A DNA stretch of 64,000 nucleotides from Coriolopsis trogii (taxonomy: Eukaryota > Basidiomycota > Agaricomycetes > Polyporales > Polyporaceae): the NCBI GenBank assembly GCA_020543525.1, contig JAHYIO010000007.1:1178001-1242000 (forward strand). The letters run 5' to 3'. The notes under the pieces were generated by a model, which was not told where the DNA came from, made no database searches, and saw only the letters and a list, made by a program, of their open reading frames with translations. Below are positions 1 through 64,000 of the stretch, piece by piece (the stretch's first letter is position 1; each line of letters starts with the position of its first letter). A program made the position numbers and the translations under genes.

Positions 1-28
1 CGGGGTAAGAGGAACATTAGTCACCGGG

Positions 29-351
29 TCAGACACGGTCGGTGCCGTTGGCCAAACTGGAACATATATACTCGCCTTCGGTCGTTCCAGCGATCGCTTT
101 CAACGTGTCTTCGAGACCGACGGCTCTCATGATATCCCAGGCGCGATTTTGTATCGTGATACCAGCACCGATTTCTGTAAGCTGAGAGGCGCCCTCGTAG
201 ATCGTGAACTCGACGTCCGTAGCAAATTCATGCAAGGCGATGGCGAACAACAGGCCACTCATCCCCGCGCCGCTGAAAGAGAAAGGATGAGACACGATCG
301 AGGCGATAAGCCAAACTATACATGCATGATTGCAATATCGAGTTTCGCCAT
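29..351 (-). CDS. FAD-dependent monooxygenase (salicylate hydroxylase-like), N-terminal part
   Basis: N-terminus of a flavoprotein aromatic-ring hydroxylase type monooxygenase; only about 100 residues lie in the window and the rest is off the left edge. Exon 1 is 351-326 (starts MAKLDIAI), the intron 325-273, and exon 2 runs from 272 to near the edge. Joined, they give the Rossmann fingerprint IIGAGMSG, then FTIYEGASQLTEIGAGI and WDIMRAVGLEDTL, all typical of this family (NAD(P)H and O2 dependent hydroxylation; FAD bound by the N-terminal GxGxxG). The intron begins with GC rather than GT: only the GC donor restores the fingerprint in frame, while the nearby GT would destroy it. The frame closes at 29, where another intron probably begins. 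Substrate cannot be predicted. Confidence 0.8.
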
Positions 352-1535
352 ATTGCTGTAGAGTACACTGTTCGATGCCGTCGACCTGTGAGGGTAGCAG
401 CAGACTATGACGGCGTTCGACCGTAGGGAGTTGAAGAACGTTGAAAATCGAGGAGCCCAGAATCAGAAGACCCACATGCGCTATCCCTCGTGGAAGTGTA
501 CTTGACCCGACCTGGCACCGGCACTGTCGATCTATGCGTAGCCGACGCAGCAAAAGATCGGATTTGAGTGGGTTAGCAGTGATGCCATGCATAGATTACT
601 TGGTCTCGGATATCGCTCCTCCAAAGCGTAGGATGTGAAGCTAGCTGAAGGAGCCTGGAGCTGGCACGTTCGCCCCCCACAGCGAGGCAGTGTGAGATCT
701 TCGTAGAGATATTCACGGAGCATCTTCAGTAGGGCGGATGCATACTCATTCTGATTATGCTGGTTTGTTGGGAGGCCAGATATATGCGCATAATAGTAGT
801 CGACTATATTCCTCATGTGTCATTCTACTAGTTCTGAGAGATAGGTTCTTGAGCGTGGAGAAGCGACGAGACAGGAAGGCTAGACACAGGTAGTGAGGAG
901 GCGAGGTACAGAGCAATGAGGACAAGGAGTGACGAGCATGGGGATGAAGAGGATGGTACTCCTCGCCGTCCTGACCCTCGTTGTCCATGTCGCCTCGTCC
1001 CTCGCTGCGTACTTGAAGCGAGGGTGAGGAATGCACGGAGAGAAGAGCAACAAGAAGAGACACGGGAGAGGGAGAGATGAAAGAGACGAGGACGTATCAT
1101 CCTCTCGTCACCATCCATCCCTCCTCCCTCTTGTCCTCTCGCCGTACACTACCCTCTTCGTCATCCGCATTGCCCATCATGTCCTTGCCCGAGCCATCCT
1201 TGCCGCCCTCCTTGTGTTTGTCGTCATAGTCGCGTTCGCCCCTATTGTTTGTGGTGATGACCACGAAGGCGTTGTTGACAGCTAGAGCAAGAGTGATGGA
1301 GCGGAGAGGAGAGAGCGCAGGGGCACAACCCAGGGTATTCATGAGACACAGAGACACAGAGACAAACGCCACAACGAGAGTGCGCGAGACTGCGCGAGAC
1401 TGCGGTCACGTGCCCACCCGACCTGCAAACGTGTCCCACCCCGAACTGGACCGTTCAAGCTAGCTTGACCCCCGACCACCATCTCCTGCAGGCCTTCGCT
1501 GGCACTGTCTTCTCCTCTTCTCTCTGCAGACTCTC
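352..1535. other. intergenic, no gene seen
   Basis: Divergent intergenic region between the monooxygenase and the DnaJ gene. Short open frames on both strands show no recognisable domain, and codon use looks like noise. Pyrimidine-rich tracts precede the ATG at 1536. No tRNA or repeat was recognised. Confidence 0.5.
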
Positions 1536-3733
1536 ATGCTGCTCCGTATATCTGTCTTACTGCCGCTTGTTCTGGTGGGCTTCGTCTATAATGCACAGGG
1601 CCAAGTCAACCAGATAGCTGGCTCGTCTCTCTACCCCGAGGAACTCATACCTCTCATCACCAGGGCTGACGCCCTTCTGACTGCTGGTCAATATAATGAC
1701 GCTGCGAAAGCGTACTCAGATGCGATAGGTGCGTTCACATGCGTCTCGGAGCTCGAGAGCATCTTTCGCTAGTTCATACATCCTACGTCAATCGCATGTT
1801 CTTCGGTGATGGAGGATCTATGTCGGAAGTGAGAATGGTACAATCGGTCGACACGACGTTTGGTTACTGCATGCTCAGCGTGCTTACAACGTATCTGACG
1901 TGTATGCTCCATGCGTTCCGAGACCGTTGAACGGGGACTCCGTACGGGCGCTGCACGCAATGGATACGTCGTTCATGGCTTATGCACAGTCTCGTTTATC
2001 GCACATTTCTATGGAGAGTATGCGAAGAATACTGACGACTACTTCACAATGCAGAGAGTGCTCCCGAATATCTTCTCTATTACAAGCGGGCCACCGCCTA
2101 CTACTCGGCCGGTCGCTTCTCCGCCGCAATGGCCGATTTCGACCAGGTGCTCACCCTCACCAACGACACTTTTGACAAAGCCAACCTCATGAAAGCGCGC
2201 ATATTTGCCAAGGAGGGACGGTTTGGCGACGCGCGCGACGCCCTGCGCAAGTACACCACGAAGGTTAAGGGTGACTCTGGCTCGCAAGAAGTCATGATGG
2301 CCATCACCGAAGGCGAGCTCGCAGGCAAGAAGATCATGCAAGCAATACGAGCGAAACTTTGGCAGGCCTGTGTGGAGGCTGCAACCACAGCTCTCGCCAC
2401 CGCGTCACACTCGGCGAAATTCAGGCAACAGAGAGTCGATTGTTCTATAGCGGCAGGTGATATGGAGGGTGCTGTAGCGGACCTCTCGTGAGTGTGTTCT
2501 TTCATTTGTTCGATTATCGTGACTATATGCAAAACTAGACGTCTTGCGCAACTCACGACACCCACAACATCTCTGTGGATGAAGGCTGCACGGATCGGCT
2601 ACTTCCTGTTCCCTTACAACTCACCCACCGATCCCACCTCACCTGCCATGTCCACACTGAAGCAATGCCTCCACTATGACCCCGACTCACCACAGTGCCT
2701 TAAGATGCATCGGCTCATCAAGGCGTTTGACAAGAGCTTCAAGAACCTCGACAAGTCCCTGGGCTCGGAGGACTGGCGTGGCATCATGAAGCTCCTCCTC
2801 GGACCGGACGGATCTGGTACCGACGGGTTCATTGCGACATACGACGCGGCCCTTGTTGAGCATATCACGCGGGAGAACCTCCAGCTTCCTGCGCAGATCC
2901 AGGTGCCTGACCCGAAACGTACGTCCCCACGGCGTGCAGTCCTGCTGCAGGCCGTCTGTCGTGCCTATGTCAGGACTGGTCAGGCAAAGAAGGGCGAGCA
3001 GTGGTGCAGTGCGTTGTTGAAGATGGAAGGCAAGGAGAGCGACGCGGATGGTGTGATTGGTCTCGCGGAGGCGCTCTTCAGTAGGGAAGAGTGGGAGGAG
3101 GCGGTGCGCTTGCTCGAGCGGGCATTTGAAGCCAGCGGCAGGTCCGACCGTGAGGTGCGTTCCCATACTCCATAAACACGGACGCTATGCTGATTGATCG
3201 TGCGTTGCGGCATGACAGATACATCAACGACTGACGAAGGCGCAGAAGCTGTTGAAGCAGTCGAGGCAGAAGGACTACTACAAGGTTCTCGGTGTCGCTC
3301 GGGATGCGGATGCGAAGACCATCAAGAAAGCATAGTGAGTACTCTCACCGGCTGCTTTTGACCCGCCCGTTCTGACACACTGGTGCTAGCCGGAAAGCAG
3401 TATTGACCGCACACCCAGACAAGGGTGGAAGCGAGGCGAAGATGGCTGCAGTCAACGAGGCCTACGAGGTGTTGAGCGACCCAGGTGAGTCAGAATCCGG
3501 TATGTTGGGGTGTCTTTCGCTGACGTCTTTCTGCCGTGTCAGAGCTCCGCCAACGGTACGACAACGGAGACGACCCGAACGACCCGATGTCGCAACAGGG
3601 CGGAAACCCGTTCCAGCAGGGCGGCTTCAACGGGCAATTCGCGCAGTTCTTCCAGCAGGGCTTCCACGGTTTCCCCGGTGGTGGTGGCGGCGGCGGGTTC
3701 CAGTTCCGCTACAGCCCGCCGGGCTTCCACTAG
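1536..3733 (+). CDS. ER-lumenal TPR/J-domain co-chaperone, P58IPK/DNAJC3-like
   Basis: Predicted 547-residue protein from exons 1536-1728, 2055-2487, 2539-3154, 3219-3334, 3390-3484 and 3543-3733, with phases consistent throughout. Residues 1-22 form a signal peptide (MLLRISVLLPLVLVGFVYNA). TPR-like helices follow (e.g. AGQYNDAAKAYSDAI, YYKRATAYYSAGRFSAAMADF). The C-terminus holds a J domain starting KDYYKVLGVARDADAKTIKKAY, with the HPD catalytic tripeptide at about residues 461-463, then a Gln/Gly-rich tail. This order (signal, TPR array, C-terminal J domain) is that of P58IPK/DNAJC3, which delivers unfolded clients to BiP in the ER lumen and stimulates its ATPase. No KDEL-type tail is present; the protein ends PPGFH. 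The first intron, 326 bases, is unusually long for this window. Confidence 0.9.
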
Positions 3734-4072
3734 TCTGCGTGCCATGTTTCTGTTTGTTGTGGATAGCTTTCTGTCGTCTTCCTTGTAGATGCTTTCGTGC
3801 CTGGATTCCCTCGATCGCTCGTTGTCACCCTCAACACCTTACCACCGACCGCCGTTGCATCGTTCTTCGCCCGTGCGCGGATGCGAAGTCGCTCGTCCTG
3901 TCCTTGTATAAAAGAACTCAACTTGCTGTATGTTATCGTACCTGTGCATGCCCGACGGACATCTTGGATAGCATCGAGATTGCTCGCTTTCGTTTGCTCG
4001 GTGTGCTCGAGGGGTCGCACTTGAGTGGTGCTCGGTCCGCGCGAACGTTTTTACTGACATCCATGTGTAGGG

Positions 4073-4551
4073 GCTGTAGGGTGCTCTCCTCGGCACTGCG
4101 CACCTTGCTCGAGACCAACCTCGGGGTGTCCATCCGGGATGCGGATGTCGAGCTGGACCACGTCCTGGTGAGCCTGTTGCCTTCACCTCTGCGTCACACG
4201 TCCTCCCAAACGCTGTGCACGTGCTCACGTGTGATCATGAAACGCAGGACCAGCTCGTGCAGATCGCGCAAACATGCCGGCTCGCGTCCTCTGTGCTCGA
4301 CGTCAACTTCTACGACTTCTGGACGGAGGAGGGCCCGAACACGCGCACTCACTTCGGAGAAAAACGTGCTGACCCAGGAGCCCACTCGGATCGAGGGTGC
4401 GTTGGCCAACATGGACATTCTAGCCTTCGCGCACCGGCTGCGGTCTTCGGTGGCGAGTCTGCAGACGGTGGAGATATCTGTGGAACGGGATCGTACAAGG
4501 CCCTCGGGCGAGACAGTACATATTGGATCCGACACGTTCATGTTCGAGTAA
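4073..4551 (+). pseudogene. C-terminal fragment of an F-box-like gene, frameshifted
   Basis: Matches the last third of the intact gene at 52,677-54,167: RVLSSALRTLLETNLGVSI corresponds to RVLSSAPRTFLAIDLAVSV there, QIAQTCRLASS to QIAQACRLVSF, and the end NMDILAFAHRLRSSVASLQ to NMDISAFARRLQSSVLSLK. The intron position is also shared (donor at 4168, acceptor ending at 4247). The upstream two thirds, including the F-box, are absent, and a frame change near 4360 at an A-run separates the two halves of the last exon. It lies just downstream of the DnaJ gene on the same strand. Best read as a truncated duplicate. An unrecognised extra intron could explain the frame change but not the missing N-terminus. 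Confidence 0.6.
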
Positions 4552-5080
4552 GCGGACTGGGGCTTGAGCTTGGAGGAGGCCATGGAGGTCGCCAGCGTTT
4601 CTGAAAGGACGTGGAGGATCGAAGATCGTTCCGGTTGTTGCGCGATTTGGAGCAGAGAGACGAACATGGGAACAACATAGACGGCATGGCATACATGTCA
4701 AGAGAGTACACACAACATGATGAGGTAGAGAAGGGAAAAGGCCACAGCATACATACGTAGACAAACGAGGACGTTATACTATAGGGCGTGCGAGTCTCGT
4801 CATGAGTACTTTGTCGTTGACTGTCGGCGCGACGTGCAGTAATCGCACTATTAGGATGAATACACTGCGGTACGTATTATGGGTTCAAGAAGCAAGATAC
4901 GGAGGACTCTGCAAGGCGCTGACCGTGAGCATCTATGCAATCGAAACGGTGAAAGTGGGTGTTGAGTACTCACAACAATGTTGCGTACACAAATCGAAAG
5001 CGTCTGTATGAGAGACATCGACTCAACGAGCATAACCCGAAGAACGAGAAGAGAACAGGTGGCGTGGACAGCTGCAGCGT
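4552..5080. other. intergenic, convergent 3' flanks
   Basis: Between the plus-strand F-box fragment and the 3' end of the minus-strand coiled-coil gene. No additional gene, repeat or RNA was recognised. Confidence 0.5.
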
Positions 5081-8000
5081 TCAGGGAGCGGACTTGCGCT
5101 TTTTGACAAGGGCCGACCTGGCCACGGCCACGGCCGCGCCCGCGAACTCGGCGCGCTTCTCGCGGATCTGCTCGCGCGACATCGTGAGCAGCTTCTCGGT
5201 CGCGACCGGGTGCACGTCGGTGTAGTGCGCGACCATCTGCGTCCAGGGCGCGTGTTCGGAGAGGATCGTGTTCGGGGCTTGGTAGCGTTCTGAGCGTGCT
5301 CTGCAGCGGTGCGGGAACGGACGTCAGGCAAAGGAGGAGGAGGAGGAGGATGGATGTGCGTAGAAGGCGAGAGGTGCTTACGAGCATGACCTGCAATAGA
5401 GCTTGTCGCCGCGCGTCTCGTACATGAGCGGGACGTGGACGAGGCAGAGGCTGCGCTTGGGCGCGTTGGGCATGGTGACGGCACACGATGGCGAGGGCAG
5501 CGAGAGACCGGGAGCGGGCAGACCGGTGGTATGCGGTGGTCCTCCTGCCGCCGCAGAGACTGCGGGGGCCACAGAGGACAGCGTCGACGTTGCTGAGGAG
5601 GGCGGAGGGGCGAGTCCTATTTCAGCAACTTGAGAGTGTTGAGATGGAGACGTCCGCTTCTCCTCTACAACCGGAGCAGGAGCCGAGGGTAGCTCGACGG
5701 GCGCTGCGATGGCGATAGGCTGACCAGAAGGTGGCTGGGATTGAGCGACGACAGGATTTGACGAGGGTAAATCATCTACTCGTTGCCTCTTTGGCGAATG
5801 GGCAACTTCCTGATCGTCTTCCTGCGCCGAGAGGACCTCATTGTTTACGAGAGGTACGTTGGCCGCGTCGCTGCGCATGAGGGGCGGCACTTCGCGCGGC
5901 AGTTGCACCGGAGAATCGATGTGCGTGAGGTCATAGATCTCGACTTCTCCCGAAACGTTGACGCGTCCGAGGTCGCCAAAGGGAGTCGGCAGGAATTCTT
6001 CTGTCTTCGTCACAGGCGCAGACGCGGGCGCCGGTGGGACTGGCACATCCGCGATTGGCAGCAATGCGGGAAGAGGTGCTCGCGCGTTATGGTCGGCAGG
6101 CCAAGAAGACGCTGGGAGAGGCGAGGCAGGAGTAGGTGGAACGTATGAGGACGTGACCATTCGCGGTGTGCTTGGGTTGTCCGCGCTCGCTGCCTGTTGC
6201 CTACTCAGCTAATGCCTGCGACTTGACCGAAGTATACTCACCTCGATCAACAGCTCGTGCAGTGACTCCATGTCGCGTTTGCGCTTGCGCTCTCCGCGAG
6301 CCTTAGTGATGGCTGTGTGGCGGTCATGAGCTTCAGAGCGCGCACGGGTAAGAGATTAGAACGTACCGTGGACGTCCTCTACATTTGGATTGGACGGCGC
6401 ATCGGGCGCCCTGTTTTTCTCCTGCTTCACATTGATGGGCACAGATGAAACTTCCGACTTGACGGGTTGCTGTACCTCAACTTGGGATATAGGCATGGTC
6501 AGCGCATGCAGGTCTTGCGCTCGCACAGTCGCGGCCACCGCGGCCTTCTCGCGCAATTGCGCGTTTGCCTCCTTCAGGCTCGCGAGCTCATGCTGCATCG
6601 TCTCATAGTCGCTCTTGAGCTCGTAATAGTCGAGAACGAGCTTTGGGATGTTTTGGTGCGCCTTCTGCACGTTCTCGAGCGCACTCTGCCGCTCGGCTTT
6701 GAACGCCTCGGATAGCCGCAGAGCGCCATCCCGTTCCTTGCGCAGCTTCTCGCATTCTTCCTGGAGACGAGCGCAGTGCCCGAGCGCCTGCTTGTACTTC
6801 CAGTCGGTCTGGGAGAGGAGGCAGTGCATACGCATGTACTCCGTCGTGAGGCCCGCGTGTGCATTAGTGAGAGCGTCTGAGATTGTCTTGCTGAACGGAC
6901 CGAGCACGTTTCGGATTTGCTCGTTCGCGATTGACCGTATCGAGGCCATGGCAGCTTCCGCGGCGAGGGGTGCGGTAGGTGGCGGGGTGGGAAGAGAGCT
7001 CATGGCGGGATCGGGCGCAACTTGCGGCTGATGAGGAGGTTGAACGTTAGGAGGTGCAGATCCGCTTGGCGCAGATCGTGCGTCCGCAGTGTGTCGGTGC
7101 GAGGGCGCGATACCCGATTGAGAAGTTTGTCTGTCAGTAGAGGTGGATGGATAGGGTCCATTTTGCGAGCCCTGTTGTGGGACGGGCAGCCTGGACGTTT
7201 GCACAGGAGCGGACGACGGCATGTGCGAGGTTCGCGCTCCTGTGGAGGACAGGGGTGGCCCCGTGAACGTCTGGTGTCCGTTCTGCGATGGGGCGGGTTG
7301 GGTTTGAGGATGCGCTTGCGATGGTACCATCCGCGCGGATGGATGAATAGGGGCTTGTTGGTGAGTTTGAGGAGGCGCCTGGGCACATCGAGAATGTCAG
7401 TACTTTTTACGATAGCAGTCAGCCAGGATCACAACATTGCGGCTGACACGCAGGGTACGTGTCCCCTTCCTGGAGTGCAGAATACTCTCATCGGATGTTA
7501 CAGACGCGTCGTTTGGCCCCAACCCGATGCGCTCGTGAGCAGCACCCGAAGCATCCTACGCAGACCATAGCCGACATCTCAACATCGTACGGAGAGCTTG
7601 ATTTCCAGCTAGGCGGCATGCAAAAATGCATCCTCTGTTCCCTCCATAAGCACCGGGACTGAGTCCTCGAGTTTGGCATTTAGAGGGTGTAATGAGATCT
7701 GTAAGCTTGACCCCGCAAGGGCTCGTCGTGTCGACTCCACTGAACTAACCCGTATGGAGTGGAACTGGTCGACCGATATCGGAGTGAACATAGACCAGTT
7801 CCACTCGCACTAGACTGTCCGGACGGCAATCCCACCATGCCCAAGTCCGGTGTACCAGGGTGGGTGAAGTGATTCATGAGTGGGTTCTCGAGGTAATCTC
7901 TCGTGGCAACTCAATTGCAAGCACGATGAGGCTCTGCGCCTTTCGTCCGCCAACTTCTGCAGATGGAAAAAGGCTGTCAAAGTATACGCACCACAGAGCT

Positions 8001-8308
8001 GTTCGTTTTCGGGGCGATAGAATGATAGGAATGTTGAGGAAACGCGGCGTATTGGCGTTGGGAATGGTGCTAGGAAGACTCTTCGTTAAGGCGAGTGTCT
8101 CCTGAGTAATGAAAACTTGCAACAAACATACCTGATGTGCCGCTGAGCCCGCATGATAGTTGTGCATGCTTGTTGCATGTTCTTCGTTTGTTCCCGGGCC
8201 AGCGCGGGGAACGTGGATAGCAGACAAAGGAGTACTGGTAGACGCAGAGGTCTGGCCGGGACCGCCGGAGATGGGCATGTTTGCTATCCAACCGTGGGGA
8301 CAGGGCAT
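5081..8308 (-). CDS. Pro/Gln-rich coiled-coil protein with basic and Cys-containing C-terminus, unknown function
   Basis: Model: exons 8308-8132, 7378-6367, 6312-6242, 6208-5382 and 5300-5081, giving about 768 residues; all junction phases agree. The N-terminal third is low-complexity Pro/Gln/Ser. A long coiled coil follows (TDWKYKQALGHCARLQEECE through LKEANAQLREKAAVAA). VKSE and VKQE match the psi-K-x-E sumoylation motif. A very basic stretch, ARGERKRKRDMESLHELLIE, is encoded by the small third exon, and SPKRQRVDD and the C-terminal VKKRKSAP resemble nuclear localisation signals. Near the end GDKLYCRSCSARSERYQ contains a CxxC pair. Together these suggest a nuclear scaffold or transcription-linked protein, but I do not recognise the family. 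The first exon and the 753-base intron after it are the least certain parts. Confidence 0.65.
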
Positions 8309-9418
8309 CGCCGCTGTCGACTAGCGGGAGTCCGTGGTTAATAGCGATGAGGATGGGGGAAGATGGGGGGGACGACTAGATGCTAGACCAGAGCACGAAG
8401 TAGATGAGTCTAAAATGCTGGATGTACTAATGACCCAGTTGGGCCCGAGACGATAGAAGCCTTCGGTTAACGTTGACTACGACGATCAGCCGTTTCGGCA
8501 ATGCAAACCAAGATCGAAGTCAACTGAACTAGTGCCTGATATTGACCGAGTCAATTTGACTGGTTATCGATCCATTACCTAACAATGATCCCTCCCGGTT
8601 GTTGGCCTCTAGCTTCAGCTTACCCGTACCGCATATTGGAGTCATGCAACAACTCCTTTGTCGACGCGCACTCTGTCCTTGTCGCTCGACGAGAGGCGAA
8701 CACAACAAGGCATCGGGCCGTATGAATTATTGCGCCCAATTGTGTGCCGTAACTATCTCTCACGACCGCAGACCCAAGCTTCTTCTCTATTGCCTGTTGT
8801 AGCTCTCAGTGCACGACGAGGCGGACCGCCTGACCGACTAGGAAGCCTGCTTCACCTCCACGAAGAGAGAGAACTCGATGCACCGCGAGGAGTCAGGCCG
8901 AATTATGTACCACACCCCTCGTCCCTGTCATCTCCGTCGTACTAGCTCCCGTTTACCTTCGGAAAGCCTTTGGGTGGACGAGGATACGCTGACAGGCTTT
9001 TACGCAATCGCGACGAATCAAGCTCAATCCCTACGTACTTACGCACCGCACTCTAATTGACGTCCTCTGTTGGGCGTGTCGTACGACGTCAGGTTTAGCA
9101 ATGTCGGCGCTCTCTATCGTGCTGACTCCTTCCCTCGCGCCAAAAGCATGTCGTCGACGTAGATCATGCATGATGCATGAGGCCTAGGGGAGTCATTCAG
9201 AGAAACGAATGCTCTATCAGCGATCTGGGAGAGCGTAGTGGTCGAGGAAAGGTGTAACCCTCAAGCACCTAACCCCAAGACAGGGTTCTGAGGTCTAAGC
9301 GGAGTCACAATATGGGCGCCACGACGATGAAGCTCCGCCCGAAACAGCCTCGCTGAGGAAGCATGGTCGGCGAGACAAAAAATGCAGAGGCTGGCAATCC
9401 TTCGCCCACCCCACCATC
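8309..9418. other. intergenic, divergent promoters
   Basis: Lies between the coiled-coil gene (minus) and IMP dehydrogenase (plus). Short open frames near 8,600-9,060 have no recognisable similarity. No RNA gene or repeat was recognised. Confidence 0.5.
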
Positions 9419-11431
9419 ATGCCCGCCAACGCCTTCCTCGACCCATCGCAGGCCTTCGAGGTCCTGAAGAGCTATGAACGCTCCGACGGACTCTCTGTTC
9501 ACGACCTCATGGACTCGCGCGTGCATGGCGGGCTCACGTACAACGACTTTCTCCTCCTTCCCGGGAAGATCGACTTTCCTGCGTCCGAGGTCTCGACGGA
9601 GAGTCGTATCACGCGAAACGTCACCCTCAAAACTCCTTTCATGAGTAGCCCCATGGACACTGTCACGGAGAGCGAGATGGCCATTGCCTTGGCGGTAAGC
9701 TGCCTCGCTCTCTGACCTTGTCCGGAGCTTTGTCCGACATCTCCATCTGTAGCTCTTGGGTGGTATCGGTGTCATTCACCACAATCAGCCCGCCGCCGCG
9801 CAAGCAGCTATGGTCCGTGCGGTGAAGAGACACGAGAACGGTTTCATAAACGATCCCGTTGTTCTTAGCCCCACCAACTTGGTCGAAGACGTATTGGACG
9901 TAAAGGAACGCCTCGGCTTCGCCGGCATCCCCATCACCGGTGAGTTATCGTCTCTTTATAATTGTTTATGATGCATTCTTTCTGTTTTATAACCTTCGTT
10001 CTTCCGAACTAACGCGACACACGCGTGAATTGAGGAAATCAAACACATATCTTACTCTGATCCCTCAAACCGCTATCAGCGTACGTAGACTGACTTGCCT
10101 GCCTTCATAGATACCGGTAAGCTTGGCGGCAAGCTGGTCGGTATTGTCACGAACCGAGACATCCAATTCCGCTCTCCTACCACGCCCCTTAGCGAGATCA
10201 TGACCACAGACCTTGTCACTGCTCCCGAAGGTATCACACTCCAGGAGGCTAACGACATCCTCCGTGACTCCAAGAAGGGCAAGCTTCCTCTCGTTGACAA
10301 GGAGGGACGTCTTACGTCTCTTCTCGCTCGTTCCGATCTCTTGAAGAACAAGACGTTCCCGCTGGCGTCGAAGCTTCCCGAGAGCAAGCAGCTCTATGCC
10401 GCCGCTGCCATTGGTACGCGTCCGGCTGACCGCGAGCGCCTCGCAGTACTCGTTGAGGCTGGCCTCGACATCGTCGTCCTTGACTCGTCGCAAGGCAATT
10501 CAGTCTTCCAGATTGAGATGATCAAGTGGATCAAACAGACGTACCCCAAGCTCGAGGTCATTGCTGGCAACGTCGTGACACGTGAGCAAGCGGCGAGTCT
10601 CATTGCTGCGGGAGCCGATGGTCTCCGTGTTGGTATGGGCTCCGGATCGATCTGTATCACCCAGGAAGTCATGGCTGTCGGACGTCCTCAGGCGACCGCA
10701 GTGTATGCCGTCGCCGAGTTCGCAAGCAAGTTCGGCGTTCCTGTCATCGCCGATGGTGGTATTGGCAACGTTGGGCACATCGTCAAGGCGCTTGCTCTCG
10801 GTGCAGGGGCTGTGATGATGGGTGGTTTGCTGGCAGGTACGACGGAGGCTCCGGGCGAGTACTTCTGGCACGAGGGCAAGCGCGTCAAGGCCTACCGTGG
10901 TATGGGCAGTTTGGTTCGTATTCAGATGCTCGTTCCGTCTGTTTTCCTACCGCTCATATGTCGCGCAACGGTCAGGAGGCTATGGAGCAAGGCAAGCCCG
11001 TGCCCCCATCCGCTCAACGTGGAGGAGCCGGCCCTGGCTCGTCGAAGCACCCGGCGAAGACGTCCACTCATGAAAACGCGGCGACGACGCGATATTTCTC
11101 CGAGTCCTCCGCCGTCAAGGTCGCGCAAGGCGTGTCTGGCGATGTCCAGGACAAGGGCACTGTCCATGCGTTCCTGCCATACCTCTACGTCGGTCTCCAG
11201 CACTCGTTCCAGGATATCGGTGTCCGCAACGTGAACGAACTCCGGGAGGGTGTGAACGCCGGCAAGGTGCGATTCGAGCTTCGTACTGCTAGCGCGCAGA
11301 TTGAAGGAGGGGTCCATGGGCTGAACTCGTGAGTATTTTGCGTCTGCGTTTCCGTCATGCCGAGCCTTCGTCTGACATTGTCTTGGCGACGGGTTTTTCC
11401 GTACAGGTATACGAAGCGCCTCTTTTCGTAA
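9419..11431 (+). CDS. IMPDH: inosine-5'-monophosphate dehydrogenase
   Basis: Catalyses NAD-dependent oxidation of IMP to XMP, the committed step of guanine nucleotide synthesis, in the cytosol. Exons 9419-9694, 9753-9939, 10111-10913, 10976-11328 and 11407-11431 give 547 residues, close to the usual eukaryotic length. Visible landmarks: [18 protein letters not shown] and SSPMDTVTE at the N-terminal barrel edge; the CBS pair inserted at roughly residues 120-245; DSSQGNS; the substrate loop [13 protein letters not shown] with the catalytic Cys at residue 336; ADGGI; and the flap region with AYRGMGSL. The last exon encodes only YTKRLFS after one split codon, so the 3' end depends on a very short terminal exon. 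Single copy here and clearly a housekeeping gene. Confidence 0.96.
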
Positions 11432-12107
11432 TTTCTCGGTAGCATGGGTTGTGTGGCATAGCATCCTTGCATTGTATCATTGGGCCGTTGTATCATCTCG
11501 TGCTGTCTTGCATATTGCACTTTCGTCTTTCCATCTCCGTGCCGCCTCCCAGGACTGAATGTGGAAACCTCAACGTCTGTTTGATCAGCACACAGGTTTC
11601 TCCGGCTACCAGCGGTTAAATACCTCCGAGGTACGCTCACGTGCTGTCCATGGGTCATTGGTTCAATCATCGTCCAGGTCTCCTCGACCCGCGAACGTCT
11701 GTTCAGAAGATGATGCTCGTTATACAACGCATTTCTCCGTAGCGAGGCTGCGAGGTGCGTTGTGGTATATGTCGTCGGCGGCGCCCGATGTCAGACAAGA
11801 TGGGAAGCACCTGGCCGCGCACGCGTTGAGCTCTCCCCTGCTGTCTTGCTGTCCGCCGAACATTCCGCGTTGAATAGCCTCCGTATGATGTTCCAGCACT
11901 TCTGACCTCTTCTATCATTTTGCGGGGTATTAGCCTCGCGATCACAGCCCAGACGCTCTCTGCGACGGCCCGCTTGTCGGCCCCCGAGCTAGCGTGACGA
12001 CGCGTTGCGTTGGGTATAAGTACCCGGATGCAGGAGCCTACTAGGCCCTCCTCGCAGTACCTCCACAGCACCACATACACCCCCCTCTCGTCGAAAGGAG
12101 TCCCAAA
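11432..12107. other. intergenic, xylanase promoter
   Basis: Between IMP dehydrogenase and the GH10 gene. A TATA-like TATAAGTA at about 12,015-12,022 lies some 90 bases before the xylanase ATG. No other gene was recognised. Confidence 0.5.
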
Positions 12108-14170
<2,063 letters not shown>

Positions 14171-14590
14171 CTACGGGACGAGCTCGATCTGGGAGAACGG
14201 GCCTGCTGCCCGGGCGACGTTTGTGCACGTGTTCGGGGTGGTGATGATGGTCATCTGGAGGCACCCTTTGCCGACGCGCACCTGGAACGGCAGGACCTGG
14301 CCGGCGGGCACGAAGAGGCTGTAGGAGTTGTAGCCGATCGTGTTCAGGCACTGGTTGTGCGCGAGCGTCGACAGGTCGATGACCGTCTCGCTCAACGAGC
14401 ACTGGAAGCCCGCGAAGGCGAGGAGAGCGGGGCCGGATGCCTGTCGGGCGGCGAGGGTGACGTTCGTCGGCGGGTGCGCCGCTGCGCTCTCGAGCTCGGC
14501 GGACTCTGGGGATGAGACAAGCGGAGAGGTGTGGGCATTTTGGATGAAGAGTGCGAATGCAAATGCGGTGAGGGCTTTGGGAAGATACAT
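14171..14590 (-). CDS. small secreted protein with four cysteines, unknown function
   Basis: Intronless frame for 139 residues with an ATG start. A clear signal peptide (MYLPKALTAFAFALFIQNAHT) is followed by a short polar segment with one N-glycosylation sequon (NVT), the dibasic-like LAARQ, and a mature region with four cysteines (FQCSL, NQCLN, GKGCLQ, NTCTN) that could form two disulphides. Length and cysteine content place it among fungal small secreted proteins. I do not recognise a named family. It is convergent with the xylanase but nothing shows a functional link. Confidence 0.6.
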   Translation of the reverse strand: MYLPKALTAFAFALFIQNAHTSPLVSSPESAELESAAAHPPTNVTLAARQASGPALLAFAGFQCSLSETVIDLSTLAHNQCLNTIGYNSYSLFVPAGQVLPFQVRVGKGCLQMTIITTPNTCTNVARAAGPFSQIELVP

Positions 14591-15523
14591 GAGCGTTTGG
14601 CTGATCTTCGTCGGTGCTGTGCAGGTTGTGACTTGCGCTGAGGCCGAGTCCTCTCGTGCTTGTGCACCAGGGAAGATATAGGGTCAAAGTCCGATGGGCA
14701 TGGAATCTTGGTAGACAGAGCAGGCGCAGAACCGCAGGCCGGCTTTGTAATTATAGCTAGTCAAGGCGCAAAAAATGGAGACTGGAGATACAAGTCCCAG
14801 TCAGCGAGAAGACCCGAAGAGAAGGGTGCATACGGAGATCCATAGCGATGGCGAGACAATTCTTGAGGCACAAGGGCACATTCTATGGCGATATAAATGC
14901 CTGGAGGGATGCTCGTGACCGACCTGTTGCACAACGATTGTCGCGGTCGACGGCGGCGCAAGTACTTCCGCGCTGACCTGTCAAGGTCCCATCAACGTTC
15001 CTAAGTTCTTGAGCGGTAGTGGCCCATTGTGCGATGCTTGCAATGGTAGGAGTCAGGACATGCGCAGTGTTCACATACACACACGCTCCATTAACGAGGG
15101 ACGGCCCGTGGTACTACGTGTACTATAGTGGCATAAAACAAGTCAGCCCGAGTGAGACACAATGGGGATCCAGCTTCGTTACTCGGAAGTCGTCCGTTGA
15201 AAATTTAAGACTGTATGCCACTTTCGCCCTCTTGAAGAAGTGCCGAATGCAATTGAAATGATCGTTATTGTTGATGTTGACTAACTCGAAGGGCGCCAGT
15301 GGCAGTGTTAGTCTCAACCTCTCCGTCGACTAAAGACAAGGAAGTACTTGAGGAAGTCACAATACAAGGCATGTTATTTCGGAGTCCAATCCAAAGGGTT
15401 AAGTGAAGAATGGATTGGCAATAGAACGTAGACTGTGCTGAGCCTGTCAAATAAGTCATGGGCACTCTATACAGTCTATAGGTCGAGTGAAAGTTGAAAG
15501 GTGGGGAACGCACTCGGAAGCCA
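14591..15523. other. intergenic, no gene seen
   Basis: Upstream of the small secreted protein and downstream of the F-box gene, both on the minus strand. AT-richer than the flanking coding regions. No open frame here shows a recognisable domain, and no repeat or RNA gene was recognised. Confidence 0.5.
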
Positions 15524-16749
15524 TCATGGCGCGACACCACTCCAGTAATCCTCCGTCAAAAGCTCACTCTCCACCTTCTCCACGTGCAAACCATCTTCGC
15601 TGAGCGACAAGACGAGCCCCGCATCCCGATGGTGTCGGCACATGATGCGCGGGACATAGTCCCTCCATTTCTTGAGAATGTCAAGTGCGGCGGTTTCGAT
15701 GAGAGTCTGCCACGTTATCTCGTGGGATGGTGCGGCGTCACGGTCCGACTCCATTGAGGGTAGGATGGACCAGGCAACCGTGATACTCCTGGGCAGAACT
15801 GCTTCCCTCGGATTTGGTTGCGCCTCCCAGTTGATGCTGCCAACCTGCAGGTCCAGGTAAGGCACGTTCTGAACGTCCCCCTGCTCGTGAATACCAATCA
15901 GTCGCTATTCGTTTCGAGCTCCTCGCAGAAGAGATTATTACTAACTGTTATTTCGACCATGTCCAGCTGGAGAAACCTTAGCCGAGGGAACCATTTGGCG
16001 ATATCATGGACAGTAAGCAGGGTAGCATTACTGGCGGGATATACAATTCGACGACCCAATCTCAGGCTCACGAGATGAGTGAAGAAAGGACTGACGGCAC
16101 CCAGCAGGCCCGCCGCAACAAGCGAGGAAATGTGAAGGTGAGTGAGCCGGGGGACTGCAGGGAATACGGAAGAGAGGAAGTAGGCGGGGCACGAGAGGAC
16201 ACGGAGAGGTTCCGCTCTCGCCTTTGTGAGACAAGAGAGTTGAGGCTTGTAAGGTGACCAAATTATATTCTCTAGCGGGAACCAGCGGAGATCGACGAGA
16301 TCCGGTTGCAACTCCATGAAACGAAGCGGCTCGAAGTCTTGCAGATTGGTATGAAAGCTCCGGAGCTTCATGGGTGCCTCAAGGACCAGGTCGAAATAGT
16401 AGGCAATCCCTTCCTGGTCGAAGGAGTGTTCTTGGAGGGTGAGGGTGAAGTGGTGCAGGTTGGGCAGGGATTCCAAGATGGACGAGATGCATACCCGGAC
16501 CTGCGGGTGGGACGCCTCTATGGACATGATCCGAAGCTCGTGGACGAAGGACGTGCGACGCCCTTTTGACAAGGATATCGAAGACGAGAACCTCGCTACC
16601 TCCTCGTCTGATTTGAGTGCGACGCTGTGATACAACAGCGGCCCGCCGATGTCGTTGAAGAGGCGACTGACTTGCATCATCCGCGCTAGGTCGGGCGAGG
16701 CGGGTAGAAGGTAGAGGGCTTCCAACCAGACTTCAGGTGGTAGATGCAT
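15524..16749 (-). CDS. F-box-like protein, paralogue of the gene at 43.4-44.7 kb
   Basis: Two exons, 16749-15946 and 15868-15524, with phase 0 joining EIT to NVPYLDLQ, give 382 residues. The N-terminus LPPEVWLEALYLLPASPDLARMMQVSRLFNDIGGPLLY has the spacing of an F-box (Skp1-binding helices in SCF ubiquitin ligases). The middle is Leu-rich with irregular repeat-like strands (LPNLHHFTL, VPRLTHLHI, LVSLRLG, FPRLRFLQLDM). The C-terminus contains ITVAWS and ETAALDILKKW, matched by FTVAWI and NSAALDVLQKW in the gene at 43,376-44,650, which also has the intron in the same place. These are members of an expanded Agaricomycete F-box/LRR-like family; targets are unknown. Confidence 0.75.
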
Positions 16750-17977
16750 GACGGGCCACGACAGTGAACTTGGATATGGCGATACGGCGATGGCGTTTCG
16801 ATGCTATGACGGAGTGCTGCTGGTGGAGGTAGTGGTATCAGCCGAGACTGGTCGATTAAGCAGTTACAGTGCCATTGCATACGAGTGGGCAGTCACAGTG
16901 AGTCTTGAGAAGAGTCGACACTGACACGTCGAATGTGAGTCGGATCTATACCAGAACGTTACGTAACATGGCCGCTGGCGTCCGAGTCGGACTCGTTGCA
17001 ACGCACAACACCTCCAATTTCAAAACGGTCGAACGGTCGAGCGTCATTCCGACCGCCCGTCAAGAAGGTCCGTATTGTCTGCATACGGTAGAACATTCGT
17101 ACCTCTGAGGTCGTCAATATCTCAGCAGCATGCACGCGTCCCCACCTTGCGATAACGCACCATGGTTATGTAGCATTACGGTTCCGACTACTTCCCCTGC
17201 TTCACACGTCATCGGAGACCATGCAGAGCCTGAACGCGCAGCAACTCCTGACTCATGAGCGGCCTTGATGATCATTCTAGGGTCTTCGTGACCGTCCTCC
17301 GAGTCGCCCTACCCCTGGCAACGCTTCGCGACCGACGCTGCACGTCCTGCGCTAGGGGGACTACGACCTCGATCCTTGGAAGGAGGCTTTCAATATAGTC
17401 CCTTTCAGGTCCACTTTGCATCACAGGAGAATCGTGCCTGTCCTGGGTAGAAAAGAATAGCATCAGGGATAGCTTCAACTCGCCGGCGAGGGGCCCTTCG
17501 AGGCGTAAATGGGATAACACACACACAAGGGTCTTGATGCGTTCAGATATCTAAATTGAACCCGAACAAGTCCTCTTCAGTCGAGATTTGCTTGGGTGTG
17601 CTCCGCGTCGCCGTCTTGAGGAACGAGACACCAGGATGATCGTGGTCGTTCGGAGAGGTTGTGCGGGCGCTAATACTATCAAGCTCGCAGCATTTCGTCA
17701 GCAGAAAGGAATAATACACGACAAAAAGTAAGAAGGGCTCACCGCGCCATTTGAACTCATGAATAACGCAAATGTCAAACAGAGCAAGACAAATGTATTC
17801 AAGCGAATTTGAAGACGCAGGATTTGGGGTCATCCGACTCGGGCGGGAAGAGATATGATGATAAAACTGCATGTGATTCCACGCTTCTCTAGGTACACAT
17901 CATGAGAAAGAATAGGGTATAGCGACAAATACACAATCTGGAAGCGGGCAGGAATACAACACAGGTAAGGAGAACTA
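16750..17977. other. intergenic, possible small unassigned exon
   Basis: Mostly without recognisable coding signal. On the minus strand, about 17,670-17,543, a stretch ending TEEDLFGFNLDI has coding-like composition and a plausible acceptor before it. I could not build a convincing gene around it and leave it unassigned. Confidence 0.35.
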
Positions 17978-20900
17978 TCAATCACGGTATGTAGCACCGC
18001 GAACAGCAGTGGGGTACTCGCGCTTCTGACGAACCGTCGTCGTGCGAGTCACAGTCGGGGTGATAGTAGAGACCGACGTAACAACCTTTGTCGTCGGCTT
18101 GAAGCTCGTCGCGGTGATCGATGTCGTGCGGGCAGCATTTGCAAACACCGTGGATGTAGCACGCTCTGTAGCGGTCGCGCGGGCAGTAGAGCCACGACCA
18201 AGCGTGGTGGTCTTCGTCACCGTGCTGGTGATCGAGCCTACGGTGACAGTGGTAGTGACGACGGTGGATGTGGTGGACGCGGGTGGTGCGTTGGTGACAG
18301 TCACTGTGACCGTGGAAGGTGTCGAGCTGGTCGAAGTGCTCGAGGTCGTGCTGGTCGCGGACGATGACGTGACCGCACTCTCCGTGGTAGAGGAAGATGC
18401 AGTGTCAGTCGACGATGTCGTCTCGGAGGTGGTCGACGCTACGGTCGTCGAGTCGGAGCTCGTAGACACTTCCTCGGAGACGGTGGTGGCATCTGAAGTT
18501 GTGGAGGCATCCGAAGCCGTGGTCGTAGACTCGGTGGTCGTGGACACATCCGTCGAGCTTGCATCGCTACTGGCAGTAGGGTCACTGGAAGCCGTCGCTG
18601 TTGCGGTCACGTCACTGGTGGTGACGGGAGCGCTACTGGCAGAAGTCTCCACAGTTTCCGTGGCATCTGATGGAATGTCAGCAACTATTCAAACTCGGTC
18701 GAGTTCATGGAAGCGACTCACCCGTCGTTGTCGCGTCCGAAGCAGTGGCCGTCGTGGTAGACGACTCGGTAGCACTTGCATCCACGCTCGAGGTCGATGT
18801 AGCCTCAGACGTAGTCTCCGTGGTAGCCGATGCGGTTGTCTCATCAGAGACAGTTGTCGAGCTGGTAGCAGACGTAGCCGCAGTGGAAGGCGCATCGGTA
18901 GTGGAACTTGCATCTGAGGTGGTGGTATCCGATGTGGTGGCCGCTTCGGAGCTCGTCGTCGTCTCCGTGGTGCCTGAGGACGTGGTCGCGTCCGAGGTGG
19001 TCGTGACGTCCGAAGTCGTGGTGGCTTCCGATGAGGTCGCGGTCTCCGTAGCATCCGACGTGGTAGCCGCATCGCTGCTGGTCGACTCCACCGATGAGGT
19101 AGGTTCAGCAGTAGTAGTCGCGTCCGAGGTGGACGTTGACTCGGTAGCCGACGTGGTCGCGTCCGAGATGGTCGTAACATCCGGAGTCGTGGTAGCCTCC
19201 GATGAGGTCGCGGTCTCCGTAGCATCCGACGTGGTATTCACATCGCTGGTGGTCGACTCGACCGATGAGGTAGGTTCAGTAGTAGTAGTCGCATCTGTGG
19301 TGGTCGCCTCCGAAGTGGTCGTTGCCTCGGTGGTCGTAGCGTCTGAAGCAGTGGTCACCTCGGATGTGCTTGTGGTCTCCGGTGCATCCGGCGTCGAAGT
19401 CACATCGCTAGAGGTCGACTCCACTGAAGAAGTAGACTCAGATGTGGTAACGGCGTCCGTGGAAGTTGCCTCCGAAGTGGTTGACGGAGTAGGCTCCTCT
19501 GTGCTCGTTGTTGAGTCAGAAGTGGGGGTAGGTTCGATAGTGGTCGTCACATCGGAGGTGGCGGTGGTCGCCTCAGTGGTCGACGTAGCCTCAGAAGTGG
19601 CTTCAGAGGTGACCTCGCCATTCGTCGTCGTTGCGTCCACCGTGGTGGTCTCCTCAGTGGTCGTAATCGGGTCCGCCGTCACTGTGGGATCAGCCGACGT
19701 GGTCGCCTCGGTGGTGGTCGACTCAGAAGTGATGGGCTCAGAAGTGGTGGGCTCCGCGACCGACGTCGTCTCCTCAGTAGTAGTCACAGTCGCCGACGTT
19801 GTTGCATCAGTCGACGTCGGATCAGCCGTGACAGTAGACTCCGACGAAGTGGTCTCGTCGGTAACCGTGATCGCGTCCGTCGAAGTGGACGGCTCCGCAG
19901 TTGTCACGTCCGCCGTCGTTGTGGGTTCGGCGGTGGTGGCGGGGTCACTCGTGGTCGCCTCTGAAGTACTGGTGGAGTCCGTGGCTGAAGGCGTCTCGGT
20001 CACGTTAGATGTCGTTGACTCCTCGGTGGCGGTCGAGTCTGCCGTAGTGACCGGGTCCGTCGTGCTCGTCCCTTCTGCAGACGTTGTGGCGTCCGTCGTC
20101 GACGTTACTTCCGAGGTAGTGACATCTGTGGTCGTGGCGGGGCCCGCATCGGTGGTGGTCTCCGCAACGACAGACGTGGTGGATTCCGTGATCTCGGTGG
20201 TCGTCGCTGAAGCAGAAGACTCCTCGCCAACTGCAGTGCTAGTGGTCTCGGGCGATACCTCAGTGGTGGTGACGTCCGAAGATGTCACCTCCGTGGTGGT
20301 AGTCGCATCGGGCTCGCTTGCCTCAGTGGTCGTTGGCACAGTGTCTTATCAAAGTGCGAGTTCAGCAACGAATCGTGAATTAGATCGAGGAGAGTCTCAC
20401 CAGTGGTAGTCTCAGCCGACTCGGAGGATGCAGTCGTCTCCGTGGGCGTGTCCGTGGGAGTCACCTCACCACTAGTAGAGCTGGTCTCACTTGCAGTCTC
20501 GGTAGCGGTGACGTCCGAGGTAGTAGCCGTCTCGGTCGCGGTCACAGTGCTATCGTCGCTGGTCGTCGTCTCAGCGGTGGTAGCAGTCGTGTCAGGGGCA
20601 GTAGCTGTCTCTTCGACTGAGCTCGTCGTAGTGGCGTCTGCACTAGTGGTGGTGGCTTCCTCTGTTGCAGTCGACGTAGCGTCAGAGGTCGTCGTCGCCT
20701 CCGCCGTCTCACTGGACGCCTCAGTCGTGGTAACATCGGCCACAGTCGTCGTCTCTACCGTGGGTTCTGCCGTAGTCGCAGGGTCAGTGGCGGTCGTAGT
20801 CTCCGCCGTGGGCTCTGCGGTGGCCGTAGACTCAGTGTCAGTGGTGGTCTCCTCCACCGTGGTGGTAGCAACGGGTTCCGAGGTCCCAGTCGCGTCCGAG

Positions 20901-23580
20901 GTGGTGGCCACAGTTGTCTCTTCGACAGAGACCGTGGTAGTAGCGTCTGCACTGGCAGTGGTGGATTCCTCGGTCGTGGTTGGGGTTGCCTCAGATGTCG
21001 TCGTCGCCTCCACCGTCTCGGTGGATGCCTCAGTCGTAGTAGCCGTCGTCTCCACCGTGGGCTCTGCGGTAGTCGTAGACTCAGTGGCGGTCGTAGTCTC
21101 TACCGTGGGCTCTGCGGTAGTCGTAGGCTCAGAGTCAGTGGTAGTCTCCTCCGCCGTGGTGGTGGCAACGGGGTCGGAACTCGTCGCAGCCTCCGAAGTG
21201 GTGACCGCACCGTCTGCACTTGTGGTGGTCTCGGCAACGCTCTCGGTCGTCGTACCGTCCGTCGCTGTAACAGCATCGGTGGTGGTAGTAGCAGTTGCAG
21301 CAGCGACGGTGGCCGACTCTGTCGTGGCAGAAACAGTGTTAGTGGTGGTCGGAGCCTCCTCTGATGTCGTCGTGGTGGTCGTCTCAGCGGTGGTGGTGGT
21401 CTCCTCAGCGACAGTAGTGGCGTCCGCCTCTGAGGATGTCGTGGTGTCTGTGGGCGTGGCCTCGACGTCCGAAGTGGTAGTCGTCTCCGCAGGAGCGTCG
21501 GTGACCGTAGCTTCAGACGAGGTCGTTGTCTCGACTGCAGGCGTGGTTTCCGCAGACGCAGAAATTTCAGTCGCAGGGGGGGTGGTGGCAGCAGGGGTCT
21601 CATCAGACACGGTAGTGGCTGTCAAGTAAAGCGGATGATTAGCGGAATGGCAGGTGAAATGACACGTGAGTACGCACCTGCTGCCTCAGTGGTAGTCTCG
21701 GGAGAGGCATCCGTTACGGTAGGCTCTGAGTCAGTTGATGTCTCAGTCTCCGCTGCGACTGTGGTCGTGGGGTCAGCATCTGATGGAGCCGCGTCGGTGG
21801 TCGTCGCCTCAGCTGTCGTAGCAGCAGCAGCCTCAGAAGTTGTTGCTGTCTCGACTGCAGTCTCCTCGCCATCCGAGCTGGTCGTTGCTGTCGTCGTCTC
21901 AGCTGCAGTCTCAGTAGCTTCTGGAGCAGACTCAGTCGTCGTGGCCTCGGCCGTAGTCTCCGGGACCGCAGTCGTTTCCGCCGCGGTGGTCGCCTCAGCG
22001 GTGGTCTCGATCGGCTCGGATGCTGTCTCCGTGACTGTCTCTGTGGCCGTACCTTCACTCGTAGGGGTGACGGTCGCCTCTGTCGTCGTACCTTCGGCAG
22101 CGGTAGTCTCCGTCGTTGTCTCTGCTGCAGCAGCCGTCGTTTCGGCCGTCGTTTCAGCCGTCGTTTCGGCCGTCGTTTCAGCCGTCGTCTCGGCCGTCGT
22201 CTCGGCTGCAGGAGCTTCGTCGGTGGTCGTGGTTGCGTCAGCGGATGTTGTAGGGTCCGCAGCCGGAACCACCTCCGTTGTGTCGGCCGAACCCTCCGTG
22301 GTCGTGGCTGCGTCTGTCGTCTCTGCTGCTTGCGTAGTGGTCGTCTCGGCCACCTCCGTCGGCGCGGGGTCGGCGTCACTGGTGGTGGTAGTCTCAGCAA
22401 TGACCGTAGTACTGCTAGCGTCCGCCTCAGTCGTCGCCGTCTCAGTGTCAGCAGACGCCGTGGTGGTAGGATCGGCGGTGGGGTCAGCCGTCACGGAAGC
22501 CTCAGTTGTTGTGGTGGCGTCAGTCGTCGTCTCAGGATCAGCGGTTGCGGTGGGAGCAGCCGTAGCCTCGGTCGTCGTTGTAGCCTCGACAGTAGTCTCA
22601 GGATCAGCGGCGGCTGTCGTCGCCTCCGTCGTTGTTGCGTCCGTCGTCTCAGCACCAGCGGCATCCGAGGTGGTCGTCGCATCCGCTGTGGTGGTCGTGT
22701 TAGCGTCTGCGGTCGCTGCGGTCGCCTCTGTCGTATCTGCGCTCGTGGTAGCGTCCGCCGTGGTGCCAACTGCCGTGGCCTCCGAAGTTGTGTCTGTTTC
22801 TGCAGTCGCGTCAGCTGTCGTTGTCGCAGCCGCGGCCGGAGCGTCAGTGGTAGTCGTTGCATCGGCAGCGGCAGTCGTGGTATCGGTAGCAGCAGTCGTG
22901 GTCTCAGTGGTGGAATCGGGAGCAGGCGCAGCGTCGGTCGTAGCAGTTGCGTCAGAAGTCGTAGTCGTCTCGGTCGTAGCCGCGCCGCCGGCAGCGGTCG
23001 TGGTCGTGGTCGTCTCAGTCGTGGTCGCATCAGCAGTCGATGCAGTGGTATCGTCAGTCGACGTAGCCGCGGTGGTCTCTGCTGGCGTCTCCACCACAAC
23101 TGTAGTCTCCGTCGTGACTGTCGTACCTGTCGTCGTCGTTGTGTCCGTCACAGTCGCGCCACTAGCATCCGTCGACGTGATCGTGTCGGTGCCTGTTGTC
23201 GTGGATGTGACAACGTTGGTCTCTATAGTTGTGGTATCATTTGAAGAGCCTGTTGGACTACCAGACTCTACGGTCGTGGTATCGTTTGAAGGAGCTGCTG
23301 GACCACCAGCCTCCTCCGAGTCGGGGTCAGAATCCTCCTGCCGAGAAGAGACGAACACCCGCGAGCGGTAGGGTTCGCGCTTGCCGAAGAAAGGTACGGT
23401 GTTGTTGCCATACTGCGACTCGACTCGGTTCGCGAGAGAAGGGCGGATAGCTTGAAGAAACATGCAGTATGAGTTATCCCGAAGTGAAGAATATTCAAGG
23501 ATTGACTGACCTCGTGACTGAACGCCCGAAGAAACAGCAAGGACAACAGTAACAAGAGCCACCAACTTGGGAGAAATCAT
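17978..23580 (-). CDS. giant Ser/Thr-rich secreted mucin-like protein, module A
   Basis: Predicted 1,790 residues from exons 23580-23511, 23450-21678, 21618-20401, 20344-18722 and 18666-17978; every intron is 55-60 bases and phase 1. Order: 23-residue signal peptide (MISPKLVALVTVVLAVSSGV...), a propeptide starting AIRPSLANR and ending FFGKR at residue 48 (Kex2-type site), an acidic Ser/Pro segment with NDT sequons, then some 1,500 residues of imperfect Thr/Ser/Ala/Glu/Asp repeats likely to be heavily O-mannosylated. The C-terminal domain alternates Thr and Val and ends QKR followed by EYPTAVRGATYRD. There is no hydrophobic tail for a GPI anchor. Head to head with the small gene at 24,802; near-identical inverted copy at 59,323; diverged paralogue at 34,415. 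Function unknown; a hyphal surface or matrix role is inference. Confidence 0.85.
18705..19440. repeat. long imperfect tandem repeats inside the giant gene of module A
   Basis: The coding strand repeats a block of about 40 codons with the core EPTSSVEST, then SDATETATSSEATTT. Module C carries one more copy near the right window edge, so the number of units differs between the two otherwise near-identical genes. Confidence 0.65.
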
Positions 23581-23768
23581 GATGGAGTTGCTGGAAAAGA
23601 TTGAATGGAAAGCAATAGAGATAGAGCTGGTGGTTGAGAAGAAAGTGGATGAGAAGAGAATTTGTTGGCTTTACCAGGACAAGCATCCATGTTCTTATAC
23701 TTGCCAGGGCTGCGAGTAGACCATGAAGGACTTCAACGGCACATGTGATGGATGTGTGACGGCTGACT

Positions 23769-23784
23769 GGACCGACATCGGTCC
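23769..23784 (-). promoter_or_regulatory. 16-bp dyad element upstream of giant gene (module A)
   Basis: Read on the giant gene's coding strand: GGACCGATGTCGGTCC, two 7-base inverted arms around TG. It is centred about 196 bases before the giant ATG. The identical 16 bases occur in the same orientation in modules B and C. The factor that would bind is unknown. Confidence 0.6.
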
Positions 23785-23845
23785 TCTACGAACCCCCGAC
23801 CCGCTTGGAGGAGACCTAGAGGGGATGCACAGGTACACTCTCGAC

Positions 23846-23879
23846 GTTGTACATCCGCCTTGCCATTTCGGGTTTACCC
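23846..23879 (-). promoter_or_regulatory. conserved 34-bp promoter block (module A)
   Basis: On the giant-gene strand it begins GGGTAAACCC and ends with GGCGGAT then ACAAC. By eye 27 of 34 positions match the block at 34,138-34,171 in module B, and the spacing to the dyad is about 60 bases in both, although the surrounding DNA is diverged. Confidence 0.5.
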
Positions 23880-24079
23880 AAGGGTGGTTGCAATGGCGTG
23901 ACAGGATCGGCACGTCGGGTCTGTCTTTTTGGATATTGAACCGATCCGAGTCTCGTTCGAGAACGTCGGGCGTGTTATGGATACGTCGGCGGAAGCAGAC
24001 CCGTTGTGGGCCCGTGCCCTGCACCTGGTCGGGTTTGAAAGCCGTCTCGGACGAGTCAGAGACGAGAGGCGAGCAGTCA

Positions 24080-24097
24080 GTCGCTTTCGAAAGCGAC
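24080..24097. promoter_or_regulatory. 18-bp perfect palindrome (module A)
   Basis: GTCGCTTTCGAAAGCGAC is its own reverse complement and sits near the middle of the divergent promoter. It is preserved in module C at 58,806-58,823; I did not find it in module B. It could be a dimeric factor site. Confidence 0.45.
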
Positions 24098-24801
24098 ATG
24101 TAGTGTTCACCTATTCCATAGCGAAGAGAGCCGCATATAACCATAGTATGACTGGGAGGACGAGGTGAACATGACCGCAATGGGAGAGTCGGTGACGAAC
24201 TTGAGAAGAGAAAAGTCGGAGGCGCGCGTAGCTGGCGGTGGTGGCTGTGCATATTGCCCAATACGGACTCTCCGCCACGCATTGGCGCTTACCGTGCTTC
24301 GTAGCGACAACTCCGTCCTTCCACTTCAACTCCTCTGTCATCGGCTCTTACCTCTAGCAAACTCAATACACTCAGTGGCGCACACTTGTTGCTGGCTATT
24401 AGAAGCCGAATGCAGCGACGCTAATGCTTCCAACTCATCGGACACATTAAAGTTTTCCGACCGCCATGGCCCGGGTGGGGTCTGCCCAGCACTCCCCGCT
24501 CCAATCACCTCTCCTTCGAGGCTCGGGACTCTCATCAATGCCTTTGAACATCAGTTCATTGGCATTGGTATCCCCCGTGTTCACTCGGAAGCGTCAGAAT
24601 CTGGTAGGCTCCGAGTCTCTGACGGACCTTACTCATTTGAACGCTTGACTCTTGTCCGACGCACCAACGAGGAGTGCAGCTCCAACCTCTCCAGCGGAGT
24701 TCATTTTGACAGCATATAAGGAAGATCCTTCCAACTCTCTCACTTCACCATTCACTCAACTACCACACACCTACCCATACTCCAGACGCCTCTCTACAAC
24801 A

Positions 24802-25384
24802 ATGTACGCCTTCAAAATCAGCGCAACAGTTTTGCTCGCACTGGCCACCGCCGCAAGTGTTAGCAGCAAAGGTAAGCTCTTCGTTGTTATCCTACCCTCC
24901 ACCCTGTCCGTAGATCAGCAGAGTATCAGAAGTTGACGCATATCTCCTTCTAGCTATTCCCTCGTGGGATGGCGAAGACTTCATCACAAACACCATCTCG
25001 TCGTACTTCCCTGCCACGACCACCGTGACATCCACATTCACGGATGTCGCAAGCCCCTACGAATATTCGCAGTTCGGAAAGCGGCAGAACACGCAGCAGA
25101 CGGTCACGGTGACCGAGACTGCTAGGCCTTCCACCGTCACTGCCGCGAGCACGTCGACAGTGACCCAGTCGGGGACAGTGATCGTGACCGCAACGGCTAC
25201 AGCATACACCACCACGACGTCGACGTCGACGAACACGATCACGAACACCGTGAAGTCGACGACTACGACGACTAGTCTAATCACGAAGACCACGACAAAG
25301 GTTGTACCCACGACTATCACGTCCGTTAAGGTCCGTACGACCACGGGCAAGGCGTCCACGGTCACCGCGACGGTCACTGCCTGA
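24802..25384 (+). CDS. small Thr/Val-rich secreted protein, module A
   Basis: 166 residues from exons 24802-24871 (70 nt) and 24954-25384. The signal peptide MYAFKISATVLLALATAASV... ends in Ser-Lys; mature sequence begins AIPSWDGEDF. A propeptide-like stretch ends FGKR at residue 67, a Kex2-type site. The remainder is almost entirely alternating Thr and Val (TVTVTETARPSTVTAAS, TTKVVPTTITSVKV) and ends TVTATVTA, a pattern expected to form beta strands and to be O-glycosylated. Exon-1 length, intron phase, Ala-Ile start and Lys-Arg site match the giant gene next door, suggesting common ancestry. The copy at 57,519-58,101 encodes the same protein; 32,471-33,019 encodes a diverged one. Function unknown. 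Confidence 0.85.
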
Positions 25385-25789
25385 TCGGGTCCAGACCTGG
25401 ATTCATATCCCTCCTTCCGCTATTGGTTTTATATTTTCCTTGATCGTCCCAGAGATATACTGATTCTTTTCCATGCATCCGCCTACGACGTGCTTCATCC
25501 TTCCACATCCATGTATCTTCCTCGGACGAGTCTACCATCCCAATGCGATTTGTCTTCCCGTTGCGCACTTGGGCCAACCTTTTCTGACATCATGTGTGGG
25601 TCCCGGCTTAACGTGGCAGTTACCGTTGCACGCATTTCCCTAATATCACGACACCGCGAGAGTCTCGACTATTCAGATGGGGCGGGGATATCCAAGGCTT
25701 TGCAATCGTACATAGTAGTATGAAAACAACTCTGGTGAACAGAACGGTCCTTTTGTGTATCAGTGGAAACAACCGCAGCACAAGCCTGC
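25385..25789. other. intergenic, duplication edge
   Basis: Convergent 3' region between the small module A gene and the GH79 gene. The first 40-45 bases still resemble the flank of the module C copy; beyond that similarity is lost. No gene was recognised. Confidence 0.55.
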
Positions 25790-27584
25790 TTAGAAGTCAA
25801 TCAAAACTGCCTGCGTCGCTGGCAGGTCTATCCCTTCGCTCAATACCACATTCTCCGTGACAATCGCGCCCGACGCGATCCCACTCGGCGTCTCGAAACT
25901 CTGCCCCGCAAACGTCACGTTCGCCGTATCATCCGCGTGCTGTATCACGAACCGGCGCCCCGTCGCGTTCCCGCTCCGCGCCCCGCCCGCAAACGCAAAG
26001 TCGATATGCACGCTCGGACGCGCCCCGGTGCTGGTCGTGAGCCACGGATGGAGGTTGACAAAGACGGCGCGGACGAGCTCCCCGCCCTCGAACGCCGCGT
26101 ACCCCGACGTGTTCGAGTCGTTCACGGCGAGCTCGACGATCTTGGACGCGCCCGTGCTGCCGACGAGCGTGTTGACGACGATGCCGCCGTAGTACGCAGG
26201 CTGGACGTGGGGAGGGAGCGGCGGGTTCAGCGGGCTGTTGTCGATGATGGAACGATTGAGGGTGATGGGCTGGATCTGTCCGTAGCTGAGAATCGTCGTC
26301 ATGTGTACAGCCGTAGCATGAGATGGCTCACAAAGTTGTACTTGTAGCCGACGCCCTCGTGGAAATATGCCTCCGTGATGCCCAGAGTCGCGGCTTGCAG
26401 AGTGTAGTCGATCACCCATAAGGCGATCCCGGCCGTGTTGCTCACACCTGGAGCCCCATGACAAGCGATACTATTGGTCTCGCTGATGGACGTGCGAAGG
26501 TATGACACGTCAATCGCATATTGTGAGGGATACAGTGACGACATACCCAAGTTTATACGGCAGACCCTGTGCATGTGTCGCAGCAATATCGGCGTTGAAG
26601 ATGGTGAGGTTGCCACGAATAGACGATTTGCTCATGAACGAGACCAGCGGGAAGCTTCCTCCATCGCAGAACGCCGCCGAGTAGTGGTGCTGCGAGATCC
26701 TGCAGGACAGGCACGTCGCACGGTCGCGCACATGGTCCGAAGGAGGAAGGGTCAGTGCTTCGCACCCCTCGAGGTCACCAGCCAGGGTCCGAGACTTACA
26801 CGGAAATAGCCTTCCCAGGCTCGCTGTTCAAAATACCAAGGTTAAAGATCTGGCGGGGAGTGAACCCCTGGTTCGCGAAGGCGGCACCTTGGAGCGAAAC
26901 CGGTCCATTGCGTCCCGTGATTCCCGCCGCCTCAACAACAGGGCCCGCGACGGAGATCCAGTCAGGAACGTATTGGCTGACAGTGAAGTTACTCGGACGA
27001 AGTCCGTTGTTCCTGAACAAGTCTGCCTCGTTCCCGACCTCGATCAGGTCGAGCACGACCCCGGAAGACACGACTGCAGGCGTCTTGAAGGCCTTGATGA
27101 TCGACTTGGCCATGTTCACCGCGTTCGTGACGTTGTCCGCACCAAAGTTGACTCCCCATGTCATGTGTGTCCCGCTCGGGAGGAAACGCGAGAGTTGGTA
27201 GTATGCATCTCCGACGGTGATACGACTCGCCTCGGGGAAGGGTGTGACAGTATTTGGTGGTGGAAACTGGGCCTCCTCGATCGTCACCGTCGGCGACCAG
27301 AAAGTCTTGTCCTCGGAGTTGGCACCAACACGAATGTTGGGCGGGTGTCCGGTCAGCGCACCGAGGTTGCTCAAGACTGTGTGGACGAACTCGTTGCGTG
27401 AGTCGGTTCCCGCCCAGTCAGGCCAGTGGTCTTGTTCGATGGAGAACGAGACGAGCGTGCGAGAGAGATTTTGGGCGTTGGGAGGTGGCGCAAGCGGAAA
27501 GGAAACATTGATCGCGTTGGCAAGGGTACCAAGGAGCGCAGGGGTAAGGCAGGCAGCTATACGGCGTGTAGATGAGCGAGTCAT
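25790..27584 (-). CDS. secreted glycoside hydrolase family 79 (beta-glucuronidase type)
   Basis: 524 residues from exons 27584-26800, 26699-26547, 26482-26332 and 26275-25790; phases agree. A signal-peptide-like start (MTRSSTRRIAACLTPALLGT, cut near NAINVSF) precedes a TIM-barrel enzyme. LIEVGNEADLF contains the likely acid/base Glu186; LGETNS, rebuilt across the second intron, holds the likely nucleophile Glu314. The C-terminal part from IQPITLNRS to LPATQAVLIDF resembles the beta-sandwich domain of GH79 enzymes. Fungal members remove glucuronic or 4-O-methyl-glucuronic acid from arabinogalactan or xylan side chains; the precise substrate is not visible here. The last intron needs the acceptor ending at 26,276: an earlier CAG would break the frame of QPITLNRS. 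Confidence 0.85.
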
Positions 27585-28877
27585 TGGAGGAATGAAGACA
27601 CTGTACTGACTTGCATGCGAGGGGGCGGAGCGACGCATTAAATAGCTCGTGAAGAGCGCATGACGCCCATATCAGAGGTATGAAAACGATTGTGTCATTG
27701 AGGCTCATGAAGAGGCGTAATGGATCCAAATATGCGACGGATCCAATCCATGTGTGCGAGAACACGACGCCCTGTATGGAAGCCAGTGTACTGCGCCTCG
27801 CAAGAACTCTAGGCGTTCGCCAATTATAGCGTATGCCATGCGATCCCCTCGTCAGTTGCTACGACGTGCAGTCAACAAACCGAACATGTATACAAAGTCC
27901 ATGAACGGGAGGCAAGATCTCAACAGAGTGACTGTCGTTCGTTGCATAAGCCAGCTCATGCCCCAAGGGCTACGCCAAAGACCTGTCAAAGTGGTTACTC
28001 GTTGAACACACGGTAGGCCCACAATCCAAACTGACGAGAGTGGATAGCTTTTGCATACCATGGATTACCTGGTAACCTCGTTAGCAGCCGTCATAGACCG
28101 CTGCGACTGAGGCTGAACCTCCAAAAGCGTGCTCTCTGTCGAATAACCGTTGAGAGCCGCTGTTTGTACAACTCCATGGAGTAAACCGGTGACTCTGCAA
28201 GCATCACCGCTCCACGTCGGAGATCAAGAAGACAACTTACGAACTTCGCACTCTAAATATGCATAGCGCCGATCAGGGCTGGACTGCATCTGAAGGACGC
28301 ACCAATCTACAGCCACCTAAGTCATCTTTGGCGTGGACATGAAAGATCACAAATTTAGACGGAGGTGCATGTGCTGAGGCTTCTTGCGCCATGCCGTCGC
28401 TTTGCTTAGGAGGACTTGACTTGACATAGTACGAGTGCAGTCCCCCATCTCTTGGTCATGGGAGACTCGTTACAAAAAGTATAGCCAGACATGAAGCAAC
28501 AACAATTATGTAGTTCATCGACGCACCTAGCAGTCTGGTCCACGAAGGAATCATGCTCCCTGGAGAACTGCCCATTTGTAGCCTTTCAAGTAACTCCGGT
28601 GCCAGAAAACCGACTTGCCTGCCGAGTGAAGATTCAATCTTGTGTGTCTAATAAATGTGTCCCCTCGCATATAGTTAGATGAGGAATCAACAAAGATAGC
28701 GTGAGCCTTAGTAGACGGTCGTGGTACTGGTTCAAGTGGCAGCGTTACAGCCTGAGAGTTACCGAAATTTGTGACAGTGCAGCCACGTAACAAGTGTCAC
28801 ATTGGCGTATGTCACTCTATTGCTGGACTTGTGCTTGAAGTTGGTGGTGTACTTGAGCGACACGACAGGCTACAGCC
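27585..28877. other. intergenic, no gene seen
   Basis: Divergent region between GH79 (minus) and bL33m (plus), about 1.3 kb. The short open frames present carry no recognisable domain or signal peptide. No repeat or RNA gene was recognised. Confidence 0.5.
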
Positions 28878-29177
28878 ATGGCTGCCAAATCAAAGGCAAG
28901 GTGAGCTCAACAGAAGTTTTTGCTGCACGGAAGTGTACTCACAGTAGCCTTCAATATACTTTCAGGACCATTATCGTCCGTTTGGTGTCAACAGCCCAGA
29001 CGGGCTTCTTCTACACGACACAGAGGCTGAGGTTGGGACCGAGATTAGCGGCGGTGAAGTACGATCCTAAAGGTGCGTCCGTGATCCACTTTCTATACTG
29101 TCCAAGCTTCATGCTCTGCCATTACAGTTAAGAGCCGTGTATTGTTCGTGGAAAGTAAGAAGACCGCGAAGAAGTAA
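28878..29177 (+). CDS. mitochondrial large-subunit ribosomal protein bL33m
   Basis: A 59-residue protein split over three exons, 28878-28900, 28966-29072 and 29128-29177, so it is easy to miss. It starts MAAKSKARTIIVRLVSTAQT, continues GFFYTTQRLRLGPRLAAVKY and ends DPKVKSRVLFVESKKTAKK. The segment LVSTAxTGFFYTT, then KYDPxV with R/K and VLFxE, is the signature of the L33 family; bacterial L33 is about 55 residues, matching this length. As a nuclear-encoded eukaryotic L33 it should act in the mitochondrial ribosome, like yeast Mrpl39. Both introns are short and have standard borders. The Cys pairs of zinc-binding L33 variants are absent. Confidence 0.88.
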
Positions 29178-30056
29178 ATGGATGAGATACACAACCTTGC
29201 CCCTAATACAAGTACGCACATGCTGTACAACTCGACATGAAGACGGACTGGCCGCACTAGCAACCTCATTACTCCTCCGTGCTCGAGAATTCCCCAGCAT
29301 ACCACTTTCCACGCGTCGATGGACCTGTGCAGTAACACCATGTCGTTCCCGAATGTGATCTGCCAAAGGTTCTACGCGGCCTTTCCTACTCTTGTTGCCT
29401 CCAGCTCTGTGATCCGGGTAGGTCACCACCGTATGTCTGTAAGTAGGTTCCCTCCTTCGACTCTCGTGGCAGGAGGCGCACAGGGGAGTAGGCTTCAACG
29501 TCTTGCACTACCGCACCCGAGTAAGGGCCCGAAACTCGCAAGCCTGATGGTGGCTGCCCTGACAATGGCAGTCAGTCATCATTCCTCTTGAGCTGCGCCA
29601 GAGCGATTTGAAGTGTACGGATCAAAGAACGCGAACAAGACATCGAGATTCTGTTCCATGGATCACCGGTCCTCACGCAGAGCAACCTAGTCTGCGGTAC
29701 ATTTGATGGTCATCCTATGTAGTGCGGACAAGGACAAGAGGAAGTAGACGGTCGAAGGAATATAATACTTTGCGCCATGAACTTGTAGCTACGAACATGG
29801 ACGGTACAAGAGTACAGTATAGATAAGTGTACTTGGGGGAGGGCTCTACATACAATGGCGTTGGAATTGGCAATGGGCATGGGAACAAACGGCATTAGAA
29901 CACAAGACGTATTGCGACGCAGAAGCATACACTGATCATGATGCATGATGCGGATTCAGATGCAGAGAAGACACTGAAGACCGGGGGGTACACTGCCGCG
30001 CCAGCGCAGACCAGAAACATAACAGATATCAGGGCGCGCTCACCATGACGCTACTC
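29178..30056. other. intergenic, convergent 3' flanks
   Basis: Lies between bL33m and the SH3 gene. A plus-strand frame near 29,340-29,590 (starts MSFPNVICQRFY) is open but resembles nothing known to me and is not called. Confidence 0.45.
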
Positions 30057-31742
30057 TCAATCCGCCTCCATAAGCTCGAGGTAGCTCTCCGGGACGAGAG
30101 CGTGACCCCCGCCTTCCTTCTCCACAACCGCCCAGCCGACACCTCCGCCCCTGCCCACGACGTGGACGATCTGCTCCTCCTCCAGCGCCATCTCCGCAGT
30201 ACCCTCCGGCTCGAACGCGTAGATCGCACGGTAGAGGCCCGGGACCAGAGGCCCGTCCTCCCCATCTTGATGCGCATCTTCATACTCCTCGTCGTCGTCC
30301 TCGCCCGCGTATGGATCCCCGCTCTCTTCCGTGGGCGACGAGACGTCGAAATTGCGCTCGAAATCCGTCTTCGATGGCCCGCCCTCGGCGGGCCCCTGAC
30401 CGGGACCCCAGCTGAAGTGATTGCTCAACGTGTTCCATCTATACGAGCCCCACCCTCCGGCCCCCTCCTCCTCCTCGTCATCTCTGGACGAGCCGGCGGA
30501 AGAGACGGACGCTTGGGAGAGCGTCGACCAGCGTCTTCGTGGCCGGTTGGCCCGGGGGGCATCCGGGCCATTGCCCGTGTGCCGATCGTCTTCTGGGGGG
30601 TATGCATAGTCGCGGATGCGGAACAGCAGCGACCGACGTCTTGTTGGGGTCGCCGTCGCGGTCGTCACGGTCGTCGTGGACGAGGTGGACGCTTCTGGCT
30701 CGTGCGCTGGTGGTTGGAACACGGACGACGCTTTGGATTGGCGGCGCGAGCGGGCGTAGGAGGAGTGACGGGAGAGAGCTGCAGACGTACGTCTCGAGAG
30801 TGCGGGGCTCGGCGGGGCTGGACGAGAGGAGGTGAGCGAGTCGCGGTTTTGGTTCGTGAGAGCAGCTGCGGCCGCGTTCAGGGAGACAGGAGCGTCAGAG
30901 TTCGGAGGTGGGTCTGGGACAGTGATCTGCGTCGTGGGAGGCTTGACAGAGAAGACAGAATTTGGAGTTGGCGTCGTCGGCGTCGCTGCGGTATTGGTGA
31001 TGGAAAGTGTGGGGGTCGGGGTGAGCGCGGTTCCCGTGGGGGTGGTTGCTCCGTCGGCGTGAGGCATGGCTTCCCCCTCTTTCTCTTCGCCGCGATGAGT
31101 GTTGTGGTTGCGCGAAGAAGATGGGCGCAATGCGAACTCGTGTGCGCCGAGGCGCGGTGGAGGGTAGAACGGCGAGCCTGGCGAGGGGAAAGGAGAGGTA
31201 GACGCTCTCTCGACCGGAAGCGTGAGGCGTAAATCTGGGACAATAATATAAGCTCGGCCCAGGCAATCGGGATCGCAGCGGACGTACCGGCGGTGTCCTG
31301 CGCAACGGCAGAGGCCATCTCACTCGCGGTGTGCGGGCTTGAGGGGGACTTCGTGGAGGGGATGCTGGCTGTCGACGGCAGTTCGTCGTCGAGGTTCGCG
31401 ATGAGGAGAGATTTCGCCAAATACCAGACTTGTCCGAAAAACAGGTAAATCCATTTCACACTCCGAAGGGGCGTTTGCTATGGCAATACCAACTCAGAAT
31501 CCAGATTTCGGTGGGAAAGCAGGGGATAACTACCTTGTAAGCAGAAAACGACCACCAATTGCCCATCGTCCACGCCGTCGTCGAGACTCTGACTGGGAGA
31601 GCGTCTTCTCTGCTTGAACTTGCAGCTTTCTGTCTGAAGGTACTTGACAACCCTGCTTGTTCTCAAGCATGGTCATTAGCTGAGCCGTGCGTGCGCGCAC
31701 GCTGGGCACGAGGACGCCTCCAGGAGACAACGAGCGTGGCAT
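30057..31742 (-). CDS. SH3-domain protein with disordered Ser/Thr/Pro-rich middle
   Basis: Model of 486 residues: exons 31742-31701, 31633-31534, 31428-31288 and 31234-30057. The large last exon is secure; the first exon is a guess chosen because it supplies an ATG in phase. The middle is a long low-complexity region rich in Ser, Thr, Pro and Arg (e.g. TPTPTLSITNTAATPTTPTP) with an acidic patch (GDPYAGEDDDEEYEDA). The C-terminal 60 residues form an SH3 domain: YRAIYAFEPEGTAEMALEEE, the RT-loop and acidic stretch, then GWAVVEKEGGGHALVPESYL with the conserved Trp and ALVPxxY ending. SH3 domains bind proline-rich ligands, often in actin, polarity or MAP-kinase signalling. I cannot name an orthologue. 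Confidence 0.7.
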
Positions 31743-32470
31743 GTGTTGTGGCGTAAAGCAGAGTCGTGTCTACTGTCGTTTGGTATGTTATCCTTATGCC
31801 AACGCACGATTCGAACGCTGTCCAGTATCTACTATGACAGTGCATTTGTTATAGACCTCCTACGCACCCGTGGGATTCTAGAGCAATGGTTGTTTGCAAG
31901 TGAGAGAGAGGGAAGAACCTGTGGCGGAATAGACGGTTACCCTGTGAGTGATCTCTAATTGGACAGCTACATGCATATCCCTCTCGTAACGACATCATGT
32001 CAATGTATTGTACGCGAACCGTCAATTTTTATCGTTATGCGGTGCGAGGGTTCCGTAGCCGGTGCCTGCCCATACATGTTTGCATCTCATATGAGTACAG
32101 CCGTTAATTCATCCATAGCAGGAGCTCCGAGCACGCTTTGCAGCGGGCACTCGTGAAGCTCGTCCCGCTCTATCTGCCACCCCTCCGATGTCTGACCGTT
32201 GTTTGGTTGACATCGGTACGCCTCGAAGTGTCTACTTTGGAAGATGACAATACCTCGCGAGATTCTGCGCGAATATTCTGAAATCCCCACCAAGCTCGGT
32301 AACTCAACGTGCGACGGCACTCACAATGAGCCTTGAAGAACCATTTTATCAAAGGTGCACAAACGAGTACTGGTACACTCCTACAGCGCGTGAAACATCA
32401 CATGGTACATCGAAGTGAAGCGCACGACGTATGAAGAGGGAAAAGTAATACCACAACGCCTTGAACGAGC
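31743..32470. other. intergenic, no gene seen
   Basis: Between the 5' end of the SH3 gene and the 3' end of the small module B gene, both minus strand. Only short uninformative frames are present. Confidence 0.5.
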
Positions 32471-33019
32471 TTAGGCAGTGACCGTTCTGGTGACAGTCGA
32501 CGCCCTGCCCGTGGTCGTGCGGATCCGGGTGGAGGTGATAGTCGAGGGCACGACCTTAGTCGTAGTCCTCGTGATCAGGTTGATAGACGTGGTTGTCGAC
32601 CTCACGGTGTTGGTGATTGTGTTCGTCACCGTCGCGGTCGTAGTGGAGTACGCCGTGGCTGTCGCGGTGACAGTGACCGTCCCAGACTGGGTGACTGTCG
32701 ATGTGCTCGCGGCGGTGACGGTCGACGGAGCAGCGGTCTCAGTCACGGTGACCGTCTGCTGTGCTTCCTGGCGCTTTCCGAACTTCAACACGGCCGCGTC
32801 GGCAGCAACCGTGACGGTGGCCGTGGCAGTAGTCGTCGCGGGGAAGAAGGATGAAATTGTAGAAGTGACGAGGCAATCCTCGTCCCGCGGTATGGCTGGT
32901 GCGCACCCAAATCAGACTCAGGTTTTCTGGAAAGAATGCATACTCTCACCTTTTCCCATGACGCCTGCGCACGATGCGAGCGCCAGTAGCGCCGTAACGC
33001 TGATCTTGCGGATAAACAT
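32471..33019 (-). CDS. small Thr/Val-rich secreted protein, module B
   Basis: 164 residues from exons 33019-32950 (again 70 nt) and 32895-32471. Signal peptide MFIRKISVTALLALASCAGV..., mature start AIPRDEDCLVTSTISSFFPA, Kex2-type site FGKR at residue 65, then a Thr/Val-alternating tail closely matching module A (TVTVTETAAPSTVTAAS, TTKVVPSTITSTRIRTTTG) and ending TVTRTVTA. The pre-site region is diverged from module A while the tail is conserved. It faces away from the giant module B gene, repeating the head-to-head arrangement. The extra Cys at residue 31 is absent from module A. Function unknown. Confidence 0.85.
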
Positions 33020-34137
33020 GGGGTAGGCGACTGGTGGGGAGATGGACGGTGTGAGCGTAGAAGAGGCAAGAACGCTGACTGGGAGTTTGGTTTGCAATTG
33101 GACTGCAACTATCCTATATATCTTGACAGTCTTGCATCCGCGCACAGTCAGGTCTTCAGAGAAGGGCTCTCGATTGGATGGTGAGATGCACGCCAGAACT
33201 GCCATATGCGTTGGATCCGCTGGAGCGCACTGGATGAGTCTCCGAGAGCAGCACCAGCCGCCGGGGTCGACACCGAAGCGGCGGCAATCGGCGACTTGTC
33301 ATGCCCGCCGAGACGATGGAATTCTCGAAGGGAGTAGGTGTGGACATAGGAGCAGCGCATCAGGGGAGGCTCAGGCCGATCTTACGAGTGATCTTGACGA
33401 ACTGGGATAGCCTCGAAGGGGAGTGGCCGACGACAATCGTGCCTCTGAATAGATGCAAAGATATGCGACCAATCACAGCTGTAATTTGGCACCTCCTGTG
33501 CCCATCGCGGGCTTGAGTTGAAGAGTTGCGGAGTATTGCCTGCACCGCACGTGTTGAATGTCCCTTGAGATTGACATGAGCCGAAGGCACACAGCGGAGA
33601 GCGGAGCCTGATCTTCAAACGACTGCCTTGGGATGGGCATGGGCATTTCGGCGAAGTCCAGGACGCCCGATTGGAAGGTGCATGCGGCTCGGGAGTCGGT
33701 CGAAGTCGACGCACAGATCGACTTGTCGTTGTATAAGCGCCAGTGGTTGTACAGCGGACAGTCCAAATTAAGTAATGGGACACAGCCACCGGTATCACGT
33801 ATGCAAGCGCCAAGCCAAGTTTCTGTCATCGACCAACTTCAGGGCTACATCCAACCGCATGCTGAATCCGCTCCTCCATGCCATGTGCGCTGCACACGTT
33901 TTTGTATCAGATTACCACATATAATCACTAATCACCAGTCGCACTGGCCATGTCCAAGTCGCCTTCGAAATACAACCGCACGTGGCTGCGGGTACATACA
34001 GCCTACCAAAGGAGGTCTGCTTCCGCCGCGCCCATTGGAAACGTATCCGAGATCTTTGCAGTCGATTCCGATCGCTCCAGTCACCCAATGCGACAATCTC
34101 GACCTGCGGATCCGGTAGCGTCGATGAGACTGGCAGA

Positions 34138-34171
34138 GGGTAAATCCAAAACGGAAGGGCGGATAAACAAC
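34138..34171 (+). promoter_or_regulatory. conserved 34-bp promoter block (module B)
   Basis: Begins GGGTAAATCC and ends GGCGGAT then ACAAC; the counterpart in modules A and C is in the same orientation relative to the giant gene and lies the same 60 bases from the dyad. Confidence 0.5.
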
Positions 34172-34231
34172 TCGGTATGCGTTCCTGGATTGCTCCACTA
34201 AATCGAGCGGAAGTGTTCTGGGCTCAATGGA

Positions 34232-34247
34232 GGACCGATGTCGGTCC
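34232..34247 (+). promoter_or_regulatory. 16-bp dyad element upstream of giant gene (module B)
   Basis: GGACCGATGTCGGTCC, identical to modules A and C and centred about 176 bases before the giant ATG. Conservation of all 16 bases in otherwise diverged promoter DNA suggests function. Confidence 0.6.
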
Positions 34248-34414
34248 CTTCAGCTCTCCCAATCCAATGACTCTGCTGTCGTCGAAGATCATTGAAGTCC
34301 AGCACGGGGCAATTGCGACACTGGGGGGTATATATGCTCTGACATTTCGTCTAGATCTTTCACCACATCTTTTCTCATCCTCTTTCCTTCTACCATCCTT
34401 CGAAACACGCGACC

Positions 34415-37400
34415 ATGATTTCCCCAAAATTGGTCGCTTTTGTGAGTGTAGTGTTGGCTGTGACTGCAGGTGTGCAGCCTAGAGGTACGTTCTATCCGCC
34501 TACCTCCTCGTCACAGTATTCACCTTCTCCTTTCCAGCCATTCGTTCTTCCCCACTTCCCGACCTTGTCGATTCGAAGTACGCCAACGTTACAGCGTCAT
34601 ACGTACCGAAGCGCGAGACCTATCACCCTCGCTCATTCGTCGTCCCACGTCAGGATGAGGAACCGGACCCGGACGCCCCTGATCCAGACGCCGATCCGAA
34701 TGCCGACCCAACCACATCGACGGAGACAAACGTTGTTACGGTTACCACTACCGCGACCGAGACGACTACCACCACCAATGCTGCTGGCGCGGAAGTGACT
34801 GACACGACGACCACCACTGGTACCACTGTGACGACAGAAACGACCGTTGTGGTTGAGACGCCGGCGGAGACCGGTGCGGCCACCACTGACGCAACCACCA
34901 CGACGGCCGCGGCCGGTGGCGAGACGACGACTGAGACGACAGAAACGACTACCACCGCCGCTGACGGCGCCGCTACGACTGAGACGACGGCTGCAACCAC
35001 GGCTGCCACGACCGACGCTACGACTGAGACTACTCCTGCCGCCAACGAAACGACTGCCGCAACGACGGACGCTACGACTACCACAGACGCGGCAGGCGGA
35101 GAGACGACTGAAGCGACGACCGCGACGACCACCACCGGCGCAGCAGGTGGCGAGACTACAGATGCGACGACAGCCACCACCACTACAGACGCGGGGGGTG
35201 CAGAGACGACCGACGCGACTACAGCCACGACTACCACCGATGCAGCTGGTGGGGAGACTACCGAGGCCACGACAGCTACCACCACCACCGCTGCGGCTGG
35301 TGAGGAGACCACTGAGGCCACGACAGCTACCACCACCACCGCCGCGGCCGGAGAGGAGACCACTGAGGCAACGACAGCGACGACCACAACGGACGCTGCG
35401 GGCGCCGAGACCACAGAGGCTACAACGGCGACCACGACTACCGACGCTGCAGGTGGTGAGACTACGGAAGCGACCACGACCACTACTACAACGGACGCGG
35501 CAGGTGAAGAGACCACTGAAGCGACTACCGCCACGACCACTACAGACGCAGCGGGTGGGGAGACTACCGAAGCCACGACGACCACGACCGAGGCTGGCGC
35601 GGGGGGTGCGGAGACGACCGACGCGACCACTGCCACGACTACCACCGATGCAGCTGGTGGGGAGACCACCGAGGCGACTACGACCACCGCCGCAGCTGGT
35701 GAGGAGACCACTGAGGCAACGACAGCGACAACCACCACGGACGCTGCGGGCGCCGAGACCACAGAGGCTACAACGGCGACCACGACAACCGACGCTGCAG
35801 GTGGTGAGACTACGGAAGCGACCACGACCACTACTACAACGGACGCGGCAGGCGAAGAGACCACTGAAGCGACTACCGCCACGACCACTACAGACGCAGC
35901 GGGTGGGGAGACTACCGAAGCCACGACGACCACGACCGAAGCTGGCGCGGAGACCACTGAGGCCACGACAGCGACCACCACCACTGACGCAGCGGGGGCC
36001 GAGACGACAGATGCCACCACGGCAACGACTACCACAGACGCGGCGGGTGAGGAGACTACCGAGGCAACGACTGTGACAACCACCACAGACGCGGCAGGTG
36101 AGGAGACCACCGTGGCAACGACGGCAACCACTACCACAGACGCATCGGGTGCGGAGACCACAGACGCGACCACGGCGACGACCACCACCGATGAAACGGG
36201 TGCCGAGACGACCGAGGCCACCACGGCGACGACCACCACCGACGCGGCTGGTACGGAGACGACTGAGGCAACGACAGCGACGACGACCACCGACGCTGCA
36301 GGTGGTGAGACGACGGAGGTGACTACCACCACTACAGACGTGTCTGGTGCGGAGACGACAGACGCGACCACCGCCACAACCACTACAGACGCCACAGGTG
36401 CGGAGACGACCGAGGCCACCACGGCCACCACCACCACCGACGCGGCCGGCACAGAGACGACTGAGGCAACGACGGCGACTACCACTACTGATGCTGCAGG
36501 TGGTGAGACGACGGAGGTGACCACCACCACTACAGACGCGACCGGTGAAGAGACCACCGAGGCGACAACGGCAACTACCTCCACAGATGCCGCGGGTGTT
36601 GAAACCACGGATGCGACAACGGCGACGACCACCACGGATGCATCAGGTGGCGAGACTACTGAAGTCACCACTGCGACGACCACCGCCGACGAGACAGGCG
36701 CTGAGACGACCGAAGCTACTACGGCGACGACCACTACCGACGCTGCTGGCACTGAGACGACTGAAGCGACGACGGCGACCACCACCACTGATGCTACAGG
36801 CGGTGAGACCACGGAAGCGACCACCACCACCACAGATGCGACAGGCGCAGAGACGACTGAAGCAACAACGGCGACGACCACCACCGACGCCGCTGGTACT
36901 GAGACGACTGAGGCAACGACGGCGACCACCACTACCGACGCTTCAGGCGGTGAAACTACGGATGCGACCACGGCCACGACTACCACAGACGCAACAGGTG
37001 CGGAGACGACAGACGCGACCACCGCCACAACCACTACAGACGCCACAGGTGCGGAGACGACCGAGGTCACGACGGCCACTACAACTACAGATGCAGCTGG
37101 TTCGGAGACAACAGAGGCGACCACAGCTACGACCTCCGTCGATGCAACAGGTGTGGAAACTACGGAAGTGACCACCACCACAATCACAGCAGGTATGCAT
37201 GATCGCACAACTTCATATCATTGTACTCACGGATATTATCAGACCCAGATGCCACTACCTCTACGACGGACGCTAACCCCACCGTCACTGCCGACCCTAC
37301 ATCGGTTACGACTACGTCCGAGGATCCTACCTCTACCGAGGTATCTACCGAAACTACCTCTGGTGCGGATGGGGAAACGACCACGACAGAGACGACAACG

Positions 37401-40400
37401 ACATCAGACGGCACGACGACTGTTTCTGAAGAGACTACCACCACCGGTGCGGACGCCACTACCACGTCCACCGTTGAAGAAACGTCTACTGGCACGGAAA
37501 TAACGGCTACCACCACTGAGACTACGAGCAGTGACGATAGCACGGTGACGGCGACTGAGACGGCCACTACCACTGACGGTACTGCTACGGAGACTGTGTC
37601 TGAGACGACCACTAGCGCCGATGGTGAGGTGACAACGACAGAGACCTCTACTACGGAGACAGCGACTGGTGAGTATTCGAATGTGTTTGTTTAGGCTTCC
37701 ACTAAGAACCACATGTTACAGAACCTGTCACAACCACCACGGATGCTCCTGCCACTACTACGTCGACCACCACTGAGGCGACGACTTCGGATGAATCTAC
37801 AACCGACATACCGACTGAGACGACGACCACCGATGCCGATCCTACCACGTCATCTGATGTCACTACCACCGATACCACGACGACCACCGATGTAACGACC
37901 ACTGTCGACCCGACGACCACGTCAGAGCCGACGACAGTCGTAGACCCCACAACTACCGAAGAGACGACTTCGGAGGTGACGGAGACAACCTCTACCGCGG
38001 ACGGCACGACTTCTTCAGAGGCGACGACTACTGAGGTTACTACCAGTGCTGATCCCACAACGACTTCAGAGTCATCAACAGTGGTTGAGACGACGAGCTC
38101 GGCAGACCCGACTACAGTCACCGAAGAAACTACCACGTCTGAAGTGACGTCCACAACCGACGCGTCTACATCTGAAGCGACAACTTCCACAGTCGTAGAG
38201 AGTACCACCGACGCCGACCCCACCACGTCGACCGATGTCACCACTACTACGTCTGATGTGACCACGACGACTACTGAAGCGACGACCACATCGGAAGCGA
38301 CTGTCACCGATGGCACGACCACTACGGAGGCCAGCACGACTGAAGTCACTACCACCGAAACGACGACCACTGCGGATCCCACGACTGTGGAGACGACTAC
38401 CACGGCAGATCCGACCACAGTCACAGAGGAGACGACTACGTCTGAAACAACGTCCACGACCGACGCGTCGACCACTGATGCGACAACGGTCACTATTCCA
38501 GAGACTACCACCGACGTCCCAACGACAACCACCGATGCCACAACCACCACTTCCGACGCGACGACGACTGCTGATCCATCTACTTCCGATGCGACGACTT
38601 CTTCGGAGGTGACGGAGACGACTTCTACCTCGGACGGCACGACTACCACTGAGGCGACGACAACCGAGGTTACCACTACTGCTGATCCGACAACCACAGT
38701 GGATCCGACAACCGTGGATCCCACGACCACTGTAGACCCGACAACCGTCACAGAGGAGACTACCACGTCGGTGACGACGACCGCTGACCCGTCAACTACA
38801 GTTGACCCTACCACCTCTGATGCGACTACGACTCCAGAGGCCACGGAAACCACTACGACTGCGGACGCAACTACTACTTCAGACGTGACAACGACATCGG
38901 ACGCCACTACCACATCAGATGTATCCACAACGTCGGAACCGACTACGTCAGAGACCATAGTGACTACTTCTGAGACTACGTCTACCACATCCGACGTCAC
39001 ATCAACAGGTGAGTCGGGCTTATAAGGCCAGTTTGAGTTTATTCTGACCCTCTCTTTTTAGACACCACGACCATTGCAACGACCTCTACAGCCAGCGATC
39101 CGACGAGCACGGACTCCACCACTTCCGCAGAAACGACTTCAGATGGAACCACTACGACCACAGATGTGACTACGACGTCTGACGGTACCACCACGTCCGC
39201 AACTACATCCGACTCGACCAGCACGTCGGAGGCCACCACAATAACGTCTGATTCGACCACCGTGACGTCGGAGACGACGACGACCACATCTGATGGAACG
39301 ACGACGACCTCTGAAACTACAACCACGTCGATCAGCGATCCGACAAGCACGGAGTCGACCTCGGACGGCAGCACTACCACATCGGATGTGTCTACGACGT
39401 CAGACGCCACCACCACATCTGCGACCACATCCGATTCGACCAGCACGTCTGAGGCGACTACAATCACTTCTGATTCGACCACCGTGACGTCGGAGACGAC
39501 CACCACCACCTCCGACGGGACGACGACGACCTCCGAGGTTACAACCACGTCGAGCAATGACCCCACAAGCACGGAGTCGACCACTTCCGCAGAGACGACC
39601 TCGGACGGAACCACAACGACATCGGACGTTACCACGACGTCGGACGCTACCACCACTACTGCTACCACATCCGACCCGACGAGCACTTCGGAGGCTACCA
39701 CTACAACGTCCGACTCGACCACCGTGACGTCGGAGACGACCACAACCACCTCTGATGGGACGACGACGACTTCTACAACTACGTCGAGCACCGACCCCAC
39801 GAGCACGGAGTCGACCACTACCGCAGAGACGACTTCGGACGGAACCACAACAACATCGGATGTTACCACGACGTCGGACGCTACCACCACTACTGCTACC
39901 ACATCCGACCCGACGAGCACTTCGGAGGCTACCACCATAACGTCCGACTCGACCACTGTGACGTCGGAGACAACGACTTCCACCGGTACCGATGCAACGA
40001 CCACAGTCTCTGAGACTACATCGACTTCTGAGACTGACAGCGAACCTACGAGCACGGAGCCGACGACTTCCGACGAGACCACAACGGAGACCACTGGTGA
40101 GTAACATTAAGTTTCAATGTCCCAATGAAGGAATTTAACCACTCTATTATGTAGCTACTACGGACACGTCGACCACTGATGTTACTACTACGTCGGATGT
40201 GAGCACTTCTTCCACTCCCACCACGACTTCGACTACGACTTCTACCACTCCCACCACGACATCGACCACACCCACCACAACATCAACGACGTCCACCTCC
40301 ACCACCACGACCACACCTGCCACTGTTACCGTTACGGTAACCTCATCGGAGCCCGCGGTTACGCGCTCTACCGTCGTTACCACCACAGTTACAGTAGGAT

Positions 40401-40651
40401 CTGTCACCAGCACGGTGACCAGGACCACCACGCTCGCTCGTGGCTCGACTGCGCGTGCAACAGCTACCGCCCGCGTGACGAGCACTGTGTTCGCATCCGC
40501 TGCGCGCACGACTTCGATCACCGCGACGAGTTTCCGGCCCACGACAAAGGTGGTCACGTCGGTGTCAACCGTCCGCCCGACAGTCACCCGCACGACGACC
40601 ATCCGCCGTAGGCGCGAGTACCCGACTGCCATCCGCGGCGGTGGCTACTAG
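34415..40651 (+). CDS. giant Ser/Thr-rich secreted mucin-like protein, module B
   Basis: Predicted 1,989 residues from exons 34415-34484, 34538-37192, 37243-37668, 37722-39008, 39062-40096 and 40155-40651; all introns are phase 1. The signal peptide MISPKLVAFVSVVLAVTAGV... is nearly that of modules A and C. A propeptide AIRSSPLPDLVDSKY ends PKR at residue 49. An acidic DPD-rich stretch follows, then a segment shared with the other giants (TTTTTGTTVTTETTVVVETP). Exon 2 encodes about 42 tandem 17-residue units; exons 3-5 encode looser Thr/Ser repeats. The C-terminal domain (TSITATSFRPTTKVVTSVST) matches module A and ends RRRREYPTAIRGGGY after a basic cluster. No GPI signal is seen. One more exon than modules A and C have so far. 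Function unknown; a heavily O-glycosylated hyphal surface protein is inferred. Confidence 0.87.
35095..37192 (+). repeat. 51-bp tandem repeat array encoding 17-residue units
   Basis: About 42 units in frame, consensus GxETTEATTATTTTDAA, with occasional 14-15-residue short units. Two blocks of roughly 250 bases, near 35,354-35,605 and 35,701-35,950, are almost identical, including the same short units, so several units were duplicated together recently. The array occupies nearly all of exon 2 of the giant module B gene. Confidence 0.85.
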
Positions 40652-41328
40652 TTCTGAGGGCGATGGCTGAGACTTAGATTTCTCCGATCTGGATTTGTTC
40701 ATCTGACTGCATCTTTCTCTTTGTGCCATTCTATCTCATCGTGTATCATATGATTAGCCCACACTATCTGTGTAAAACATTGTCCCGCATTAGGAATGAA
40801 GCGTTACATCTCTTACATCGCGCGTGAGCCCAGAACGTGTCATACCGGCAAGTGGCAAGTCACAATAGCCTTCCTCTATTTCTGCGTCAGCGCGAATACT
40901 GCCCACGAATAACTGCAATGTCGCGGTCGGTTGGCAGGTGAGTCTAAGAGGAACCTTATACCGGTACAAAGACGATCACGACCGTGACCGTGTTCTTGAC
41001 AGCAGGAGCTTAGACTGCACGACGCCTCATACTGCGTCGACGGGAGGGTCAATCATCGCAGTCGCGCATCGTCTGCTGGGGCGCTTGCGTCAAGCCGCAG
41101 CGCGACTCACCAGAATGGTCAGTTTGTTAACTCGTGTACCGGGAGTGGTGACTTCACTCGGCAGCAGTAGTGATACTACTAGCTGGCAGCCTGGAAGGCC
41201 ACTGTACTGGCACTGTGTTTTGTCAATGACGAGGCACGTCAGGAGCTGTGCTCGAAACATGCCAGTGTCAATCGTGCCCAATCGTAGTACAAAGAAGAGC
41301 GGAGATAGTTGAGACTACAGACCGAAGG
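40652..41328. other. intergenic, convergent 3' flanks
   Basis: 3' flank of the giant module B gene and of the DUF6697 gene. No coding signal was recognised. Confidence 0.5.
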
Positions 41329-43169
41329 CTATGGTGGTAGCGTCCCGGACGTGCGAGCGCGCTTCTTCCTAACGCGCTTCTCCCCGGGCCCAGGAGCAAG
41401 CAGGTTTTCCTCAGACACAGACACCATCCTCTCGACCTCGCCCTCGTCCTCATCGAGTTTGGCCCCATCTTGTTTATGACCGGGTTGAAGCTCGTCGTCT
41501 GACCCAAGCTCGATAGGTTTGCGCTTAGACCCCCTTCCCTTCGAAATCGTGGCGTCATCCTGCGGCCGAGTCTTCTTCTTAGGCAGAGGTGGATCCCATC
41601 CATGTGCGTTTCGCTCCAGGATTCGGAGGAACTCTGTGTCGTATCCGACGCAGGTCATCGTGTAAGTTCCCATCTCCTATGTCGGCAAACGTGGGCTGGG
41701 AGCTCAGCAACTAACGTGACGAGACGTTTGGCAACACGCACCTCTTCTCCGCGGTCAAAGGCGCCTATAATATCCTCTTCGGTCATAGAACTACGGATCT
41801 GTTTGATGTTCGACGCGACTGCCTCGACATCCTCCTTCGTCGCCTCGTACTCGGCTCCAAGCTCCTTCCGCAACCAGACGCGGATGCATACTCCATGTCC
41901 CCAATCCTTGGTTAAGGTTCCCTTCGTCCATGTCCGGCGCACCTGTCAGAAGATGGTGTCAGTTGCCTTCTCGACGTCGCACGTAAGAGCAGAGGGAGGC
42001 TTTCCACATACGACGTCCTTCTGCTGCTGCCACGCGGCCGCCGTGAGGGACCTGCCAGCTCTCATCCTGTACTGGCCCATATACACCCACTTCCCCGGCT
42101 GCACCCTCACAAAGCACCTCTCAATCCGCTCCCAATCGTCCCTCGCCCGCTCGTTCGAGAAGAACAAGCCGGAACAGCCCGGCCGGGTCGGCGCGTGCGG
42201 GTTGAAGTCCATGGAGAGGAACATCCAGTCGTCGAGCCCGTGCAGGTCGAGCATCGCCTTGCGCGGGTGCGGGAACGTCTCTTGCAGGTTGCCGCCGTAG
42301 AGGGCGGAGATGTAGTGCCGGCTGAAGCCGTACTCGGCGATCGAGGCTGGGAGGGGGACAGGGAACCGGTGGTTGATGCCTTCCCAGGTGAGCGCGTCGA
42401 GGAGGAAGTCGTCGCTCAGGAGGAGCTCCTTCTTCACCTTCACGTCTGGCTGCGCGCGCGGGGTGGTCAAGGGTCAGCTAAAGGCTGTGGACGGGCGACG
42501 CGCGCGACTCACGTTCTGCATAGCTTCGAGGGCCAAACGGAGATCCTCGGGTCGTATCTCCGTATTACGATCCTCAAAGTCGGCGGGAAGACCCTTCACG
42601 CCCTCGTCATTCGGCTCTGGCTTGATGACGAGGAGGGCAGATGCGTGGTCTCCGGGGTTGAGCTGGCTGGGCGACGCGCCGTGCGACCGGTGGGAGGCAG
42701 CCTGGTTTGCTTTTCTGCGGCGACGCACGTCTTTGTAACGTGGGAGGACGACTTCGATCATGGGCAGCATGACGCCATTGCGCTCGATGATGTTCGGAGT
42801 CGAGGATGGCCCTCTTGCGGGGGGTTGTCCGAGTTCTTCGATCGGGTCGAGGTCGGGTTCAGGTATAACATAGTTGTTCCCAAAGTCCGGCGGTCGGGAC
42901 TCTTCTCGAATCTGGCGTCACAACGTGGTCAGCCGAAGTCACTGCAGTGCGAACAAAAGGCATACGCACCTTGATGACAGGCTTCTCTTCAGTCTTTATC
43001 TCCATCTTGACCTTGTTGCGCCGCATCTTCCTGGACTCGTAATCATCATGCGGTAGATCATCCGGGTCAAAGTCCTCCTTCATCTGTATTGGCATTAAGA
43101 CCTCTGCCGAGCATCGCAAAGTTCGGGACTCACCCGGTGGGTTGCATGCCTTTCTCGTCGGTTTCCCAT
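41329..43169 (-). CDS. DUF6697-domain protein, nuclear-type charged termini
   Basis: About 510 residues from exons 43169-43134, 43083-42970, 42911-42513, 42449-42012, 41942-41742 and 41673-41329. The N-terminal half is charged and disordered, with sumoylation-like KxE motifs (KMEIKTEEKP, VIKPEPND). Exon 4 carries the recognisable core: FPVPLPASIAEYGFSRHYIS, LYGGNLQETFPHPR, GLDDWMFLSMDFNPHAP and CFVRVQPGKWVYMGQYRMR. Exon 5 adds GVCIRVWLRKELGAEY, and exon 6 YTMTCVGYDTEFLRIL and a basic tail. This pattern is the Agaricomycete DUF6697 domain, of unknown biochemical role. The first 12-residue exon is uncertain; an alternative start at the ATG of the second exon is possible. A frameshifted relic of the same family lies at 46.8-47.2 kb. 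Confidence 0.75.
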
Positions 43170-43375
43170 TGTTCGCGAATTGGCGACGTGGCACGGTACG
43201 TAGAGGTCGAGGTCAAGTATATGCCGGAGATTACGTACCATATATACGTCGGCTACTGGTCCTTCTAGGACTCGAAGCGCTGGCGGTGCATACATACATT
43301 GACGAGAGACAGACAGCAATGGTACTACATCACAAAGGCCGGTAAGAACCCTAGGAAATGAGCGACCACTGTGTC

Positions 43376-44650
43376 CTAAGCCGGTACATCCTTCCAATAC
43401 TCATCTGACATCTCCCAATCTTGCTGCCGAACCAGTCGCATGCCGTCCCCGCTCAACGAGACAGAGACGCAAGGGATGATCGTGTGTCTGTACACGATCC
43501 GCTCGATGCAGTGCCCCCACTTCTGCAGGACGTCGAGTGCGGCGCTGTTGAGATGCGCATGCCACGCTGCCGCGGTCGCGAGCTCGACGTTCCCATGCTT
43601 CGGGCGTGCGAATATCCAAGCGACGGTAAAGCGCGATGTCGTCCGTCCTTGACTGCGACTGAGCTTCGATGGGGCGTGCCATGCTATAAGATGTTGGCTG
43701 AGGTACGGTTTCTCCTCCTAGTACGAACGCATGAGTGAAACAATGCGTTGGAGAGGGGGACTATATGGAGATGGCGGACTTACGTGAGGCATGTCCATCT
43801 CGAGGAAGCGCAGGGCGGGCAGTCGTGCTGTGACGTCGTCGAGCGTGTACTGGCGCATGCTTGCGGGCCTGTGGATATGCCCTGCGCCGAGACGCAGACT
43901 GATGAGCTGTGTGCAAAGGTCCATCTTGACCCCTTGAAATAGGCAGGTCAAGTCGTGGTAGGCCAGATGTAGGTGTGTCAGGGGAGGACGTGGGAAGTCG
44001 GCCCGCAGCAGACGCGGAGGACAGGAGAGCGTCCGGAGAGCTGGGAGATGGGCACGGGATATCCGCTCATGCCACGATTTCGGCTCCATGGTATAAGTGT
44101 ACGTGAAGTGCAGCTCTGTCAACAGAGGGTGTGCCTGGAAGAACTCGAGGAGAAGAGGCTCGTGGATGTTGGTGGTGAGCGAATGGAGAGAGGGGAAGCG
44201 AGCTTCAATGAGCGGACGTGCGTAGACAATGGCAGTCTCCGGCACCCGAGTGGTCAAGGGAGTATAGCTGAGACAGCGTATGTTCCGCGCGGCGCGGAAC
44301 AGATGTGGAAGACCCTCTATGACGCGCGTGTCGATCCCTTCGATGGTGAGGATATGCAAGCATCGAAGGTGGAGGGCATGGCGCGGACACCTGAGCACAG
44401 ACTTGATGAATGATAGCACTGCGCCTTCCGAATCAAGCGTGACTGTGTTATAGAGTATAGGCTCGATTTCGCTGTAGAATAGATGGTTAACCCGCATTAA
44501 TCGAGCCAATGTGTTCAAGTCGGAGATGTGATGGCATATTTTCAGCCAAAGTTCAATCGGCAGTTTCGAGAGAGGGGATTGCGCAAAACCAGTTGGGTTC
44601 TCAACCGAAGGCCCTGTATGCAAGGAGTCGCTCAGTTTGCAGTTGTGCAT
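43376..44650 (-). CDS. F-box-like protein, paralogue of the gene at 15.5-16.7 kb
   Basis: Two exons, 44650-43784 and 43717-43376, give 402 residues. The F-box-type segment is LSKLPIELWLKICHHISDLN, followed by TLARLMRVNHLFYSEIEPIL. Leucine-rich irregular repeats follow (LPALRTLSCPPRLL, PPLTHLHLAYHDL, LISLRLGAGH, LPALRFLEMDM). The second exon, EEKPYLSQHLIAWHAPSKLS through SDEYWKDVPA, aligns with the second exon of the 15.5 kb gene (PYLDLQ..., LTEDYWSGVAP), and the intron position is the same. Choosing the acceptor ending at 43,718 keeps that homology in frame; a later CAG does not. The role is expected to be substrate recognition in an SCF ligase; target unknown. Confidence 0.75.
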
Positions 44651-45329
44651 GTTCAAACGGCGAGGGATGCTTACGAGCCTCCTTTTCACGATGGATGGTG
44701 ACTATACCTTCGAGGGGCTTCCACTTTCTATTTTCCTGGCCCTGGTTCTGTCTTCTAGGTCCCCAGAATGGGACGGAAATGCCGCAGAGGGTGGGTGACA
44801 TGACAACAGGATAGCAGTCGGGGGAGTTGAGATTTGCTGGATGAGATTCTGGGCGAAGTACTGAGAAGCTCGCCAGGTGAGTCCAGATACTTATATGTAA
44901 AGGATGTATGTCCCGCAGCAGACATGTCAGTATCGAGGGCAACAGCCACCGCGCAGCTATGTAGTATGAACATACAAGCAGTCCCGGTGGTGCAGGCGAC
45001 TGCAACTACATTCCCACGGTCATAATCGGAGGTGATCTCTTGGGCGCTCGCAACCTCGCACACCCTCGTTCTTGTCCTCGTTCTGAACCTCGTCGTCGTT
45101 CTATTTGTTCTGAATCTGAATGCATCTCATGCCCCGAACGCCTTGAATGAAGTCGATATAGAGGCTGCTGATGCGAGCCTCAACAAATCGACGAGGTGGC
45201 AATGTCAGCCCTCGTCAGCCGCACCCGGCGCGGGCAGATATATGCTATATGCTACATGCTACATGCCTGGCGGTCAGTATTCATCCCACGTTCCCACTCA
45301 CCCCGTCTTTTCATCTTGTAATCAACAAG
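44651..45329. other. intergenic, divergent promoters
   Basis: Between the F-box gene and the disordered-protein gene. A TATATGC stretch near 45,239 is a possible TATA element for the latter. No gene was recognised. Confidence 0.45.
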
Positions 45330-46667
45330 ATGTCGTCGTCGCAGCTCTCGAGGGATCTCATCCACACTTTGTCTTGTTTGGTCTTCGCATGCCTCTCCCC
45401 TGACAAGTCGACTCTCAAGCTCCTCGACCCTGTGACAGGCGTCTTAGGCGATTACCTCCTTGTCAAGCTCCCCTCGACCGTTGCTGTGAGTCCCGGACCC
45501 TCGCAGAAGCTACCTCCACACGCCGTTCTGGACGACCTGGCCCAGAGACTCAAGCTCGCTGTTCTAGAGGATATGTTTCGGGATCCGCCTTCCAAGACCA
45601 TGCCATCTCGCACATCCACTTCGCGTCATTCTGCGCCATCAAAGTATGCTCACGGCTCTACACGAGGATCTCCACTTGCTCGCTCTTCGTCGACTGCTTC
45701 GAGAACTTGCGACGTTGGGGACGCTTCTCCAGAATCCAACCCTGTGGGCCCTCTAGCCTTCCTCAAACGCAGGCTCTACTACGGGGAGAACCTGGACCCC
45801 CATTGCACTTTCAGTCCTCTCCCTCCCTTTCCCTCTCGAGCAACCTCCGAGCACGACACCCCGTCCCTCTTGTATGACTCACGTCACCCAGGTACGGATA
45901 ACGACACCTCCGTCTCCTCCTTCGGCTCTCTTCCTTCAAGGCAAATCTCTCCCGCGGTTAGGTCCTTCCCTCCCCACCGTGCCAATGTGGAACGGTCCTA
46001 CTCCTCTGGTAACATTGGTCTGGGCTTCCCGCTCCTCCACGACGATGGCAGTCTGTTCGACGGCAACGGACCACTCCCTGGCTTCTCGGACGACGCCGCC
46101 CCATCTCCCAGTGACGAAGCGAGGGCCCGTGCTTGTGAGCGGCGCATCCGCCTCACTCCACTGCCTTCTGCAGAGAACAAGCCTATTGCGAGCCGTCATC
46201 CCGCACAGACACCCAAAGTCGTTCGCTTTGCCTCCTCAGCGCAACATCTGTCTGCCGACTGTGCAGGGCCCATCCACACGTCTACTCCTCTCAACGCTGG
46301 CGCTCGTACTGCTCCTGTTACCCCGAGGGCTCCGCCGCGACGCGTCATTGGGCGGCTTCCGCTCGACTTGCCGAAGGAGAAGTCGAACGTCAACGTTGAC
46401 GTGAAAGTCGTTGGTCGTCGTGCATCGTTTCTCGCCAAGCCCCAAGCGGATGCTGCATCCGAAAGCGACACTCGAACGTCGAAAGCGCGGTGCGAGGAAG
46501 GCAAAGGTGCTGCGAGGCTCTCTCACCCTACGACATTGAAGCGCTCTCCTGCCCTTAGCGGGAGTTCGACGCCGGCACCTGCAGGGGAGCAGCTGAGGTA
46601 CTGGTCGAACTGGCTGACGCCTGTGAACGAGAAGGAGGGGAAGTACAAGGCTGCTTGGAGACCGTGA
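45330..46667 (+). CDS. intrinsically disordered protein, unknown function
   Basis: Intronless 445-residue frame from MSSSQLSRDLIHTLSCLVFA. Only the first 75 residues look folded (SPDKSTLKLLDPVTGVLGDY, then LLVKLPSTV); the remainder is rich in Ser, Pro and Arg with many potential phosphorylation sites (SRTSTSRHSAPSKYAHGS, TPLNAGARTAPVTPRAPPRR). The C-terminus is charged and ends GKYKAAWRP. The uninterrupted length and high-GC coding bias support a real gene in a genome where most genes are split. I recognise no family. The start was chosen at the first ATG with sequence that looks coding; upstream codons are less convincing. Confidence 0.65.
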   Translation: MSSSQLSRDLIHTLSCLVFACLSPDKSTLKLLDPVTGVLGDYLLVKLPSTVAVSPGPSQKLPPHAVLDDLAQRLKLAVLEDMFRDPPSKTMPSRTSTSRHSAPSKYAHGSTRGSPLARSSSTASRTCDVGDASPESNPVGPLAFLKRRLYYGENLDPHCTFSPLPPFPSRATSEHDTPSLLYDSRHPGTDNDTSVSSFGSLPSRQISPAVRSFPPHRANVERSYSSGNIGLGFPLLHDDGSLFDGNGPLPGFSDDAAPSPSDEARARACERRIRLTPLPSAENKPIASRHPAQTPKVVRFASSAQHLSADCAGPIHTSTPLNAGARTAPVTPRAPPRRVIGRLPLDLPKEKSNVNVDVKVVGRRASFLAKPQADAASESDTRTSKARCEEGKGAARLSHPTTLKRSPALSGSSTPAPAGEQLRYWSNWLTPVNEKEGKYKAAWRP

Positions 46668-46824
46668 TGCTGCGACTAGCTGGACTTCGGGACTCGGTAC
46701 GACTCAAAGATCTGTCTTGACTGTACGATACATTCGCTCGTGGTCCTGGATACCGACGTTGTATTGTATTGCCTCTGTCAAACGTCTCCCTGATGGTACT
46801 CTCGTCGAAGTGGATGGTTGTGTT

Positions 46825-47160
46825 CACAGCGCACTCGGCATCCTGATATGGCCACTCTCTCCTCGAACGAGTGTGGCTTCGCCGTACGTACAGTCCCGGG
46901 CTGCCACCTTTGCTCCATGCGCAGATGTGGTGGTTTCCGTGTGGCCATCTGCGTCCGTTTTGCCTTGCAATGTGTAGAACGTCGACGCGGTTGAGATCAA
47001 GCCACCTAGTCCCGATGCCGACAGGATCCCTTTGATGCCCTCTGGCACGGCCAAGAAGCCCAGATGAGGGATCTCGACTTTACTCGCGACAGTCAACGCC
47101 TCTCGCACTATTCGTCGTACCCCACACACGCCATTGTGTACGTCCCCGTCTCCTGAATCA
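46825..47160 (-). pseudogene. frameshifted relic of a DUF6697 C-terminus
   Basis: On the minus strand, GTYTMACVGYDE matches GTYTMTCVGYDT of the intact DUF6697 gene at 41.3-43.2 kb, then hits a TAG. In the next frame reading continues as IVREALTVASKVEIPHLGF and stays open to 46,824, as if one base had been lost at the stop. The upstream DUF6697 core is absent. The match is short, so the call is tentative. Confidence 0.4.
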
Positions 47161-47533
47161 AAGTGCGGTCAGTACAAGGCGAGTCCGACTCGGGCGTCAC
47201 GATCGACTTGACGTCCAACTTCTACAGTGTCGCTTAAAGTTAAAGATCATGGAGAATGTAGAAGCAGATCATTATTTGTGTTGTGTTGCAGGAGGAGGTG
47301 GTTTGAGTACAAAGAACACTTCTGTAGATGGCGAATCGTTCAACAAGCCTCAGTGACACTCGAATTTGCATCCAAGTCCGCCCTACCGGCGCCTAAGCGT
47401 GTGCGCGCTAATGCTTCGAACTCTCGGGTTACCTCGAGCTCGTCGATCTCCTAACTGCATACAGCCACTGTCTCGCTACATATCTTGCAATTTCACCATC
47501 GCAAGACATTTGAGACAGGGAAACAACAGGATC

Positions 47534-48854
47534 ATGAGCTCAGAAGGTGATGAAAACGGTACGTTCACCTTGTCCGAGTCAAATTTCTTCTACTTTTCCT
47601 CCGAGTCTTCCGACTCGGGGTTAGTGCACTGGCACGATCCTCCGATAGAATCTGTGCCTTGCTTGGGATTCCAAATAACCCAGAACGTGGCGTAACAAAG
47701 GACCATGCTGACACAAATCCTTCCACAGTGCTCGTTGGTGTGATTGGCGGAAGCGGGCTGTATCACCTCGACAATCTCACGTTCCTGTGAGTCGCCACCG
47801 TCGCGGTACTCACGGCATCATCCATGAACAGCACGGTACTCACCAAACAAACCACAGGAAGCACGTTAACCCCCAGACGGTACGCTCCTATCCCACACCA
47901 TCGCTGAGCGCTACGAGTCTCACTTTGGGCAATCTCCTCAGCCCTGGGGCCTCCCCAGCTCTCCGATCGCAATCTGCGCCCTTCCGACAGGCACGAAAGT
48001 CGCCTTCCTCGCCCGGCACGGCACAGGGCACACCATCCCCCCCTCAGCGGTGCCCGCGCGCGCCAACATCGCCGCGCTCAAGTCCCTCGGCGTCCGCACC
48101 ATCCTCGCCTTCTCCGCCGTCGGCTCCCTGCAGGAAGACATCGCGCCCGGGGACTTTGTCCTCCCTACGCAGATCATCGACCGCACCAAGGGTGTCCGCC
48201 CCGCGAGCTTCTTCGAGGGGACCAGCGTCGTCGCGCACGCCGCCTTCGGGGACCCGTTCGGCGTGAGGCTCGTCCAGTGGCTCGAGGCCCGCGTGCGGAA
48301 GGTCATCGAGGAGGCGGGCGGGGATGCTGACCCGCCGCGTGCTAGACGGCCCCAGCTGCACACGGGAAAATGTGTGGTGTGCATGGAGGGCCCGCAGTTT
48401 TCGACCCGCGCCGAGAGCAGGATGTACCGCATGTGGGGCGGCGACATCATCAATATGAGCGTCTTGCCTGAGGCGAAGCTCGCGAGGGAGGCAGAGCTCG
48501 GGTACGTCCATGAGCCGGCCGTCCGCGCGGACCCGTAGCTGATTACGGTTCTGTGCGCCGTGCGCACTTTGTAGGTATGCCTTGATCGCGACAGTGACGG
48601 ATTACGACTCGTGGCGGGAAGGCGAGGAGGCGGTGACTGCAGCGGAGGTCTTCAAGACCCTCCACGCGAACGCGAAGCTGTCGAGACATGTCGCGGCCAC
48701 TATCTTACAGGACCTCCACGAAGCGGCGGAAGAAGGGGGCATACTCACAGAGGAAGCCGGCTCGATGAAGTTCTCGATCATGCCGCGCCCTGACAAGCCG
48801 AAGGAGGAAGACGTAGAGAAGCTCAAGTACATTCTACCTACTTACTTCACTTAA
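47534..48854 (+). CDS. MEU1: S-methyl-5'-thioadenosine phosphorylase
   Basis: Phosphorolyses methylthioadenosine, the by-product of polyamine synthesis, to adenine and methylthioribose-1-phosphate, feeding methionine salvage in the cytosol. Exons 47534-47558, 47729-47786, 47858-47879, 47942-48501 and 48575-48854 give 314 residues. Family landmarks: [17 protein letters not shown] (phosphate-binding loop), [79 protein letters not shown] (catalytic base region) and [13 protein letters not shown] with the conserved Asp pair. Length agrees with fungal MTAPs. Exon 3 has only 22 nt (LKHVNPQT with split codons). Named after the yeast orthologue. Confidence 0.95.
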
Positions 48855-49195
48855 ACTTAGAGAAACGCTTGGTAGAATAGACTAGAGACCTGACAATGGT
48901 AGAGGCTGCAAGAGCAACTTCCAAACAGACTCGGATGATGGTACAGAGTGACGTCACATTCGGCAACATGCTATCGCTCTCGCGGTACAGGCTCATACAT
49001 ACATATATACATGCACAGATGGGAACAACGTGGATCGGGACTGCCAAAGGAGCTGGGGTCCATAGGGTCGCGAATGTTACCGCACGCCACCCTTTATAAA
49101 GCCTGCGTCCACCTGGCACTCAGCACTGGGTGTTCTGGTAAACCTGAGTAGCGAAGCACTAGAGACAAAATGTCATCAGTCAGATTCTCTGCCCA
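48855..49195. other. intergenic, convergent 3' flanks
   Basis: Short region between MTAP and the deuterolysin gene, which converge here. A few ACATACATATA-type repeats occur near 48,995. No gene was recognised. Confidence 0.5.
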
Positions 49196-50610
49196 CTAGG
49201 TCACAAACGTATATCGCGAAGCACCCACGTTGTAGTTGTCAGCGTTGCGGATCGCCTGGCTCGGGCTGGACTGGCCGAGGTTCTGGTCGTACGCGCAGCC
49301 ATAGCCGACGTCGGTCGTGCCCGAGGTCGCGTGCGTGAGCTCGTGGAGGATGGTACCGCCGCGGATGTTGCGGGACGCGACGGTGGTGCCGGAGCAGAGG
49401 CGCGAGGTAGTGACTTCGTTGAAGAAGATGGAGCAGACGCTATGCAGCGCGCATCAGGTCAGCACGGGACGACATCAGAGGGCAGAGGCAGGACGCACAA
49501 GATGTCGGTGGGAGGGGTCACGGTGTACGCAATGACGCCGCTGGTGCAGTGGTTGTAGGAGTCAACGCACGAGATGATGCGGGAGCTCGAGTTCTCGCTG
49601 GCGACGGTCTAGGGGTACAATTAGCGTTCGGGAGTCGTTGTGCAGATACATAGACTACGTACGGAAAGGACGCTGCGGACAGTGCTAGTCTATTCAAAGC
49701 ACAAGTGACGAGTGAGCAAAAAAGCTGTAATAGTTTTAAAATTGAATTGAACACACCGAGGCAGAGCCAAAGTAGGACCTGAACAGAGTGTCGGCACCGC
49801 GGCTGGAGACGTAGTTGGCAGCGATCGAGGCCAGAGACTTGCCCTCAGAGTAGCTGATCGATCATCAGTCTAAGTGCGTCCAGAGAGCAACGGAGACGAA
49901 ACGGACCTCGAAGTGATGAAGCTGTTCTGGCTAGAGTTCGAGCAAGAGACGCGGGCGCGCTTCTCGTGAACACGCTGGATCTCGCGCTTCGCGACATCGC
50001 TCTTCACGTTGACCTTCACCTTGCTGGCAGAGACCTTGAACGGGTTGGGCTTCGCGTCGGCGTCGATCACCTGGAAGTTGGTGTTCGGCTCGAATTCATA
50101 GGCCCCAGTTCCGAGGGACTCGAAGTCGAAGAGGGGAGCGACTACATCAAGTACAAACCATCAGCTTTGTATCTTGAGCGCCATAGACAAGGACAGTTCC
50201 TCACCCTGATGCTCGGCGACAACGGTCTCCCCGGCGGGGATGACTACGTAGCCAGACTCGTCGAGGGCATCGAGGTCGATCTGGAGCCTGATACCGGTGA
50301 AGTTGGCTACGACGCCGTCCTTGCTGACCGTGAACGAGCGGGTGAGCATCTTGTCGTCGAGGATGGTGCCGAACTTGAGGACCTTGATGTCTTCAGAACC
50401 CGTGTTCGTCACCGCGGCAGTGACCCTGATGTCATCAATGGAGTGGACCTCCTTCGGCGCTGTGGAGGTGAATCGTCAGCGAGCGCGGGGTGGTGAGCGG
50501 GGAGGAAGCTCACCGGTGAGGGAGATCTCGAGGGCGGGCGCACGCTTCGCTGGGGTAGCGAAGGAGAGCGCGGCCGAGAGAGCGAGGGTGACGAAGGCGA
50601 CGGAGAACAT
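49196..50610 (-). CDS. secreted deuterolysin-type zinc metalloprotease (M35, aspzincin)
   Basis: 345 residues from exons 50610-50514, 50459-50205, 50141-49907, 49853-49757, 49608-49499 and 49439-49196. Signal peptide MFSVAFVTLALSAALSFA, then a beta-rich propeptide (IDDIRVTAAVTNTGSEDIKV). KR cleavage signals precede the mature enzyme (VHEKR before ARVSCSNSSQ). The active site is HELTH at residues 297-301, followed by GTTDVGYG: the two His and Asp308 bind zinc and Glu298 is the catalytic base, the HExxH plus GTxDxxYG arrangement that defines aspzincins. Three mature-domain cysteine regions (VSCSNSS, ISCVDSYNHC, VCSIFFNEVTTSRLC) fit the family disulphides. It would digest extracellular protein. 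Confidence 0.92.
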
Positions 50611-52676
50611 GACCGGTTTTCAGCAGGAGGCTGAGGGGTGCGAAGACTGCAACTCGAGAGTCTGCGGTATGTCTCATCTCGAGTACGCAGTCTTTTATAC
50701 GTCTACGATCGTGCATGCCAAGACAACGCATTCTGAACGAGGCATATGTCGCCATGTGGACTACACGCAATCCGAGCAGAACGGTAGGCTCTGACAGAAA
50801 ACCGGCGGTCAGAAGGGAAAGGAGGGAGCACATGGTGCATGAAGACAAGGATGGAGGGCCTGACTGGGCCGACGGCGTCCCAAGGACATGACAGTCGTCA
50901 TCCATCACGCGAAGGGTCCTGAGCGCCGGTATTCGAGATCATCACGGCTCCGAAGGGCAGCCGACAGACCACGTACTGGCGAATGGAGTAAGTGTGGGGC
51001 TAAGGTTGACGCGAGTAGCGCAGAGCTAGATTGAGGATGCCTATGTGGTGATTGTACGCGCAATAGACATTCCCGAGCTTGAAGCCGCCACTGAGGATGT
51101 AGAGAATGTAGTCGGTCGCGTTGGCAGTCCAGACCATTCGTCGGAAATGAATAATGTGCATACCATCGGGAGACGAGGTGGTCGGGCAACCTCCAAGCTG
51201 GTTCGGAGGGCTTGGCACAGCATTTCCAGGTGAACACCGACAACGGCACGACGCGTCAACTGGTATGATCGAAGGTCAATGGACTCCGATACAGCACAAT
51301 CATATCAATTGCCTTACCGATATAAGGAAAGCCGCGAATGTGTCGTCTCGGGGCTGGTCATCGCAGAAGTCAGAAGCACATTCCTAGTTCCATTTTCTCA
51401 CGATACCGCCCATGTGTATAATGGAAGTGCTTCAGTCTCGATGCTGATAGTGTTTTGGGAAGTGTCGGAGCTCTGCCAAGAAAAGAAGCTGCCGGATCTA
51501 AAAGCTCATGGTGCGGCAGACAGATACGAGCACTTCGCGAACGCATCTGCACAACAAAGTGGACTATCAGGAAGGATAGGTCAGCAGATATTCGGTCAGT
51601 GCGGGCATGAATGGCGACGTACTAGCGGCGGATAGGCGGATCCACAGAGGAAAAGCTTGGCATACACTCAGTCGTCCATGCGCCATGTGGAGCAGGGCCA
51701 ACGTGGCGTTGCGCGGTATGTTCTTCTTCCGCACCTTGGGTCTGCTCTAACAGCAAGCCCGTATACCACTAATTGTGAGTCTGTTCTCGAAATCTCATGG
51801 TCGCCCGGTCGTGCAGGCGGATGTTATCTGGCTTGAAGATCGTTAAGCGTTAATACTGAGTGCCACTGGATCGCTCACCATTCCGAAGACGGTCGACTGG
51901 AAGAGAATCTTCGCACATATAGCATACTTTCGCTCCCGATAGGCCGGCGTTACGTAGGGGACAAGAGACGTTGGACGATCATGCGACGCGAGGACGATAG
52001 CATCGTCGCCACCAAAGCGGGCAGCAAGCCGATCCGCGGGAGCCGCCGGCTTGTCTGGCATTTTCCGAAATTGGTAGTCCAGACGCCCGTCACCCGGCAT
52101 GGTAAACAATGCGAAACATATACTTTTGCGTGCGTACGCATGATGCTATGTCGATATGACTGAGTGAGAGCCTTTCTTGGAGCCAGTCCTGAAGTGCAGA
52201 CTGGGTGGAGGTGGAGGAGGGAGAGGAGCCTGAGGAGAAGGGATGAGACCATCAGCTGGCCTGCCACCCACGTGAAGTTCGCGTGGCACTCACACAAAGG
52301 CGCTTGTCACCGCTAAGTACCCGTTCGAGCATCTTTTCTCTTACTAGTACACTGTACAAGCAAGCAAGTCCAGCAACCGTACGGCGACATCCGGGTAAGT
52401 CTCATCAATACATGCATTGCGGCAGCATCTCCTTGGCAACGAGTTACGGATGGATGCATCCAACCTCCGAGTCAGAACAAAGACCGTTGCACACTGGAAC
52501 ATTCCTTTGTCTGTTCCTGTGACGCGCTTTCGGTATAAGAGCTCTGAAGTATTTCAGGTCTCGTTCCCTATCATCTCCTGTGTCTTATGTGCAACATTCT
52601 AATGAAGGTTAGAGCATCCCCCTGTTATCGAGTACTGAGTATTGAATCTTCCGCATCTAGCCTGGTGTAGACGACA
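50611..52676. other. long region without a confident gene
   Basis: About 2 kb. Minus-strand frames at 51,000-51,218 (contains ILYILSGGFKLGNVYCAY) and 51,843-52,109 look somewhat coding, but I could not join them into a gene or recognise a family. They may be decayed gene pieces. No tRNA or repeat was recognised. Confidence 0.4.
51843..52109 (-). CDS. possible exon or small hypothetical protein
   Basis: Open frame of 88 residues, MFTMPGDGRLDYQFRKMPDK ... FGMVSDPVALSINA, with balanced, protein-like composition and a natural stop. No signal peptide, no known motif, and no supporting homology by eye. It may be the last exon of an unmodelled gene whose upstream part lies at 52.1-52.3 kb. Confidence 0.25.
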   Translation of the reverse strand: MFTMPGDGRLDYQFRKMPDKPAAPADRLAARFGGDDAIVLASHDRPTSLVPYVTPAYRERKYAICAKILFQSTVFGMVSDPVALSINA

Positions 52677-54167
52677 ATGGACTCCCGGAAGCTTCTCAAC
52701 TTGGACATCTTGTCTTTGATTATGTGCCACGCAGACCAGCCGATCATCTCTTTGATGATGAAGACGTCTCGAGCTCTCCACCGCGAAGGTCTCAGATACC
52801 TCCTTGCTGACGTGCATATCTGTCGTCAAGCTCAGCTCATACAATTTGCGCAATTCATGCAAGGGGGCTTCTCAGGGTTGAGCCGCGCTCCACTTCTTCG
52901 TTCTTTGCATCTATCCGTCCCCAAAAAACCTGCGATAAAAATAGCCGTTACCCTCAACAACCTCCTCCTTCATCTTTCCCATGAGTCTCGACTCAAAGCA
53001 CTCGATATTCAGTCACTAGGCGGCATGCTTGAGGCTCACACCGACTTACTCGCAACCATCGCAAACCTAACGAGCATCACCAGGTTTAGCTTGGGCAGCG
53101 ACGATTCCCCGACTGGATCCAAGCTCATTGTTCAGCTACTCATAGCCATGCGTTCTCGCCTCGAAGAGGTTTACTTGGGAAGTTTCCAGTCCATGCACGA
53201 CGATGTCACCCAATACCTCTCAGGATCATGCAATACTCTCACTATACTCCATCTCAGCTACCCAGGCGCTATCTCCCCGGATGCTCCCTGTTATCCGCGG
53301 CTCAAAGAGCTCCTCCTCGAAGTCCCGGACCTCCCCGTCACGGCTCACTATGTTCGCGCATTCCCGAGGCTAGAAGAGTGGGTCATGCACGACAACGGGA
53401 GCGGTAATCAATGGTCGGTAGCGGAGTGCCAGGCGTTGCGGCATGCCAACAAGAATGCCCAGCGCGTTTGCCGCTGCTGGCCGTCCTTGCAGCTATTTAC
53501 GGGCGGTGTCTGGTACTTGTACGTCGCGGCGTTGACGTGCCCCGTTTCATATATGTGGACGGAGGTGCGGTTCGTGGAGGACTTCTCGATGTTCAAGGAC
53601 GTGCTCTTGGATACTCAGCCCACCTCCCTCCACTTCACCATATCCGGAGCACACCGGATGTTGGAACCGGAGTTTGTGAGGGTGCTCTCTTCAGCGCCCC
53701 GTACGTTTCTAGCCATTGACCTCGCAGTGTCAGTCGTAGATGCGGATCTCGCACTTGAGGACCTCCTGGTAGGCTTGCCACGATTGCCACATGCGACTCC
53801 CATCGAAGTTGCGCTGACGTTGACGTTGACGTAGGATACCTTCGTACAAATTGCTCAGGCTTGCCGTCTTGTGTCCTTCGAGCTCTCCCTCGATTTTAGT
53901 GACTTCGAGGAAAATCGGCTCCACGTTCGACCCTCAGAAGACACACGTGACGGAGAGCCGATCCCTTCTGGCGTGCAGTATGTACCAACACAGGGTCCCA
54001 CTCGGATTGAGCGGGACTTGGCCAACATGGACATCTCGGCCTTCGCGCGTCGGCTTCAGTCTTCGGTACTGAGTCTCAAGACGGTGGAGATATACCTGCA
54101 GCGGGATCGCGCAAACCAAGCGCATGATAGGGTACGCTTCGGCAAGGAGATGCGTTTATTAGAATAG
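52677..54167 (+). CDS. F-box/LRR-like protein
   Basis: Two exons, 52677-53768 and 53835-54167, give 474 residues. Without splicing, the frame would end at a TAG at 53,832-53,834, but that TAG is the intron acceptor: the relic at 4.1-4.6 kb has donor and acceptor at the same places. The N-terminus LLNLDILSLIMCHADQPIIS, then LMMKTSRALHREGLRYLLAD, has F-box-like spacing. The centre has leucine-rich strands (NLTSITRFSLGSD, LTILHLSYPG, RLKELLLEVPDL, FPRLEEWVM). The C-terminus NMDISAFARRLQSSVLSLKT is shared with the relic. It is probably a substrate adaptor of an SCF ligase; target unknown. Confidence 0.72.
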
Positions 54168-55140
54168 GTAGACATGTCGAAGTTGGTAGAAAATGTTTCC
54201 CGGAGTTGCTGTTGTCGAAAGAACATGGATTCACCAAATTGTTATGCTTACGTCTAGGCATAGTCGCAAGGCTGTGAAATTGTTTGATATTGCGGAGAAT
54301 TTAGTTGTCAGTCCCGATACACCGCATAGGTATACGTACCGTTATGATGCTCGTAAGCTCAGCTCCGGATCTGCCAGCGGTACATCTTCAAGTACTACTC
54401 CACTATGATAGTCCCTGCGAATGATACTCATTGCCCTTCTCGCGTTCTGCAGAGACTTACATCTGTACCTTCTTAGGGTGCCTCCAGGATTGACGAAATG
54501 CCAGTCGCTGAGTCGTCCAACACCGCCAGCCAAAAGAGAGCATGCAAGGAGCAGGCGGCCCGGAGGAGCCGAAGCAGAGCTGTGCGTCGGCGTAGATTGG
54601 GCGCTTGAAGTTGGAACACCATGTTCTGCCCGGTGACCGACTCAAGCGGCATCCTCTTCCTAATACATACACTGGCACTGCAGACCAATTCCTTCGCCCT
54701 TGATCTGAACTCAGAACGCGTTGAAGACACGTGTGGTTACGCTGTGAACTATGCAAATGATTGAAAGACAGCACGAATCGGAGCATTCCGTAGTCATGTC
54801 GTGAGGCAGTGTAGTCTTATCCCGCCCTCGCTCTTCCGTTTCAAATATCGTCATTCACTATCGTCTAACGATATGAATGCATGTGTTGGAAATGGTGACA
54901 CAGTCTATTGCATGCCAAGGACTCGGTCTCATCCGGCCTCTCGATGTGGAACAGGTGTCAGGCGGACTAGTATGGGATTGATGGGCCATCAGACAGGTCA
55001 GTAATGCCGCCGGCGAGCGGTGTCGGTGCAGTTATGTAAAACCAGTTTGACTTTGAACGGGGTGCGTTGTGTTACTTCCGTTCCCCCTGTCGTTCTCACC
55101 TCCCAATCACCTCCGAGCGGACGATCAGCATCTACCAAAA
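54168..55140. other. intergenic, no gene seen
   Basis: Downstream of the F-box-like gene and upstream of the membrane-protein gene, both plus strand. Short frames only; none is recognisable. Confidence 0.5.
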
Positions 55141-56843
55141 ATGGAGCTCACTGCCTTCACGACAGAGAATGCGACTGTATCGACCAATGCCATTGAACAG
55201 CTTCGCCTTCTCATTGCCGTATCTGCAGAGGAAGAGTCGCGCCTCAGGGCAAGCTTCATCGTCACCGTCATATTAACAGCCTTCTTTGGTGAGAATTATG
55301 TCTATCTCAACGCGCAGCATCTGACCTTCGCTCGATTCCCAACTAGGATTCTTCACCATTCTCGCTGCCGTCGCTGCCTATGTGCTCTTGTATGTGCCTC
55401 TTCGAAATGCTGCGTGGTTAAACTAATCCTCAATGCAGCCGAAAGGGAATAAACCAGGTGCCCTCTGCTGTCATGCTGTCGGCGATCGTGATGATGTGGG
55501 CGTCCACCACCGCATATTGGCTTACAGCACTCGTTGGTGCCTTCGACACCTACCATTCGTTGCGCGGCCGCACGTCAGTCGCAGCATTATGGGTAGAAGG
55601 TGTTCAGCAATGTATGTCGTCAGACGCGGCGTCGAATTGTGCCTTCGACGGACTGCGCCAGGGACTGCCGCTGATCCTGCCTGTGTTCGCACCTCGAGAT
55701 TGCGCAGGCACCGTGGCGCTCACGTTCAATGTAGGTGTCTTAGGATGACGATCCTTACTGTCGCACGTTTACCCGATAGTCCCGCAGGTTGTTCTAGGCG
55801 ATGCCATCGTTTGGTGGCGCGCATGGATTCTTTGGCGACTCGAGAAACGAGCTGTACTATGGTTCGGTATGCTGCTCGTCCTATGTACACTCGGTACGTA
55901 GCTCCGCTGACATATCTGGGATCTTCTTGGATTTGACTCAATTATTGTCAGCGACCAGCATAGTGGATACCAAGGATTCTTGCAGTGGAACGGGGACGTT
56001 CGATCTCAGTTCCCCGTTCGACCCGGACAACATCTCGCTTTCAGCTGGGGCTCTCTTCGGCGGAGATCCATGGGGCATAGCGGCGACGGCGTTGTCCCTG
56101 TTCACCAACACGGCCGCCACGTTGCTCATTGCGTGGAAAGCATGGTACGGCCTTCATATTGGGCATCGACCTTCTGAATTGATTCACATACCTTCCATGC
56201 TAGGGGTCATAGACGACTTGTACGGTCGCATTTGAGAGAAGGCTCGAGGCGTACTCAAGTTGAAAGAACGTTACTCCTACTCGTCGAGTCTGGGGTCCTG
56301 TATTGCGCTCTCTGGGTAGGCTATACAACCATGACGGACCAATCGGGCGAGGCTTTTTGACGCCGTTTGCATTCCAGATGATCGTGATCGTCTACCAGCT
56401 TGTTGCGCTCAAGCTTGGAGAATCGGCATTCGCGTATGGATTCTACTACGTGATGGGAGGATGTCTCATCCCACTAATCGTGAGTCCTACGCGTGTATCA
56501 AGGTATAGTCCGCTGACGACGTCGATGTTCCCTGTTTCCCTCTTGCTAGGGCATGTACCCAACACTGGTCATCATCGTCTGTGCGTTGGACAAATCGTAC
56601 TTTGAGAGACAATTCATCGGCAGTCGACTCGGGCAAGGGTTACTGGACGTTGGGTCGGCAGTTCCAGCCCGTCACGATGTCTCGGAGATCGTCTGGTCAC
56701 GGCGAGAACCTACCGCCACTTCTACAGCCATCTCGGAGCGGGAACCAGAGCAGCAGCAAGGAGAAGGCGAAAAGCGCACTCCAAAGTCAGGGGCGCAGGA
56801 CGGGGATCCGGAGGGAGCCGTTATGAGCAGTACAGGTACTTGA
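55141..56843 (+). CDS. multi-pass (about seven-segment) membrane protein, unknown function
   Basis: 429 residues from eight exons: 55141-55288, 55347-55389, 55439-55730, 55788-55893, 55952-56144, 56204-56315, 56378-56479 and 56550-56843. Hydrophobic helices: SFIVTVILTAFFGFFTILAA to VAAYVLF; VMLSAIVMMWASTTAYWLTA; a segment around VVLGDAIVWWRAWILW; LWFGMLLVLCTLATSI; GIAATALSLFTNTAATLLIA; LLLLVESGVLYCALW; FYYVMGGCLIPLI and MYPTLVIIVCAL. The extracellular loop between the second and third holds paired cysteines (QQCMSSDAASNCAF ... PRDCAGT). The cytosolic C-tail is charged and disordered. This topology is common among uncharacterised Agaricomycete receptor-like proteins. It lacks the features I would need to call it a pheromone receptor. 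Confidence 0.72.
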
Positions 56844-57518
56844 AAGTTCAGTCGTGCTTCGATCCGACATTCACTCAAGCATCCACTCTTTCTCCGCACA
56901 TAGAGAGGAGGGTATCAAGCCTGTGAGCGTTGATAAGACACACTACCAAGAAATCCCGAATACCAAAGCTTGTAGGTGCGCAATGGAGCCGATCTCCTTC
57001 ATGGCTGGCGCGGCATTCACGATGCTTTGTGCTATCAGCAAATGATCAGATTCAGTCGATAAAAGCCGATGAGGACACTGTAGGCTGCCCGAAAACATAC
57101 AGAGGGCAGGAGGATCCACCCCAGAGTGACTATTTTGCCGGTGCGGCGGATATATCTTTATCTCGAGTTGTATAGCTCGTGGGTCCTCGAGTGGAGGGCG
57201 GGGTCATGCATAATGTATCTCGTCCACAGATGAGCTTTCACTGCTTCGCGGTTTTTCTATTTTCCACGACAAATACACACGGTGGTATCACCAACTACGC
57301 TTTGCACTCGATGTTAATGTGCCGAGGAGCACGCTGAAAAGGCGCAATTATATGACTAATCATATCATGATCTGATGCAGCTACATGGTATATTAACGAG
57401 ACGCGTTTCAGGTGCATTCATAGAGACAGTCAGGATATTTCTGGAGCAATCCAGAGTATGAATCGAGAATAGGAAGCCAGTAGCGGAAGGAAGGATATGA
57501 AACCAGGTCTGGACCCGA
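56844..57518. other. intergenic, edge of inverted duplication
   Basis: Convergent 3' region between the membrane-protein gene and the small module C gene. The last 40-45 bases before 57,519 resemble the flank at 25,385-25,430; further left there is no similarity to module A flanks. Confidence 0.5.
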
Positions 57519-58101
57519 TCAGGCAGTGACCGTCGCGGTGACCGTGGACGCCTTGCCCGTGGTCGTACGGACCTTAACGGACGTGATAGTCGTGGGTACA
57601 ACCTTTGTCGTGGTCTTCGTGATTAGACTAGTCGTCGTAGTCGTCGACTTCACGGTGTTCGTGATCGTGTTCGTCGACGTCGACGTCGTGGTGGTGTATG
57701 CTGTAGCCGTTGCGGTCACGATCACTGTCCCCGACTGGGTCACTGTCGACGTGCTCGCGGCAGTGACGGTGGAAGGCCTAGCAGTCTCGGTCACCGTGAC
57801 CGTCTGCTGCGTGTTCTGCCGCTTTCCGAACTGCGAATATTCGTAGGGGCTTGCGACATCCGTGAATGTGGATGTCACGGTGGTCGTGGCAGGGAAGTAC
57901 GACGAGATGGTGTTTGTGATGAAGTCTTCGCCATCCCACGAGGGAATAGCTAGAAGGAGATATGCGTCAACTTCTGATACTCTGCTGATCTACGGACAGG
58001 GTGGAGGGTAGGATAACAACGAAGAGCTTACCTTTGCTGCTAACACTTGCGGCGGTGGCCAGTGCGAGCAAAACTGTTGCGCTGATTTTGAAGGCGTACA
58101 T
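57519..58101 (-). CDS. small Thr/Val-rich secreted protein, module C
   Basis: Exons 58101-58032 and 57949-57519 encode 166 residues identical to the module A protein: same signal peptide (MYAFKISATVLLALATAASV...), AIPSWDGEDF start, FGKR site and TVTATVTA end. Translations in other frames, including the opposite strand, are also the same, so the nucleotide sequences are essentially identical, including silent positions. That points to a very recent duplication or to continuing gene conversion. Head to head with the giant gene at 59,323. Confidence 0.85.
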
Positions 58102-58805
58102 TGTTGTAGAGAGGCGTCTGGAGTATGGGTAGGTGTGTGGTAGTTGAGTGAATGGTGAAGTGAGAGAGTTGGAAGGATCTTCCTTATATGCTGTCAAAAT
58201 GAACTCCGCTGGAGAGGTTGGAGCTGCACTCCTCGTTGGTGCGTCGGACAAGAGTCAAGCGTTCAAATGAGTAAGGTCCGTCAGAGACTCGGAGCCTACC
58301 AGATTCTGACGCTTCCGAGTGAACACGGGGGATACCAATGCCAATGAACTGATGTTCAAAGGCATTGATGAGAGTCCCGAGCCTCGAAGGAGAGGTGATT
58401 GGAGCGGGGAGTGCTGGGCAGACCCCACCCGGGCCATGGCGGTCGGAAAACTTTAATGTGTCCGATGAGTTGGAAGCATTAGCGTCGCTGCATTCGGCTT
58501 CTAATAGCCAGCAACAAGTGTGCGCCACTGAGTGTATTGAGTTTGCTAGAGGTAAGAGCCGATGACAGAGGAGTTGAAGTGGAAGGACGGAGTTGTCGCT
58601 ACGAAGCACGGTAAGCGCCAATGCGTGGCGGAGAGTCCGTATTGGGCAATATGCACAGCCACCACCGCCAGCTACGCGCGCCTCCGACTTTTCTCTTCTC
58701 AAGTTCGTCACCGACTCTCCCATTGCGGTCATGTTCACCTCGTCCTCCCAGTCATACTATGGTTATATGCGGCTCTCTTCGCTATGGAATAGGTGAACAC
58801 TACAT

Positions 58806-58823
58806 GTCGCTTTCGAAAGCGAC
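58806..58823. promoter_or_regulatory. 18-bp perfect palindrome (module C)
   Basis: GTCGCTTTCGAAAGCGAC, unchanged from module A at the mirrored position. Confidence 0.45.
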
Positions 58824-59118
58824 TGACTGCTCGCCTCTCGTCTCTGACTCGTCCGAGACGGCTTTCAAACCCGACCAGGTGCAGGGCACGGGCCCACAAC
58901 GGGTCTGCTTCCGCCGACGTATCCATAACACGCCCGACGTTCTCGAACGAGACTCGGATCGGTTCAATATCCAAAAAGACAGACCCGTGGGGCCGATCCT
59001 GTCACGCCATTGCAACCACCCTTGGGTAAACCCGAAATGGCAAGGCGGATGTACAACGTCGAGAGCGTACCTGTGCATCCCCTCTAGGTCTCCTCCCAGC
59101 AGGTCGGGGGTTCGTAGA

Positions 59119-59134
59119 GGACCGATGTCGGTCC
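59119..59134 (+). promoter_or_regulatory. 16-bp dyad element upstream of giant gene (module C)
   Basis: GGACCGATGTCGGTCC at the position mirrored from module A, about 196 bases before the giant ATG. Confidence 0.6.
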
Positions 59135-59322
59135 AGTCAGCCGTCACACATCCATCACATGTGCCGTTGAAGTCCTTCATGGTCTACTCGCAGCCCTGGC
59201 AAGTATAAGAACATGGATGCTTGTCCTGGTAAAGCCAACAAATTCTCTTCTCATCCACTTTCTTCTCAACCACCAGCTCTATCTCTATTGCTTTCCATTC
59301 AATCTTTTCCAGCAACTCCATC

Positions 59323-62300
59323 ATGATTTCTCCCAAGTTGGTGGCTCTTGTTACTGTTGTCCTTGCTGTTTCTTCGGGCGTTCAGTCACGAGGTCAGTCA
59401 ATCCTTGAATATTTTTCACTTCGGGATAACTCATTCTGCATGTCTCTTCAAGCTATCCGCCCTTCTCTTGCGAACCGAGTCGAGTCGCAGTACGGCAACG
59501 ACACCGTACCTTTCTTCGGCAAGCGCGAACCCTACCGCTCGCGGGTGTTCGTCTCTTCTCGGCAGGAGAATTCGGACCCCGACTCGGAGGAGGCTGGTGG
59601 TCCAGCAGCTCCTTCAAACGATACCACGACCATAGAGTCTGGTAGTCCAACAGGCTCTTCAAATGATACCACAACCATAGAGACCAACGTTGTCACATCC
59701 ACGACAACAGGCACCGACACGATCACGTCGACGGATGCTAGTGGCGCGACTGTGACGGACACAACGACGACGACAGGTACGACAGTGACGACGGAGACCA
59801 CAGTTGTGGTGGAGACGCCAGCAGAGACCACCGCGGCTACGTCGACTGACGATACCACTGCATCTGCCGATGCGACCACGACTGAGACGACCACGACCAC
59901 GACCGCTGCCGGCGGCGCGGCTACGATCGAGACGACTTCTGACGCAAGTGCTACGACCGACGCTGCGCCTGCTCCCGATTCCACCACCGAGACCACGACT
60001 GCTGCTGCCGATACAACGACTGCTGCTGCCGATACTACGACTGCCGCTACCGATACCACGACTGCCGCTGCCGATGCAACGACTACCACTGACGCTCCGG
60101 CCGCGGCTGCGACAACGACAGCTGACGCGACCGCAGAAACAGACACAACTTCGGAGGCCACGGTAGTTGGCACCACGGCGGACGCTACGACGAGCGCAGA
60201 TACGACAGAGGCGACCGCAGCAACCGCAGACGCTAACACGACTACCACAGCGGATGCGACGACCACCTCGGATGCCGCTGGTGCTGAGACGACGGACGCA
60301 ACAACGACGGAGGCGACGACAGCCGCCGCTGATCCTGAGACTACTGTTGAGGCTACAACGACGACCGAGGCTACGGCTGCTCCCACCGCAACCGCTGATC
60401 CTGAGACGACGACTGATGCCACCACAACAGCTGAGGCTTCCGCGGATCCCACCGTGACAGCTGACCCTACTGCTGAGCCCTCCACCACGGCGTCTGCTGA
60501 CACTGAGACGGCAACCACCGAGGCGGATGCCCCGGGTACTACGATAGTCACTGAAACCACTACCACTAGTGACGCGGAGCCTGCGCCGACGGAGGTGGCC
60601 GAGACAACTACTACGCAAGCAACAGAGACGACAGACGCGGCCACGACCACGGAGGGTTCGGCCGACACAACGGAGGTGGTTCCGGCTGCGGACCCTACAA
60701 CATCCGCTGACGCAACCACGAGCACCGACGAAGCTCCTGCAGCCGAGTCGACCACTGAGACGACGGCCGAAACGACGGCTGCTGCAGCAGAGACAACGAC
60801 GGACACTACCGCTGCCGAAGGTACGACGACAGAGGCGACCGTCACCCCTACGAGTGAAGGTACGGCCACAGAGACAGTCACGGAGACAGCATCCGAGCCG
60901 ATCGAGACGACTGCTGAGGCGACCACCGCGGCGGAAACGACTGCGGTCCCGGAGACTACGGCCGAGGCCACGACGACTGAGTCTGCTCCAGAAGTTACTG
61001 AGACTGCAGCTGAGACGACGACAGCAACGGCCAGCTCGGATGGCGAGGAGACTGTAGTCGAGACAGCAACAACTTCTGAGGCTGCTGCTGCTACGACAGC
61101 TGAGGCGACGACCACCGACGCGGCTCCATCAGATGCTGACCCCACGACCACAGTCGCAGCGGAGACTGAGACGTCAACTGACGCAGAGCCTACCGTGACG
61201 GATGCCTCCCCCGAGACTACCACTGAGGCAGCAGGTGCGTACTCACGTGTCATTTCACCTTCCATTCCGTTGATCATCCGCTTTACATGACAGCCACTAC
61301 GGTGTCTGAAGAGACCCCTGCTGCCACCACCCCCGCGACTGAAACTTCTGCATCTGCGGACACCACGCCTGCAGTCGAGACAACGACCTCGTCTGAAGCC
61401 ACGGTTACTGACGCTCCTGCGGAGACGACTACCACTTCGGACGTCGAGGCCACGCCCACAGACACCACGACGTCCTCAGAGGCGGACGCCACTACTGTTG
61501 CTGAGGAGACCACCACCACCGCTGAGACGACCGCCACGACGACATCAGAGGAGGCTCCAACCACTACTGACACTGTTTCTGCCACGACAGAGTCGGCTAC
61601 CGTCGCTGATGCAACTGCTACCACCACCACCGATGCTGTTACAGCGACGGACGGTACGACGACCGAGAGCGTTGCCGAGACCACCACAAGTGCAGACGGT
61701 GCGGTCACTACCTCGGAGGCTGCGACGAGCTCCGACCCCGTTGCCACCACCACGGCGGAGGAGACTACCACTGACTCTGAGCCTACGACTACCGCAGAGC
61801 CCACGGTAGAGACTACGACCGCCGCTGATTCTACGACTACCGCAGAGCCCACGGTGGAGACGACGGCTACTACGACTGAGGCATCCACCGAGACGGTAGA
61901 GGAGACGACGACATCTGAGGCAACCCCAACCACGACCGAGGAATCCACCACTGCCAGTGCGGACGCTACTACCACGGTCTCTGTCGAAGAGACAACTGTG
62001 GCCACCACCTCGGACGCGACTGCGACCTCGGAACCCGTTGCTACCACCACGGTGGCGGAGACCACCACTGACGCTGAGTCTACGGCCACCGCAGAGCCCA
62101 CGGTAGAGACTACGACCGCCACTGACCCTGCGACTACGGCAGAACCCACGGTAGAGACGACGACTGTGGCCGATGTTACCACGACTGAGGCGTCCACTGA
62201 GACGGCGGAGGCGACGACGACCTCTGACGCTACGTCGACTGCAACAGAGGAAGCCACCACCACTAGTGCAGATGCGACTACGACGAGCTCAGTTGAAGAG

Positions 62301-64000
62301 ACAGCTACTGCCCCTGACACGACTGCTACCACCGCTGAGACGACGACCAGCGACGATAGCACTGTGACCGCGACCGAGACGGCTACTACCTCGGACATCA
62401 CCGCCACCGAGACCGCAAGTGAGACCAGCTCTACTACTAATGGTGAGGTGACTCCCACGGACACGCCCACGGAGACGACTGCATCCTCCGAGTCGGCTGA
62501 GACTACCACTGGTGAGACTCTCCTCGATCTAATTCACGATTCGTTGCTGAACTCGCACTTTGATACAGACGCTGTGCCAACGACCACTGAGGCAAGCGAG
62601 CCCGATGCGACTACCACCAGGGAGGTGACATCTTCGGACGCCACCACCACTGAGGTATCGCCCGAGACCACTAGCACCGCAGTTAGCGAGGAGTCTTCTG
62701 CTTCAGCGACGACCACCGAGATCACGGAATCCACCACGTCTGTCGTTGCGGAGACTACCACCGATGCGGGCCCCGCCACGACCACAGATGTCACTACCTC
62801 GGAAGTGACGTCGACGACGGACGCCACAACGTCTGCAGACGCGACGAGCACGACGGACTCGGTCACTACGGCAGACTCGACCGCTACCGAGGAGTCAACG
62901 ACATCTAACGTGACCGAGACGCCTTCAGTTACGGACTCCACCAGTACTTCAGAGGCGACCACGAGTGACCCCGCCACCACCGCCGAACCCACAACGACGG
63001 CGGACGTGACAACTGCGGAGCCGTCCACTTCGACGGACGCGATCACGGTTACCGACGAGACCACTTCGTCGGAGTCTACTGTCACGGCTGATCCGACGTC
63101 GACTGATGCAACAACGTCGGCGACTGTGACTACTACTGAGGAGACGACGTCGGTCGCGGAGCCCACCACTTCTGAGCCCATCACTTCTGAGTCGACTACC
63201 ACCGAGGCGACCACGTCGGCTGATCCCACAGTGACGGCGGACCCGATTACGACCACTGAGGAGACCACCACGGTGGACGCAACGACGACGGATGGCGAGG
63301 TCACCTCTGAAGCCACTTCTGAGGCTACGTCGACCACTGAGGCGACCACCGCCACCTCCGATGTGACGACCACTATCGAACCTACCCCCACTTCTGACTC
63401 AACAACGAGCACAGAGGAGCCTACTCCGTCAACCACTTCGGAGGCAACTTCCACGGACGCCGTTACCACTTCTGAGTCTACTTCTTCAGTGGAGTCGACC
63501 TCTAGTGATGTGACTTCGACGCCGGATGCACCGGAGACCACAAGCACATCTGAGGTGACCACTGCTTCAGACGCTACGACCACCGAGGCAACGACCACTT
63601 CGGAGGCGACTACCACAGATGCGACTACTACTACTGAACCTACCTCATCGGTTGAGTCGACCACCAGCGATGTGACTACCACGTCGGATGCTACGGAGAC
63701 CGCGACCTCATCGGAGGCTACCACGACTCCGGATGTTACGACCACCTCGGACGCGACCACGTCGGCTACCGAGTCAACGTCCACCTCAGATGCGACTACT
63801 ACTGCTGAACCTACCTCATCGGTGGAGTCGACCAGCAGCGATGTGACTACTACGTCGGATGCTACAGAGACCGCGACCTCATCGGAGGCTACCACGACTC
63901 CGGACGTTACGACCACCTCGGACGCGATGTCGGCTACCGAGTCAACTTCTACGGATGCGATTACCACTGCTGAACCTACCTCTTCAGTGGAGGCGACCAC
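59323..64000 (+). CDS. giant Ser/Thr-rich secreted mucin-like protein, module C (3' end off window)
   Basis: Exons 59323-59392, 59453-61234, 61294-62511 and 62569 onward; the last runs off the right edge, so the C-terminal domain is not seen. Signal peptide and propeptide match module A, including FFGKR. Compared with A, exon 2 is 9 bases longer: C has extra AAADTTT units near 60,000-60,070 but fewer ETTA units near 60,740-60,780, so both gain and loss of repeats occurred. Exon 3 has the same length. The acceptor before exon 4 reads ATACAG here but ATAAG in A. Exon 4 carries an additional copy of the EPTSSVE block near the edge. Role as for module A: unknown, probably a secreted or wall-associated glycoprotein. 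Confidence 0.85.

What the first reader, a model, noticed from the sequence alone, without database searches (positions are those of the whole stretch)
17978..64000. Three copies of a head-to-head gene pair: giant mucin-like protein plus small Thr/Val-rich partner
At 17,978-25,384, 32,471-40,651 and 57,519-64,000+ the same two genes face away from a shared 1.2-1.4 kb promoter. Module B is diverged in sequence yet keeps the arrangement, so the pairing has been maintained and is probably functional. The partners may be co-expressed and interact in the hyphal wall or matrix. I know of no described system with this two-gene composition.
Basis: partly seen in the sequence, partly recalled or inferred. 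Interest (0 to 1): 0.9.

Follow-up and report, generated by a model that had tools for sequence, protein, structure and literature searches.

The report
Paired fungal mucin and partner genes
A fungus, probably a wood-decayer, carries several copies of a back-to-back pair of genes, one for a huge, strongly negatively charged, threonine-rich secreted protein and one for a small positively charged secreted partner, which may together form part of the material around its cells.

Summary
Window modules A, B and C are divergent pairs of intact, spliced genes around a 1.2-1.4 kb intergenic region. The 38.8 Mb genome has five intact pairs (A-E, contig C7) and one decayed pair (F, contig C30); no unpaired relative was found. 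A and C are not independent: they are 96% identical and mosaic, as expected from exchange between copies; D and E likewise 95%. B is old (dS about 1 or more) and still paired. Both partners are under purifying selection. The giant has a signal peptide, a dibasic site, a polyacidic Thr/Ser-rich middle almost without Lys/Arg, a basic conserved tail and a second dibasic site before a conserved 11-14 residue end. The small partner is basic and Thr/Val-rich. Changes to Lys/Arg in the middle are selected against (1 of 171 differences, about 15 expected). A 15-base near-palindrome between the genes has four exact genome matches, all in modules. Best reading: a two-component secreted polyanion/polycation matrix. 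Pairing is shown; co-expression, interaction and conservation in other species could not be tested. Pfam, PDB and a protein set that may lack fungi gave no relative.

The parts
17978..23580 (-). Giant gene A, 1790 aa, 5 exons (23511-23580, 21678-23450, 20401-21618, 18722-20344, 17978-18666)
   Evidence: Spliced model without internal stop; signal peptide, dibasic sites at residues 47 and 1776
23581..24801 (.). Shared intergenic region of A (1221 bases)
23769..23783 (-). GACCGATGTCGGTCC element of A, 189-203 bases before the giant ATG
23987..24001 (-). GGTCTGCTTCCGCCG element of A
24802..25384 (+). Small gene A, 166 aa, exons 24802-24871 and 24954-25384
32471..33019 (-). Small gene B, 164 aa, one intron after the signal peptide
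33020..34414 (.). Shared intergenic region of B (1395 bases)
34014..34028 (+). GGTCTGCTTCCGCCG element of B
34233..34247 (+). GACCGATGTCGGTCC element of B, 168-182 bases before the giant ATG
34415..40651 (+). Giant gene B, 1989 aa, 6 exons (34415-34484, 34538-37192, 37243-37668, 37722-39008, 39062-40096, 40155-40651); 51-base repeat array 35050-37134
57519..58101 (-). Small gene C, 166 aa, protein identical to A
58102..59322 (.). Shared intergenic region of C (1221 bases)
58902..58916 (+). GGTCTGCTTCCGCCG element of C
59120..59134 (+). GACCGATGTCGGTCC element of C, 189-203 bases before the giant ATG
59323..64000 (+). Giant gene C, 1717 aa, 4 exons, runs past the window end (stop at window-equivalent 64652)

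Best explanation
Each module encodes a two-component secreted material. Shown from sequence: two intact genes always found as a divergent pair; both proteins begin with a signal peptide followed by an intron at the same place and then a dibasic (Kex2-type) site; the giant's middle holds a run of 980-1833 residues without Lys/Arg, has a net charge of about -219 to -318 and is about half Thr/Ser; its tail is basic and a short stretch after the first dibasic site carries 2-3 Arg; the mature small protein is basic (net +5 or +6) and about 40% Thr; neither shows a membrane span or a GPI-type end. Inferred: the secretory route cuts both at the dibasic sites, the Thr/Ser are O-mannosylated, the giant leaves the cell as a long polyanionic bottle-brush with a basic sticky tail, and the small basic protein made with it binds and cross-links it by charge into a gel, sheath or adhesive around hyphae. 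The shared intergenic region would keep the two in step. Repeat turnover changes giant length while the ends stay fixed, and exchange between copies keeps them alike.
For: 6 of 6 copies paired, 5 of 6 intact. Opposite charges of middle and small partner. Longest Lys/Arg-free runs 1652, 1833, 980, 1263 and 1251 residues in A-E. Of 171 amino acid differences in the middles (A/C 111, D/E 60) only 1 involves Lys/Arg against about 15 expected at kappa 2 (9.9 and 5.1; P 0.0004 and 0.005). dN/dS 0.05-0.18 for the mature small protein (6 distinct pairs), 0.07-0.28 for the tail (10 pairs) and 0.09-0.24 for the head (10 pairs), against 0.36 and 0.51 for the middle (A/C, D/E). Conserved giant-side stretch in A, B, D, E (61-65%, E 1e-21 to 1e-42 in five comparisons). 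GACCGATGTCGGNCC has 4 exact hits in the genome, all in modules.
Against: No expression, cleavage, binding or localisation data. The mature small protein carries only 5-6 net charges against hundreds on the giant, so it would have to be made in large excess. No detectable homology between small protein and tail (hhalign probability 1.6%). Val/Thr alternation in small protein and tail is not above shuffled sequence, and the AlphaFold models are too poor to use (mean pLDDT 45.5 and 34.8, two-sequence alignments). The intergenic region is conserved mainly on the giant side; the small side gave only weak matches (E 0.005 and 0.035). The small propeptide of D/E has dN/dS 0.69, on six changes.
Confidence: 0.42

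Rival explanations
1. Linked but independent: two secreted surface proteins that happen to be neighbours, copied and exchanged as a block; the pair is retained because exchange runs across the whole homologous block, not because the products work together.
For: Homology between D and E starts at the small gene's stop and ends about 100 bases past the giant's stop, and flanks are unrelated: the block is the unit of exchange. The conserved intergenic stretch lies mainly on the giant side.
Against: B is old (dS about 1 and more to the others in small gene and head), yet both its partners are intact and constrained; no singleton was found.
Confidence: 0.27
2. Precursor of a peptide signal: cutting at the second dibasic site frees a conserved C-terminal peptide of 11-14 residues (EYPTAVRGATYRD in A, EYPTAIRGGGY in B, DDQPTAIRGGSYWQ in C, DDYPTAIRGGSYWQ in D, DAYPTAIRGGSYWQ in E), and the mucin is a carrier.
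For: PTA-[IV]-RG-x-x-Y is conserved in all five intact tails, and KR/RR sites lie only near the two ends of each giant.
Against: One peptide copy per precursor of 1385-1989 residues is wasteful; it does not explain avoidance of single Lys/Arg through the middle, nor the partner.
Confidence: 0.12
3. Cation or mineral binder: the acidic middle binds calcium or other metals, for example to steer calcium oxalate crystals on hyphae.
For: 219-318 acidic residues in each middle.
Against: In the printed B middle acidic residues mostly sit singly or in twos among Thr, not in long runs; no neighbouring gene found here points to oxalate; a basic partner is not needed.
Confidence: 0.08
4. Variable surface adhesin or recognition protein, with repeat turnover and copy exchange generating diversity.
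For: Tandem arrays (51 bases, 41 copies, in B; 171 bases in A and C; 297 bases in A) and mosaic copies.
Against: No GPI-type or membrane anchor and no adhesin domain in Pfam; the ends and the small protein are conserved, not diversifying.
Confidence: 0.11

Closest known systems
Secreted gel-forming mucins of animals (recalled)
   Same: Very long secreted Thr/Ser-rich middle between two conserved ends
   Different: No Cys at all in the giants, so no disulphide-linked end domains; a separate small basic partner
Msb2-type fungal signalling mucins (recalled)
   Same: Thr/Ser-rich fungal secretory protein
   Different: Msb2 has a membrane span; none here
Kex2-processed repeat proteins and Rep1 (PMC6339444, passages read)
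   Same: Signal peptide and dibasic sites; Rep1 peptides are said there to control hyphal wall properties of a basidiomycete
   Different: That survey required at least three similar fragments between cleavage sites; here KR/RR sites sit only near the two ends
GPI, PIR and hydrophobin wall proteins (recalled)
   Same: Secreted fungal surface proteins, Thr/Ser-rich or small
   Different: No hydrophobic C-terminus, no PIR motif, no eight-Cys pattern
Oppositely charged protein pairs of marine worm and mussel glues (recalled)
   Same: A polyanionic and a polycationic secreted partner that could condense together
   Different: No sequence link known; no condensation shown here

Membership tests
Gel-forming mucin | Long Thr/Ser-rich middle | tested here: met
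   Thr+Ser 50-57% of the middle in 5 giants
Gel-forming mucin | Cys-rich end domains for disulphide linking (recalled) | tested here: not met
   0 Cys in 5 of 5 giants; no Pfam family at E up to 0.1 in 5 giant exon frames
Msb2-type signalling mucin | Transmembrane segment (recalled) | tested here: not met
   Best 19-residue hydropathy mean after residue 35 is 0.78-0.95 in 5 giants, against 1.88-1.96 in the signal peptide
Kex2-processed repeat protein | At least three similar fragments between KR/RR or KK sites (PMC6339444) | tested here: not met
   KR/RR only near the two ends in 5 of 5 giants; one site in each small protein
GPI-anchored wall protein | Hydrophobic C-terminal tail (recalled) | tested here: not met
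   Last 30 residues of the giants: best hydropathy mean -0.98 to -0.28; small proteins after residue 30: best 0.58-1.06
PIR wall protein | Q-[IVL]-x-D-G-Q-[IVP]-Q repeats (motif recalled) | tested here: not met
   0 in 5 giants
Hydrophobin | Eight Cys in a fixed pattern (recalled) | tested here: not met
   0 Cys in small A, C, D, E; 2 in small B, signal peptide included
Co-regulated bidirectional gene pair | Conserved divergent arrangement with a conserved intergenic region | tested here: met
   6 of 6 copies divergent; conserved intergenic stretch and element, mainly on the giant side
Co-regulated bidirectional gene pair | Correlated expression | not testable with these tools
   No transcript data
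Polyanion/polycation material | Oppositely charged mature partners | tested here: met
   Middle -219 to -318 and tail +8 to +13; mature small protein +5 or +6
Polyanion/polycation material | The partners bind and condense | not testable with these tools
   Needs purified proteins

The most novel reading that the evidence does not exclude
A previously undescribed fungal two-component extracellular material: a length-variable polyanionic mucin with a basic sticky tail and its dedicated basic cross-linker, kept as one inseparable divergent gene unit under its own control element and renewed by exchange between inverted copies.
Probability: 0.35. Interest if true: 0.75.

Novelty: new variant of a known kind. 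Interest (0 to 1): 0.5.

Why it matters
What holds hyphae together and to wood outside the glucan wall is, to my knowledge, poorly known at the protein level. A strictly paired polyanion/polycation gene unit gives a concrete, testable candidate, shows how low-complexity proteins of unknown function can be read through selection on charge and through pairing, and could be a model for water-based biological glues.

Tried and rejected
Homologues elsewhere: protein set, single small protein (0 of 1417 candidates at E 0.001), small alignment (0 of the 7992 candidates scored at E 1), last-exon alignment (0 of the 7988 scored at E 0.01); viral contigs (26 pattern matches, 0 confirmed); PDB sequences (0 for both alignments at E 1); Pfam (one search gave three weak matches, Gaa1 at 0.26, Big_3_2 at 0.038 and DUF7504 at 0.009, all under their cut-offs; none). 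This genome's own small protein did not appear in the protein set either, so these misses say little about other fungi.

A common origin of small protein and giant tail was considered because both are basic and Thr/Val-rich and both genes have the same first intron; hhalign gave no support. Beta-strand alternation was tested and not found above shuffles. AlphaFold models (A and B sequences only) were too poor for a fold search, so none was run. Movement of the module as a transposon was considered; the edges show no clear target duplication by eye, and near-identity that gives way to older divergence inside a homologous stretch fits exchange between copies better. Literature: seven word searches gave nothing on such a pair and one found the Kex2-repeat papers; I saw listings with the starts of abstracts, and passages of PMC6339444.

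In one search only matches over 150 bases were printed, and the A/B row of 4500 identical bases is an overlap of my own two cut-outs and was dropped. Small-gene introns were taken as the first pair of sites that fitted, not scored.

Full report
What was checked. The window is contig C7:1178001-1242000 of a 38.8 Mb genome in 39 contigs. Its neighbours include GH10 exons with a CBM1, a GH79 C-terminal domain and F-box-like proteins and, just beyond the window, a laccase exon. Together with short introns this points to a wood-decay basidiomycete; that placement is my inference, no call names the species.

Gene models. Giant A has 1790 residues, B 1989, C 1717, D 1397 and E 1385, in 4 to 6 exons with GT-AG introns and no internal stop; the small proteins have 166 residues (A, C, D, E) or 164 (B), and those of A and C are identical. 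In both partners the first intron falls just after the signal peptide, 70 bases into the coding sequence, and the next residues are Ala-Ile. In A/C and D/E, differences along the giant frame are commonest at third codon positions (185 of 324 and 52 of 113), so the long opposite-strand frames are best seen as by-products of Thr-rich coding.

Copies. Whole-genome searches with the A small protein and the A tail found A, B, C, D and E on C7 and a remnant F on C30; the A head found the five on C7 only. F keeps the divergent order, but by eye its small gene is shifted in frame and has no signal-peptide exon, and its giant lacks the head and most of the middle. Repeats with the B small protein and the D tail at E up to 10 gave the same places plus one hit at E 0.39. 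Thus 6 of 6 detected copies are paired and 5 of 6 are intact. The tool calls its counts lower bounds. The C7 end carries TTAGGG repeats, so the pairs lie about 80-250 kb from a telomere.

History. A/C are 95.9% identical over 6511 aligned bases and D/E 95.0% over 6426, both as inverted pairs. The flanks compared (several kb on each side) share no match over 150 bases except two between D and E that do not lie beside the same ends. D/E homology starts at the small gene's stop and ends about 100 bases past the giant's stop. Along A/C, 1350 bases over the small gene and most of the intergenic region are 100% identical, the windows through most of the giant are 94-100% with one at 81%, and the last kilobase drops to 44-72%. 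In D/E the end of the small gene is lower (83-85%) than the rest. Trees conflict: small gene and giant head join A with C (SH-aLRT/bootstrap 99.4/100 and 98.9/97), the tail joins C with D and E (100/100), leaving A with B. The simplest account is gene conversion between inverted copies. So A and C are not two independent confirmations, but B is: its dS to the others is about 1.0 in the small gene, 0.96-1.46 in the tail and 1.5-3.0 (near saturation) in the head.

Selection. dN/dS for the mature small protein is 0.05-0.18 over the six distinct pairs, for the tail 0.07-0.28 and for the head 0.09-0.24 over ten pairs each; for the middle it is 0.36 (A/C) and 0.51 (D/E); the small propeptide ranges 0.13-0.22 where it can be computed, except D/E at 0.69 on six changes. 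The middle is therefore looser in sequence but not free in charge: Lys/Arg-free runs reach 1652, 1833, 980, 1263 and 1251 residues in A-E, and only 1 of 171 amino acid differences involves Lys/Arg, where mutation alone would give about 15 (A/C 9.9 of 111, D/E 5.1 of 60 at kappa 2; P 0.0004 and 0.005; with kappa 4, 8.8 and 4.5, P 0.001 and 0.009). This test treats differences as independent single changes, which conversion, repeat turnover and multiple changes weaken (59 of 111 and 56 of 60 differ by one base).

Architecture. Giants: signal peptide, short propeptide ending in KR at residues 47-48 (B 48-49), a short stretch with 2-3 Arg, then the acidic Thr/Ser middle (net -219 to -318), then a conserved tail of about 112 residues with net charge +8 to +13, which ends after a second dibasic site in a conserved peptide with PTA[IV]RG. 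No Cys, no membrane-like segment after the signal peptide, no hydrophobic C-terminus, no PIR motif. Small proteins: signal peptide, KR at 66-67 (B 64-65), mature part of 99 residues with net +5 or +6 and 39-43% Thr. Pfam, PDB and structure prediction gave nothing usable. The two proteins are not detectably homologous to each other.

Control region. Intergenic lengths are 1221, 1395, 1221, 1339 and 1323 bases in A-E. On the giant side 387-496 alignment columns match between A or B and the others at 61-65% (five of the six comparisons of A, B, D, E, with E 1e-21 to 1e-42; the sixth, D/E, is 92.5% throughout); C was left out there, being 97-100% like A over this region. The small side gives only weak matches (A/E 0.005, A/D 0.035), and a central 61-base stretch matches between A and D at 80%. 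In the giant-side part of the alignment of A, B and D (481 columns) the longest invariant run is 12 columns, reached in 39 of 20000 column shuffles; it is GACCGATGTCGG. The element GACCGATGTCGGNCC lies 168-211 bases before each giant ATG. It has four exact matches in the genome, in modules A, B, C and D; E has one mismatch, and 15 other one-mismatch sites exist genome-wide against 7 matches for the reversed control pattern. A second element, GGTYTGCTTCCGCSG, is exact in all five modules and at two other places; with one mismatch it has 32 sites against 22 for the control, so it is not specific. The first element would suit a Zn2Cys6-type factor (recalled, CCG-N4-CGG), but no binding was tested, and its effect on the small gene is inferred.

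Reading. The shown facts are pairing, age, selection on both products, opposite charges, and a conserved intergenic region. The step from there to a two-component matrix held by charge is inference, put at 0.42. The main rival is that the genes are linked passengers of one exchange block (0.27). A peptide precursor, a mineral binder and a variable adhesin remain open. Membership in known families was tested feature by feature and failed for Msb2-type mucins, Kex2-processed repeat proteins (criterion read in passages of PMC6339444), GPI and PIR wall proteins and hydrophobins; gel-forming mucins fit in the middle but not at the ends.

Limits. That I found no description in print rests, which search open-access text by words only.

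Noticed in passing
L028:5400-6820 (contig C30): Decayed sixth pair F: divergent order kept, small gene shifted in frame and without a signal-peptide exon, giant without head and most of the middle.
   Followed up: partly
window 12108-14020: GH10 exons with a CBM1.
   Followed up: no
window 25793-26464: GH79 C-terminal domain on the minus strand, converging on small gene A.
   Followed up: no
L038:329-1051: Laccase exon about 2.6 kb beyond the end of giant C.
   Followed up: partly
window 4372-4493 and 53988-54109: A 122-base stretch repeated at 78.7% identity, outside the modules.
   Followed up: no
L029 end (contig C7 1445781): Contig ends in TTAGGG repeats, a telomere.
   Followed up: yes
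flanks of D and E (L034-L037, L025, L026): A stretch of about 500 bases, 65.5% alike, lies about 2.5 kb beyond D's giant end but beside E's small end.
   Followed up: no
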